Of a DNA stretch of 64,000 nucleotides, positions 1 through 64,000 are shown piece by piece. Below the pieces are notes generated by a model. That model saw only the letters and a program-made list of their open reading frames with translations. It was not told where the DNA came from and searched no databases. The stretch's first letter is position 1; every line of letters starts with the position of its first letter. Position numbers and translations under genes: made by a program. Source of the DNA: Echinarachnius parma (lineage: Eukaryota > Echinodermata > Echinoidea > Clypeasteroida > Echinarachniidae); contig JBAMJV010008412.1 in the NCBI GenBank assembly GCA_037951105.1, positions 1-64,000 on the forward strand, in the 5' to 3' direction.

Positions 1-604
1 GAAGTGTTAGTAGAAGAAGAAGTAGAAGTGTTAGTAGAAGAAGAAGAAGTAGAAGTGTTAATAGAAGAAGAAGAAGTAGAAGTAGAAGTGTTAGTAGAAG
101 AAGAAAAAGAAGAAGTAGAAGTGTTAGTAGAAGAAGTAGTAGTGTTAGTAGAAGAAGAAGTAGAAATGTTAGTAGAAGAAGAAGAAGTAGAAGTGTTAGT
201 AGAAGAAGAAGAAGAAGAAGTAGATGTGTTAGTAAAAGAAGAAGAAGAAGTAGAAGTGTTAGTAGAAGAAGAAGTAGAAGTGTTAGTAGAAGAAGACGAA
301 GAAGTAGAAGTGTTAGTAGAAGAAGAAGAAGTAGAAGTGTTAGTAGAAGAAGAAGAAGAAGAAGAAGAAGTGTTAGTAGAAGAAGAAGTAGAAGTGTTAG
401 TAGAAGAAGAAGAAGAAGACGAAGTAGAAGTGTTAGTAGAAGACGAAGAAGTAGAAGTGTTAGTAGAAGAAGAAGAAGTAGAAGTGTTAGTAGAAGAAGA
501 AGAAGTAGAAGTGTTAGTAGAAGAAGAAGTAGAAGTGTTAGTAGAAGAAGAAAAAGCAGTAGTGTTAGTAGAAGAAGAAGAAGTAGAAGTGTTAGTAGAA
601 GAAG

Positions 605-636
<32 letters not shown>

Positions 637-1161
637 GAAGTGTTAGTAGAAGAAGAAGTAGAAGTGTTAGTAGAAGAAGAAGTAGAAGTGTTAGTAGAAG
701 AAGAAGAAGAAGACGAAGTAGAAGTGTTAGTAGAAGAAGACGAAGAAGTAGAAGTGTTAGTAGAAGAAGAAGAAGTAGAAGTGTTAGTAGAAGAAGAAGA
801 AGTAGAAGTGTTAGTAGAAGAAGAAGTAGAAGTGTTAGTAGAAGAGAAAAAGCAGTAGTGTTAGTAGAAGAAGAAGAAGAAGTAGAAGTGTTAGTAGAAG
901 AAGAAGTAGAAGTGTTAGTAGAAGGAAGAAGTAGAAGTGTTAGTAGAAGAAGAAGAAGACGAAGTAGAAGTGTTAGTAGAAGAAGACGAAGAAGTAGAAG
1001 TGTTAGTAGAAGAAGAAGAAGTAGAAGTGTTAGTAAGAAGAAGAAGTAGAAGTGTTAGTAGAAGAAAAAATAGAAGTGTTAGTAGAAGAAGAAGAAGTAG
1101 TGTTAGTAGGAAGAGAAGGAAGTAGAAGTGTTAGTAGGAAGAAAGAAGTAGAAGTGTTAGT

Positions 1162-1192
<31 letters not shown>

Positions 1193-3296
1193 GAAGTGTT
1201 AGTAGAAGAAGAGGAAAAAGAAGTAGAAAGTGTTAGTAGAAGAAGACGAAGTAGAAGTGTTAGTAGAAGAAGACGAATAAGTAGAAGTGTTCAAGTAGAA
1301 GAAGAGTAGAAGTGTTCGTAGAAGAAGAAGAAGTAGTAGTGTTAATAGAGAAGAAGAAGTAGAAGTAGAAGTGTTAGTAGAAGAAGAAGAAGAAGAAGTA
1401 GAGAGTTAGTAGAAGAAGTAGTAGTGTTAGTAGAAGAAGAGTAGAAGTGTTAGTAGAAGAAGAAGAAGTAGAAGTGTTAGTAAAAGAAGAAGGAAGAAGT
1501 AGAAGTGTTAGTAGAAGAAGAAGTAAGAAGTGTTAGTAGAAGAAGAAGTAGAAGTGTTAGTAGAAGAAAAGAGACGAAGTAGAAGTGTTAGTAGAAGAAG
1601 ACGAAGAAGTAGAAGTGTTAGTAGAAGAAGAAGAAGTAGAAGTGTTAGTAGAAGAAGAAGAAGTAGAAGTGTTAGTAGAAGAAGAAGAAGTAGAAGTGTT
1701 AGTAGAAGAAAAAATAGAAGTGTTAGTAGAAGAAGAAGAAGTAGTAGTGTTAGTAGAAGAAGAAGAAGTAGAAGTGTTAGTAGAAGAAGAAGTAGAAGTG
1801 TTAGTAGAAGAAGAAGAAGAAGAAGAAGAAGTAGAAGTGTTAGTAGAAGAAGAAGAAAAAGAAGTAGAAGTGTTAGTAGAAGAAGACGAAGTAGAAGTGT
1901 TAGTAGAAGAAGACGAATAAGTAGAAGTGTTAGTAGAAGAAGAAGTAGAAGTGTTAGTAGAAGAAGAAGAAGTAGAAGTGTTAATAGAAGAAGAAGAAGT
2001 AGAAGTAGAAGTGTTAGTAGAAGAAGAAGAAGAAGAAGTAGAAGTGTTAGTAGAAGAAGTAGTAGTGTTAGTAGAAGAAGAAGTAGAAATGTTAGTAGAA
2101 GAAGAAGAAGTAGAAGTGTTAGTAGAAGAAGAAGAAGAAGAAGAAGTAGATGTGTTAGTAAAAGAAGAAGAAGAAGTAGAAGTGTTAGTAGAAGAAGAAG
2201 TAGAAGTGTTAGTAGAAGAAGACGAAGAAGTAGAAGTGTTAGTAGAAGAAGAAGAAGTAGAAGTGTTAGTAGAAGAAGAAGAAGTAGAAGTGTTAGTAGA
2301 AGAAGAAGTAGAAGTGTTAGTAGAAGAAGAAGAAGTAGTAGTGTTAGTAGAAGAAGAAGAAGTAGTAGTGTTAGTAGAAGAAGTAGAAGTAGAAGTGTTA
2401 GTAGAAGAAGTAGAAGTAGAAGTGTTAGTAGAAGAAGAAGTAGAAGTGTTAGTAGAAGAAGAAGAAGTAGAAGTGTTAGTAGAAGAAGAAGAAGAAGTAG
2501 AAGTAGAAGTGTTAGTAGTAGAAGAAGAAGAAGTAGAAGTGTTAGTAGAAGAAGTAGTAGTGTTAGTAGAAGAAGAAGTAGAAGTGTTAGTAGAAGAAGA
2601 AGTAGAAGTGTTAGTAGAAGAAGAATTAGAAGTGTTAGTAGAAAAAGAAGTAGAAGTGTTAGTAGAAGAAGAAGAAGTAGAAGTGTTAGTAGAAGAAGAA
2701 GAAGAAGAAGTGTTAGTAGAAGAAGAAGAAGAAGTAGATGTGATAGTAAAAGAAGAAGAAGAAGTAGAAGTGTTAGTAGAAGAAGAAGTAGTAGTGTTAG
2801 TTGAAGAAGAAGTAGAAGTGTTAGTAGAAGAAGAAGTAGAAGTGTTAGTGTTAGTAGAAGAAGAAGAAGAAGAAGAAGAAGTAGTAGAAGTGTTAGTAGA
2901 AGAAGAAGTAGAAGTGTTAGTAGAAGAAGAAGTAGTAGTGTTAGTGGAAGTAGAAGTAGAAGTGTTAGTAGAAGAAGAAGTAGAAGTGTTAGTAGAAGAA
3001 GAATTAGAAGTGTTAGTAGAAAAAGAAGTAGAAGTGTTAGTAGAAGAAGAAGTAGTAGTGTTAGTAGAAGAAGAAGTAGAAGTGTTAGTAGAAGAAGAAG
3101 TAGAAGTGTTAGTAGAAGAAGAAGAAGTAGAAGTGTTAGTAGAAGTAGAAGTGTTAGTAGAAGAAGAAGAAGTAGAAGTGTTAGTAGAAGAAGTAGAAGT
3201 AGAAGTGTTAGTAGAAGAAGAAGAAGTAGAAGTGTTAGTAGAAGAAGAAGAAGTAGAAGTGTTAGTAGAAGAAGAAGAAGTAGAAGTGTTAGTCGG
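1..3296. repeat. GAA/TTC-rich minisatellite, 3.3 kb, with higher-order repeats
   Basis: The whole segment is built from a variable unit of the form GTGTTAGTAGAAGAAGAAGT with 15-27 base spacing, almost always a multiple of three. The plus strand is nearly pure purine between the GTGTTAGTA blocks. Two plus-strand frames stay open for long distances (an E/V/L-rich frame and an R/S-rich frame), as do two minus-strand frames, which is what a stop-poor multiple-of-three repeat gives by chance. About 4-330 is nearly repeated at about 1927-2256, so there is higher-order duplication. The array stops abruptly at 3296, where ordinary sequence begins. It continues beyond the left edge. Confidence 0.9.
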
Positions 3297-4520
3297 CAAA
3301 GTTTCTGTTTTGCTATCGCAGGCTCTTTATGGATGCTCTGAGTGGCGCCATGATTTTTGTTTGCCGCCGAAACGTGACGTTTTTCTGGACTGACGTTGAT
3401 TGGTCTAGCCAAATGCCATTTTAACTATTAGCATTTTGAATCAATTTATTTAGTATGTGTTTTATTTTTTTTTACTTCGAAAAAATGTTAAAAATGATAG
3501 TACTTATTTTCTAGTCAGAACGAGGGTGTTCATACGACCTTTGACTTGAATGATATTAACGAGCACGTACGCGTTCGCAATCCTCCATAATTATAATATG
3601 TTTGCTACTTTTAATTAAATGGTTATACTTGGAAATATCATGGTATAATATAGATAATAATGATACAAGAAGTTGTACATTTATTTCCGCCCTAGTGAAG
3701 CATAATTTAGACCACGAGCATTTATTATTCTGATATGAATCACTGCAAAAGCAACTAAATGGACTTCAGACAGGGAAACAATGCCATCTCGATACTACAA
3801 CTCAATTGTTTAGGTGAAATAGTGGGGTAAATGACAAACTTTTCTTAAAATTTATTAAAACTGTAACTATAGAAATACGTGTAGGCAGTTCATTCACTGT
3901 ACAAGCCTTTGATTTGTACGTCAAAGAGGAATGACATCCCTTTCAAAATCAAAGAAAAGGAATGTTTGGTACGTAGTTCGGAATCATCGCAGCTGTTTCG
4001 GGGGCATGCTAGAGAAAATCGTACATGATCGGCACGAATCATATACAGTAGTGTGCATGCACGTTCATGCTTACGCCAACACAATTGTTACCATGGCAAC
4101 CTCTGACAATTCTGTCAAGAAGCTATGGTATATTGGCTAAATAACCACATTTATTAACATTTCCACACTTCCTCGTCTCGAATGGTCGTTGGTTAATATC
4201 TTCTCTTTTTATATATACACTTTTTGTTGTGGCCTTTGTTTCAACAAAGACAAAAAAGGGACTCTTTTTCTTTTAACATGATCATGAATGGAATTTTAGC
4301 TTTGAAGTCCAAAAAAACGTCACATCTTTGCTTGGGGTCTGCGCAAAAATGTAAACATGGCAGTCTCCATGTTAGTACGGGACGCCGCAAAACAAAATTT
4401 GTGTCGTCTTTTTGCGAAATTGGTGTGGCCTCATCAGTGGGCCATTTTTTTTTCTGTATATCAAATTAAAGCTCTCGGTGTCGCAAACGAAGTAGCATAG
4501 ATGAAATTCTATCATTTTGG
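3297..4520. other. AT-rich non-coding sequence, no feature seen
   Basis: No convincing gene, repeat terminus or RNA. Open frames here are short and have no family resemblance. Confidence 0.6.
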
Positions 4521-4527
4521 TTCGCTT

Positions 4528-4790
4528 TAAGGTACTTGGTCTCGGTCTCAAAAATTCTGAAAGTACTTGGTCTCGGCTTCGAAAACAAATAAGACCCCCC
4601 CCCCCCCCCTCCCCTCCTGCTCCCCCACTGAGAGGGGTTTTCAACTTTAGGTACTTGGTCTCGGTCTCGAAAATTGTGAAAGTACTTGGTCTCGGTCTCG
4701 AAAATGTTGAAGGTACTTTGTCTCTGCTTGAATTTTTGTACTAAAGAACCCCCCCCCCCTTTAACAAATCCTGGGTTCGCCACAGCTCAT
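4528..4790. repeat. Degenerate tandem repeat with poly-C tracts
   Basis: The unit TACTTGGTCTCGGTCTCGAA recurs four times, interrupted by two C tracts. A related block with the same TCGGTCTCGG core lies at about 47780-47990, so this is a dispersed element rather than a local satellite. Both copies end near AAATCCTGG. Confidence 0.6.
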
Positions 4791-4969
4791 CAACATCTAT
4801 GAATGAGAAGAGATAATAATATATTATTTGATTTTGTACATGTACATATTTTACCGACTTCGCACTTTTCTACAATTCTTAAGTTATTAACTGTAATAAT
4901 GTAATATACTTAAACTAAATCAAAATGCATCAATATGTTATTCAAGTGAGTTCTCTGATATAGGCATAT

Positions 4970-6438
4970 CAGGGGCGTCGATCCTGCGGGGGAGGGGGGG
5001 GGGGGGGGGGGGGGCAGGGGGCTAACCCTAACCCTAGCCCACCCCCCCCCCCCCTGCCCCCAATGAAAATGTTTGGGGGCGAACATATTAAATCGCCCCC
5101 CCCCCCCCCCAATAATTCCGAAAATGAGGAAGAAAAAAATCGAGTGATTTAATGCCGAAAAGGGGAAAGACACATCAACATAGCTGTTTTTGTTTCAGTT
5201 TGCAAAGGACTGTAAATCTCGTTTTTGCCGCGCGCTTCGCGCACATACAGTTTCTCATATTGCAAGTTTCATTTCGGTTGCGGGGAACTTACCTTTCAAA
5301 ATGTGTTGGGCAGTGTAATATCTCAAACGCACACCTCAAACGAAGTTTATTAAACCCTCATCTATAGCACACCGTCACAGAAAATAGAATAATCTGAAAT
5401 AATATATCTTTCAGTCAATTCGGTCCATATGCGCTGAACACAAATCAAATTGAAATATCATGGCCCCCCCCACATGTGAAAGTGGAAGAGAATGTCCCCC
5501 TCTCTTTGCCATTATTTGGTTCCATACTCATATAATAATAAGAATACACTATCTATATAGCGCCTATCACGATTGGTAATCATCTCTAAGCGCTTTACAA
5601 TTATATTATTACCCCGGTCATAGGATACAATGCAACAACTCCCTGGGGAGCATTCCTTCCAAGCGCTCAGGGGGCTCAAGAAGATCGTTCACATACAGGT
5701 TTTCACCTCCTACCGGTCCCCAAATACACCTTGGTAGAGAGCAGCAATAGTGGATAAATTGTCTTGCTGAAGGACAAACGCCGTGGGCAGGGTTCGAACT
5801 CGGGATCTCATGGTCGGAAAGCGCGCGCTCTGGCAATCTTTCCACACCGCATCCACTTCATACTTCACAAATGTGAAATTTCTGTCTCAGGTGTGCACAA
5901 AAACGCACAATTTCACGCCCCAAAATACAAAAGCTCCCTATCGGGGAGGGGACACCGCCTCCCACACCCTTCCCCGCTCGGTCGCTTCGCTTCCTCGCAA
6001 TTTCTCCCCTCCACTTTTGAGAAGTTGTTGACGCCCTTGCTTAGTTTCATGGGAGCTCAATGCCCTAGAATCCATGGCTCTATAGTATACAGGATCACGA
6101 GGATCAATCTCATGCAAGGCTCAATTTTTTTCCGCGCTATGCTCTTTACGTTACGAGTAGGTTCACTATTTTATACAATTTTTACACACATGATAGGAGT
6201 TAGTCTGAAATCTAAAAGCTTCCGGGGGCTCCGCCCCCTGGACCTCCATTATTGTCCCTAAATGTGGGTGCCCCCCAATGTCAGGTCTTCAAGCCATTAA
6301 GACACTTTCAATGAGCGCATAATACAACTTTCGGGCATGCCAATGTGGGGCTTTTTGCTCTCTCAGTGGTCACTTTGGAAACAATTTCAAATTTCGCCCC
6401 CCCCCCCCCCCCATCGCAAAAACGGATCGACGCCCCTG
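4970..6438. mobile_element. Non-autonomous hAT element, family hAT-1, copy 1
   Basis: The ends are inverted repeats: CAGGGGCGTCGATCC on the left and GGATCGACGCCCCTG on the right. They are flanked by a perfect 8-bp target duplication, AGGCATAT (4962-4969 and 6439-6446). An 8-bp duplication and a CAGGGGCG terminus are diagnostic of hAT transposons. No transposase frame is present. The interior has long G and C tracts and GGGGGCTCCGCCCCC. A SINE is nested at about 5531-5853: the equivalent site is empty in the hAT-1 fragment at 27.7 kb and holds a different MITE in the 17.1-kb copy. Confidence 0.9.
5531..5853 (-). mobile_element. tRNA-derived SINE nested in hAT-1
   Basis: Read on the minus strand it begins with a tRNA-like head containing a B-box match GAGTTCGAACCC. 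It continues through a core with CTGCTCTCTACC, then AAAGCGCTTAGAGATGA and GGCGCTATATAGATAG, and ends in a TTATTATTA tail. The same head and core occur at 33364 and part of the core at 51690. Comparison with the other hAT-1 copies shows the insertion boundaries. Confidence 0.75.
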
Positions 6439-7214
6439 AGGCATATCATTTTAGTTCGACTAAACTATACATTAAATGAACAAGAACTTCTGAAGTGAAC
6501 ACTAATCATCATGAATTGTATACAATTTTTACACACATGATAGGAGTTAGTCTGAAATCTAAAAGCTTCCGGGGGCTCCGCCCCCTGGACCTCCATTATT
6601 GTCCCTAAATGTGGGTGCCCCCCAATGTCAGGTCTTCAAGCCATTAAGACACTTTCAATGAGCGCATAATACAACTTTCGGGCATGCCAATGTGGGGCTT
6701 TTTGCTCTCTCAGTGGTCACTTTGGAAACAATTTCAAATTTCGCCCCCCCCCCCCCCTCCATCGCAAAAACGGATCGACGCCCCTGAGGCATATCATTTT
6801 AGTTCGACTAAACTATACATTAAATGAACAAGAACTTCTGAAGTGAACACTAATCATCATGAATTGTATACAATTTTTACACACATGATAGGAGTTAGTC
6901 TGAAATCTAAAAGCTTCCGGGGGCTCCGCCCCCTGGACCTCCATTATTGTCCCTAAATGTGGGTGCCCCCCAATGTCAGGTCTTCAAGCCATTAAGACAC
7001 TTTCAATGAGCGCATAATACAACTTTCGGGCATGCCAATGTGGGGCTTTTTGCTCTCTCAGTGGTCACTTTGGAAACAATTTCAAATTTCGCCCCCCCCC
7101 CCCCCCCTCCATCGCAAAAACGGATCGACGCCCCTGAGGCATATCATTTTAGTTCGACTAAACTATACATTAAATGAACAAGAACTTCTGAAGTGAACAC
7201 TAATCATCATGAAT
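6172..7214. repeat. Three tandem copies of a 347/348-bp unit spanning a hAT end
   Basis: Units start at 6172, 6519 and 6867, each with TATACAATTTTTACACACAT. Each unit contains the right-hand part of hAT-1, its terminus, the AGGCATAT duplication and about 75 bp of flanking host DNA ending near CATCATGAAT. The copies are nearly identical, differing mainly in C-tract length, so the triplication is recent. Confidence 0.93.
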
Positions 7215-7239
7215 CAGTATGGTAATTAGGTATACACAG

Positions 7240-7930
7240 AGTCATGTTGATAAGTATGCATATGATAGAGATCGTTTTTGATGACGGCCATACCGCTCAC
7301 CAAGCTGCTATAAACGACGGTGGTGGTAATGACGATGCAGATGATGCTGAAGAGCGGATGAAGATTAGTGACTTTACTATAAAAATGACTGATGAAACTG
7401 AAAATTTTAAGAACGATACTGATGAGGATCGTGGCACTGTAAATGATGATGTTCATGATAGCTGATACAGTAATGATTACCCAAACAGTGCTGCAGTCAC
7501 AAGACATGATCATAATGCCGATGAAAATTATGACTGTATGATAACAATGACAACGATAATAGAGATGATGATGATGATGATGATGAAGATGATGGTTCGC
7601 AATGATGACTGAACAAGCTGATGGCTGTGATACTGATGATAATAATCTCAAATATAATGATGATGATGACATTGATTAATAATAGTATGGTGAGGTGATG
7701 GTGTCGTAGTGATTGTATGATAGCAATAGGAAAGAAAATGATGATCATAACACAAATGATGATGTTGATGATCTTACCGGTACAGCTGACATTGTTTGTG
7801 GGATCCGTCTCATACCCGGTTTGGTTACAGACACATCTCAGTGCTACCGACGTTAACACAGATCGTGAAGTCCCCACACGTGCCTTGGGGAGGTGTACAC
7901 GCTTGGCTACTACTCACTGCAAATAAACAA
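7240..7930. repeat. GAT/ATG-rich low-complexity sequence
   Basis: Dense interrupted GATGAT repeats. The open frames read as acidic or Ile/Ser/His-rich strings on both strands and show no protein-family pattern. Confidence 0.6.
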
Positions 7931-9105
7931 AATAATTATGATCAACTCAGAAATGTGTTCTATTTACTCAATGTTATAACTTATACATGTAATTATGATG
8001 TTACGTTTTGGATAGATAATGTTTGCTTTGTACATATATATAGAAACACCCTTTTCCATTCGATAAGTTCACTTGATAAGTATTGGATATTGATATTATC
8101 AATATAATGTTGTGGAACGCTCATTTACGGGTAGGCATTTAGGCTTCTAAACAGGATACGCTTAAACAATGTGACCCACCTATGGTCTTACCCATAATAC
8201 TAATACCTGTAACGATGGTATTTTAAACAGTTCCAACATATTTAACAAAATGTTGTATTATTCTGAACCCTTTTCTGACGGTTGTCAAACGCCCACTAAA
8301 ATTAGTCTACACTCGTCTTATAGTCAATTATCTATACGAATTCGGTTAAAATTATTATTTACACTAAACTCTGATCTGATGGCGCTAATATTCTTGCCAG
8401 TTTTCGTAGGTTTAGGGAATTTTTGATGCATTTTCAATATATCAAGTTTTGGAGTTTTCCTGTAATGCGCACACACATGCAGCATAATCATTGCAGATGA
8501 GATATCATATTAAAGGTAAATTAATGAGCTTTCTGTGCAAAACGTAATGATGATAGAGTTATGAATAATAAAATAATATCTTACCGGATCTTGAAACAAG
8601 AAGCCACGGTCTTAAATGCATAGCATTAATACGCCCCCATATTCGGCTTTACTGCACACACCCCAATAGCATTATTATTACAGGTGAGTCATAATTTTAA
8701 GGAAGACTAAACATGCTTTCACATGATGCTTAATTTACTAATGATTATGCAATGTATATAAACCCCAAACCATCTCCTCCAATAGTCGATTTTCGATGCA
8801 ACGCCTTCAATTTCACAAAATGAAATGCATTTTGCAACATTTCATATTCGACCATCCCCCATAATCAGCTGTACCATACTTAACCTGCTAAGAAAATGTT
8901 AACGGACATTATCGTATTGAAAAGATAGGCAAGTGGGCTTTAATATGATACCAAATCTGATAGGTTTAAATCATTTGAACGCGCTACAATCTTCGATACA
9001 CCTTGAGCATTAAAAGATACGACACAGGGGTAAAATTTCCCAACTGAATACACTTGATACATGAAGAAAATATCTCCTTAAAAGGGCAATTCGGTGCTGT
9101 CCTGG
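7931..9105. other. AT-rich spacer, nothing recognised
   Basis: No open frame, structured RNA or terminal repeat could be supported. Confidence 0.5.
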
Positions 9106-9109
9106 AGAG

Positions 9110-12100
9110 GCAGTGCAGTGCCAGTGAAGTGCGTGGATGTGATGTTCTATTTACAGGTGCATGGTGCTACTGTACAGGTGCATTTTCTGTTGGTTGTGTT
9201 TAAAGTGTCCGCAGAGTGGGAGGCGCCGCCATCTGTATGATGTTGGGCATGGCTGCATCCCTGAAACTCTGGGTGTTTGGTAACATTACATAGGTAAGGG
9301 GAGCATGTTCCAAAGTCGAATGGATCTTGGGTAGAAACTGTACAGGTAACAGTCAACTCGACACTTTAGAAAGGCGATGTGTGCGAAGTTGATGACGGGA
9401 TGTGACTGGAGTGATGTGCGGAGGCCGGAAACTGATGTTAACAATCCCATGGTGAATTTTGTGCATCATTTCAGCTGGACACAGAAGTTGCCTCTGCTGT
9501 AAGGTGTTCCAGCCTAGGGTAGTCAACATGTGGGTTACACTGGACTCCCTGCGGTAGTCGCTCATGACAAACCGCGCAGCCTGCCGCTGGATACTTTCCA
9601 CCATCTGCACACTCCTCTCAGTCCATGGGTTCCACACACATGATGCATACTCCAGTTGAGGTCGTATTAACTGGTTGTACGCTATCTCCTTCACTTGTCT
9701 GTTGCAGGTACCAAGAGTTATTCTGACCAGGCCAAGAGTTCTTGCTGCCTTGGTACGGACTTGTTCAACATGGCTGTTCCAGCTTAGATTTTCAGATATG
9801 ACCACTCCCAAATATTTTGCTGCCTTCACTTTGGAAATCACTTGATCTTTGATGTTGTATGTGTGGAGTAGTGGCTGTCGTTTTAGTGTGATCGTGAGAT
9901 GAGAACACTTCTTGACATTGAACTTCATGTTCCATGACTCTGCCCACTGGTTCATCTTCTGGAGGTCTTCGTTAAGTGCGAGTTGATCCTGTTTTGATTT
10001 GATGCAGCGATAAAGTACACAATCATCGGCAAAGAGTCTGAATGTGGACTTAATTCCTTCCCCGATGTCATTGATGTAGAGTAGAAAGAGAGCTGGTCCC
10101 AGAACTGACCCCTGTGGTACACCCGACAAGACCTCTGCTGGTGCAGATTGTGATCCATTCACTGAGACGACTTTAGTTCTTCCCAAGAGGAATCCCTTTA
10201 TCCAGTGAAGAGTAGGTCCTCGGATGCCACAGAAATCCAGCTTGTACAGAAGCTTCTTGTGATCTACCCGGTCAAAGGCTTTGCTAAAATCTAGCAGGAT
10301 TACATCTGTTTGGTGTTTACTGTTGATGTTACAGGCCCAGTCGTCCACTGCTTCTACTAGCTGAGTTTCACAAGACAGCTTTTGGCGAAAACCATGCTGA
10401 TTATCAATCAACACCTTGTTGTTAGCAAGATGTTTGCATGTGTGGCTCAGCAATATATGTTCAAACACTTTACAGCATAAACTTGTGAGTGAAATTGGCC
10501 TATAATTTGATGGGTCTGACTTTGGTCCTGACTTGTAGATGGCAGATACCCTTCCTTTCAACCAGTCACTTGGTAGGATACCAGTATCATAGGACTGTTG
10601 AAACAGTTGCGCCAAGGCAGGTGACAGTTCCTCTGCATACTCGTGAAGCATTCTAGCAGGAAGCTCGTCTGGTCCACTTGACTTGTTGAATTTCAGTCCT
10701 TTGAGTTGTTTCAAGACACCGTGGGGGTCGATGGTTAAATTACCAATATATGGATAGGGTGATGGTCCCTCATCTGGTATGGCAGAGCCATCATCCCTGG
10801 TGAAAACTGAAGACAACTGTGAGTTCAGTGCCTTTGCCTTTTCCTTGTCAGTTTAACAGAGTTTGTTTCCATCCTTCAATGTAGGGATACCAAGGGTGTC
10901 TCTTCTTTGTGCCTTGACATATCCCCAAAACCTCTTTGGATCCGTCTTCAAACTCGAGCCTAAGTCTTTTAAGTATTCTTTAAAGGCCTGTCGTTTCATT
11001 TTGTCTACCTCATTTCGTTTCTTTGTGTAGGTTGACCAATGTTGCTCATTCTTTGTAGCTCTAGCTCTGTGGTAGAGCTTGTCCCTTTTGTTCATCTGTC
11101 TGATAAGAGGCAGGTTGATGTAAGGATGACTTGGTTTCCCATTGACTGTCTTGTGAGGTATGTGACTTGACTTCCTTCAAAGAGTCTTTGAAGAAGTTCC
11201 AGTTCTCTTCTACAGACTTTTCATCAGGAGAGCGGTCAAAGTATGATGAAACAAGATGCTTGCATCTTGTTTTGATGTCGTCAGTATCGGTCTTGTGGTA
11301 ATGATACACAGTTCGCGGTGGTTTCCTCTGTAGTTTAGGAGACAAGTTGACATCAAATAGCACAATATCATGATCACTGATACCTGTGCTTACAATCACT
11401 TTATCCACTAAAGCTGGGTTGCTTGTACAGACTAAATCTAGGATGTTCCCATAAATTGGCTTGGTAATGTCTCTTGTAAGCTGGGTTAGACTGCATTCAT
11501 TCAGAAAGTCCAAAAATTTATTATGCAGACTTTGGGTACGTGGGTTTGTAGTAGATACACTCTCTCAATCAATATCAGGCAGATTGGCGTCACCAGCGAG
11601 AATTATGTTTGGGAGTTTTCTTTGTTTACTCAGCACCTTGCGAACGCTTGCTTCCAAGTTATCCACTGAAGTAGCATTGCCGCTCGGTGGTCGGTAAAAG
11701 CTGCCTAGGTAGATGCATCCACTTTTCACAAATTCAGCAGACATCCAACACATTTCAGAGTCCGAGTCGAATTCCGGTCGGGAAACAGCAGTGATGTCAG
11801 TCCTAACTGCTACAAAGACACCTCCTCCAAAAGCAGTTCGGTCCTTTCTGTAGACTTCATATGATTCAGGAAACACAGAGTAGGTGGGTATTGTCTCATC
11901 GAGTTTCGATTCACAGCCGAAGATAACATCGGGGTTATGTTGTGCTACAGCTGCATGAAAGTCAACTTTACTCTTGTCACTTTCAGGCCATTACAATTTA
12001 CTTGCATATAATGTAGAGTTTTAGCTTTTGTCCGTTTAAAACCATTTTGTTCCTTCCTTGGTGTTGATGTGTGTGTTGGCAGTGGTCTATCTTGTGACCT

Positions 12101-12169
12101 GAAACTTAGGCCACTCTGTTCAATCCTTGAGCCTTCAAAACTCTCGGCCCATTTTGCGACATTTGACTA
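9110..12169 (-). mobile_element. 5'-truncated CR1/L2-group non-LTR retrotransposon
   Basis: The element carries an apurinic-type endonuclease followed by a reverse transcriptase in one decayed frame set (see the ORF2 entry). The 3' part, just left of the ORF2 stop, has the short repeat ATGCACCTGTA twice, resembling a microsatellite-like LINE tail. The 5' side stops at 12169, exactly where a TA-flanked MITE terminus (TACAGGGTGGCC) begins. No separate ORF1 is seen. Confidence 0.85.
9200..12020 (-). pseudogene. LINE ORF2 (endonuclease plus reverse transcriptase), broken
   Basis: Endonuclease: NCNGLK near 12000, DVIFGCESKL, SFYRPPSG and GDANLPDID (about 11570), then ISDHDIVLFD (about 11370). Reverse transcriptase (9353-10850): NYRPISLTSLCCKVFE, DFSKAFDRVDH, LSGVPQGSVLGP and the catalytic LFADDCVLYR. 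The C-terminal region has RPQLEYASCVW. Defects read directly: a frameshift near 11982; TGG to TGA at 11565-11567 (after NLPDID); a one-base frameshift near 11160; an in-frame TAA at 10853; and a frameshift near 9355, after which PRSIRLWNMLP continues to a TAA at 9200-9202. It is therefore non-functional. Family resemblance is to the CR1/L2 side of the jockey superfamily; the exact clade needs a tree. Confidence 0.9.
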
Positions 12170-12420
12170 TACAGGGTGGCCCAAAAAAACGGAACGGGAC
12201 ACTTCCCAAAATATAGTAACGAAATGACCGAGTCCATCGAATAGGGTATCTGTTCAAATGGGAATTGATACCAAGAACATTAATTTGGGTCAAGTAGTTT
12301 TTGTTTTAGGGCGCTGTGAGTGACACCATGTCAGGGTCTATTTTTCTCCAATTTCTACTAAGCTATAGAGTACAGAAGCTATGACGTCATAAAAATCTAT
12401 TTTTATAATTTTCAAATTTG
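12170..12420. mobile_element. Single arm of a TA-flanked (Tc1/mariner-type) foldback MITE
   Basis: It starts TACAGGGTGGCCC and continues with the same sequence as the arm of the complete element at 17652-18195, including TAGTTTTTGTTTTAGGGCGC. The opposite arm is not found nearby, so this is a solo end. Confidence 0.7.
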
Positions 12421-12482
12421 AACTTCATTTTCCGAAAGAGCATACAAAATAATGTCCAAATACTGAAAATCAATTGAATATG

Positions 12483-13021
12483 TTAAAGGGGTATTACAGT
12501 TTTGGTAAGGCTGAAACTTAGTAACCAAACCTGGACAGTAACATTATAAACTAATAGTTATAACTCCACCATGCTCGAAAGGTATACAAAATTACACACG
12601 ACTAAGTAAAAAGCCCGTTATCATTAAAAAAAGAGCCATTAAAACACTAGAGGGCGCTTTCAAAAAAGGCATTGGTTTCAACCATTTTTCATACAAAATA
12701 ATGCATGTGATGTTGTATTGAAATAATGATTATATAGAGAGATCATCAATAACTATTTAAAAAACGCTTTTGAAAATTTTTGAAAAGTGCAAGCATTTTA
12801 AATTTTTTTTTTTTAAATCAGCCAATTATTTGGGCCACAAATAATTATAGGGTCAGCTATATGTATTGATATTTCAGCCGTTTCTGGTCGATTTTGACCA
12901 AATAAAGTTTATTCTGCCATTAAAATTGCATGATCTCTCAAATTCGACACTCAGTTTTTCAATACCTCACAAAAAATTGTGATGTGCAGCGCCCTCTCTA
13001 CCAAAACTAAACTACCCCTCT
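12483..13021 (-). mobile_element. TTAA-A MITE, copy 1
   Basis: About 540 bp, starting TTAAAGGGGTATTACAGTTT and ending ACTAAACTACCCCTCTAA. It is the reverse of the copy at 16206. No coding capacity. The family's TTAA target and short inverted ends suggest piggyBac-type mobilisation. Confidence 0.85.
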
Positions 13022-13985
13022 AAAGGGATAGTTGAGTATTGGTCAAACTTAACTTTAGTAATCAAAACCTGCACCATTACTGTAATAATAATTATTATAA
13101 TACAGGTTACTTATATAGTGCTATTCACAACGTATCATAGCGCTTACAAATTTAACAATTACAACATAACAGAGTTACAAGAGTTTTACAAGCTACAGCA
13201 AATCAAGGAAAGAGGAAGGATTTTAAATGCTTTTTAAAGGTAAGTATTTGTCTAATGTGTTGTGGTAGAGCATTCCATGATACGGAAGCTGCAATGGCAA
13301 ATTTTTTTCAACAAAAACAAAGTGAGATCTTGGAACAACAAGTTTGGAAGTGTCAGTGACGGAACGAAGATTGCGTGTAGGTTTATACAAAGTAATAACA
13401 TTATTCAAATAGGACGGTGATATTTCATGAAGGATTTTATATATATACAAACTAATTTTAAATTGAATGCGTTGACTAAATGGTAACCAGTGTAATTCTT
13501 TTAACAAATGTGATATATGTGCCCCTCGACCAACAGCATAAATTAATCGAGCGGCTCGATTAACAACACTATCAATTCTCTTCTTGTCTTTTGAGGAGAA
13601 AACCGTGAACAGACTGTTACAATAATCGATCCTAGACAAAATTAGGGCTCTGACAACATGATGGCAGGTGGCTATATTCAAGAATCTTCTAATTCGCCAT
13701 AAATTACGTAAATGAAAATTACATGTCTTAATCACATTGCTAACGTGTAACCTAAGCTTAAAATTGGAATCTAAGCATATACCCAAATTCATAACCTGAG
13801 AGGAAAGTTGAATTGTATGACCAGAAACATTTAATTCAATGTGAAGAAAATCATTCACTTGGCAATTTACTGAATAAACTTATAGTTATAACTCCACCAT
13901 GCTCGAAAAGTATACACAATTACAAACGACAAAGTAAAACCCCTGTTATCATTCAAAAAGAGCCGTTACAACTCAAGAGTCAAAT
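13022..13985 (-). mobile_element. Second TTAA-A copy, split by an L2 LINE and truncated
   Basis: It begins AAAGGGATAGTTGAG directly after copy 1, is interrupted at 13083-13866 by a LINE fragment, and resumes with AACTTATAGTTATAACTCCA as in the other family members. It then breaks off where the 13998-14510 inverted repeat begins. Confidence 0.75.
13083..13866 (-). pseudogene. L2/CR1-type LINE 3' fragment (RT C-terminal region)
   Basis: Minus-strand reading gives LGICLDSNFKLRLHVSNV, ALILSRIDYCNSLF, NRAARLIYAVGR and LLKELHWLPFSQRIQFK, the conserved C-terminal block of L2/CR1 proteins. A frameshift near 13310 moves the final block (AIAASVSWNALP) to another frame. The 3' end is GTAAGCGCTATGATA...TTATTATTA. 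A probable target duplication (ATTACTG at 13076-13082, TTACTG at 13867-13872) brackets the insertion into a TTAA-A MITE. Confidence 0.85.
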
Positions 13986-13997
13986 TATAACTCTAGA

Positions 13998-14510
13998 GAA
14001 CGCTAGCGCGAAGCGCTAGCGTTCTATAGGTCTTCCTGATATGGGTCTGAAAATGAATAATGTTTGTGCACGCTAATTGTGCTTAAAATTATACATATGT
14101 GATCCAACCATCGGGTGGATTAAAATTATGATTTCCCCCCCCCCCCATTCCGCTAAAAATCAGTGATTTATGCGCCTCCTCGACTTCTCTCCGTGTGTTA
14201 GCGCGACTCCGAACAAATGTTGATGATCGCGATGCTGGCCGCCGATGCGAACGGCGAACGGCGCTATATCAGTAGCGCTAACACACGGAGAGAAGTCGAG
14301 GAGGCGCATAAATCACTGATTTTTAGCGGAATGGAGGAAAAATCATAATTTTAACCCACCCGATAGTTGGATCACATATTGGAGAGTGTGTCGGTGGTAA
14401 GTACCGTATCATATGTATAGTTTTAAGCACAATTAGCGTGCACAAACAATATTAATTTCCAGTCCCGTATTAGGAAGACCTAGAACGCTAGCGCGAAGCG
14501 CTAGCGTTCT
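13998..14510. repeat. Long inverted repeat with perfect small hairpins at both ends
   Basis: The outer hairpin AACGCTAGCGCGAAGCGCTA... is present at both 13999 and 14484. Inward, GTGCACGCTAATTGTGCTTA, ATGTGATCCAACCATCGGGT and TTATGCGCCTCCTCGACTTC all recur as reverse complements on the right. The loop is about 14205-14274. Likely a foldback transposon. Confidence 0.85.
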
Positions 14511-14519
14511 AGGTCTTCT

Positions 14520-15607
14520 AAACACAACAAAAAAAGTAACTCCCCCCTAAGCAAAATGGTGTAACTTTTTAACGAATTGGGTTTGAGCAACATAACTTGG
14601 CAGGAATGTTTCTAAAATGATTGGCTAACGTCTCTGTGAAAATGAATTTGATCCACCATGCCATGCATGAGTGAGCACACATTAAAGGAAAAATGTCACT
14701 TTTCAAAAGTCACAAGAGTCAAAAAGTGAAAATTCTGCTTTTGATGTGTGGTCACTCATCCATGACTCGACGGACCAATTTCATTTTCGCACATAAGTTA
14801 GTCAATAAATGTAGGAACAATCCTGCCGAGTTATCTTGCTCAAAACCTTTTCATTAAAAAGTTATGTTATTTGATTAAGGGGGACTTATTTTTGTGTTGA
14901 GTTTAATTGATCAGTATTGTTGGAATAAACTGAACAAAAAGTAAGTCTCCTTCTGATTAGAATAACATAACTTTTTAACAAAAATGTTTTGAGCAAAATA
15001 ACTTGGCATGATTGTTCCTACACTTATTGACTGAAATCTGTTTGTGAAAATGAAATTGGTCCATCGAGTCATGAGTGAGCACACACCAAAGGAAAGATTG
15101 GCACTTTGTGTGCTCACTCATGCGTGACTCAATTGACCAACTTCATTTTCACTCAGAAGTTAGTCACAAAGTATAGAAACAATCCTGCCGAGTTATTATG
15201 CTCAAAACAAGTTTGTCAAAAAGTGACGCCATTTTGATTAGGGGACTCACTTTTTTTGTTGTGTTTATGAATCATGCACGCTTTTGTAATACACACAACA
15301 ACAAAAGTAAGTCCCCTTAATCAAAATGGCGTTACTTTTTGACAAAAATGTTTTGAGCAAAATAACTCGGCAGGATTGTTCCTACAGAATTTTCACTTTT
15401 TGACTATTGTGACTTTTGAAAAGTGACATTTTCCCTTTAATGTGTGCTCACTCGCATGCATGGCATGGCGGATCAAATTCATTTTCACAGAGACGTTAGC
15501 CAATCATTTTAGAAACATTCCTGCCAAGTTATGTTGCTCAAACCCAATTCGTTAAAAAGTTACACCATTTTGCTTAGGGGGGGAGTTACTTTTTTTTGTT
15601 GTGTTTA
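14520..15607. repeat. Nested foldback cluster: three palindromic elements in one larger palindrome
   Basis: Three blocks (about 14520-14905, 14931-15267, 15293-15607) each start with a variant of AACAACAAAAGTAAGTCCCC and end with its reverse complement. Each arm carries a version of AACTCGGCAGGATTGTTCCT. The left arm of block 1 is the near-exact reverse complement of the right arm of block 3, so the whole 1.1 kb also folds on itself. No open frame of note. Confidence 0.85.
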
Positions 15608-16205
15608 TATCAGGACCATTTACAATACATTGTAGATGTGACGTAGACCTTGTTTAGGGGTATGTTTTAGGGGTTATACTTGTTTAGGGGGCAAAATTGT
15701 CAAAAAAGCACGCGAAAATACTTGATTAGGGTATAAATTTGCCAATGGATAAAACTTGTTTAGGGTGGGTTTGAAAAACCTGTGGTCGCTCGTGTGTACA
15801 GCAATATAGTCGAGTGCCCCCCCCCCCCGGCCCGGGCCCGCCCCCCCCCCCCAAACAAACAAAAATAGTACGCCCACGCTACACCACTGGTTACATGGCT
15901 AGGGTTCATGAGACTGCACCACCTGTCCCGTCCGTTACCATGGTTACTTTAGTTACCCTTTCGTCTGCCCACCCGCTTGCAATGCTATGTTGGGTATAAT
16001 CCCATTTGCGCATGTGTGGTAGATTGAAGCTTTCTGTGTTCAGTCATGCCACACGAGACAGAAAGAGCCACTGGTTGCTGGGGTAAATGACCCATAGCAA
16101 CAGTCATCGCACGTGGCCTTGCCTGGTTTGTCATAACGCAGTCACAGTGTTGAATAACCTGCAAGTCTGGCTTGATGCTGAAACAAAAAACAATCACATC
16201 TGCAG
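15608..16205. other. Spacer with poly-C tracts and a hAT-like solo end
   Basis: 15820-15888 has long C tracts and CCACGCTACACCACTGG, resembling the right end of a CAGTGGYGTAGC hAT element. The left end is not found. Nothing else is recognised. Confidence 0.5.
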
Positions 16206-16748
16206 TTAAAGGGGTAGTTTAGTTTTGGTAGAGAGGGCGCTGCACATCACAATTTTTTTGTGAGGTAATGAAAAACCGAGTGTCGATTTTGAGAGAACAT
16301 GCAATTTTAATGGCAGAATAAACTTTATTTGGTCAAAATCGGTCCAGAAACGGCTGAAATATCAATAAATATATCTGATCTTATAATTATTTGGGGCCCA
16401 AATAATTAAATGCATTTTTCAAAAAATTTTAAAAATGTATACACTTTTTCAAAAATGTTCAAAAGCGTTTTTTAATTAGTTGTTGATGATCTCTCTATTT
16501 AATCATGATTTCAAGAAAGCATCACATGCATAATTTTGTATGAAAAATGGTTGAAACCAATGCCTTTTTAGAGAGCGCCCTCTTGTGTTTTAATGGCTAT
16601 TTTTGAATGATAATGTGCTTTTTACTTAGTCGTATGTAATTTTGTATACCTTTCGAGCATGGTGGAGTTATAACTATTAGTTTATAATGTTACTGTCCAG
16701 GTTTGGTTACTAAAATTCAGCCTTACCAAAACTGTACTACCCCTTTAA
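16206..16748 (+). mobile_element. TTAA-A MITE, copy 3 (intact ends)
   Basis: 543 bp from TTAAAGGGGTAGTTTAGTTT to AAACTGTACTACCCCTTTAA, with TTAA at both edges. Contains GAGAGGGCGCTGCACATCAC. Nearly the same sequence is at 38600 in a DDX10 intron. Confidence 0.9.
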
Positions 16749-17119
16749 TGTCGAAAATGATGAAAATCACTCTAATTTGGTTATCTTCTGTAATTTTTCA
16801 AATATCGGTTTCTCTAAATCGATTTCCAAGCCATGCAAAAGTGGTTTAAATTAGATACATTTGACAGATAATAGCGAACTGACTGTGTGCGTGTACAGCG
16901 GGCGCTAGAGGCATACCTGTTCTGTCATGTGTAAAATCCTTTGTATGTTACTAATGACCCCACACAACTACGTGGTACCTTTGTTCTATAACGGTGGCGT
17001 CCGGTCGTAACCATTAACAACTCATTGTCAACTGGGTCAAAGTGAATTCGCCAACCACCCCTCGCACAATCAATTGCCCGCCGAGCGAAAAAATAACGCA
17101 CTACGGCAATGTGATTTCT
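16749..17119. other. Spacer, nothing recognised
   Basis: No supported feature between the TTAA-A MITE and the second hAT-1 copy. Confidence 0.5.
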
Positions 17120-17127
17120 GTATGCTA

Positions 17128-18768
17128 CAGGGGTGTCGATCCTGGGGGGGGGGGGGGGGGGGGGGGGGGCAGGGGGGGGGGGGCGGTCGCCCCCCAATGA
17201 AAATATTGGGGGGGGGGGGGGGCGAACATATCATTTCGCCCCCCCCCCCCCAATAATTCCGAAAATGAGGAAGAAAAAAATCGAGTGATATAATGCCAAA
17301 GAGGGAAAGACACATTTATCAATAATTAATCTTCAAAATAGCCGTTTTTTAGTTTAAAAAGGACTGTAAATCTCTTTTTTGCATACAGTTTCTCATATTG
17401 CAAGTTTCATTTGGGTTGCGGGAACTCACCTTTTGAAATGTGTTGGGCAGCCTAATTTCTCAAACGCACACCTCAAACGAAGTTTATTAAACCCTCATCT
17501 ATAGATAGCACACCGTCACAGAAAATAAAATAATCTCGGTACATATGCGCTGAACGCAAATCAAATTGGAATATCATGTCCCCCCACATTTGAAAAAGGA
17601 GCAGATTACCCCCCCTCCCTTTGTCATTATGTATGTTTGGTTCCATACCTATACAGGGTGGCCCAGAAATAACGGAACGGGGCACTTCCCAAAATAAAGT
17701 AACAAAATGAACATGTGCATCGGATAGGGTGTCCTTTCCAATGAACAACGATACCAAGAAAAGTAATTTTGGACGTGTAGTTTTTGTTTTAGGGCGCTTT
17801 GAGTGAGACCATGTCAGGTCCCTATTTTTGTCATTTTTTACCAAGTCAGTGCCTGATAAATGAGACTTATTGCCCTACATACCACTGAACACGCGAGTAT
17901 TCCGCGCGCCATTGTTAGTGTGCATTCAGCTGTGTGCCGAGCGGTGCCGAGAGAATGGACATAATTATGGCGGGCAGTAAGTCTCAAATATCAGACACTG
18001 ACTTGGTAAAAATTGACAAAAATAGGAACCTGACATGGTCTCACTCAAAGCGCCCTAAAACAAAAACTACACGTCCAAAATCACTTTTCTTGGTATCGTT
18101 GTTCATTGGAAAGGACACCCTATCCGATGGACATGTTCATTGCGTTACTTTATTTTGGGAAGTGCCCCGTTCCGTTATTTCTGGGCCACCCTGTATACTT
18201 CATATTACGTGAAATTTCTGTCTCAGGTGTGCACTAAATCGCACAATTTCACGCCCAAAAATACAAAAGCTCCCTACTGTGGGAGGGGGACACCCCCTCC
18301 CACACCCTCCCCCGCTCGGTCGCTTCGCTTCCTCGCAATGTCTCCCCTACACTTTTGAGAAATTGTTGACGCCCTTACTTAGTTTCATGGGAGCCAAATG
18401 CCCTAGACTATATCGATGGCTCTATAGTATACATGATCACGTGGATCCATCTCATGCAAGGCTCAGTCTTTTCCTCGCTATGCCCTTTAAAAATACGTTA
18501 TGAGTAGGTTCACTATTTTAACACCCATGCTAGGAGCAAATGTCTGAAATCTAAAAGCTTCCGGGGGCTCCGCCCCCTGGACCCCCATTATTGTCCACAA
18601 ATGTGGGTGCCCCCCAAAGTCAGGTCTTCGAGCCATCAAGACACTTTCAATGAGCGCATAATAAAACTTCCGGGCATGCCAATGTGGGGCTTTTAGCTCT
18701 CTCAGTGGTCACTCTGGAAAATTTTCAAATTTCGCCCCCCCAATCTCAAAAACGGATCGACACCCCTG
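17128..18768. mobile_element. Non-autonomous hAT-1, copy 2
   Basis: Termini CAGGGGTGTCGATCC and GGATCGACACCCCTG are bounded by a perfect 8-bp duplication, GTATGCTA (17120-17127 and 18769-18776). The interior is collinear with the copy at 4970 but holds a different nested insertion, the TA-flanked MITE at 17652-18195. No transposase. Confidence 0.92.
17652..18195. mobile_element. Complete TA-flanked foldback MITE nested in hAT-1
   Basis: Left end TACAGGGTGGCCCAGAAATA, right end its reverse complement, with TA at each border. Arms of roughly 240 bp form an almost full-length palindrome, with both sides carrying ACCAAGTCAGTG / CACTGACTTGGT. The empty site is seen in the hAT-1 fragment at 27.7 kb. 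Tc1/mariner-type mobilisation is inferred from the TA target. Confidence 0.88.
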
Positions 18769-18814
18769 GTATGCTATACGCAAACGGTATGTAGGTGGTA
18801 CTGCTGGTGGCTAG

Positions 18815-19587
18815 CACACATAGGTACATTACACTAGCATTGTGTGGAGATCAACCTCTTCCGCCTGCTGCACTATCCAAAACATAAACAATTTTTGTCG
18901 GCCGATTTCTCCCTAAATTTACCAGCAAATGCAAAAAAACTTTTGTTTATGTGATCCCCAAGTCATATCCTTTGATAATAATTACCGACTTTGTTGTTTT
19001 GAAGATTGCAAAATGTAGAAAAAAAAGGATTATTTCCCGTCTGTTTTCATTACCGATGCATCCTAACACACAACGTTCAACTGATGAACGGTACAGTGTA
19101 TGAATAGGCAGTATGGTAATCTCCCGTGTATTACCATATATTGCGTGTACATGGTCCACCTAAGTGGACCATATACTTTGTAGATGTGGTGGCTAGAGGG
19201 CTTGGTCGCTCCCACATCTACAAAGTATATGGTCCACTCAGGTGGACCATTTACGCGCAATATATGGTAATACACGGGAGATTACCATACTGCCTATTCA
19301 TACACTGTACCGTTCATCAGTTGAACGTTGTGTGTTAGGATGCATCGGTAATGAAAAAAGACGGGAAATAATCCTTTTTTTTCTACATTTTGCAATCTTC
19401 AAAACAACAAAGTCGGTAATTATTATCAAAGTATATGACTTAGAGATCACATAAACGAAAGTTTTTTTTGCATTTGCTGGTAAATTTAGGGAGAAATCGG
19501 CCGACAAAAATTGTTTATTATTTGGATAGTGCAGCAGGCGGAAGAGGTTGATCTCCACACAATGCTACTGTAATGTACCTATGTGTG
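18815..19587. repeat. 773-bp near-perfect palindrome
   Basis: Arms 18815-19189 and 19212-19587 are about 375 bp each and nearly identical as reverse complements, with a loop of only about 22 nt. Landmarks such as CACACATAGGTACATTACA, GTTGAACGTTGTGTGTTAGG and CTTTGTAGATGTGG occur in both arms. A smaller hairpin GGTCCACCTAAGTGGACC sits inside each arm. Open frames here are mirror images of each other and not coding. Confidence 0.92.
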
Positions 19588-19883
19588 GTCGCTCCGCTCC
19601 CTCGCAGTTTTGCCCCACCAATCAGTTGACCCTCGCTACAAATTGTGAACACATTTGCGCGCTAGTGTTCCTAATACTATGTTAGAAACATTCAAAAGGG
19701 ATCAAAGAACGGTTTATTACCTTTTTTGTGATATTCCATAATTTTTGCAGGTACTCCACGTTGGACTGCGCGGGAACTTCGAGCCGATTACACATACTGT
19801 ATAACCAAAGCGCTACAGCTGGAGTCACAACAGATTCGAATCCTTTACTACATGTAGATGTTAGATACCGCCACTGTCAACTA

Positions 19884-20437
19884 TACTAAACTGGGCTCCA
19901 AAAGAAACTTATCACCTTTTCAGAGCGACGCTCACTAAAATCCATAGCACCACATTGTTTCATATTTAGACACAGATAAGCTATCTTTCTCATTATGAAG
20001 CATATCTCAAAAATTACAAGTTTGTTCTTGCCAAAAAAGAGAAAAATGCCATGGAATCACTACAGGTCACTTTTCAAAAATCCGGCACAGAAACTGCTCG
20101 CTGCGAACCTCCACGAAAGGCAGTCTGTTCAGAACTATCAATAGCTATTCATTCAACTTCAAAGCGGGTTATGTAACCACTAGACTGGCTATTGTCCGTA
20201 CCGAGCTCTGTTCCCGGAAAGCGAGCAGTTTCTGTGATTTTTGAAAAATGACCTCTTGCGATTTCACCTTATTTTATTCTTTGTTGACTAAAGAAAACAT
20301 ACACTTTTTAGATGAGCTTGCTAAGGAGTATTATATCTATTCTATGCCCAATTATGATTACTTTTAATGCTTTGGATTGTAATGTGTGTCGCTCTGAAGA
20401 AGTGATAATTAAGTTTCTTTTGGAGCCCAGTTTAGTA
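19884..20437. mobile_element. TA-flanked MITE with ~50-bp inverted repeats
   Basis: Left TACTAAACTGGGCTCCAAAA, right TTTTGGAGCCCAGTTTAGTA. The inverted repeats extend through AGTTTCTTTTGG and the GAGCGAC/GTCGCTC block. Total 554 bp with no transposase, consistent with a Tc1/mariner-mobilised MITE. Confidence 0.85.
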
Positions 20438-20993
20438 TGCAGTGAATGTGCTCATTTGAATGGGACCTGAACTTAACTTGCAGGTGGTACAACGACGTTT
20501 CGGTTGATTAGATACGAATCAGTTGCACATTTCAAAGAGAGGTGTGCTTTGTTATTATGATGACTTTTCGCAAACCCGAACTCAACTAATTCGAGTGTTT
20601 CTTATTAATAGAAACTGTGTGGAAACTGAAATATTCATGATGAAAATTAACGTGGTGGGGATGACAGGGCACTTTTGCGACGTGTCTTATCTCAAGATGT
20701 TGTCGGAAATTATCGGAAAGTGGATAAATAATGCTTCAAAGAATATATTTATCTAGATTTTTTCTCAATTAATGTAGGAAATAATTATAATTTCATCTCC
20801 ATTTGACAGCGCGTCTATCAAGTCTACCACTAATCATGCAAATATAGTCACAAATAAATGAAAATTCTTTGAATTATCTTGAAATTTGAAAATCTTGTAG
20901 CAGTTAGTTAGCTAGTCGTTGGTTTCACTTGGCGGCATCGAAGATCGAACTTCAAATTAACCGCAAAGCCCCAGATGCATTATTTCGAGTGAA
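20438..20993. other. Spacer, nothing recognised
   Basis: Only short open frames without family resemblance. Confidence 0.5.
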
Positions 20994-21155
20994 AATATGT
21001 AAAAGCTCCCTACCGTAGGATAGGGGGGGGAGACACCCCCTGCCACACCCCCCCCCCCCCCCTTCGGGCGCTTCGCGCCTTCGGGCTTGGTCGCTCCACT
21101 CCCTCGCGGTTGTGCCCCCCCCCCCCCCAATCAGTTGACCCTCGCTACGCCACTG
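20994..21155. mobile_element. Solo right end of hAT-2
   Basis: AAAGCTCCCTACCG... through CCCTCGCTACGCCACTG, matching the right-hand 150 bp of the complete hAT-2 at 26375-28341. A shorter remnant of the same end lies at about 19583-19640. Confidence 0.7.
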
Positions 21156-21269
21156 TCAAATTGTGAATGATTCGCTCCAGGGTTGAAGCTCCCGTAGGGA
21201 GGGGGAGGGGGGGGGGGGGGGGGGGGGTGCGGGTGGTTAATCACACACATTGAGGTGCGGGGCAATGCA

Positions 21270-21490
21270 TGTACAAACACCCCACACTTTCTCAACACAC
21301 ACACTCACACACCGACACCCCTCTCCCTTGAAAAATCCTCACCTACACTGCTCTCCTTGAAAAATCCTCACCAACACCCCCCTCAAAAATTATTCACCAA
21401 CAACGCTCCCCTCTCGATCCCCTCTCCATCTCCCTCTCCCCCCTCCCCCTCCCCCCTCTCACTCTCTCTCTCTCTCTCTCTCATACCCTG
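21270..21490. repeat. C-rich minisatellite and CT microsatellite
   Basis: Units of the type CTTGAAAAATCCTCACC with C tracts, followed by a pure CT run at about 21458-21482. Related to the larger array at 23.5-24.3 kb. Confidence 0.7.
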
Positions 21491-21739
21491 CATGGGCCCA
21501 TTGTTACTATTAATATTGTCTAATGTACGTATATTTAGTGAATGGATGCCGAACTTGAGGAGCTGCTGACACAATTTTTAATTATACACTGATTCAATCA
21601 TAAACAATAACTTTTCCATATCATAACCATACAAACAGAGATTCCATTAATTTACCAAATGTTTTTTGATTAATTTAGAGGCAATCTGGCACTTTCTGCC
21701 CATTTGTCCATCTCTTTGGGAGCCCCTTCCTAGAATGAG

Positions 21740-22310
21740 TGAAGTTCAATTCAATTCAATTCAATTTTATTCTTGCTTCCAACAAAACATTACAAATGAA
21801 TTATTACAATTTATACAAAATAGAGATATACATATTGGAAACAAGAGGGGTCCACTAAAAAGCAATGCTTGTACAATTGTGGACCCCTCAAATAATAGTT
21901 AGGAATATTATTGTATATTTAAATTAACACATTCTAGACTACAAAAAAGTATAGAGAGGAAAAAAGGGGTGCCAACAGAGACCTACATGGGACAAGAGAG
22001 AATTTGACAACAATAGGAGAAGACGGATACAATACAACAATTAGACACTGCCAAACGGAAGTGAGGGATCGGGGGTACAAATATAATCAGTAGTACAAAA
22101 GGATGAGCTACATGTGGGGTTCAAGTGAAAATGAGGAAAAAGAGTTGCGCTTAGAAAGGAGCTATGCATGAGAAGGCACAATATATCATATCAGATTACA
22201 TTTTGAGTCTGCGAGTAAAGAAAGACCTTGTTCAGGATGACGTACGGACGGGGAAAGAGTAAATGGGCGATATAATTCAATGATGTACATAAGATTGTAA
22301 TAAAAACAAT
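21740..22310 (-). mobile_element. Retroposon 3' end with (AATTG)n tail
   Basis: On the minus strand a non-coding stretch ends in AATAAAATTGAATTGAATTG, the pentameric tail typical of LINE/SINE 3' ends. No protein block is readable upstream, so the class is uncertain. Confidence 0.5.
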
Positions 22311-22521
22311 TTAAAGTTAGCTAGGGGCACCGCCCAACTCTTTGGTGACATTCTCAGAAGCCGGGGGCTCCGTCCTTCCTTTGAGGAGCATATCATAGGA
22401 CCGGGTGCTTTGTCCATTTATCAAAAGCCCCCTTCAAGTGTCTCTTAAACCCGGGGCTCTGTGTATAGCCTGGTACTGGTCCTGTAATTTTGAAAACACG
22501 AGTCTGATTGAAGCAGTATCA

Positions 22522-23222
22522 TTAAAGGGATAGTTGAGTTCTGGTAAGGAGAGTACAGTTTTGGTGAAACTGAATTTTAGTAACCAAAACCTGCATCATT
22601 ACATTACAAACTAATAGTTATAACTAGAAAGGAACACAAAATTACAAATGACGTAGTAAAGATCATGGTATCATTAAAAAAAGAGCCGCTAAAACGTAAG
22701 AGGGCGCTCTCTAAACACTCATCGGTTTCAACCATTTTGGATCAAATATTGTGAATGTGATGCTTTGTTGAAATAGTGATTAGATAGAGAAATAACCAAC
22801 AATATTTAAATACCTATTTTGTAACTTTTTGAAAAGAGGAAGCATTTTTTTTTTTTTTTTTAACGGCTGGTTCAAAATTCTCTAATAAACCTGGGGCCCC
22901 AGGTTTATTACAAATTGTTATATTTATGGATATTTCAGCCGTCTCTGAACCGATTTTGATCAAACAAAGATGATTTTATTATTTAAATATTATGCTCTTT
23001 CAAATTTTACACTCAGTTTTTCATTACCTCACCCAAAAAAAGTAGTCTAGCGCCCTCTCTACCAAAACTCAACTATCCCTTCTTCTTCTTTCGAATCCTA
23101 CATCTACACTAGTCCAGAATATTAAATATTTGGCCATGACTTTGCACATCGCAGGGCTGTCTCATTCGCAACCACCAGATCTTCTTGACTACACTGTTCC
23201 TCAAGGTTAGGACTATCCCTTT
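22522..23222 (-). mobile_element. TTAA-A-related MITE, copy 4
   Basis: Starts TTAAAGGGATAGTTGAG, shares the TATAACTAG...TTTCAACCATTTT interior with the other copies, reaches GGTAGAGAGGGCGCTAG in reverse at about 23050, and ends CTATCCCTTTAA after about 140 bp of extra sequence. Confidence 0.75.
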
Positions 23223-23504
23223 AAGCAGCTAGATCTAGGTCTACACTGTAAGCACAGTCTGTAGAAATGCGCACGGATGGACTGCGCTTCCAATTCTCCC
23301 GCCGCGCCGCCCACTGCACGCCGATCATATCAGTACCACGCGGCCAGGCCAGGCGCTCTCCCGATATCATATCAGGCCCTATCGACGTACTGACGTACGG
23401 GCGCCCCCTACGACATCACGCAAATAACTGTGTATATCGAAAAACACTGTTTATCACTTGATAAACAGTGTTTATCGATAAACACTGTTTATCACTTGAC
23501 CTGA

Positions 23505-24345
23505 CCCGGCCCCTCAAAAATGCTGGTTGACGAAATAACCCCCCCCCCCAACAAATATTCACAGACACCCCCCCCCCCCCCATTGAAAGAATCTTCACTG
23601 GTGCCCCCTCTCGAAAAAATCTTCACTGACACTCCCCTCGAAAAATCTTCACCGACAACCCCACCCCCCTTTGAAAAATCTTCACCGACAACCCCCCCCC
23701 TCGAAAAAATCTTCTCCTACACCCACCCCCCCCCCCCCCCGTCGAAATACTTGACCGACACCCGGCCCCTCAAAAATGTTGGTTGACTAAATAACCCCCC
23801 CCCCCCCCTCAAAAAATATTGACGGACACCCCCCCCCCCCCCTTTGAAAGAATCTTCACTGGTGCCCCCTCTCGAAACAAATCTTCACTGACACCCCCCT
23901 CGAAAAATCTTCACCGACACCCCCCCCCCCCCCCCCCCCTCCCTGGTGGTGATTCGATCTCATATTCACAGGCATATGCGTACCCGGGGGGGGGGGGGGG
24001 GGTTCAAATCCCCCATTGATGAAAAAGGGCTGTTTTGGAGGTTCAACCCCCCCCCCCCCCCTCAAAAAATATTCACGGACACCCACCCCATTACAAATTC
24101 TTCACCGACACCCCCCCCCCCCCTTCGAAAGAATCTTCACCGGTACCCCCTCTCGAAAAGATCATCACTGACAACCCCCCCCCCCCCCCTCGAAAAATCT
24201 TCACCGTCACCCCCCTCGAAATACTTGACCGACACCCAACCCCTCAAAAATGTTGGTTGACGAAATAACCGCCCGCCCCTCAAAAAATCTTCACTGACAC
24301 CCCCTTCGAGATTCTTCACCGACACCCTCCCTTCGAGATTCCCCC
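23505..24345. repeat. C-rich degenerate minisatellite
   Basis: About 25 imperfect units of 26-35 bp of the form CGAAAAATCTTCACCGACAC followed by C tracts of varied length. A larger period is visible because CCCCTCAAAAATGTTGGTTG recurs at about 23512, 23765 and 24240. The proline-rich frames read here are by-products. Confidence 0.88.
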
Positions 24346-24784
24346 TAACCCTAGGTACGCCAGCGATCACAGGTGAAACAATAAACAGTATTAATTAAAT
24401 CGTTGGCAAGTAGATCAATAACCCTAATTCCTTGCTCTTCTTGTTTACACATTATTTACAAAAAGCACATCTTTTTTATACTGGAGTACAACACTTCGAG
24501 TAAACATTTCCAATTAGCCTTTATACATATTTCAAATGTGAGTGAACATCGTTTTGGTAGTCCTTCACGAAATGATTCCCTTTTTTTCTTCTTCAAATTT
24601 TGCGAGTTGAAACAACACTCGATCAGATCATGCAACGCAGACATAATAACCACGCCGTGCATAAGGTATTATATGTACATCGAGTCGAAGGCTCGAAGCA
24701 TTCCGCAAGTAAACAACAAATATTTAACAGCTATTTTTAAATACAATCTAAATACAACATTATATTCGCACAAGTCGACAATGA

Positions 24785-24870
24785 TTTATATAGCGCCTAA
24801 TATGATTGATAATCATCTTTAAGCGCTTTACATTTATAATATCAACCCCCGTCATAGGATACAATGCAAA
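24785..24870 (-). mobile_element. 5'-truncated SINE tail
   Basis: The reverse complement matches the 3' half of the SINE at 5531 (AAGCGCTT, GGCGCTATATA and CCTATGACGGGGGTTGA blocks). Confidence 0.65.
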
Positions 24871-24929
24871 CCAATCTATAATTATATTTTTGTTTCCTTT
24901 TTTATATTTTTATATAGAGCCTTATAAAC

Positions 24930-25450
24930 CGAGCCCTCCCTCCCCCCATTCTCTTCCCCCTTGGCTACGCCAATCTAAAATTATAGTTTTCTCTTTATAC
25001 AAGGCTTTATTTAACAAGCCCCCCTGTGGCTACGCCAATCTGAAATTATAGTTTTGTTTTCTCTTTGTTTAACTAGAGCATGTATTAAGCAGCCTAACCC
25101 TAACCCTAACCCTAACCATTCACAAATAAGAGTTTGTTTTTCTTTTCATGTTATTAAGCAAGCGAGTCCCCCCCCCCCCCCCCCCTTCCCTCCCTTGGCT
25201 ACGCCAATAAAAAAATATATTTTGTACAATTTTTATTTGAATGATCAATCCGCTCCCCTATCCCCATGATATTAAGCACCCCCGCCCCCATCCCCCCATG
25301 GCTACGCCAATCTTAAACTATGTAGTTTTCTTTAGAGCCTTTATTTAGTGACCCCCCCATGGCTACGCCAATCTGAAATTAGAGTTGTATTTTCCTGTGG
25401 CCAGCACCCCCCCCCCCCCCCCCGTATTCACCCCGTGGCTACGCCAATCA
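24930..25450. repeat. Degenerate repeats with CCATGGCTACGCCAATC
   Basis: Six blocks each pair a C tract with GGCTACGCCAATCTGAAATT, spaced 60-100 bp. The core resembles the hAT-2 terminus CTACGCCACTG, so it may be an expanded transposon-end array. Confidence 0.6.
25093..25117. repeat. Short interstitial telomere-type array (CCCTAA)4
   Basis: Four perfect CCTAAC units. A two-unit trace is also at about 5023. Confidence 0.8.
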
Positions 25451-25502
25451 CATTTTATTATTCTGGCCTGTGATGTTAGACTCAAATTACAACTAGATCA
25501 GC

Positions 25503-26231
25503 TTAACCACTTGACTGCTAAGCACGTACTATTACGTGCATTCAGATGTGACACTCTGTGCTAACCACGTACTATTACGTGCAATGTCCATTTCCTGTTG
25601 AAGGCATTAGCACTGCGCTATATGTACCCCTACTTTGCTATTAGCATCTGATTATCTAACTTGAGAATATGAACAATAGATGGCGCTCTTTCACAAACAA
25701 ATCCAAGATTTTGCGGCTAATTATAGAACACTTTCGGCCTGATTTGTACACGGGGAAAGTGCACTTACAATTTCAAAATGGCGACTATTTATACAGTCAA
25801 ACCTGTCTTAGTGGCCACCTGCCTATAGCAGCCAACCTGTCTATAGTGGCCATCAAAAGTTATCCCCTGCATGGAAAAACAGTGCTATTTAATCTGTCTA
25901 TAGTGGCCACCTGTCTATAATGGCCACTATTTGTGACTCCCTTGGGTGGGCACTATAGACAGGTTTGACTGTATATATATATATAATATAGGGCTATATA
26001 TGATATAGGCCTATATATATATATATATATATGCGTGTGTGTAATACTACATATCTCAATTATGTTTATATGTAGTTCATTACTGATATTGATTGATTTC
26101 CATATATTTATTTCATATGATGGCAACTTGTTTGCTACATAACCTTTGTATTGTCGGATTTTTGTGTCTAAAAAACGCTTTAGCACAGAGTGGTACAGTG
26201 TGCACAAAGCCTATAGCGGTCAAGTGGTTAA
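25503..26231. mobile_element. piggyBac-like non-autonomous element
   Basis: Left TTAACCACTTGACTGCTA, right TAGCGGTCAAGTGGTTAA, giving TTAA-flanked inverted ends of the TTAACC type. 729 bp, non-coding. A second MITE is nested at 25792-25973. The left part contains two copies of CACGTACTATTACGTGCA. Confidence 0.75.
25792..25973. mobile_element. TA-flanked MITE nested in the piggyBac-like element
   Basis: TACAGTCAAACCTGTCTTAG on the left and its reverse complement GACAGGTTTGACTGTA on the right. The interior repeats CTATAGTGGCCACCTG. Degenerate relatives lie at 42058-42215, 54350-54415 and 61600-61640. Confidence 0.85.
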
Positions 26232-27301
26232 AACGCAAATGGCTTGCTCTGGTTAATATATCTTTAAAAGAGGAAACATGAGCACTGCCTAGTAAGTAAA
26301 GAGTGCTGTGATTGGCCAACTTAACAAGACGTCAAGTGTCAAACAAAGACGTAATGCACAAACATAGACGTAATCAGTGGCGTAGCTACGGGGGGGCACG
26401 GGGGGCACGACGTGCCCCCCCCCCCCCCCCCCCCAATCGTTTGGCCAAAAAAAAAAACAAAAAAAAATGACGACCCGACAATAGCCAAATGTGTCTATAT
26501 CACTCATTATTATCATGTTTTATTAAATGTGTGATGATAATGATGTTATCAACGATAATAAAGAAGAACATAACGGTCGTTCCCTAGTACTAGCAATAGC
26601 GCACCTATATCAGTTTGAAGAATCCTTCCAATAAAGCGCCTTATACAAATTATCAGTCCCGTGCGCGAGGATCGACGCTCACCGCTTCAGAAGACATAGA
26701 GCGCGTATAGGCCTAACAAACTTCCTAGCGCATGGTAAATCGTCCATCATACCAAGGGCCTGTTTAGGATCTTGAATCTGCCTCCCATTTTTATAGATAA
26801 TTTTGATCATTTGACGCCTTCATGCAGGCTATAAAGGCGCATAGCTGCACTACGTAGTCCTAAATGTCTAGGTAAAGACAAACTTCCTTTACTAATTTCT
26901 TCACTCCAAATGCACCCGTTCCATTAATTCAGGATGCATATCTAGGCATATTGTTGATGATCATGTTTGAAGGAGCACCAGTCATCTTCTCCAGAGTCGA
27001 CATCTGCATCAGTTGAGCATAGGCCTACTGAAACTAACTCAAGGGACCCGTGTCATGGGTCTAGTCACGCGACAACAGGCAGGGGACGGGGAGAGGGGAC
27101 ATGCCCATCCCCATACATTTGAAAGTGGAGGAGATTGTTCCTCCCCCTTTTTTGTATATATGCATACATTATGTATGTTTGATTCTATAGCTTGAACTAC
27201 GAATCATATATTTTGGTCTCGGGTATGCGCCAAATCGCACAATTTAAAGCCCAAAATTTGCAAAAGCTCCCTACAGTGGGAGGGGAACACCCCCTCCCAT
27301 G

Positions 27302-28118
27302 GCGTCGATCCTGGGGGCAGGGGTGCGGTCGCCCCCCAATGAAAATATTGGGGGCGAGCATATCATTTCGCCCCCCCCCCAATAATTCCGAAAATGAGGA
27401 AGAAAAAATCAGTGATATAATGCCAAAAATTGGAAAGACACATTTATCAATAATTAATCTTCAAAATAGCTGTTTTTTTAAGTTTGAAAAGGACTGTTTC
27501 ACATATTGCAAGTTTAATTTCGGTTTGATTGAACTCACCTTTCGAACTGTGTTGGGCAGTGTAATTTCTCAAACGAAGTTTATTAAACCCTCATCTATAG
27601 CACACCGTCACAGAAAATAAAATAATCTGAAATAATATATCTTTCAGTAAATTCGGTCCATATGCGCTGAACGCAAATCATATTGGAATATCATGTCACC
27701 CCACATTTGAAAGTGGAGGAGATTGTACCCCTCCCTTTGTCATTATGTATGTTTGGTTCCATACTTATATACTTCATATTACGTGAAATTTCTGTCTTAG
27801 GTGTGCACCAAATCGCACAAGCTCACGCCCCGAAATACAAAAGCTCCCTACTGTGGGAGGGGGACACCCCCTCCCACACCCTCCCCCACTCGGTCGCTTC
27901 GCTTCCTCGCAATGTCTCCCCTCCACTTTTGAGAAGTTATTGACGCCCTTGCTTAGTTTCACTATATCACTATATCACTATCACTATATCACTATCACTA
28001 TATCACTATCACTATATCGATGGCTCTATAGTAAACAGGATCACGTGGATCCATCTCATGCAAGGCTCAATCTTTCCGCGCTATTCCCGTTTAAAAACAC
28101 GTTACGAGTAAGTTCACT
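27302..28118. mobile_element. hAT-1 fragment inside hAT-2
   Basis: Begins GGCGTCGATCCTGGGGGCAG and is collinear with hAT-1 up to GTTCACTATT, where it stops without the right terminus. It gives the empty-site sequence for the two insertions seen in the other hAT-1 copies. Confidence 0.75.
27960..28019. repeat. ACTATATC/ACTATC microsatellite
   Basis: Eight alternating units of ATCACTATATC and ACTATC inside the hAT-1 fragment, absent from the other two copies. Confidence 0.8.
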
Positions 28119-28357
28119 ATTATAATACAATGACAAATAAAAAGACAATAATGACCATACTTATACAGTGATATTTTAAACACCAATTTCAGAAATTTCT
28201 CCCTACCGTGGGAGGGGGGACACCCCCCTCACACACCCTCCCCCCCTCGGGCGCTACGCGCCCTCGGGCTTGTTCGCTCCGCTCCCTCGCAGTTGTGCCC
28301 CCCCCCCCCCCCCCAATCTGTTGACCCTCGCTACGCCACTGGACGTAATGGTAACAC

Positions 28358-28561
28358 AGACGTATGGTTGGTCAACTATATGCGTATAACTAAAACAAGA
28401 GACGTCTTTGATACGTCTTTGATACGTATAGCTGGAATAAGAGACGTCTTTGATACGTCTTTGATACGTATAGCTGGAATAAGAGACGTTTTTGATACGT
28501 ATTTGATACGTCTAACTAAAATAACAGACGTCTTTGATACGTCTTTGATACGTCTAACATA
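28358..28561 (+). promoter_or_regulatory. 42-bp tandem repeat with GACGTC and ATACGT motifs upstream of DDX10
   Basis: Units start at 28401, 28443, 28485 and 28527, with a degraded one before them. Each carries GACGTCTTTGATACGTCTTT. GACGTC is the core of a CREB/ATF-type site and TACGTA/TACGTC are related. The array lies 135-340 bp upstream of the DDX10 ATG, so a regulatory role is plausible but inferred. A possible TATA-like CATTTATAG is at 28674. Confidence 0.6.
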
Positions 28562-28695
28562 CATGTTTCTGAACCTCATGGCCAACCATATGCAAATTAA
28601 ACATGTACTAAATGCATGCACACGTGCAAAGTGCCGTGCATGCAAAGTGTACATAATGCACATTGCGCAATACCATTTATAGCGTGCGTGCTGAA

Positions 28696-28863
28696 ATGGG
28701 AAAGATGGACAGGAAAACCCGGAGCCAGAAGAAGCCTGGCAGGAAACAGTTTCAGAAAGGAAAGAAAGGCAAAAAAAACATCACGAAACTGAAAGGAAAA
28801 CAGACACCAGGACTGAAACGGGAAAAAGAGGAGATCAAACGTCTTTTGGAACAATATGATCAG
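28696..28863 (+). CDS. DDX10: DDX10 exon 1
   Basis: Codons 1-56, ending in [12 protein letters not shown] and donor gttagt. The N-terminus is strongly basic ([14 protein letters not shown]), like the nucleolar-targeting N-terminus of the family. An in-frame ATG 33 bp upstream is possible but less likely. Transcription start not determined. Confidence 0.9.
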
Positions 28864-31800
28864 GTTAGTTGTTGCTTAGCAAGTTTTGGTTTCAGCGGGA
28901 GCGCATCGGAAGCGCCGCCAAAACTCTGGGGTTGATACAGTGTGCATTCTCGCATACATTTCAGCGGCTTTCTGGTCAACAAATATGATTATGAAACTTC
29001 GTGATCTTTTAGATTGCGAGACAAACGAATATCACTAGCGATATTATTCTCGATGATTATGACTGTCCAACAATCAACAATGTACTGTTCAAGTTATAAA
29101 TATCTAAACTGTTCTTGATATTTCGGATACCAGATTCTAAACGTCTTCTTCAAATTTGAAATCCTCTTTTCAATTAATTTTGTTATGCTCCTAAATTTGA
29201 TGTGATGACTGATGAGTGATGTGATGTGAATTTGATTATACAATTTTAATTTTAATTCAATGAATGATGATTGATGCCATGACTTAGACATAGTTCATTT
29301 GAAGAGACATTTATGATTTAAAGGGAGGGATCCACTTTTGCAAGCCAAAATTCAAAAGTTGCGAGGTTATTGTCTTATATGAAAGGAAATGTCATTTAAT
29401 AGCATGCCTGAAAAAATTAGGGCTTGAAATCTCTTTTTCGTGGAGTTATAGACCTAAAACTGAATAAACTGAGGGACGTCGGTCAATTAGGTACACGTAC
29501 ATACGTATTTTCGGCCCGTGAGTAAGTTCGTACTAATGCTGTTAGGTAAACAAAAAATCCCGGCCCGTTCTCGGATCGTTAGAATTCTATATCGCTAACG
29601 AGATCTCGGATCGGATCGGATCTCGGAGAAAAAAAAAATTGCAATTTGCTCTGAAAAAATGCAGCGTTGTAGACTCATCTTTCTTGTTTTATATGGCAAA
29701 AATATTAATAATAATGACGTTTCGAGGCATGTACATATCAATTTTTACGGAAAAATAATATTCAGATTATTCAGAGTTTCGCAAGAAAAGTATTTTTTCG
29801 ATGGTTTGTTCGGCATCGCACCACACGTTTCACAGAAACTCAACCCGCCAATCGCGTGGAAAACCGCGCTTGTGAGCCACTGCCGGGCCACTGCCCTCAA
29901 AAATCGGCTATAAATTACCCTTTTAGGGAACCACACAATTCTGGTAATCTACTTACATGATAACATGGCATCTGAAAGCCGAACAGAATACAAAATAACC
30001 CCCCAAATCAAAGACAAAACTGCTGAATTATCGATATATTTCCAAAGAAAAAAATCGGATTACGGACGGCTAGGCCTCGAGAGAACTCCAATGAGTTAGC
30101 TAGCTATAGCTTGCATGCACATGCAACAAGTTATTAGGCGTTAATTTGGTCGTATTACTTTGCGTGTGTTATGGTGAACGTTTTTTCTTACGCGAGATCC
30201 CTCCGAGATCCATCCGCCGAAAATTGGGGAATTCCCGGCGGCGGATCTATATCTGCACACGCAATTATACAAGCAAACGGGAGCGGTGTAGTAATTTTTT
30301 ATCGATATTTTGCGCAATTGTTTTCATTGTTTAGGGGCATATTTTTGTTTCCGCCCAGCTATCAAACGCCAAGAAATCATGTAAGTAGAATATCAGAACA
30401 TTTTTAAATGTGCAAATGACAATAAAACGTATTCAGAGCCACATTTTGAATGCACTGGCTTATTAGCTCGATCATACAGACATCCAACAGACGTCTCCCC
30501 TCGAGTATCGGCGTAACTTTGATTGCACATCCGTCCACAACATCGTTCAAATGACTAGCAATTTCGCGCATCCTGTTCAATTTTCGACCACAAAACGAAC
30601 TGACGAACCAAGAATTTCTCCAAAATAACCACTCATAAAGTAAACAATATTGATTTCCCCATTTCTTATTTAAATTACACTACTTAATGGACTGTCAAAC
30701 ATACACATGTTCAATTATCACTGGAGAAAATGGGTCGGCAAAATCTTCCGATATTTTCTACCGAGAAAAAATATTTCTCGGATCCGTCTCGGAATCGGCT
30801 CGGAAGCCATTACCGCCGGGATCTCGGATCGGATCCGGATCGGATAACAGCATTAGTTCGTACATAGATTTCACGGAGTGCCAGATCGGTATGCATGACC
30901 CCTACGTGACCCGCGCTAGCTACGTTACCCGCGCATAAGTACTAATGTGTGAGCGTTTACCAAGCAAAATACCCAAACATCGCTTAAACTTACTACATGT
31001 AATTATATATTCTTTCTTTTTGAGATCTTTTTCCGTGACATACGTTAACAAATGTCGGCTTCACAATACCTTTTCGAGAATTCGTACTATATTGTTGTAA
31101 TATTATGCTAAATCAGTTGAACTCCTTTATTGACCGATATATAGTTTAAATGGAGGGACGCATTCGTTTTTCATTCGTAGAATCCAAATTAAAGGGCTGT
31201 TCGCTCTGATTTTTTTTTTGCGTGTTACATTGATCCCCATCCGTCAACTGAAAGCTGTTCAGACGTTTTGTAAAAGTGGACCTGTCCCTTTAACATGATT
31301 TATCATTCAAACATTTTTGTTACCATAGCACTATGTACAAACGTTCTGACTTGAACTTAAAGCATTGCATTTTCATTAGACTGTTTTTTGCCGAGAGAAA
31401 ACATAAAAATCAATATATCGTACCAGAAATTATTTTTTATCTGAATTATTACACGATTCAGAATATGGGATCATTATCTTTATAATCCAGAGTCGGTTTT
31501 GTTTGGATTGGAAATATCAGCACTTTTTTAGTGCGCAAACAAGTTCTGATCTCAAACATTCTGGCTACTGAGATCCAGCGAGTTGATAGGAAGAGCTAAG
31601 AGTATGAAGGAAATATGTATTAGGAATTTTTTCTACTTTGTCCTTAAAAACACAATTTGTCATTATTTGTTCTTTTTCTTTAGATAACTGCTGCTGATGT
31701 GGAAACATTCTCAGACTTTCCCCTAAGTGAGCGAATAAGTTATAGTCTTTTGGACCCAGGGGGCAGGGGCCCGATTACGGACCAGCGACATTTACCATGG

Positions 31801-34800
31801 TATTTAGCATCATTGGCTCTAACTCATCAATGTCAATATGCTAGAATAACATACAAATTAACATGACGTAGCAGAGCACACATACCGCCCCCACTCATTT
31901 AACCATAAAGGATGACACAAGCATATCTAGAGATCAGTGGAACTAGGGCTGGTCCTGGGTCATGATTGTGCTCCCGGCCACATGTTGCCAAGCACCCACC
32001 AAGATCCAGAGAGTTGCCATCTAGGAGAAGCTATGGAGGAGATATGTGGCAGGAATTTCTTCTACTTTGTCCTCCTAAAACACAATTTGTCATTTTGTCT
32101 TTTTCTTAAATAGACAACTGCTGCTGATATGGAAACGTTTTCAGACTTTCCCCTCAGTGAGCGAACAAGTTAAAGTCTTTTTGACTTATGTTACCAAGCA
32201 CCTACTGAGATCCAGAGAGTGGCCATAGGAGAAGCTCTGAAGGGAATATGAGGCAGGGGTTTCTTCTTTGACTTTCCTGTACTTAATTCTTGTATGAAAT
32301 CACAATTCTTTGTTCCTTTTCTTTAGATAACTGCTGCTGATATTGAAATATTTTCATGCTTTCCTCTGAGTGAAACGAGCAAGTTGTAGTCTTGTGGAAT
32401 TTGGTTAGCAATCCCCTACTCAGATCCAGAGAGTAAATCATTTATAAGATAAAGTCCTGAGAAGAAATGCAGGCACTGCTATCAACAGTTGATGGTTCTT
32501 TCTTTTAAAAGCCTCTTCTTCATATCTTACAATACATTTTGACCTCTAAATGTTCATATTCTCTAGATAACTGCTGCTGATGTGGAAACATTCTCAGACT
32601 TCCCTCTGAGTGAGCGAACGAGGTCTGGTCTCCAGGATGCTGGCTACCAAGCACCCACCGAGATCCAGCGAGTCGCCATAGGAGAAGCTCTGAAGGGAAA
32701 TGATGTCCTTGGCGCAGCAAAGACCGGCTCGGGGAAGACACTGGCCTTTCTCATTCCTGTAAGATGCCTTCATTTTATTATTTGTTGTATATTACTAAAT
32801 GTGTACATGTGTTTAACAGCATTATGACAAAGAGAGGCTGAGTAACTCACAATTTGCCTAAATTGGAACACTTTTGTAAAATCAATTTCAAAACTTGAAC
32901 AAAGAGAATATATTAAAAGGAAATTAATTTGATTGGAGATTGTCGTTGCAGATCATAATAACTTTTGTCTACTTGTAATATTTGGGATTGAAGGTGCCAA
33001 GATTTTTATAAGAACATTTAAGAAAAAGTGTGATATTATAAATCATAACTTCACAAATTTCCCTTGATGATTTTGATTGAAATATGTGCAAGACATTATT
33101 TTATGACATACAATGGTGACCTTGCACTATAATATAGTCAAAATCTAATTTTGTGTCTTTTGTTTAGATACTAGAATGTCTCTATCGCAACTCTTGGTCT
33201 GCGGTGGACGGTTTGGGGGCCTTGGTCATATCACCGACGAGAGAACTGGCCTATCAGACTTTTGAAGTTCTGCGCAAGATTGGAGCGCGGCATGACTTTT
33301 CTGCAGGACTCATTATCGGGGGAAAGGTATGAGACTGTCAAGTTCCTGTCTTTAAATGGTGGAGATGTTGTGGCACGATCAGATTTAGCGCTTGACATCT
33401 AATCTGGGGACCCGAGTTCGAACCCATTTGATGCCGCGGCTTTTTATGTGCAGGGCATTTATTCCACATCGCTGCTCTCTACCCAGGCGTATGAATGGAT
33501 ACTTGGTCTGGTGTAAAATTAGCATGAAGCACCCTATATACTGTAGCTTGGGCTTGTATATTCTCCTGGGAGTTGAGATGGTGCGTAAGATAATTGTGTG
33601 GGTTTGAACTCTACCTTATGACTAGTGCTGTAACCGATCATCGGATCGGCATCATACATCCGATCATACATGATCGGACCGTTTTTCCCGATTTCCGATC
33701 ATGCCGAAAAAATCGGAAGATCGGATCGGCAAAAAAATCCGTTTTTTTTTCTTTGGAAAATGATCCCAAAAAACATATTTTGGGAATATAAATGAATACC
33801 AAAGCAACATATATCCATATTAATAAGCCCAAGGTAATCTTGTATGGGTATGCTTTCATTTAAAACTGATTACCTCTCCTTTTACAAAATTATTCGCGCC
33901 GATTTTGAGCTTAGTCCCATGTGTTTCTGAAAGGTTACGCCAAATTAATTACATGGGACTAAGCTCAAAATCGGCGTGAGTAATAATTTTGTAAAAGAAG
34001 AGGTAATCAGTTTGAAATGAAAGCATACCCGTACAAGATTACCTTGGGCTTATTAATATGGATATATGTTGCTTTGGTATTCATTTATATTCCCAAATTG
34101 TGTTTTGGGGGGATCATTTTCCAAAGAAAAAAAAACGATTTTTTTTTTTTTTTTTTTTTTAATAGCCGATCATCCGATCCCGATCATCGATCCGATTTCG
34201 AAGATTGATAAAATTTTGCCGATCCGATCAAACGATCCGATCATCAAGGTCAGTTACAGCACTACTTATGACCAAGGGTAATAATGCGCCTCTGAATAGG
34301 GCACCTAGCTAGATGGTCCCCTATAAATGCTATATGTTATTATTATTGTTAAATGATATAAGTTATGACCTGAAAAGAAAAAAATCACAATATGATCGCT
34401 AATTTATCTTTAAAAAACAAAGAAAATGGCCTATTAGACTTTTAAATTTCTGTGAAGAATCTTTGAAGATTGGAGCTCAGCATGCTTTTCCATAAATCTG
34501 TAGGATTCATTATCAGATGAAATGTATCAAAATACGACGATCAAGTACGTATATAGATTACTAATTGTCCGCATAGTTGTGTTGCCCCTTCAGAATAAGC
34601 CTTAGGCTATAAAAAACAAAAACAGTTGATGCAACATTTTGCCATTTAATCCTCGTAGGATTTGAAGTCTGAGATGGAGAGAATCGGCAAGACAAACATC
34701 ATCGTGTGTACGCCTGGCAGATTGCTGCAACACATGGATGAGACTGCATGCTTTGAGAGCTGCAATGTTAAAATGCTAGGTAAGCTTTGACAAAAAAATT

Positions 34801-37800
34801 CTCAATATATTTTTAATTCAAGGCAGAGGGATCATTATTCTTTATACATGTACTAGAATAATTTATATGAGTGTAGCCGGCCGATCACATGCTTCTCACT
34901 CCTTCAAGCGTGAATATTTGTGCATGCAGAGTCTATAGAGGTAATTCCTGATTGGGATCAAATGTACAATAGCAGAGCTCTCCCTTAAAGGGATCTAGTA
35001 ACTTTTTGGCAAGTGCAAAAAGTGATGAGTGATTGGAGTGATCTGATATGTCCACAAAGTAACGTGTGAACATTTCACGTTAATTGGATGTTTTTTGGCT
35101 GAGATATGAGCAAAAATGCAAATTGATATTCACTAACTCATTGTACTTACTTTGTACACTGCATTAAAATTATCCTGTAGACAATTTCATATCTGAACAA
35201 TCGTAAATATCTTTTGAACGAAATGGAAATTTGAAAAACCGAAACCTGTCCCGTGCTTTTATTGTTAATATGAATATGATAAGGTATGAGAGAACCAGTA
35301 GAGTTCCAAGTAAGTTTTGAGGATTTGGACAATGTTACTATAGTCCCTTTAAGCTTTTCTTTCAGGTGGCCTAATTTACACACCAGATACAATCCCTCCA
35401 TAGACTTGTGTGTTGTAGATCCTAATTTGTTGGTGGCCAATACAAGAATTTCTAGCGGTTAATAAATTTGCCCTGAATAATTCATACTGGTTGTTTGTTC
35501 ACTGTTGCGCATGCATGCAATCTCCAGCAAATTATGCATTAATGAATGTACAATTTAGCAACATTAAAGCATGATTAAAACTTTTTTTTTTTAAGTAGTG
35601 ATCAGACAAAACTGGACAAAATGTACTTGCCTGAATTAAAAAGTAATTTTGTTTGCCTTTCTGAGCAGTTTTGGACGAAGCTGATCGCATCCTGGACCTT
35701 GGTTTCCAGGCAACGCTAGATGCGATCCTGGATCATTTGCCCCAAGAGAGACAGACACTTCTCTTCTCTGCAACACAGACCAAGTAAGTAGGAAATTTAA
35801 AGTTTATAGGGACTTACTTAAAATCCAGTTGGAATTCTAGAAGTTCCCTCATACCTTGTTGTATTCATCTTCACAATAATAGCATGGTTTTGGTTTTTCA
35901 AATTTCCCTTTCGTTAAAAAAAACGTGTACAAACTGAGTGCAATGAGTAAGTGAATATCACTTTGCATTTTTGCTCATTACTCGGCCATATTTAACATCC
36001 ATTTAACTTGAAATTTTCACACAACACCCAGTGGACATATCAGATAACAATAATAAACATTGTATCAACCACTCATCGCTTTTTGCTCATGTGAACAAAG
36101 TTACTATATCCCTTTAAGTCCTTCCCATTGGCTTTTCTACGATCAAAAAGCCTTCCAGAACGCTTTTCATTCAATCATAAAATGTCTCCATAATTAGGGA
36201 GTCATATGGACAATCAAAACTCATTTCAGTCTTCTGTTTATACCATATAGCCAAACAACAAGGCACAATCTGAATGTTAAAGCTTCAAGTGATGTTGGTT
36301 GAATTTGACACTTGAAATATGTTTATAAACTAGACAAATTATAATTTTTTCTTCAACAATTTGCAGATCAGTGCGAGACCTTGCCCGACTGAGTCTGCAA
36401 GATCCCAAGTACATCGCCGTCCACGAACACCACTTGCATAGCACACCTGTGCAGCTAGACCAGGTAAGAATGAACACAAGCCTATCTATTAACCCCTTTG
36501 CATTAGTTTGTGAACCAGTTGAACCATCTACAGTCAAACCTGTGTACATTGTGATATTTTCATTTGAGAAGGTCACTGTTTACCCTAGTGAAATAGGTTA
36601 AGATTTATGTAAGATTTTATCACTTACCATTGATTTTGACTACAATCGGAAAGCATTTCTGGAAGAATCATAATATTCCCTTTCGTTAAAAAGATATTTA
36701 CGATTGAAGTGTTCAGATTGTTAATTATCCACTGGATATTTATAACTGTGTACAAAGTCAGTGCGAGTGAGTTAGCAAATGTCACTTTGCATTTTTGCTG
36801 ACTACTTGGTCATATGACATTCAGTTACCATGGAATTTTCACACACATCACTCAGTGGACATATCGGATCATAGAAATACACAATTTATCAACTATTTAC
36901 CAGTTTTTGCTCATGTCTTAAACAAAGTAAGTAGATCCCTTTAATGGATCACTTTAAACGTGCTTCTCTTCTTGTCTTCCAGAGTTACATCGTCTGTGAG
37001 CTGGAGCAGAAGTTGGACGTCTTGTACTCCTTCATCAAGGCCCACCTGGACCAGAAAATCCTTGTCTTCATGTCCAGCTGTAAACAGGTAACATTTGATG
37101 ATTATGTTCTGGTACAAGTTGCTCCCCTGGGAGTGGAGAGAGTGCGTATTTAAAGGGACTTAGTAACATTGTCCAAATCCTCAAAATCCCAATTGTAATT
37201 CTAGCCATTCCCTCATACCTTGTTGTTTTCGTATTAACAATAAAAGCATGGGACAGGTTTTGTTTTTTCAAATTTCCCTTTCGTTAAAAAGGTATTTACG
37301 ATTGTAGCGTTCAAATGTTAAATTATCCTCTGGACCCCGAAAACCGTGTACAAAGTGAGTGCAATGAGTTAGTGAATATCACTTTGCATTTTTGCTCATT
37401 ACTCAGCCATATAACGTCCATTTAACTTGAAATTTTCACACAATACCCAGTGGACATATCAGATAACAACAATATACATTGTGTCAACCACTCATCTATT
37501 TTTGCACATTTAAGCTGGGGCATTTTTATACTTGCAAGTAAAATTCTCTGTTGACAAATTAAAATCCCCCCATAACTCTTCATGTGATGTAACAGAGAAA
37601 ATAAATGTCACAATAAGCTTGCACAAGTTAATCCAAGTGCTCACACACATGTACATGTGGTAATTTCAGTATTAACATGCCCCTCGAAATGAAACTCGCA
37701 AAAATAAATGGATAATTGTTGTAGACTGATGAAGCGATGTAATGATTTTTGATAATATCATATTCTTATTGTAATTTTTTGAAAATTTATCTAGGTGAAG

Positions 37801-40800
37801 TATGTGTTTGAAATGTTCTGCAAGCTGAGCCCTGGGATCTCTGTGATGGCTCTCTACGGCTCTATGCACCAGCTAAGAAGGGTGGCGGTCTACGAGGAGT
37901 TCTGCATTAGGGATTCAGCCGTCCTGCTAGCAACAGACATCGCTGCTCGAGGTTTAGGTGAGTACAGTCAAACACTGAATTCTGTAGAGACATTGGCCCG
38001 TATTCACAAAGGAGGTTTGTACAAACCCCGGTTCAAACTGCGGTTTACATCTATGGAATGCCAATTGTAAACTGATGGAGAGAGAATGTGTACCATCAAC
38101 ATTGTTAACAAGTAAGGAATTTACATTCTCTCTCCATCAGTTTACAATTGGCATTCCATAGATGTAAACCGCGGTTTGAACCGGGGTTTGTACAAACCTC
38201 CTTTGTGAATACGGGCCAATCTGTCTGTAAAAAGCACGTTAAAAAACATGTTAAGACCACGGTCATGGCTCTCTATGGTTAACATGCACCAGCTAAGAAG
38301 GATGGCGGTCTATGAAGAGTTCTGCATTAGAGATTCGGCGGTCCTGCTTGCAGCAGACATTGCTGCTCATGCATTGGGTACGTTGCCCAATTACCCATGA
38401 CCAGTGAATTTTTTTATTGTAATTGTTCACAATAGATTTTTAAAAACAGTTATCGTATTTTGTTGGTTCATTATTTTGTCGACAATGAAACAATGATCCA
38501 GGGAAACACAAACATGACTTTGTTTGGCTGAAAAACAAAATTATTGTAGAAAACTATATATACATTCTGTAAGCACCTTGTAACAAGATGTAGAATGTTT
38601 TAAAGGGGTAGTTTAGTTTTGGTAGAGAGGATGCTGCACATCACAATTTTGTTGTGAGGTAATGAAAAACTGAGTGATGAATTTGAGAGAACATGCAATT
38701 TTAATGGCAGAATAAACTTTATTTGGTCAAAATCGACCCAGAAACGGTTAAAATATCAATAAATATATCTGATCTTATAATTATTTGGGGCCCAAATAAT
38801 TAGATGATTTTGTCAAAAATTTAAAAAATGCTTACACTTTTTCAAAAATTTTCAAAAGCGTTTTTTAAATAGTTGTTGATGATCTCTCTATTTAATCATT
38901 ATTTCAATAAAACATCACATGCATAATTTTGTATGAAAAATGGTTGAAACCAATGCATTTTTAGAAAGCGCCCTCTTGTGTTTTAATGGCTCTTTTTGAA
39001 TGATAACAGCCTTTTTACTTAGTCATTTGTAATATTGTATACCTTTCGAGCATGGTAGAGTTATAACTATTAGTTTATAATGTTACTGTCCAGGTTTGGT
39101 CACTAAAGTTCAGCCTTACCAATACTGTACTACCCCTTTAACATATGGCAACAAAAAATAGTCTACAGATTTAAGTGTAAATAAAAATGTCAAGCTTTTG
39201 AGGTTCATTAAATTTCACTAACATAAAAAACCCACATAAATAAACTTAATTGGCCCACCAGGGAAAAAATGTACTTTGAGCGCTGATATCATATGTTTAT
39301 AAAGTCTTAAAATGCTTTTAGATTTTCCTGCTGTGATTGGGTGGTGCAGCTAGACTGTCCGGAGGATTCCAGCACGTACATCCATAGAGTGGGTCGAACG
39401 GCGAGATATGAGAAAGATGGGGAAGCTTGTACCAAAGTAAACATTTAATGTTAGATATTGTTTGGAATAATAATTCCTTTCTATATTTGGTCTTGTTGTT
39501 AGATTTCCCTGCTGTGAATTGGGTGGTGCAGCTAGACTGTCCGGAGGATTCCAGCACGTACATCCATAGAGTGGGTCGAACGGCGAGGTATGAGAAGGAA
39601 GGAGAAGCCCTGCTCGTGCTGTTGCCGTCAGAAGAACAAGCCATGCTCTCTGAGATGGAGAACAGGAGAATCCCCATCACAAAGATTCAGTGAGTATATT
39701 GCAGGGCTCCAGACTTATTTTTTAACTGGCCCTACTGGGCCAGTGAAAAAATTCTTCCCCTTTTCTGGTGGCCCGAAAGAAAAATTTCCTGGCCCAAAAA
39801 TTCATGAGTAAACTTTTGACTATTCAAAATATCACTCTTTCCTTATCAAACCTGTGATTATAGATGAAGAATGACATGGAAGAAAACAAGATTTTTCTAA
39901 TTTCGTCAGTCGGGTTGAAAATCTGTTTGCCCGATCGGACCACCAAAATGTGACTTTTATACATTTGTGCTGGCCCAAAGTGCAATTTCACTGGCCTCAG
40001 GCCAGCGGGCCAGTGCGAGTGTCGAGCCCTGTTAATTAATATCGGATGATTTTTGTAACATGCCCGTTATTATACCTTGAGGAATTGGAGATACCCTAAG
40101 TATGTAGTAGTCTTTCACTTTGGGTTGTATGCATCAAAGCATCATTCAATGTATTGTTGTAGGGATGTGTTGAAGCTAATAATTACACAAAAACTGCCTT
40201 AGCCACAATGTATTTTCCCTTATTTTTAGCTATAGGTAGACAAGCCTGCAACTATCATAATTTTATCCATTGGTCTATTTGTCAATGCGTTCAGAGTTGT
40301 ATCTCGGTATAAATATTTGGTTCCTCAATTTTCAAAGTGGACCCAAAGCAGAAGTTCAGCATAGAAATAGGTCAGCATTTGAATAGTTTATCACAAATAA
40401 TAAGAGAGCTTCCATCTATCACTACATTTAAATCACACTTAAAGACCCACCTTTTCCCTGTTTTGTGATTGATTATTAAGTTGATATTTTTATGTATAAT
40501 GTAATTATTAAGTTTTTGATTGTATAATTGTATTTCTGTGTCTTTGTAAGCGCTATGATACCCGCGTGAATAGCGTATTTAAATAACAGTTATTATTATT
40601 ATTATTATAGAGAAGAAGCTCCAGTCGTACTGTGCGCAGAGCATGGAGCTAAAGCAGTCTGCCCAGAAGGCTTTCATTTCCTTCCTCAAGCCTATGTACC
40701 TTTACACATTAAATATAGGAAATAAAGATAATTTGATAGTTTGTTAAATCTTTTTCACCTGTGGATATTTTCAGAGTGAACCCAAAGCAGAAATTTAGCG

Positions 40801-43800
40801 TGGAGAAGAAGCTCCAGTCGTACTGTGCACAGAGCGTGGAGCTGAAGCAGTCTGCTCAGAGGGCGTTCATCGCGTACCTCAAGTCTGTGTACCTCATGAA
40901 GAACAAGCAGATCTTTGATGTCCACGCCTTGTCTCTGGAAAGCTTTGCGAGGTAGGATGTCCGCCTTTTATCAAGGCTCAAAATGCTTTTTGTTGTCATT
41001 AGTTGTGTGGTATGCAAAAAACATTGTTATTTTAAACTTTCAATTTAATATTTGGTGGGACAAAACCATATTTGGTAAGAGTGGTGCAAATAAAATTTGG
41101 CACTAAAGCTAGATTTGTCAAATATCCATATCATTGTAATGGCAATTGGTGATTTAAATTAACTAATGAATGCAATCTTACACAAAAATAATCCTCTTCT
41201 ATATTTTTGGTGTGGCAATTGCTCATCAGGAGCCTTGTGTTGTATAAAGTGTGCAGTTCATCCAGTAAGAAAAGAAAAAGAAGCGGAAAAAGGAGAAGAA
41301 CAAAAGACTTGGCCAACCCCAAAAAGCTTGTGTGACAATAAAATCTCTCCTCTCTACCAGACAATGTAATCAATCTAAACTTTTCAGAAATGAACACAAA
41401 TTTCAGAGTTCTTTTTTTCTATTTTTCTTTCTTTCTATGTTACCCCCTTCTGTGCAGGTCTCTTGGGTTGGCGGTCGCCCCTCGAGTGCGGTTCATCCAG
41501 AAGGCAGAGAAGAGGAAAGAGGAGCAAAACAAGAAACTCAGCAAGCCACAGAAATCCCAGCCTTCCACTCTCGACCAGTCCAATCGAGCGACCACCGATG
41601 ACGATAGCTTACGTCTTGGAAAAGGGAAACTCCCCAATGTGAAAAAGGGGAATTCCCTCGCAGGAGAAGAGGGGAATCCCCTGGAAGGAGAAGAGGAAGA
41701 CTCTGATGACGGACATGAGCTCTTTGCGAGCAATATGGATGGAGATGATGATGATGGTATGGACGATCTGTTTGTGAAGAAGAATAGAGATACGGTGGAT
41801 CAGGTAAGCATTTAATATTTTGTTTTTGTTTTTAACCATTTGATTTCTGCATTTTCAAAACAATACAAAATCATAATTGTAAATAGCATATTCAAGTATT
41901 CACAATAGAATAATGAGTAAATTTAAGTATATAATATAGAGAATAGTACAAAACAACAATAATTTTCCATTTATAGTAATAGAGAAAGCACATACGCAGG
42001 AGACTGCTCATGAGCTGTGAGCCTGAGATCGATGGCGGCCTCAAAATTATGTTACTTGATATAGTCAAAACCCTTCTAAGCAGCCACTTGTCTATAGCGA
42101 CCAAACTCCCTATAGTGGCCACCCCCCAAAATGTTATGGAAACTGTGTAGAGTTAATCTATCTACTGTGGCCATATTTCTAGTTTCCTGTAGATGGTCTA
42201 TATACACAGGTTGGACTTTCCTTTATTTATTTGTTTATATTGACTAACTCACGAAGGACAAAATTGAAATACATCATTGCACCAATTAAACTATGATCTT
42301 TCCCTAGTGCATGTTTTAGATACTCTTTAAGGAGACGGAATGTAGTGAGTATGAACAACTCAAGGAAAATAGTGCATAGATACGTTTTTATTCAAGCGCA
42401 GTCATTTTGTTAATGTCTCATGTTTTTCTGTTTGTTCTCTGCTTTCTCCACACCCAGCAGACCTCAAAATCAGATGATGAAGACCTGGATTTGGAGGGAC
42501 GCAGGTCAAAGAAATCTGACAAGCCTCTCTCGAAATACGCACTGGCCAAGAAAATCAGGAAGAAAAACCTCCAGATCAACACCAAGAAAACCTTTGATGA
42601 CGAAGGAGATGTGAGTACATGATTTATTTTAGGTTGATTCAATTTGTATGTGTGTGCATCTGTGTGGAGAGAAGATGTGTGTGTGTGTGTCTGAGAGTGT
42701 GTGTGCGTTTGCTCTTTCTAGGGGTGGGCGAGGGGTAGGGAAGGGGGTTACAGAGAAGAATAGCCGGTTAGTGATGGCATCGTAATTGACGGCCAGAGAG
42801 ATGAAAGACCTTACTACTTGTCGGAAAAAAGTTCTTAAAAAACATATGTGACCGGCTATAGCAAAACCCGGCACTTGTCGGTACAAATTAAAATGTTGAT
42901 TGTCACACCATTAGAAAGGCCTCATCACAAGCTTTCATTTGATGATTTGTTGGTCAATAATTGGTGAAGATATGATTGTTTCAATTTTACAATCATAGGT
43001 CTTTTACACACATTGTGTGAACTTAAAATGCCCATTTCTTCAAAACATGAATTACTATAGGGTTTTGCTATAGCGGGTCACATATATCAGCGATGTAGTA
43101 ACATATTTCCTGGCTAAGTGGACTTCTATGCAGGTTGCAGCAAGTGGTCATCCATTCAGCCCGGGAGCAAGCTTGCTGAAGAGGGTATCAATGATGCTGA
43201 CGAGGGGGGCATCAACATTAAAGGTGCACCTGTAAAGTGTCAGATATTGCCCAAAATGACATTTGAGACAATCCTGTACCAAAATCATTGTAAGATTATG
43301 TCCGAATGATGTGTGAAAGTTTCATTGAAAAAGAACACTGCTTTCCTGGTTAAAAAAATGAAAATATGCGTCAGCTTTTACACCGAATTACTGTATGACG
43401 TTTATGAGGTTTATGACCGTTCATTAACACTCTTGAGCTGAATGATAGATATCGTCATACTAAAGGGGCATTTGAAAAAATCTAACCCTATTTTATTCTT
43501 CTCTTACCATAAGCTAAACAACACGGTAGAAGAGAAACGAGGAAGCTCCAAGTAATTTTCGTGGAGTTAGACACTTTACAGGCATCCCTTTAAGAAGGCA
43601 AAATAGATGAAAGACCTCAATTCTTGTCTGATTAAGTTCTTAAGACATCTGTCGGTGATAAAGTGAAATATTTTGTTTATAGATGTCTGTGCAGGTTGCA
43701 GAACAGTGGCCACCCGCGCAGCCTGGGCGTAAGGTTGTTGAGGAGGGTAGCGATGATCATAATTGGGGGTTGAGCATCAACATAGTGAATCCTTTGGCGT

Positions 43801-46800
43801 CGATGTACCTTGATTCTTCGCTCAAAGTCTTGAAAACTGTGGCGTGTAAAGTGCACTGATTGAAAATGTCCATGCACAAATCAAATCGATGGATAGCGAT
43901 TGCGCGTGATGCACACGATTTGAACAAAGTTCAACCTGTCATAACTTTTTTGTTGCTCTACCGTATATAACATTCACCAACTTTCTTGGCGAACATCAAA
44001 TTTCTGGGTTGTCATTTAACTGTATTCCCCAGTTAAATGATGTTCAGGTTGCAGAACAGTGGCCACCCGCTCAGCCTGAGAGCAAGCTTGCCGAGGAGGG
44101 TAGCGATGATGATGACGAGCAGGGGGGCATCAACATAGAGAAGGCCAAAGAGATGAAAACCCTTACTACTTGAATGTCTGAATATAAAGATCTTAAGAAA
44201 ACCTCTTTGATTGATGAAATAATATACTTCCTTGACAAATTTCTAATCTATGCAGCCTTACTACTTGGCCGAATAAGATCTTTAAAGAACCTCTTTGATT
44301 GATGAAATAATAATATTTCCTTGACAAATATCTATGCAGGTTGCTGAACAGTGGCCACCCGCTCAGCCTGAGAGCAAGCTTGCGAAGGAGGGTAGCGATG
44401 ATGATGACGAGCAGGGGGGCATCAACATAGAGAAGGCCAAGGAGTTGATGCAGGAGCAAGACAAACTGGACAAGCAGCTCTTCAAGGAACGGGTCAAAGC
44501 AAAGCACTTGGTAAGTTGCAAAGAATCATTGACAAATGTTGGTAGTTTAATGATAAAACACTGATCAACACATACAGAGGGTAATGACAAAGGGAGGGGG
44601 GGGGGGGGGGTAGGAGAGGGGGCATCAACATAGAGAAGGCCAAGTAGCTGATGCTGGAGCAAGACAAATTGGACAAAGGGCCTTCAAGGAACGAGTCAAA
44701 GCAAAGCACTTGGTAAGTTGACAAAAGAAATGTTTGATTATTCAGTGATGAAAGCATCAGTACAGAAGAGTGAGGGTGAACGGGATGGGGAGGAGGGGAG
44801 GAGCATCAAGATAGAGAAGGCCAAGGAGTTGATGCAGGAGCAAGCCAAGCTGGACAAGCAGCTCTTCAAGGAACGGGTCAATGCAAAGCTCTTGGTAATT
44901 ATAACTAGAATAAAGATACAAATTAAAATGCTACATGTAATTTATAAAAAAATGGGTGATTATTTCCAATACTTTACCACAAATTTGTTTAGCAAGGATA
45001 CCTTTATGTAATCATTATGATACCGTTGTGATTCTTGAAGAGTAATTTTATGCCAATCATCCCTAATCACAGAGTTATAATCTCAAAAAACTTTCTTTCA
45101 TCCTTCAATATTTTTTTTCAGGAACGGAAGCTCAAGGAAAAGAAGAAAAAGAGGTCACAGAAAAAGATGAAGGACGATGGTGATGATGGCGATGAGGTAA
45201 ATATTTGAATTTGTTATTAAAGAGAGCTAGTTACATTGTCCAAATCCACAAAACTTCTTTAGAAATCTAGTGGTTCTCTCATACTGTGTTGTATTTGTAT
45301 TACCAATAGAAGTACATGTATGGAACAGGTTTGGGTCTTTCGAATTCCCTTTGTTAAGAAAGATATTTATAATTGAAGTGTTCAGAATTTGAACTATCCA
45401 TTGGATAGTCATAACTGTGTACAAAGTCAGTGTACTGAGTAAGCAAATATCTCTTTGCATATTCGCTCATTACTCGCCCAAATAACAAATTCAATTTTCA
45501 CACGATATTCAAGAGGACATATCAGATCACAAACGACACATTATACCAACTATTTATCTCTTTTTGCACATGCCAACAAAATTACTAGATCCCTTTAAAT
45601 GCAGCATAGAGTACACTGTATATGTATATGATCTCATTCAGACAGAAATTACTTCAAAAGAATTATTTACTCTCTGCTTCATGTTCGGCAAGCAGCAAAA
45701 TATTCATACCATCGAATCTTATTCTCGTAAAACCCACATTTATGACACAGTGCATACACAGAGAAGGTGGGACACTCAATCTATGTGCAATTGATACTGT
45801 TCAATGTTTATCTGGGCATGCCATACATTCCAGAACAAAAGTATTTTCATCAGAGTTATTTTTTGACATACATTTTTTTAAATAGTAACCTTTCAAAATG
45901 TCCTTGTTTTCTAACAATTTAATTTCGTATATTTTCATATTTAAAAGGACACTTCCGTTACTACTGTATGATTACAATGCGCCAAATTAGCACAGCCCTG
46001 CAAGTCCAGGGCCACTACAAATTAGGATGATAAATTCCACTGCCCCAAATAGGCAACCAAATACAAAATAATGTTTGCAATTTCCTTTGTTTTGGACCAC
46101 CAGATTCAGGTTTCGGGCCAGTAGAACCTGAAACATCTGTTTTACTTGCCCGACTGGGACCACGCGGCAAAAAGTTAATTTCGACTATTGATTATGATGA
46201 TTTTTTACCCCTTGAAGGATGTTGGCGTCAGTCTTGGTGTCGGCCTTGATGACGAAGAGGAGTTTGATCCCACAAGTCTCCCAGATCCAGACAAATTCTC
46301 TGCGTTTGTCGACGACGGCGACGATGACCAGGGCAACGATGACCATAGAAGTGATGACGGTGATAGCCGTGAAGTTTCCGACGAAAAAGAAATAAGGTAT
46401 GTATTTACATGTTTGATATGTTTTGAATTTTCGATTGATGTATATCCACCATTCTGTTATATAATTTGTAATCCTTTGAGATCCAAATTAAATTGCGAGA
46501 GTGCACTTAATCCTAATAGTATTCTTTAGACAGATAATCTCTCTGCTCCTCACAACGCACCCTGCTCAACTATCCATCTGCCAAGATGCTTCACACACTC
46601 GGGGCGAAAGCCTTTGCTTTCGCAGCACCCAACCTTTGGAATAAATTACCCTCCGCAACCAAGAATCATTCAATATGTAAAAAAAAAACAATTGAAACTC
46701 GCCTCTCCCAATAATGTGGACTTACAGTTCTTTTGAACATCTTAGATGGAAAATGCACTGTATAAATGCATTATTGTTATTATTAAGTGTAAATGAATAG

Positions 46801-47477
46801 CCTTAATATTAATAATCCCTCCATGCTTCTACAGTAAATCGAAAGCTTGGTAAAAAGTCAAGCGCCCAGTACAATTCCACACTTATCCGATGTGTTTAAT
46901 AAGGAACAAATCAACATATCTTATTTCATGACCATTGTGACTAGAGTCAACCATAGCACTCAGAGTGTTAATTTTCATGTGTTAATTGAGAGACAAAGTG
47001 TTATTTTGGGCCATCAGGGAAATACCCTATCAAAGGAGGTTTATAGATTAGTCATTAACAACAAATCTGCCTTTGATAGAAGAGAGGTTAAGAAAAACAT
47101 CAAATCTATGAAAGCTTCATCTGGTATTTCCTTTTGATAGCTTTATGATTTAATGTACTATAATGGTTGGTTGCACCATAGCGTGAAATATGTTACTCCT
47201 TAATCTAGACAGGATGGATGTGCACACACTGTAGATAGTAATTATTTTTGTGTAGTAATCTTAGGTATATTTATTGTATTTTCTCACTCTGTTTATCTGC
47301 AGGACACGCAAGGAGGAAGTCCCTTCGTCAACCGTCAAGAGGAAAGCAACGCAAGAAAAGACGAAAAAGAGGCACAAAAAGAAGCAGAAGATTGAACAAT
47401 CTGCGGACGAGGTCGGTCTTTCCCTCAAGGAGGACGAACAATTGGCTCTGCACATGTTGTCAATGGACAGATTCTAA
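28696..47477 (+). CDS. DDX10: DDX10/Dbp4-type DEAD-box RNA helicase, 16 exons
   Basis: Deduced protein 859 aa, close to the ~875 aa of vertebrate DDX10. Exons: 28696-28863, 32567-32758, 33168-33326, 34659-34779, 35669-35783, 36367-36463, 36983-37087, 37795-37957, 39503-39689, 40775-40951, 41458-41803, 42461-42610, 44340-44510, 45122-45196, 46218-46396, 47303-47477; phases agree throughout. Motifs: Q-motif GYQAPTEIQ (82-90), Walker A AKTGSGKT (107-114), [21 protein letters not shown] (216-219), SAT (247-249), [10 protein letters not shown] (365-374), HRVGRTAR (395-402), then the DUF4217 region and an acidic/basic coiled tail. Family role (known): ATP-dependent unwinding of snoRNA and pre-rRNA in nucleolar small-subunit processing. 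The start MGKMDRK was chosen because it opens a basic N-terminus like that of the family. Many decayed copies of its own exons lie in the introns. Confidence 0.96.
29318..31293. mobile_element. TTAA-F MITE, split by a hAT element (intron 1)
   Basis: Left TTAAAGGGAGGGATCCACTT, right AAAAGTGGACCTGTCCCTTTAA-type end, with TTAA at both borders. Without the nested hAT and one TSD copy it is 646 bp. A decayed inverted copy is at about 61790-62404 in the WD40 gene; both contain CCCTACGTGACCCGCGCTAG or its reverse. Confidence 0.85.
29534..30855. mobile_element. hAT-3-like element nested in TTAA-F
   Basis: Ends TAATGCTGTTA / TAACAGCATTA with perfect 8-bp duplication GTTCGTAC (29526-29533 and 30856-30863). 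Subterminal arrays of GGATC occur at both ends (about 29605-29625 and 30820-30845). 1322 bp without a transposase frame. Confidence 0.92.
31508..32440 (+). pseudogene. Array of four decayed copies of DDX10 exon 2
   Basis: P1 31508-31620, P2 31684-32050 (split at about 31750-31980 by an insertion starting CCCAGGGGGCAGG), P3 32115-32251 and P4 32328-32440 all align with functional exon 2. P2-P4 retain the pyrimidine-AG acceptor and ACTGCTGCTGAT start. Each has stops or indels (for example ACAAGTTAAAG in P3, AGCAAGTTGTAG in P4), and none keeps the Walker A part. Copies are spaced roughly 200-600 bp apart. Confidence 0.9.
32567..32758 (+). CDS. DDX10: DDX10 exon 2 (Q-motif and Walker A)
   Basis: Codons 57-120, phase 0 at both ends. 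Encodes [21 protein letters not shown] and [13 protein letters not shown], which bind adenine and phosphates. Acceptor ctctag, donor gtaaga. It is the only full-length copy of five. Confidence 0.96.
33168..33326 (+). CDS. DDX10: DDX10 exon 3 (motif Ia)
   Basis: Codons 121-173, phase 0. Encodes [20 protein letters not shown] and SAGLIIGGK. Donor gtatga. Confidence 0.95.
33364..34345 (+). mobile_element. tRNA-derived SINE (intron 3), split by a hAT MITE
   Basis: The head TGGCACGATCAGATTTAGCG...GGGGACCCGAGTTCGAACCC has tRNA A- and B-box character. The core CTGCTCTCTACCCAGG and CTCCTGGGAGTTGAGATGGT follow. The sequence is interrupted at 33623-34264 and resumes with GACCAAGGGTAATAATGC to a TTATTATTATTG tail. 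Same family as 5531 (minus) and 51690. Confidence 0.82.
33623..34264. mobile_element. hAT-3 foldback MITE inside the SINE
   Basis: TAGTGCTGTAACCGATCATC on the left, GTTACAGCACTA on the right, perfect 8-bp duplication CTTATGAC (33615-33622 and 34265-34272). GATCGGATC-rich subterminal arrays and a long central palindrome (AAGCCCAAGGTAATCTTGTA in both arms) make most of the 642 bp self-complementary. Confidence 0.94.
34425..34530 (+). pseudogene. Decayed copy of DDX10 exon 3
   Basis: GGCCTATTAGACTTTTAAAT...AAGATTGGAGCTCAGCATG...GGATTCATTATCAG aligns with the 3' half of exon 3, with stops (CAG to TAG) and indels. Lies between exons 3 and 4. Confidence 0.85.
34659..34779 (+). CDS. DDX10: DDX10 exon 4 (motif Ib)
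   Basis: Codons 174-214, ends in phase 1. Encodes [19 protein letters not shown]. Acceptor cgtag, donor gtaagc. Confidence 0.95.
34985..35352 (+). mobile_element. TTAA-B MITE, copy 1 (intron 4)
   Basis: TTAAAGGGATCTAGTAACTT to TACTATAGTCCCTTTAA. Interior GCAAAAATGCAAATTGATAT and ATCTTTTGAACGAAATGGAA are shared with five other copies, four of them in DDX10 introns. Confidence 0.9.
35669..35783 (+). CDS. DDX10: DDX10 exon 5 (DEAD box and SAT)
   Basis: Codons 214-252. Encodes [13 protein letters not shown] (motif II) and LLFSATQTK (motif III). Acceptor gagcag, donor gtaagt. Confidence 0.96.
35803..36117 (-). mobile_element. TTAA-B MITE, copy 2 (intron 5)
   Basis: Reverse orientation of copy 1. 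The left end is eroded (TTTATAGGGACTTACTT); the right end ATATCCCTTTAA is intact. Confidence 0.8.
36367..36463 (+). CDS. DDX10: DDX10 exon 6
   Basis: Codons 252-284: [20 protein letters not shown], the linker after motif III leading into helicase domain 2. Donor gtaaga. Confidence 0.94.
36640..36944 (-). mobile_element. TTAA-B MITE, copy 3 (intron 6)
   Basis: The left end is decayed; AAAAAGATATTTACGATTGA and the TAGATCCCTTTAA end are recognisable. Confidence 0.75.
36983..37087 (+). CDS. DDX10: DDX10 exon 7 (motif IV)
   Basis: Codons 285-319, phase 0: [20 protein letters not shown] and [11 protein letters not shown]. Donor gtaaca. Confidence 0.95.
37150..37513 (-). mobile_element. TTAA-B MITE, copy 4 (intron 7)
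   Basis: TTAAAGGGACTTAGTAACAT to TTTTTGCACATTTAA. The interior matches copies 1-3. Confidence 0.82.
37795..37957 (+). CDS. DDX10: DDX10 exon 8 (motif V)
   Basis: Codons 320-374: [20 protein letters not shown] and [11 protein letters not shown]. Acceptor atctag, donor gtgagt, ends in phase 1. Confidence 0.95.
37992..38220. mobile_element. 229-bp palindromic MITE (intron 8)
   Basis: ATTGGCCCGTATTCACAAAG on the left and its reverse complement on the right. Arms are about 104 bp, nearly perfect, with a ~20-nt loop. Confidence 0.88.
38262..38376 (+). pseudogene. Decayed copy of DDX10 exon 8
   Basis: ATGGCTCTCTATGGTTAACA onward aligns with the exon 8 codons for [12 protein letters not shown] to ATDIAARGL. 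The TCT codon region now reads TAA, with an extra shift. ATDIAARG has become [12 protein letters not shown]. Confidence 0.9.
38600..39141 (+). mobile_element. TTAA-A MITE, copy 5 (intron 8)
   Basis: TTAAAGGGGTAGTTTAGTTT to CTGTACTACCCCTTTAA, 542 bp, highly similar to the copy at 16206. Confidence 0.9.
39319..39432 (+). pseudogene. Recent decayed copy of DDX10 exon 9
   Basis: Nearly identical to the first 110 bp of functional exon 9 (39503), including the TTAG acceptor and CATAGAGTGGGTCGAACGGC. One A is deleted in GTGAATTGG (GTGATTGG), which shifts the frame. The unit spacing is about 184 bp. Confidence 0.93.
39503..39689 (+). CDS. DDX10: DDX10 exon 9 (motif VI)
   Basis: Codons 374-436: [20 protein letters not shown] and [20 protein letters not shown]. 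Motif VI carries the arginine fingers for ATP hydrolysis. Acceptor ttgttag, donor gtgagt. Confidence 0.96.
39703..40030. mobile_element. Repeat with GCAGGGCTC / GAGCCCTG ends
   Basis: Begins CAGGGCTCCAGACTTATTTT and ends AGTGCGAGTGTCGAGCCCTG. Interior GGCCCGA/TCGGGCC blocks. Relatives occur at 45990-46170, 48600-48860 and 53220-53485. No clean target duplication was seen here. Confidence 0.6.
40337..40700 (+). pseudogene. Decayed copy of DDX10 exon 10, split by a LINE tail
   Basis: CCCAAAGCAGAAGTTCAGCA (40337-40370) and GAGAAGAAGCTCCAGTCGTA onward (40612-40700) align with exon 10, separated by a 5'-truncated LINE end. A short ATAGA repeat at the junctions suggests a target duplication. It ends at AAGCCTATGTACCT without a donor. 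Confidence 0.9.
40371..40610 (+). mobile_element. 5'-truncated L2/CR1 LINE 3' end
   Basis: ACATTTAAATCACACTTAAA then TTGTAAGCGCTATGATACCC and a TTATTATTATTATT tail, matching the 3' end of the LINE fragment at 13083 (reverse). Confidence 0.82.
40775..40951 (+). CDS. DDX10: DDX10 exon 10 (DUF4217 region)
   Basis: Codons 436-495: [40 protein letters not shown]. This helical extension after helicase domain 2 is typical of DDX10/DDX18-type proteins. Confidence 0.94.
41248..41325 (+). pseudogene. Decayed copy of part of DDX10 exon 11
   Basis: GTGCAGTTCATCCAGTAAGA followed by lysine-rich AAGAAAAAGAAGCGG aligns with the [16 protein letters not shown] codons of exon 11. The AAG after CAG is now TAA. 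Confidence 0.75.
41458..41803 (+). CDS. DDX10: DDX10 exon 11
   Basis: Codons 495-610: [15 protein letters not shown], matching the family's [12 protein letters not shown], then a basic stretch and acidic [13 protein letters not shown] / [15 protein letters not shown]. Acceptor tgtgcag, donor gtaagc. Confidence 0.95.
42058..42215. mobile_element. Degenerate TA-type MITE related to 25792
   Basis: GATATAGTCAAAACCCTTCT ... CTATAGTGGCCACCCCC ... ACACAGGTTGGACTTTCC; eroded ends. Confidence 0.6.
42461..42610 (+). CDS. DDX10: DDX10 exon 12
   Basis: Codons 611-660: [20 protein letters not shown] and a lysine-rich [10 protein letters not shown] ending KTFDDEGD. The acceptor is a tandem CAGCAG (42455-42460), so a one-glutamine NAGNAG alternative is possible. 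Confidence 0.93.
42788..42843 (+). pseudogene. Remnant of exon-13 repeat unit (copy 0)
   Basis: GGCCAGAGAGATGAAAGACC then TTACTACTTGTCGG matches the 3' part of exon-13 units at 43600 and 44145. A TA-flanked MITE has inserted right after it. Confidence 0.7.
42845..43084. mobile_element. TA-flanked MITE (intron 12)
   Basis: TATGTGACCGGCTATAGCAA and its near reverse complement GCTATAGCGGGTCACATA, with TA borders; 240 bp. Confidence 0.82.
43136..43660 (+). pseudogene. Exon-13 copy 1, split by a TTAA MITE
   Basis: Acceptor ATGCAG and GTTGCAGCAAGTGGTCATCC (one base lost versus GCAGAACAGTGGCC) to ATCAACAT, then the MITE at 43218-43593, then AAGAAGGCAAAATAGATGAA continues the unit. Frameshifted and interrupted. 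Confidence 0.88.
43218..43593. mobile_element. TTAA-C MITE, copy 1
   Basis: TTAAAGGTGCACCTGTAAAG to CACTTTACAGGCATCCCTTTAA-type end, with TTAA at both borders, inserted in exon-13 copy 1. A second copy is at 52355. Confidence 0.9.
43695..43793 (+). pseudogene. Exon-13 copy 2
   Basis: GTTGCAGAACAGTGGCCACC intact at first, then AAGGTTGTTGAGG and GGGGGTTGAGCATCAACATA show substitutions and indels. No donor. Confidence 0.85.
44048..44158 (+). CDS. Exon-13 copy 3, possible alternative terminal exon
   Basis: Acceptor-like GATGTTCAG precedes GTT GCA GAA CAG TGG, in the same phase as functional exon 13. It encodes [34 protein letters not shown] and then MKTLTT followed by TGA (ends 44158), so splicing here after exon 12 would truncate the protein before exons 14-16. 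Whether it is used is unknown. It may simply be a decaying duplicate. Confidence 0.4.
44340..44510 (+). CDS. DDX10: DDX10 exon 13 (functional copy)
   Basis: Codons 661-717, phase 0: [38 protein letters not shown] and KERVKAKHL, matching the family's QQWPQM...GGINLHKAKERLQEED block. Acceptor tatgcag, donor gtaagt. Copies 3 and 4 are almost identical over the first 100 bp. Confidence 0.93.
44575..44713 (+). pseudogene. Exon-13 copy 5
   Basis: After a poly-G tract, GGCATCAACATAGAGAAGGC, then AAGTAGCTGATGCTGG with an in-frame TAG, then a deletion in CAGCTCTTC. The donor TTGGTAAG is preserved. Confidence 0.88.
44766..44894 (+). CDS. Exon-13 copy 6, open and in phase; possible alternative exon
   Basis: 43 codons without a stop: [40 protein letters not shown], then KLL before GTAATT. 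The upstream TACAG acceptor and downstream donor keep phase 0 on both sides, so it could replace or follow exon 13 without a frame change. The lack of disabling mutations in this copy is notable. The donor is weak. Confidence 0.45.
45122..45196 (+). CDS. DDX10: DDX10 exon 14
   Basis: Codons 718-742: [20 protein letters not shown] then acidic DDGDE; continues the family's EKRLKEREARR basic helix. Donor gtaaat. Confidence 0.9.
45217..45598 (-). mobile_element. TTAA-B MITE, copy 5 (intron 14)
   Basis: TTAAAGAGAGCTAGTTACAT to ACTAGATCCCTTTAA; starts 20 bp after the exon 14 donor. Confidence 0.87.
46218..46396 (+). CDS. DDX10: DDX10 exon 15
   Basis: Codons 743-802: [20 protein letters not shown], then [28 protein letters not shown] matches the family's conserved FDPSTLPDPDKY almost exactly, which confirms the gene identity. 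Acceptor ttgaag, donor gtatgt. Confidence 0.96.
46500..46790 (+). pseudogene. LINE 3' fragment (C-terminal RT region), intron 15
   Basis: Plus-strand reading [20 protein letters not shown] is the conserved C-terminal block of L2/CR1-type proteins. It is followed by a short 3' UTR and a TTATTGTTATTATT tail. Confidence 0.8.
47303..47477 (+). CDS. DDX10: DDX10 exon 16 (terminal)
   Basis: Codons 802-859 and [35 protein letters not shown], then [20 protein letters not shown]. GLSLxEDEELxLHxL is the conserved C-terminus of DDX10. Confidence 0.95.
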
Positions 47478-47690
47478 GATTCTGAATGGTCATCTATGGA
47501 CCGATTCTAAGATGGACGGTCATCTATGGACAAAATGCAGAAAGTTGCTAATGGTGTGTTCAACCGAGCTGGGGCACCATTACATGGACTGTCATCTATG
47601 AAGATATTCCAAGAATACCACATGACTGCATATCAGTGTGTGAGGCAATGGACAGATTCTAAGATGAATTGTTGTCTGTGGACATGATAA
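47460..47690 (+). repeat. Degenerate repeat across the DDX10 stop codon and 3' UTR
   Basis: CAATGGACAGATTCTAAGAT occurs at 47460 (including the stop) and again near 47647. GGTCATCTATGGAC recurs at about 47488 and 47518, with decayed versions at 47585 and 47668. No clear AATAAA was found before 47700. Confidence 0.7.
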
Positions 47691-47703
47691 AAAAATAACA
47701 CTT

Positions 47704-48048
47704 GGGCCCGTAACCAGGGGGGATGTGTTGGGTTTGTACGCATCCCCCCAAATTAAAAAAGGTTCACTTTTTATTGGTCTCGGTCTCGGCCATCTAAACC
47801 AGTGGTCTCCGGCAACGAAAGCTCTTGTTGAAGACCCCCCCTCCCCTAGCTTACACAACTAAACAAGTGGTCTTGGTCTCGGCCTCGAAAATGTTTGGCG
47901 ATGGATACCCTTCCCCCCCCCTCCCCCTCCCCTCCGCTTACACGACTCAATACATGACTCAACCAGTGGTCTCAGTCTCAGTCCGGTTTTGTACATTACG
48001 CACTCCCCCCCCCCCCCCCCCCTTGAAAAATCCTGGCTACGGGCCCGA
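47704..48048. mobile_element. Element with GGGCCCGTAACCAGG / CCTGGCTACGGGCCC ends
   Basis: Inverted ends about 15 bp, C tracts and TCGGTCTCGG repeats inside, related to 4528-4790. No perfect target duplication was identified. Confidence 0.65.
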
Positions 48049-48203
48049 CACTGTGAACAGGTGTTTGTGGATATGCGTCAGTAGTGTATGCCTTTGCCAC
48101 TCCCCGAAAACATGTGTCTACTTTCATAATTGTTCTGAACTTTACATAGAAGACTATTACATAAGTAATTCTGAGATGGAACACATATCCCTGCTCATGT
48201 TAT

Positions 48204-48598
48204 TTAAAGGGTACCACCACCCAAAAATAATATTCTTATAAAAGAAAGGTAACATCTTTAGAATTCCATTCCATCAACAAGTTCACAAAAATATGTTTCC
48301 AGAAAAAAATATATAATCAGAATACGCATAACCATTCTAAAGCACGGTCTGAATGTACAAGACTAATTTGTGCAGATCGCCAGGGATTCCATTGTCTCCA
48401 AACTTACGCGTGAATGGCATTGGCGCACTCGCAAACCAGGAACCAGGAAATAGTAGTGGTTCCGTAGGTGGTGGAAATTAATTGCTTTGTTTATGAATTA
48501 CACAAACCTTTGCAAAATGTTGTGTATCTTTTTGATATCACAACACGTTACTAAAACATATAATTATGTGTTGTTCTTTGCCTGGTGGTCCCCTTTAA
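48204..48598 (-). mobile_element. TTAA-D MITE, copy 1
   Basis: TTAAAGGGTACCACCACCCA to GCCTGGTGGTCCCCTTTAA. The inverted relative is at 59002. Confidence 0.88.
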
Positions 48599-48599
48599 C

Positions 48600-48860
48600 A
48601 TCTGCATAACCTAAGACAGGGCTGGACACTAGCACTCGCACTTGCCTTGGGCTGTTCAAAATTGATGTTGGGCAAGTACAATTTAATAAATGGCCTAGTT
48701 TGGTTGCCCGATCAGGTATCTAAATTATTGGTCAACTACAAGAGGATATAAGTAAGTGGGCAAGTCATTTTCTGTTCAGGCTAGTACAATTTGAAAAGTT
48801 ATGATTTTACTTGCCCAATCAGGCCAGTTGAAAAAAGTTAGTGTGGAGGCTTGCCTAAGA
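48600..48860. mobile_element. GGGCAAGT/ACTTGCCC-rich repeat
   Basis: CAGGGCTGGACACTAGCACT followed by several TTGCCCGATC / GGGCAAGT blocks. Same family as 53220-53485 and related to 39703. Confidence 0.6.
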
Positions 48861-48949
48861 TGATGCTAGTGCACTTTTCTCCTAGTATCTTATCTTCAAG
48901 TTTGGCTAGTAAAATTGAACCCAGGCAAATTCTGATAGCCTGAAACCAG

Positions 48950-49190
48950 GGCCCATATATTCATTAAACCTTGCTAGCATAGTTCCATGCTTAATCTATT
49001 TCAGATCATGCAGTTTAGTAAGCAAAATTAGGTTAGTAGGGTTAGCTCTCGGTACCTACTAAGTTAACCCTAGTAAGTGACTACGTGATGATGTTTTGAA
49101 TACTTACCTCTTGTTATTACAAATGGACTTAGCAAGTATGAAACTAAGCTACTGGGGTCCCCTGCCTATAAGGCTCAATTTTGGAGATTG
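48950..49190. repeat. Possible MITE with GGGCCCATATATTCA start
   Basis: CAGGGCCCATATATTCATTA to CTACTGGGGTCCCCTG, with imperfect inverted ends and TAGTAAG/CTTACTA blocks. Confidence 0.45.
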
Positions 49191-49383
49191 ATGATACGAT
49201 CACATCTATCATGTTAGAGACATTGCACACGAGTATCAATAATCTCGTACACGTACATAACTATTACATATTGTATTGTTTCTTATGAATAAAAGCCATA
49301 TTATTGTATCATTAAACTAAATTTAAAGTATGCATATGTGTGGGATTTTCTTATTTGTTATTCTGTATTCCCCATCTTATAGG

Positions 49384-49604
49384 TTAAAGTGATCCGTTAA
49401 CTTTGTACAATTTCAACCCAAATCACTTGGAGCTGTACCTTGCTGTTTGGTCCATGGTTACAGAAGAATGAAATGGGTTTTGATTTTTCAAATGTCTCCC
49501 TAATCATGGATATATTTGAGAGCGTATATAGGCGGTTTCCGACCGTATCTGAAATATCGAACATACCTTCTGGGGAAAAATATAAAGTTAACGGATTACT
49601 TTAA
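49384..49604. mobile_element. TTAA-E MITE, 221 bp
   Basis: TTAAAGTGATCCGTTAACTT and its reverse complement AAGTTAACGGATTACTTTAA, with TTAA borders. Confidence 0.85.
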
Positions 49605-49849
49605 GATAATAATAATAATAAGATTGGAGCTAGCTGTTGGTGTAAACTAATTGTTATTTATTACACTTTATAATACAGACTTATACAAACTTTCATCTTC
49701 ACAAAAATAGCGTTCAATACAATATTGATAAAGACTCTTTGGAATGAATACTTGTAATTGCACTATATCAAAGTCAAGGTTATTAGGTCAAGGTGAATAC
49801 AGTCTTTGGAGAATACTTAATACAGGCCATAGTATTGATTCTAAAAGTC

Positions 49850-50470
49850 AATTGTATTAACCCTAATCCCACTGGGTTATTTTGGTCACTTGAGTCCACT
49901 GGGGGGGGGGGGGGGGGGGGGCCTTTTTGGCCCCCCCCTCAAATCTCGGCAATGAATGGACCGATCGACTTGAAAATTGGCACACACGTAAAACAAGTCA
50001 AGTAGAATAAGAATTTGAAAAAAAAAAAAATTGGACCATTTTTTTTTTTTTATAATTAATTTAAATTTTGAATATGCAAATTTTTGACGATTTTGGGAAA
50101 AAATTGGTATTTTCATCTAAAATCAAAAGAAATTACAGGATTTCTTCAGTTTTTCTGTAAAAATACTTTCAAATGATGTTATTCATCATATCCATGTTTT
50201 TTATGGTGATAAAATATATCACTAATTTGCATAAATATGCAAATTAGTATTCCCGGATTTATCCACATTGTTTTCATTCTTATGTCTTTTATTGTTTTTT
50301 TTTTTTTTTTTTTTTTTTTAAGAATTTATCTCTGAAGTGTATGAATTCAACTAATAACAAAGAAATAATCCAAATTATAATTAAAAGTAACAATTATAAC
50401 AGATTTGGAGTTTACATGGCATCGGATATAGGAATTACATAGAAACCTGTACAAAAATTACATTTTTTTG
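49850..50470. repeat. AT-rich low-complexity segment with poly-G and poly-T tracts
   Basis: A G tract of about 22 with a following C tract (49900-49937), then long T and A runs. No coding potential. Confidence 0.5.
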
Positions 50471-50632
50471 TGACGGACGAGCAATTATCGACCTCTAAAA
50501 TCAGTTCTACAGGTCCGACCGGGGTGAGTTATATATCAAAACATGCGGGAGACTTGAGAGAAAATAGTCATGAAGTTTGAACGTGAAATTCCAAGCGGTC
50601 TAGATGCACGTCGAAAACCAGTGGGATTAGGG

Positions 50633-50963
50633 TTAAAGGGACTTGGCAACAATGATTGTCCAAATCCTCAAAATCCAATTGGAATTCTAGCGGTTCCCTC
50701 ATACCTTGTTTTATTCGTAATTAGCAATAAAAGCATGGCACAGGTTTTGGTTTTTCAAATTTCCATTTCGTTCAAAAGATATTTACGATTGAAGTGTTCG
50801 GATATGAAATTATCTATCACTTTGCATTTTCCCTCATTTCTCGGCCAAATAACATCCAATTAACTTGAAATTTTCACACATTATTTTCTGGACATATCAG
50901 ATCACACCAATAAACCATGCATCACTTTTTGCACTTGTCAACAAAGTTACTAGATCCCTTTAA
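50633..50963 (-). mobile_element. TTAA-B MITE, copy 6 (intergenic)
   Basis: TTAAAGGGACTTGGCAACAA to TTACTAGATCCCTTTAA; the only TTAA-B copy outside DDX10. Confidence 0.87.
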
Positions 50964-51680
50964 TACCCGGTAGCAATTGTGTGAGAACAAGTATTATTGA
51001 TAATGTTACACTCATCATAGTGGCAAAATACACTACTCCAAGAATGTGTTGTGTTTTTAAAGACATTTTAAAGCAATATGTGGCAGTCAACATCTTACCA
51101 TGATATTGATGCGATACTGTATGTCAATTGAATACCAGTTAGACATAATACTGTACATTATGTAATATCGAAACTGTCACAATATGTTGAAGCAATTGTA
51201 TAAAAGTATTGACCAACTTGATCATAAGGAAAATTATTCCAAGAATGTATTGTTTTTAGAAAGCAATCTTGAAATACTAGTATATATAACATAACAAGTA
51301 ATCTGTTGGCACTTCCAGTTTTTTGTTTACACATATTAGGTGTAACTATACTCTAAATTAAAAATTACTATCCACTAATACATGTTTTTTTTGCATTGTG
51401 TGAAAAGACAAACATTTAACCCCTTGACTACGGGAACCAAGTGGTTTGTGTACAAAGTCTATGGAGATTTTAGAATCTCGAAGGGAACGGGTTAAACATT
51501 GTCTTTTGGCGATATGCAGCCTTTTTTCTGGACATTTTAGATACACAAATCACAAAAAACTGAGTTAGTATGAAAGCATGGCTGTATAAAGATATCAAAT
51601 TCTAGGCAATAAGAAATCTTACTATTACTCTTCACTATTTGCTTCACAAATCAGTTTTTAACTTCACAAATCAGTTTTTA
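50964..51680. other. Intergenic spacer, nothing recognised
   Basis: AT-rich, no supported features. Confidence 0.5.
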
Positions 51681-51689
51681 ACTTCAAAT

Positions 51690-51905
51690 TACATGTTCAA
51701 ATTACGAGTTCGTACCCTATCGATGCCCCAACATTCTATGTCCTTCAATCCACATTGCTGCTCTCTACCCATGAGTATAAATGGTACTTGGTCGGGTGTT
51801 AAATCAGCCTGTGGCGCTCTACATCATAGGGCAGCTTTGGCTAGTATGCTCCCCCTGGAAGTTGAGATGGTGCACAAGATAATTGTGCGGGTTTGAACTG
51901 TATAA
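51690..51905 (+). mobile_element. SINE fragment
   Basis: GAGTTCGTACCC (B-box relic), then ATTGCTGCTCTCTACCC and GATGGTGCACAAGATAATTG, matching the SINE at 33364. The head is truncated. Confidence 0.75.
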
Positions 51906-52354
51906 ATCTATAATTTAAGGCGTGTAACATACAAATCAATTCATATGGTTGATTCAAATAACAATCGATAAATCTCATACATACCTGCTATCAAAACCTT
52001 TAACACAACTACTATAAACTATATTCTCACATCAAACATATATTCTATACCTACCTACATGTACTTTGTATAATTACACTCATGATTAAATCAAGGCAGA
52101 TGCATATAATTTGTTTACTTTTCAATAAAAATAGAAACACTTTTGTTGTAAATTTGACAACCATTCTCCCAAACTACATGTAGCTGGGCAACATGAAATA
52201 TGAAAGACCAAAACAAATGCTCCTTGACTCAGTGACACAAGGGCCATATGCACATTTCAAAGAAAAAGAGAGAAGTTTGATTATGATGAGTTTAAATAAA
52301 CCTACCTGCGGGCAGACCACTTGAAGAAGAAGAACATGAAACATAGGTTGTACA
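51906..52354. other. Spacer, nothing recognised
   Basis: No supported features. Confidence 0.4.
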
Positions 52355-52733
52355 TTAAAGGTGCACCTGTAAAGTGTCAGATATTGCCCAAAATGATATT
52401 TGAGACTTCAATCCTATACCAAAATCATTGTAAGATATGTCTGAATGATGTGTGAAAGTTTCATTGAAAAAACACACTGCTTTCCTGGTTAAAAAGCGAA
52501 AATATGCGTCAGCTTTAAAAACTAATTACAGTATGATGCTTATGACCGTCTGTACATGTAGATGCTCTTGACTGAATGATTATCAATGATATATTCATAC
52601 AATTTGAAAAAATCTAACCCTATTTTATTCTTCTCTTACCATAAGCCAAACAACACGGTAGAAGAGAAATGGGGAAGCTCAAATAATTTTTTATGGAGTT
52701 AGACACTTTACAGGTGCACTTAATATCATGTTT
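52355..52733. mobile_element. TTAA-C MITE, copy 2
   Basis: TTAAAGGTGCACCTGTAAAG to TTTACAGGTGCACTTAA, with TTAA borders; same orientation as the copy inside exon-13 copy 1. Confidence 0.9.
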
Positions 52734-53219
52734 ACTAAATACAACCGTTCACGGCCATGAAACAAAAGGTTCTCCATCCTGCAATGGGAAAAAGACTTTT
52801 GCTGTAAATTTGTAGAGCTGTTCTTCAAATCAGCTCTGTGCAGCAATATGGAAAACATGTTGCACATAAAAATGACGATCTACAAACATGTAAGTACACA
52901 TCACCATATCAAGGTACCGTCAGGCAAGTAAAATAATGATCTCTCAATATCAAATAATTGACTAAACAGGTACATATATCTAATAAATCACACATTATTG
53001 TTTCCTACAAGACAAATACATTCTACTATACATACCGGCTCTTCAGCTGTGTGTTAATACAAAAAGAAAGACTTCGGTAACGATCTTACCTCATATAATT
53101 ACATCCATTATGATCATTATCAGCAAAATCGTGCATATTGGCAGCTTTATACAGGTATATTCCTATATTCTCTAGTTCTATTATTCCACTAGTCGGGCAA
53201 CATGGATTACACAAGCCTC
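52734..53219. other. Spacer, nothing recognised
   Basis: No supported features. Confidence 0.4.
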
Positions 53220-53485
53220 AATACCAACTTTTTCCTCTAATGGCCCGTTTGGGTAAGTAAAATCATAACTTTTCCAATTTTACTTGCCCGAACAGAAAAT
53301 TTACTTGCCCTGGTACTTTTAGATCAGATTTACATGTATGAAATTATATTTTTCTTTCAAAGTTGAACAACTACTGTAGTTGCCCGATTGGGCAAGCAAA
53401 CTAGACAATTTATGCAATTTTACTTGCCCGACACCAATTTGTACTTGCCCCGGGCAAGCGGGCAAGTGCTAGTGTCGAGCCCTGC
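53220..53485. mobile_element. ACTTGCCC-rich repeat, copy 2
   Basis: Ends GTGCTAGTGTCGAGCCCTGC, with repeated TTTTACTTGCCCG blocks, as at 48600. Confidence 0.65.
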
Positions 53486-54430
53486 ATTACAGGATGCGCT
53501 TTTAAAAGACCATCTACAAAAGTATGTACATGTACATATTTAACTATATTACATAAACCAATGATTTTATCAAAACATACTCTGTACATGATTAATAGCT
53601 GTTTACCTTTGATACAAAAAGAAAGACTTTGGTACTGTTTAGTGGACTGGAGGTACTGTAAAAATCTTGCCGCATAATTTGAATACATTCAATTAAGAGC
53701 ATTCAATAAGACCTCAAAAGCAGTCTAATAAACTGGGGTGACATCAGCACACCAACTACTGACCGATCCAGCTGGAGAGTGATGACCGCCAGGTGTGTCA
53801 GACAACACAGGAAGTACATGTATATATTATTTTAAGTCTAACAAAGTAAAACAAATTTTTACTTCTGCCAGTTCAATGGAAGGTATATGGGACGTTATAA
53901 CTGCATTCTCTACCAAAGCATGCCCACGACTTGGCAGGCATGTCTAAAAGCACCGCTGCTATACACAAATTGCATCTAGAGCATCAGTTCTTTTAGTCAT
54001 GTATGCCAAGTAGTGGGCACACTTTGGTATAGAATGCCATCATCATAGGATGCATGAAGCAAACAAAAAGGGACCCCTTTACAGGTACATACATAAACTC
54101 TTTCTTCTCTCGAGTGCCAATCAACATGTGCACTAGCTGGTGTACTTAAAGTGCAAACAAATGGCGCATACATTTAATTGTCAAGTGGAACCGCTCTGTA
54201 ACGAGCTCTGTTATAACAAGATACCTGATATAGTGAGGTAATATTACAGTTCCAGGTTCTATGTATTGTGTGTTTTTAAGCCCTGATACAACAAGATACT
54301 ATCTGATATAATGAGGTAAATTCAATGGCATCCTCCAGTGGCGATCTGCTTACAAGGACCACCTTTTTTGAAGTCTCCCTTGATTGGTCTTTACAGACAG
54401 GTTTGACTGTGCTCTGAAATAAGCCTACAT
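53486..54430. other. Spacer or 3' UTR of the minus-strand gene
   Basis: No coding block. May include the untranslated 3' end of the WD40 gene. Contains a degenerate TA-type MITE end (ACAGACAGGTTTGACTGTGC) near 54410. Confidence 0.4.
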
Positions 54431-54434
54431 CATA

Positions 54435-54541
54435 AATTCCCGTCCTTGATGGAGCACAGTATATGAACGGTGCCATTGTCTGTACCAAGGATGGCCCAGG
54501 TGTTGTAGGGAGAGAACCTGTACGCCGTGATGTCGTCTTGA
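54435..54541 (-). pseudogene. Tandem copy of the end of the WD40 gene's last exon
   Basis: Directly downstream of the functional stop, an in-frame 35-codon segment reads DDITAYRFSPYNTWAILGTD, then NGTVHILCSIKDGNL and a TGA. It parallels DDITAYGFSPDNTRAIVGAD at 54548-54650. It is open but lies after the real stop. Confidence 0.9.
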
Positions 54542-54542
54542 A

Positions 54543-54940
54543 TCATGAATTACCGTCTTTGACGGTGCACAGGATATGCACGGTGCCGTCGTCTGCACCC
54601 ACGATGGCCCGGGTGTTGTCGGGAGAGAACCCGTACGCCGTGATGTCGTCGTTCATCTCCTTGAACTTGCCTACGAGGTGTTTGCTGTCCCCTATCTGCT
54701 TGGCGACGAGCATGCCCTCGTCGACGCACGCCACCAACCCCTGCTGGAGGAAGGTCTTGACGTAGCCCCGCTCCGGGAGGAACTGCTCGTCCGGGATGCT
54801 GAGCCGGGAGAAGTTGCCCCGGTCCTTCTCCGTGTAGAGCTTCGTGCCCGAGGTGGGGTCGAGAACGCACACCATGTATTCGCCCTGCGTCTGCTCCTTT
54901 TGGCTTTGTCGTCTCGTGCGGGAACTGCGATTCCTGTGGT
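54543..54940 (-). CDS. WD40 gene terminal exon
   Basis: 132 codons plus TGA: basic start HRNRSSRTRRQSQKEQTQGE, then YMVCVLDPTSGTKLYTEKDR and a final WD-like AYGFSPDNTRAIVGADDGTV. GC content is clearly higher than in the surrounding sequence. Acceptor aaacag. Confidence 0.88.
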
Positions 54941-57900
54941 CTGTTTAATATACATACATGCAAATAAAAAAGTGGTCAATTTGATATTGTTGACAGATGA
55001 TGTTGATGAAGATGAAAAGATGGTGAAAATAGTGAAGATTATGCCGATGATGAAGATGATGATGATGACGATCATGATGAAGACGAAGATGTTAATGGCA
55101 GTGGTGATTATGAAGATAACATTGATTATTATTATGATTATAATGATGATGATGATGATAATAGTGATTATTATGATGGAGATGGTGATAATGGTTATAA
55201 ATGTAGTTTATATCAAAATGAACCTTCTAATTTATTGAACCAATTTCAAGACTCGCCCCCATTGGTGATTTTCCTCCATTCGAGACACATAAAGATTATG
55301 TATCAAAAACCTTGAGACTTCCAAATGTTTATAAAACCAACTGTGACAATCACCCCCACTGGAGATAGTCCTCCATTTGAAATGAATAAAATGGATAAAC
55401 ATTGGTGGAATCAAAGATTCAAAACAGCCGATCCTCAATGCATGCGCAGCTGAAGTTTATAATAGACGTACAGTAGCAACAATCAACATAGAGAAGACTG
55501 GAGAGTCTACAGGAGTCATCCTTCTTTTCCGTACCCTGATGTGATGTGATGTGATGAAAAATACATACAAATTTATCAAACAAATTTTGAGACTCGCCCC
55601 CATTGGCCATAGGCCTCCATTTGAGTTGCATACAGATAACGAGCATGTTCTTAAAGTGGTTGATGGAGTGAAGAACCTTTAAAGATGTGATTTTCAAACA
55701 GAATTGAGTGTATATCTCGTGAGCGGTAGAGACATCCAAATATTTATCAAATCAATTTTGAGACTCACCCCCATTGGCCATAGGCCTCCATTTGAGATGC
55801 ATAAAGATGACGAGCATGTTCCCGAGGTGGTTGAGGGAGTGGAAGCGGGTGTCTTGAATGTCCAGATCCACCTCCATCAGAACGCTGGCCTTCTGTGTAC
55901 ACCAGACCTTGATCACGGGTGAGCTGTGATGATACTCCCCCGTATCTGCATCGGTGTAAACAAAATAAAATGGTGCAATAAAATGTGTGATCATGCTGCG
56001 CTCATTAATCCTAGATTAGTTTGTGCAATGAAATTTGTAAATATTCTACATTAGTTTAAACTGAAATGAGAACATTGCCATCAAGATTCTGTAGGCCTTT
56101 GCGGCACCTACATGTAGCTTAGACTTTGATCAAGGGTGAGCTGTGATGAAACTCCCCCGTTTCTGCATTGGTGTGTAAATAAAGAAAGAAAAAAAGAAGG
56201 GTAATAGAACTGATGCGATCCAATAAAATACCCCCCCCCCCCATTTTATCCTAGATTAGTTTGCACTGCTGATAAAATTACTTTATTGGAAATCTGAGAA
56301 CATTGCCAACATGATCATGTAGACAGTGCTGTCAACCTTGATCAACAAAAAAAGAACAGAATTTGATGAATTGTCACAAAAATTAGCTTTACCAGAAAAG
56401 CATAGAAATTGCACATTAGGGTGGGGAAATCTTCATAGCTTACTTGGTACTGAAGTTCGAACACAAAATTGGACGCTCAATTTGAGTCGTTACTGGTGCC
56501 CATAACGTGCTTATTACAGTGATTAGTGCATCTATTCTAAATCTTCAAATTGGCCAATGCTTTTTGAATTGGGGCAGATTTAGTTTATTTCACTCATTTA
56601 AATGTTAATTTTTTTGGGAAAAAAGTAATAAAACTTCAAAAAATTTTACTACCGTGATTACATTGAAAAAATGTAACAATTACAGCAAAAATGGAATGGT
56701 TGGCAGCTCTGTGAAGGTCTTTGCAGCACTGAAGACTCTGGGGTAATGGGTGTGCTTATTTACTGCCCTCACATGTTTGTAAGTCTAGAGATCCAAGTCG
56801 AGATTTATATGCATACCTTCAATGACAGGCTTGAGGGAATCCCTGCGTGTCTGTATGGACATGGTGGCAAGCTGCTTCTGATCTGTACTCAGAGCTGCGG
56901 CAGTGATCTGCAAGTCAAGAACGTTACAAGAAACTATAATAAATAGTTAATTTTAAAACAATTTTGAAATATTCCCCCTAAAATAATACAATAAAATAAT
57001 AACAAGTTCCATTGGTAAAGCACATTATCAAAGCTCTGTGACTTCTAAATCCGTATTACGGTACAACAGTTTGATGAGTCAATCACGCATATGTTTGTAC
57101 GCATTGTGAGCAACGTTAACTCGTGTGATAATAACGCTCATCGGAAAGATTCAGAGCACAAGTGATTACCGCACACAGCAGGACCCTACGCTAGCATGCA
57201 TTGCATTTCATTACTATAAGCTGTCAACGAGTCACAAAATATTTCTTATCCATAGGCCTTGCATGTATCTCACTATACATCTTACTGTTGACACCGAGTG
57301 TCTAGAGGCATCTGCATTTGTAGTACAATGTATGATCAATCTGTCCCTATGCGATTTACATAGAATATTTCATTATTTTAAACAAATCTGCCATACATTT
57401 TTTCATTTTTTTAAAAACTAGGTCAGATCTTCTTTATCTTTGTCACTGTGAACAACATTTACGAGAAACAGCGAACTGTACTCGACGTTAGGTGCGACCA
57501 GCAGCAAGCTGGAGTGAACAAGAACAAAAGGATGGGGGAATACAATGGAGGAGGTGTAAATGCAATAGCAGGCTCGAGTAGACAGGAACAAAAGGAATAG
57601 TGCTGATGAGGGCTACTGGGGATGGGAGAATGTGTCAAGTAGTGGCTTTAAAATTTACCTGGAACTGGGGCCCATGCTGAAACTCCTTGACGCTGGTTGT
57701 GTATCCATCAAACATGGGGATCTCATCTGGGTAGGTCTGCCAGTCGATTATGCAAGCAGGGGACATGATATCGTAGAGGAAAACGTTTCCGGGCTTGTTG
57801 GTCGTCGTGAAGCACGCAAGCGCCAAGTTGTTGAACGTCACAAATAGGTAGTGCGGATTCACATACCGTATCAGCCTGCAGTTTTCAAACGTTTAAAAAG

Positions 57901-60900
57901 TTAAAGAGATTGAGAAATTACAAAGTTTGTTACAAAGTCAACAAATATGAAATTATATTGATTTAGTAGGGCAAGATGTCGCTCTTGTTTGGGGTCTCCT
58001 TGGTTTCTCCATATATTGAAATCTCTCTTCCGGACTTAAAAAACAACCCATTTTCTCTATCAGATTCTTAGAGAGAACACCAGCAATTTCCAAGGGCTAG
58101 GCAATAACAAATTCACCTCCAATTCTCGTTTTTCCCCCCCAAGATCTTCATTTTCTTACCTGTGGTGACACTCGATGGTGATCTTGTCGCTCTTGTTTGG
58201 GGTCTCCTTAGTGTGCCAGATGTTGAAATCGCTCCCATTGCACGACGCAATCACAAAGGTGCAGTCATTGGAGATACACTCCACCTTCTGCAGTTCTGTA
58301 GAAAGAGACAGATTAATGACTTTAAATTTGACTTTTATTTATTTATTTATTTATTTATTCATGGTATTTATTTTGAAACTGCTAGATGCATAGAAGAAGG
58401 TTGATTGGCAGAGCGACACTCAACCATGGTGATGTCGTCAACATATTTATAAACGGATGTGCCTTCAGGAGCTATCGCGTCATTGATCATCGCAAGAAAG
58501 ACCACAGGGCCGAGGCGAGTTCCTTGGGGCACCCCAGCATAAGTTTCAGACCACTCAGATATTGTTGACTGGTAGCGTGCACATTGCTGGCTGGGGAAAA
58601 GGAAGCTTATACTGACTTTTTCCTGGAGAATTCAAATATGATTAAGAGTTTTTTCTTTGAAAATAGCATTTAAAAAAAAAACACTCACTCGAAAAACACC
58701 ATTGGGAATGCCCCCCCCCCGCCCCACTTCTCCCACCGATTTGCCCAAATACTGTTCGCATTACACATAAGGCGTATAATATTGCAGGCTGAAGTAATCA
58801 TTTGCCAGTATAGATGCATGCAGTTTCTGCCTGCAATGACGTCATTTGGCCACATCTCTGAAATCACAAATTTAAGGGGTGGGGCTTAGCAATTAGCCTC
58901 TGAAGGCTTTTAAACTGGTGAAAACATTGTACTTCTTATACGAACTGGAGCTAGATTATTTCCTGGCCGCTTTGAGTGCTAGTATGACCCTAAATAAAGA
59001 ATTAAAGGGGACCACCAGGCCAAAGAACAACATATAATTATATGTTTTGGTACCATTTTGTGATATCAAATAGATACCCAACATTTTGCAAAGGGTTGTG
59101 TAATCCATAAACAATGCAATTAACTACCACCTAGGGAACTACGGAACCAGTATTATTTCATGGTTCCGTACACGCCAATGCTATTCACGCGTACGTTTGG
59201 AGACAATAGAATCCCGGACGATTCGTTAGCTCTGGACAAAGTAGTCTTCGTACATGCAGACCCATGAACGCATGCTTTAGAATCATATGGTGATTGCGTT
59301 TTCCAATTATATTTTTTTTCCTGGAAACATAGTTTTGTAAACGTGTTGATGGAATGGACTACTAAAGATATTACCTTTCATTTATAAGAATATTATCTTT
59401 GGGTGGTGGTACCCCGTAATGCTTACCACAGGTGGGCAGTGACGCGAGGATCCTGGTCGGGTGCGGCACACTCTGGTTGAGATCCCACAGGATGCAGTTC
59501 TCTCCCTTCGCTGAGGAGACCGCCTTAGAACCATCTGGTGAGAACACGCACCCACTCACCGCACCGTGATGTACCTCTTGGACCTACAAACAAAGAAGTT
59601 GAGGTACCCAATTTGTTTGGAATGAGAACTTAAATTGGCAGAAAAATTGACATACCGTATTAGCTGGTGTATAAACCGCACACCCAACTTTGGGTTGTCA
59701 TTGAAGGGGAAAAAAAACATTTTCTAGATGATGAAACTGCTGGGAATCTTTGCAACATAATCAAACTATACACACATTCAATGCTTTCCCCTTGAACTTT
59801 TGTAAACTTTTAGTAGACAAAACAACACATGTCACATACTTGTTTCTGATTGGAGCATAATTCATAACAGAAAAGCCTATCAAGCTTTTTACTCCACATA
59901 AAATGATACTATAGCCATGTGTAATTTTCATGAAATAAGTTTTCTCTATTTCTGTGTATTAACCACTCCCCCTTTTTGCAAGTTCTTCTGTATGTGAAAA
60001 CGTGCGGTTAATACACCGGCAAATACGGTACCCGGTATCATGTATCAGCATCATTGCAAACACCACAATCATCATCATCATGCCGCTTGGAAGGAATGCT
60101 CCCATGGGAGTGGAAATAGTTCACACAATGTGTACTGGTTTGCATTGTAATAGATGATATTCTATGATGATCATGATAGACACTATATAAATCAAACCTA
60201 TTATTATTATTTATTATCATCGCACACCGCCACCACCAACACCATAATCACCATCATCATCGCCATCACCATCATCATTGCAGCCACCACAACCATCATC
60301 ATCATCATCAACATCAACATTAACATCATCATCATCAACATCAACATCATCATCATCATTATCATCATCATCAACATCACCATCATCATCATCATAATCA
60401 TTGCAACCACCACCACCATCCTCCTAATCATCATCACCTCTCTTCCATCCTCTCCCTCATCATCACCAACGCTACATTCATCAATAATTTCCTTAAATGA
60501 AATACCTTCAGATGGCTTGCTTTGCTTCCTGTGATGTGCTGCGTGTCCCATATCCTGACAGTGTGGTCCTCACTCCCCGTGGCCAGGATACAGTACTGGG
60601 ACGTCGGCATGCAGAAACTGCCGCACTTTACCCGACCCTTGTGTCCCTCTAGCTTGCACCACTCGACGTCCTTTAGAAATAAAACCTGCACATGCGAACA
60701 CGAACATGATAGTAAAAATTAAATGGCTACCAAACATTTTTCAATCGTATTGAATACTAGGTGAAGGTTTAAATCACTTCCTTTTGCTAGAATACAGATA
60801 CTGGGACGTCGGCAAGCAGAAACTGCTGCACTTTACCGGACCATTGTGCCCCTCTAGCTTGCACCACTTGACCCCGGGGGGGGGGGGGGGGCACTCATGT

Positions 60901-63313
60901 ATAATGTAAGACCGGTATGTGCCGCTTAAAAGAACCCCGTTTTCACACCCGATCGCAGCTCTAAAGATACCCGATTTTCAAAAACTGCCGCTCCATAGAT
61001 CCCCGGAATGACTTGGCTAGGTAGTTGAGTAGAGCCAAGTCCATTATTCTTCTTCTAGTTCGGCTCCATAGACCCCCGGAATGACTTGGCTAGGTATTTG
61101 AGTAGCGCCAAGTCCATTATTCTTCTTCTAGTTCGGCTCCTTGGACCACCATTTTAGCCTTTTTGATAGCTCCAAGTCTATGTATTTTGTAGTTTCGGGG
61201 TTTTTGTAGCTCCAAAGACCCTATATTTTGTGCTTGTAGTCAGCTCTTCAGACCCCCATTTCAGAGTTCCGTGCGGCACACCCCCGTCAAAAAATAATTT
61301 GAGTGCCCCCACCGGGCACTTGACGTCCTTAAAGACATAAAACCTGCCCTCACAAACTCAAACATTACAGTTATGAACAGAATATAATTTCCAAGAATAT
61401 ACATATCATTTTGTATACTAGGTGAAGATTTAGGTTACTCCATGTAGCAAATATAAAGTTCTGGGATGTCAGCTCGCAAAAGAGCAGCACTTTACAAGAA
61501 GCTTGGGCCCCTCCAGTTTGCGCAACTGGACATCTTTCAGAAATAAAACCTGCAGAAGAAATTAGTACTATCATTAAATTATTTTTGTTATCATCATACA
61601 GTCAAACCTGCTTTATAGAAAGACCAATAACGACCAGCAGATTTTCTTGCAATTCTTGGATCAATGAAATATTGGTGGCCCGAGAGCTAATTTTGTTGGG
61701 CCAGCCAGCATGTGCTGATTTCGAGCCCTGATTATATAATCATTATAAAGTTAAACATGCTTATAAAGACCAATGAAGTCAATTTTCAGTTCCTCTTTTA
61801 CAAAGCGTCTGAACAATTTCCAGTTGACGGATGGGGATGAATGTAACACACAAACAAAATCAGATCGAACAGCCCTGTAATTTGGATTCTATGAATGAAA
61901 AATGAATGCGTCCCTCCATCAAACTATATATCGGTCAATAAAGGAGTTTAACTGATTTAGCATAATATTACAACAATATTGTACTTATTCTGGTATAGGT
62001 ATTGTGAAGCTGACATTTGTAAATGTATGTCACGGAAAAAGATCTAAAAAATGAAGAATATGTAATTACATGTAGTCAGTTTAAGCAAGGTTTGGTTATT
62101 TTGTTTAGTATCCGCTTATGCCGTTGTTATTTATGCGCGGGTCACGTAGCTAGCGCGGGTCACGTAGGGGTCACGTAGGGGTCACGCATAGCGATGTAGT
62201 ACTCCGTGGAATCCGTGTGCGAACTTTCTCACCGGATGAAAACACGTATAATGCACAATTAAATGTTGGACGACGGTTTATTAGTTTTAGGTCTATAACT
62301 CCACGAAAAAGAGATTTCAAGCCCTAATTTTTTCAGGCATGCTATTAAATGACATTTTCTTTTATATAAGACAATAACCTCGCAACTTTTGAAATGTGGC
62401 TTAACACACATCTTAACTCCATCTCTTCCTTCATGGTAAGCGACACGATTACGGCAAGTCTCGGGCAGAAGATGGCCGCCCCCGAGTAGCAGTTATCATT
62501 ATTATAATTATCATTTTATTATCATTATTAAGTCAAAGATGCTTAATATAAAGACCAATGAAGTCCAGAGATGAAATCTCACAGACTTTTTGCAATAACA
62601 TAAATCTTACCTCAACTTCCTCCTCCCCGGTGAGCGACACGATGACAGCAAGTCTCGGGCAGAAGATGGCCGACCCCGAGTGGCAGTTGAGGGATAGCTT
62701 GTGCCCGATGAAGTTCCGCTCGCTTCCCTTGACCGGCCAGCGGAAGGTGCCGTTGGGGAGGACGCCGCAAAGAAACTTGCTGTCGTTGGAGAAAGCGAGC
62801 GACGTCTCGGGGAGCAGGTCGTGTGTCAAGTTATCCGTCTCTAGCCTCTTCAAAACCTGCAAAACAAAAATAACAAATTAGGAATTCATATAAATCTGTT
62901 TCCGTTTGTTTGTTTCTAAATTTTTCAAAACCTGCATAACACTGTCATAAAAAGTTAGAAATTCAGATTATAAAACTTCCTTCAAATGGATATAGCATAT
63001 ATACAAAAATATATAAAACTTGATGTTGCTGGAGAAAGATAGCGATTTCTCATATGGGAGTAAGGTAGTTTCCAACAGCTTCAAAACCGGTAAAACATGC
63101 AGAATTGAAAATTTATATTAATGAATACTCTACAAATGTATAAAACATATTATAGGGGAAACTTTCTCTAAATCAAATAATACTAAAACAATTTGGTTTC
63201 TAGATCAGTAGGTTACTTACTTTCTGTGCTGAGATATCCCAGAGGAAGATGTCTTTGTAGGCCACGGCTAGCAGCTTGCCGTCAGGGGAGAAGGCCACCT
63301 CCTTAGCACGACA
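54543..63313 (-). CDS. WD40-repeat protein, last nine exons (5' part outside window)
   Basis: Exons (5' to 3'): 63313-63221, 62856-62611, 60685-60506, 59583-59427, 58295-58160, 57875-57659, 56907-56817, 55945-55769, 54940-54543. Phases agree, giving 564 codons to TGA. WD40 hallmarks: VAFSPDGKLLAVAYKDIFLW, LEGHKGRVKCGSF...TGSEDHTVRIWD, VSGCVFSPDGSKAVSS...NCILWD, CTFVIASCNGSDFNIWH, and AYGFSPDNTRAIVGADDGTV. The protein looks like a multi-blade WD40 propeller tail such as those on NACHT/STAND or scaffold proteins, but I do not recognise the orthologue and no catalytic domain is in view. It converges on DDX10. Decayed copies of at least five exons lie in its introns or just past the stop. Confidence 0.88.
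54980..55200. repeat. GAT-rich low-complexity sequence
   Basis: Interrupted GATGAT/TATGAT runs in the last intron of the WD40 gene. Confidence 0.7.
55245..55680 (-). pseudogene. Decayed copies of the WD40 gene exon at 55769-55945
   Basis: GACTCGCCCCCATTGG and CCTCCATT(T/C)GAG recur at about 55251, 55348 (CACCCCCACTGG) and 55593. The last copy continues through GACGAGCATGTTC-like GATAACGAGCATGTTCTTAA. All have stops or lack the acceptor half. Confidence 0.85.
55769..55945 (-). CDS. WD40 gene exon 8 of those visible
   Basis: 59 codons: TGEYHHSSPVIKVWCTQKAS, LMEVDLDIQDTRFHSLNHLG, LVIFMHLKWRPMANG. Acceptor gatgcag, donor gtgagt, phase 2 in / 1 out. Confidence 0.87.
56108..56178 (-). pseudogene. 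Decayed copy of the start of the same exon
   Basis: TTTGATCAAGGGTGAGCTGT and ACTCCCCCGTTTCTGCATTG mirror the sequence at 55908-55950. Confidence 0.85.
56817..56907 (-). CDS. WD40 gene exon 7 of those visible
   Basis: ITAAALSTDQKQLATMSIQT then RRDSLKPVIE, ending in phase 1. Acceptor ttgcag, donor gtatgc. Confidence 0.85.
57659..57875 (-). CDS. WD40 gene exon 6 of those visible
   Basis: LIRYVNPHYLFVTFNNLALA, NVFLYDIMSPACIIDWQTYP, KEFQHGPQFQ: one WD-type blade. Acceptor ctgcag, donor gtaaat. Confidence 0.88.
57968..58025 (-). pseudogene. Decayed copy of WD40 exon 58160-58295
   Basis: GTCGCTCTTGTTTGGGGTCT and CCATATATTGAAATC mirror 58186-58230. Short and lacking both splice sites. Confidence 0.82.
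58160..58295 (-). CDS. WD40 gene exon 5 of those visible
   Basis: LQKVECISNDCTFVIASCNG, SDFNIWHTKETPNKSDKITI. Acceptor tctacag, donor gtaaga. Confidence 0.88.
58388..58592 (-). pseudogene. Non-LTR reverse transcriptase fragment
   Basis: Minus-strand reading ETYAGVPQGTRLGPVVFLAM then KYVDDITMVECRSANQ holds RT motifs B and C (GVPQGTRLGP, YVDD). No complete element around it. It differs from the LFADD type at 9.2-12 kb, so it is a different LINE group. Confidence 0.88.
59002..59418 (+). mobile_element. TTAA-D MITE, copy 2, abutting a splice donor
   Basis: TTAAAGGGGACCACCAGGCC to GGGTGGTGGTACCCCGTAA; the right TTAA is mutated to GTAA. Its edge lies about 8 bp from the exon end at 59427, immediately after the donor hexamer. 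Confidence 0.85.
59427..59583 (-). CDS. WD40 gene exon 4 of those visible
   Basis: VQEVHHGAVSGCVFSPDGSK, AVSSAKGENCILWDLNQSVP, TRILASLPTC. A clear WD blade with GCVFSPDG and ILWD. Acceptor tttgtag, donor gtaagc. Confidence 0.9.
60085..60220 (+). mobile_element. SINE 3' fragment
   Basis: GCTTGGAAGGAATGCTCCCA then GATCATGATAGACACTATAT and a TTATTATTATT tail, as in the SINE at 5531. Confidence 0.65.
60221..60480. repeat. CAT/ATC microsatellite
   Basis: Interrupted CATCAT and CACCAC runs of 260 bp. The Met-rich and Ile-rich open frames are artefacts. Confidence 0.9.
60506..60685 (-). CDS. WD40 gene exon 3 of those visible
   Basis: VLFLKDVEWCKLEGHKGRVK, CGSFCMPTSQYCILATGSED, HTVRIWDTQHITGS: a textbook GH...WD repeat. 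Phase 0 both sides. Acceptor gtgcag, donor gtattt. Confidence 0.92.
60788..61346 (-). pseudogene. Decayed copy of WD40 exon 60506-60685, split by a hAT insertion
   Basis: 60788-60872 (CTGGGACGTCGGCAAGCAGA...) and 61317-61346 (CACTTGACGTCCTTAAAGAC) together match the 5' part of the functional exon. The middle 444 bp is a hAT insertion with its own target duplication. Confidence 0.9.
60873..61316. mobile_element. hAT-type insertion inside an exon copy
   Basis: CCCGGGGG...GCACTCA on the left, TGAGTGCCCCCACCGGG on the right, and perfect 8-bp duplication CACTTGAC (60865-60872, 61317-61324). It contains two tandem 74-bp units starting CGGCTCCATAGA. Confidence 0.82.
61450..61550 (-). pseudogene. 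Second decayed copy of WD40 exon 60506-60685
   Basis: AAAGTTCTGGGATGTCAGCT, CTTTACAAGAAGC, then GGACATCTTTCAGAAATAAA and the CTGCAG acceptor. Stops and indels throughout. Confidence 0.88.
61790..62404. mobile_element. TTAA-F MITE, copy 2 (inverted, eroded)
   Basis: CTCTTTTACAAAGCGTCTGA, CCAGTTGACGGATGGGGATG, GCGCGGGTCACGTAGC and TTTTTCAGGCATGCTATTAA all match the copy at 29318-31293 in reverse. It lacks the nested hAT, so it shows the empty site. Confidence 0.88.
62407..62497 (-). pseudogene. Decayed copy of the 3' half of WD40 exon 62611-62856
   Basis: TGGTAAGCGACACGATTACG and CAAGTCTCGGGCAGAAGATG mirror 62628-62690. GAGTAG replaces GAGTGG. Confidence 0.88.
62611..62856 (-). CDS. WD40 gene exon 2 of those visible
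   Basis: 82 codons: VLKRLETDNLTHDLLPETSL, AFSNDSKFLCGVLPNGTFRW, SLNCHSGSAIFCPRLAVIVS, LTGEEEVEV. Phase 0. Acceptor ttgcag, donor gtaaga. Confidence 0.9.
63025..63105 (-). pseudogene. Decayed copy of the 5' half of WD40 exon 62611-62856
   Basis: GCTGGAGAAAGATAGCGATT and CAACAGCTTCAAAACCGGTA mirror 62782-62860; divergent. Confidence 0.75.
63221..63313 (-). CDS. WD40 gene, first exon visible
   Basis: 31 codons, phase 0: CRAKEVAFSPDGKLLAVAYK then DIFLWDISAQK, a complete FSPDG...WD half-blade. Acceptor tctgcag, donor gtaagt. The gene continues upstream beyond 64000. Confidence 0.9.
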
Positions 63314-63473
63314 CTGCAGAAAAAAGAACAAACTAATATTAGTAAAATCAATATTAAGCCATTATTAAGATTTGCTTTATACTATTTTCATCTTCTTTTT
63401 TGGATAGGACATATTCCAAAGTACGATGTATCCAACATTGTTCCTATCACCACATGCCAAGATAACAGAAATT

Positions 63474-63582
63474 ACTTCATCATCATCATCCTTCTCATCC
63501 GCATCATCCTCATCATCATTCTTCTCATCCTCATCATCATTCTTCTCATCCTCATCAACATCAACATCAACATCAACATCAA

Positions 63583-63626
<44 letters not shown>

Positions 63627-63640
63627 ACATCATCATAATA
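63474..63640. repeat. CAT microsatellite
   Basis: Runs of CATCAT with CTTCTCATC and CAACAT interruptions. Confidence 0.92.
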
Positions 63641-64000
63641 ATACTTATAATATCTATTATGATAATAATAATGTGTGGAATGGGATAAATGGACAAGTAC
63701 AGCTATATAAAGTTATAATGAAAAAACAAAATGATTATAAGTCAAATATCAAACTTTTCATCATGAAGCTGTATTAACAAAACGAGCGATTATAGTCATA
63801 AACTACTCAAATACATTCCAAATCTTAAATATTAGTGATTAAAACGGAAACAAAGGTCTGCAAGTTATGAACATACTGAAATCATAGTATGATGCAAAAA
63901 TGAAATTATGTTTAGCTTCAGTTATGTTTTTTTTTTTTCTATTTCAATGAAAATAAATGGTGACATGAACGGTCGTAAATAAACAAAATAAAGAGAGATG
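63641..64000. other. Intronic AT-rich sequence, nothing recognised
   Basis: No exon of the minus-strand gene could be supported here. Confidence 0.4.

Follow-up and report, generated by a model that had tools for sequence, protein, structure and literature searches.

Partial, decaying exon copies beside their parents as probable relics of small tandem duplications made in place in the sea urchin Echinarachnius parma

Within a 64,000-nucleotide stretch of Echinarachnius parma DNA (assembly GCA_037951105.1, contig JBAMJV010008412.1, positions 1 to 64,000 of the forward strand; hereafter the window), two convergent genes are interspersed with degraded copies of their own exons, which raises the question of how such copies arise, whether they are functional and whether they are peculiar to these genes.

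Two convergent genes and their exon copies

We used a 15-exon model of DDX10, which opens a single full reading frame, and added the 75-base exon 14 (45122-45196) from other echinoderm DDX10 proteins; Diadema antillarum DDX10 is 85% identical to the first 529 residues here, covering 91% of them. The product of the second gene matches Pfam WD40 above cut-off and the TEP1 second beta-propeller below cut-off, and an S. purpuratus WD40 protein gives a 56% match over 51% of the query; this model is probably incomplete.

28696..47477, plus strand: DDX10 gene, 16 coding exons (15-exon model plus exon 14)
28696-28863, 32567-32758, 33168-33326, 34659-34779, plus strand: DDX10 exons 1-4
35669-35783, 36367-36463, 36983-37087, 37795-37957, plus strand: DDX10 exons 5-8
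39503-39689, 40775-40951, 41458-41803, 42461-42610, plus strand: DDX10 exons 9-12
44340-44510, 45122-45196, 46218-46396, 47303-47477, plus strand: DDX10 exons 13-16
54543..63314, minus strand: WD40 gene, convergent with DDX10, eight exons (W1-W8) defined
63221-63314, 62611-62856, 60506-60685, 59427-59583, minus strand: WD40 exons W1-W4
58159-58295, 57658-57874, 55769-55944, 54543-54940, minus strand: WD40 exons W5-W8

Together the two genes contain 25 local degenerate copies, all beside the parent exon on the same strand and none antisense, a total that leaves out lysine-rich matches between exons 14 and 16 and a few matches shorter than 25 bases. Fifteen lie in DDX10 (the two exon 10 pieces counted as one, exon 2 as five) and ten in the WD40 gene. 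The first-pass annotation had put the number above twenty and the orientation as that of the parent, as we found, and had named exactly the DDX10 exons that carry copies (2, 3, 8, 9, 10, 11 and 13); it had also credited at least five of nine WD40 exons, of which the five are confirmed (W2, W3, W5, W7 and W8) and the nine become eight definable exons.

31530..32434, plus strand: upstream array of copies of exon 2
31530-31597, 31684-31748, 31988-32039, 32116-32251, 32327-32434, plus strand: members of the exon 2 array
34424..34522, plus strand: downstream copy of the 3' part of exon 3, 68%
38262..38368, plus strand: downstream copy of the 3' part of exon 8, 86%
39322..39426, plus strand: upstream copy of the 5' part of exon 9 (bases 1-106), 94%, spacing 181
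40336..40701, plus strand: exon 10, 5' part, upstream copy in two pieces
41251..41325, plus strand: upstream copy of the 5' part of exon 11, 71%
43134-43218, 43695-43789, 44048-44156, plus strand: three upstream copies of 5' parts of exon 13
44618-44712, 44784-44894, plus strand: two downstream copies of 3' parts of exon 13
54430..54537, minus strand: abutting tandem copy (period 113) of the 3' part of the last exon, W8
55598-55670, 55354-55390, 55257-55296, minus strand: W7, 3' parts, three downstream copies
56121..56160, minus strand: W7, 5' part, upstream copy, 92.5%
57977..58027, minus strand: W5, 3' half, downstream copy, 86%
60774-60872, 61437-61549, minus strand: W3, 5' parts, two upstream copies
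62424..62494, minus strand: W2, 3' part, downstream copy
63016..63051, minus strand: W2, short 5'-side upstream copy, 81%

Insertions have divided some of these copies. We read the exon 2 pieces 31684-31748 and 31988-32039 as one split unit, and the divergent exon 10 copy, already described as split, is interrupted by a 246-base insertion in the window and whole in the allelic contig.

Arrangement and frequency of the copies

The copies are arranged around their parents in a consistent order, with the 5' part of the exon in upstream copies and the 3' part in downstream copies in 64 of 67 pairs; two of the three exceptions are, by our reading, copies split by insertion. Such an order is what tandem duplication in place leaves behind when one breakpoint falls within the exon. 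The proposal that the duplicated units are exon-sized was not supported, since a near full-length copy occurs in 1 of the 67 pairs and spacing is unrelated to exon length (Spearman 0.01, 34 of 41 spacings). The median of all 41 nearest spacings is, as we read them, 202, and that of the 34 remaining after the long ones are left out (243, 292, 419, 526, 644, 1180 and 1259) is 197.5, with quartiles of 182-214. Spacings within 155-230 bp make up 26 of 41 at exon edges versus 38 of 186 among random duplicates, a comparison that is optimistic because the random segments overlap one another. Clustering near 200 bp whatever the exon length suggests either a nucleosome-sized process or a splicing filter. 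The acceptor AG is retained in 8 of 10 inspected upstream copies, consistent with the pyrimidine-AG noted at first pass (at W7 another has CAG one base off), and the donor GT in 4 of 8 downstream copies.

With 70-base flanks, 12 of 22 window pairs show homology of the flanking intron (p<0.05), among them three copies of the exon 2 array and the W7 downstream copies, and the other 10 do not. With 60-base flanks, 14 of 22 pairs show it (17 from the window and 5 from the other haplotype), a set that leaves out exons 3, 10 and 11, one W3 copy and W8, none of them significant with 70-base flanks. In the other-haplotype unit W2 d1, flank and exon part are equally similar (88%). We rejected retrocopying, as the first-pass annotation had done in favour of local duplication at the DNA level: the copies are single-exon parts, local and sense, often with AG or GT, and intron flank is present in about half of pairs. 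Doubling of a whole exon 8-exon 9 block as the source of copies 8 and 9 was likewise rejected, the order along the intron being unfitting.

To score exons across gene sets, we called an exon positive when it had a sense copy at most 1.5 kb away with E<=1e-4. By this measure, 12 of the 24 DDX10 and WD40 exons were positive (antisense 0/24), alongside 8 of 15 exons from random loci and 14 of 29 exons of six CCT-type chaperonin genes, giving 34 of 68 sense and 0 of 68 antisense overall. About half of the coding exons tested thus carry decaying partial self-copies in adjacent introns, in many unrelated genes. We rejected a property limited to DDX10 and the WD40 gene, which are no richer than other genes (12/24 versus 22/44 exons). 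Of the suggested regional or genome-wide tendency, the sharing among unrelated genes stands and 'regional' is unneeded, as the 28-64 kb interval has 19 local direct families (5.3 per 10 kb) versus 4.07 per 10 kb at random loci. The random-locus exons were picked by codon usage and by a Pfam match belonging to the joined gene, not to each exon, and the set is not blind, because the local repeats of the same loci had been seen beforehand. Pfam returned nothing for 4 of 9 candidate proteins from these loci; the 15 exons of these four, of which 6 have copies and 0 an antisense one, were excluded from the 68. For the CCT set a Pfam match was the sole criterion, all 29 matches (of 63 listed) lying inside six stretches; exons were trimmed to the longest stop-free part, and several are near a stretch end, so that copies there may be missed.

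Dinucleotide-shuffled DNA (10 loci, 100 kb), a control of the kind proposed at first pass, gave 0 local pairs. Local direct repeats were found for 129 of 500 non-exon segments versus 34 of 68 exons, indicating a real exon bias; antisense matches for 79 of the 500 imply that part of the 129 may be dispersed repeats. Intron segments of the two genes, copies excluded, gave 64 of 400 sense and 49 of 400 antisense matches, so that tandem duplication confined to introns is scarcely seen there. Within each of these two controls the random segments overlap, and the counts are not independent.

Origin and fate of the copies

The copies are probably relics, decaying as neutral intron, that small in-place tandem duplications have left in a sea-urchin genome. 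Each duplication would typically have spanned about 200 bases, from a breakpoint within the exon to a second one in the neighbouring intron, leaving the exon intact and next to it a partial copy: upstream, one of the 5' part together with its acceptor; downstream, one of the 3' part together with its donor. These duplications may have survived because splicing could still use the intact exon, and the copies would later have decayed as neutral intron, gained and lost units and occasionally been split by insertions. Microhomology-mediated or replication-slippage duplication may have given rise to them (one junction shares five bases, by eye). Selection that keeps the parent exon unchanged would make exon-edge duplicates recognisable longer than purely intronic ones, so part of the exon excess is expected, and this slow decay may be its main cause. 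Locality, orientation, 5'/3' order, the present neutrality of the copies as a group, haplotype differences in unit number and occurrence in unrelated genes are directly supported. The exon bias looks stronger than simple survivorship, given that, by our count, 13 of the 19 local families of the 28-64 kb interval reach into an exon and that little intronic duplication is visible, and we count this against the explanation. The tighter exon-edge spacings, the unlike flanks and the third-position excess of the exon 8 and 9 copies are also counted against it.

Mis-joining of haplotypes during assembly was also weighed: the assembly is heterozygous, with both haplotypes retained as separate contigs at this locus, and two W7 copies (55354-55390 and 55257-55296) gave no match in the contig of the other haplotype, which is without a 397-base stretch here. 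That contig nonetheless carries 23 of the 25 window copies with their own mutations, and unit numbers of the W2, W3 and W7 arrays are unequal between haplotypes (in the other, three W3 copies at spacings of 195, 194 and 196 and two W2 downstream copies at 191 and 194), which together argue that mis-assembly is not the cause. As the copies are also 68-95% identical to the parent exon and 8 of 13 examined contain a frameshift or stop, we regard an artefact as extremely improbable; the first-pass annotation had allowed for it in a few near-identical copies but not in the divergent ones. Retention as functional alternative exons, mutually exclusive or poison, might account for the kept AG and for the exon 8 and 9 copies, in which third codon positions make up 16 of 19 differences (11 of 14 for exon 8), as if once coding. 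It is nevertheless very unlikely, given the 8 broken copies, the near absence of full-length ones and haplotype divergence at the intron rate: copies differ at 3.42% of sites, introns at 3.21% and exons at 1.91% (leaving out 60700-61434 and the two W7 copies without counterpart), and copy mismatches number 65 at 1,901 sites versus 54.9 expected from local flanks. Third positions account for 85 of 181 copy-parent differences, near the ~45% that we calculate where the copy is neutral and its parent constrained. The intron-rate divergence and the broken frames make the copies look neutral as a group.

A duplication process that itself favours exons or nucleosome-sized units, stepping by nucleosomes (or Okazaki fragments) with exons as preferred targets, is a possibility that we regard as less likely than not. 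It would fit the spacing medians and their independence of exon length, the regular W3 and W2 array steps, and the excess at exons both in the pooled counts and among local families; however, spacings of 60-140 and >300 occur at random loci too, short exon-edge units could be removed by splice compatibility, and some excess must come from slow decay of exon pairs. Exon-limited gene conversion keeping old copies parent-like after flank divergence seems rather unlikely. It would explain why the exon 9 copy (94%) and the nearest upstream exon 13 copy, d1 (95%), have flanks no more alike than chance, why d1 is the exon 13 copy most similar to the exon yet homologous flanks occur in d2 and d3 and not in d1, and why an exon copy at one random locus (L015) is 98% identical with unlike flanks, divergence starting just past the donor (by eye). 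Unlike flanks should not accompany 94-98% identity in such young simple tandem duplications. Against conversion, the third-position excess of the exon 8 and 9 copies is unlike conversion of a neutral copy, and the process is unnecessary for many pairs. Speculatively, germline duplication of ~195-200 bp, about one nucleosome repeat, might be unusually active in this lineage and often at exons, flanking about half of coding exons with partial copies that would still serve as exon recombination partners, gaining or losing units and occasionally exchanging sequence.

Relation to known duplications and implications

Tandem exon duplication with mutually exclusive exons was reportedly described by Letunic et al. 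2002, and intron gain by tandem duplication of coding sequence reportedly by Gao and Lynch 2009. The former, a topic also of PMC5740500, likewise places exon copies beside the parent in the same orientation, whereas the copies here are partial, seemingly neutral and present at 34 of 68 exons tested. The latter, a topic also of PMC2891723 and PMC4974935, likewise involves duplication across coding sequence with a copy becoming intronic; we considered it and did not adopt it. No new intron position was seen within this genome, where existing introns seem only to lengthen. Small segmental duplications in Drosophila are, according to the abstract of PMC6380325, frequent, mostly short (83.4% under 500 bp) and rapidly eliminated, whereas old decayed exon-edge copies persist here, most in both haplotypes. 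SpTransformer (Sp185/333) genes of S. purpuratus, with their repeats and segmental duplications (PMC5103432, PMC8634487), likewise show sea-urchin local tandem duplication and instability, but form one immune gene family, whereas unrelated genes and random loci are affected here. Among the best-ranked literature matches listed, with subscription journals mostly outside, none described exon-edge copies across a sea-urchin genome, which is weak evidence of absence.

If half of exons carry partial copies beside a frozen parent, then duplication size, junctions and decay become readable as a record. This would offer a test of how small tandem duplications arise, including a nucleosome-sized step and exon preference, as well as of splicing tolerance for duplicated acceptors and donors and of sequence exchange between exon and copy. 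Efforts to predict exons in urchins may also encounter many pseudo-exons whose splice sites look genuine.

Exon copies in the two neighbouring genes

The source assembly comprises 1.2 Gb in 14,790 contigs, and two genes of the window carry local exon copies, that is, partial, degenerate duplicates lying in an intron beside the intact parent exon:

28696..47477, + strand: DDX10, 16 coding exons
54543..63314, - strand: WD40 gene, convergent to DDX10, exons W1 (63221-63314) to W8 (54543-54940)

DDX10 has a single reading frame across 15 exons, with one more exon placed from other echinoderm proteins, and its residues 1–529 are nearest to sea-urchin DDX10 (Diadema antillarum, 85%; Lytechinus pictus, 83%; Strongylocentrotus purpuratus, 79%). 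The convergent gene encodes a WD40 protein (Pfam WD40 above cut-off, TEP1 propeller below cut-off) and has an S. purpuratus relative with 56% identity across half its length.

Searching each exon against the region returned local same-strand copies of DDX10 exons 2, 3, 8, 9, 10, 11 and 13, the same seven named in the first-pass annotation, and of five of the eight defined WD40 exons, in keeping with its estimate of at least five (of nine exons by its count). Both genes together yielded 25 matches, 68–95% identical. At equal stringency within 1.5 kb, 12 of the 24 exons of both genes had a sense copy and none had an antisense copy, confirming the shared orientation that had been noted; 100 kb of shuffled DNA gave no local pairs. 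The exon copies are real.

The window also holds other repeats. A long degenerate tandem array occupies 1-3293 (units of 24–27 bases, GAAGTGTTAGTAGAAGAAG-like), and three near-identical 348-base tandem units (99%) lie at 6168-7214. A family of ~545 bases, which looks like a putative mobile element, occurs in both orientations at 12478-13024, 16206-16748 and 38599-39146 (91–93% identity), the last member sitting in the intron that separates DDX10 exons 8 and 9. In a WD40 intron, 60990-61150 contains a 73-base tandem duplication (93%) with open reading across both units, which might be an overlooked exon piece; a 93-base stretch at this place is missing from the other haplotype.

The allelic contig and apparent present-day neutrality

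Contig C5401 is allelic to the window, with intron single-base differences of ~3% and 40 indels of at least 30 bases across ~37 kb, five of which resemble adjoining sequence, as tandem units would (C5401:69000-108999). The copies are not an assembly artefact: 23 of the 25 recur at matching places in C5401, upholding the earlier view that mis-joined haplotypes cannot explain them generally. Two W7 copies were not found in C5401, from which 397 window bases are missing at that place. Unit numbers differ between haplotypes, C5401 and the window having, respectively, three (spacing 195, 194 and 196 bases) and two upstream units of W3, two (spacing 191 and 194) and one downstream units of W2, and one and three units of W7. 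The exon 10 copy, unsplit in the other haplotype, is cut by a 246-base insertion in the window.

At present the copies look neutral. They differ between haplotypes at 65 of 1,901 sites, against 54.9 expected from their own flanks; the figures are 527 of 16,409 for introns and 80 of 4,185 for exons. Among 13 DDX10 copies, eight contain a frameshift or stop, and third codon positions hold 85 of 181 parent–copy differences. In the exon 8 and exon 9 copies, 16 of 19 differences fall at third positions, against 69 of 162 in the remaining 11 copies, as if those two had been coding for a while.

Occurrence beyond the two genes

Local repeats in 20 random loci (186.6 kb) comprised 76 direct and 30 inverted families. 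Exons at random loci, picked by codon usage with Pfam confirmation at gene level (an AMP-binding-domain gene, a TPR gene, an M1 aminopeptidase, a hydrolase and a kinase), had copies in 8 of 15 cases, and Cpn60_TCP1 chaperonin exons (presumably CCT), selected by Pfam match only, in 14 of 29, so the proposed tendency does extend beyond two unrelated genes. Pooling all exon sets gave 34 of 68 exons with sense and none with antisense copies, against 129 and 79 of 500 random non-exon segments; intron segments of the two window genes, copies excluded, gave 64 and 49 of 400. Local direct copies are thus about twice as frequent at exons as at random segments, and the contrast grows if antisense matches gauge dispersed repeats. 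So far as sampled, DDX10 and the WD40 gene are ordinary for this genome.

Two sampled stretches outside the window contain further arrays. L014:7635-9401 has a candidate exon start with eight upstream copies in stacked 138/259-base units, for which Pfam gave no gene confirmation; in L012 (minus strand), the last 24 bases and donor site of aminopeptidase exon 5164-5337 recur downstream as four copies ~65 bases apart.

Origin, spacing and a possible exon preference

Copy position follows a rule in 64 of 67 pairs: copies upstream of the exon match its 5' part, and those downstream match its 3' part. Tandem duplication with one breakpoint inside the exon would produce this pattern. Two of the three exceptions are read as copies split by insertion; the third involves an exon with an uncertain end. 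The flanks are homologous for 12 of 22 pairs in the window and for three of five pairs of the other haplotype, where the first W2 unit is alike to an equal degree in exon part and flank and has five bases in common with its parent at the junction (alignment read by eye). Near-full-length copies make up one of 67 pairs; complete extra exons with both splice sites would presumably be spliced in frequently and then selected against. Flank similarity is not above chance for the exon 9 copy (94%) or for the exon 13 copy lying closest upstream (95%), and in a 98% copy in L015, outside the window, divergence starts just beyond the donor (by eye); these unlike flanks suggest that exchange may have been confined to the exon.

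Nearest spacings fall within 155–230 bp for 26 of 41 exon pairs and 38 of 186 random segments, and are unrelated to exon length (34 of the 41 compared). Either a preferred duplication unit near the nucleosome repeat sets this spacing, or splicing removes much shorter exon-edge units while longer units are rare. The excess at exons may in part reflect decay: because the parent exon evolves slowly, an exon-edge pair would diverge on little over one branch and an intronic pair on two. Of 19 families of local direct repeats at 28–64 kb, 13 touch an exon (manual count), which leaves room for a genuine exon preference. The pattern is true, well ordered and present in all gene sets sampled, and known processes seem to explain most of it, at what appears, from measurement in this genome alone, to be an unusual density.
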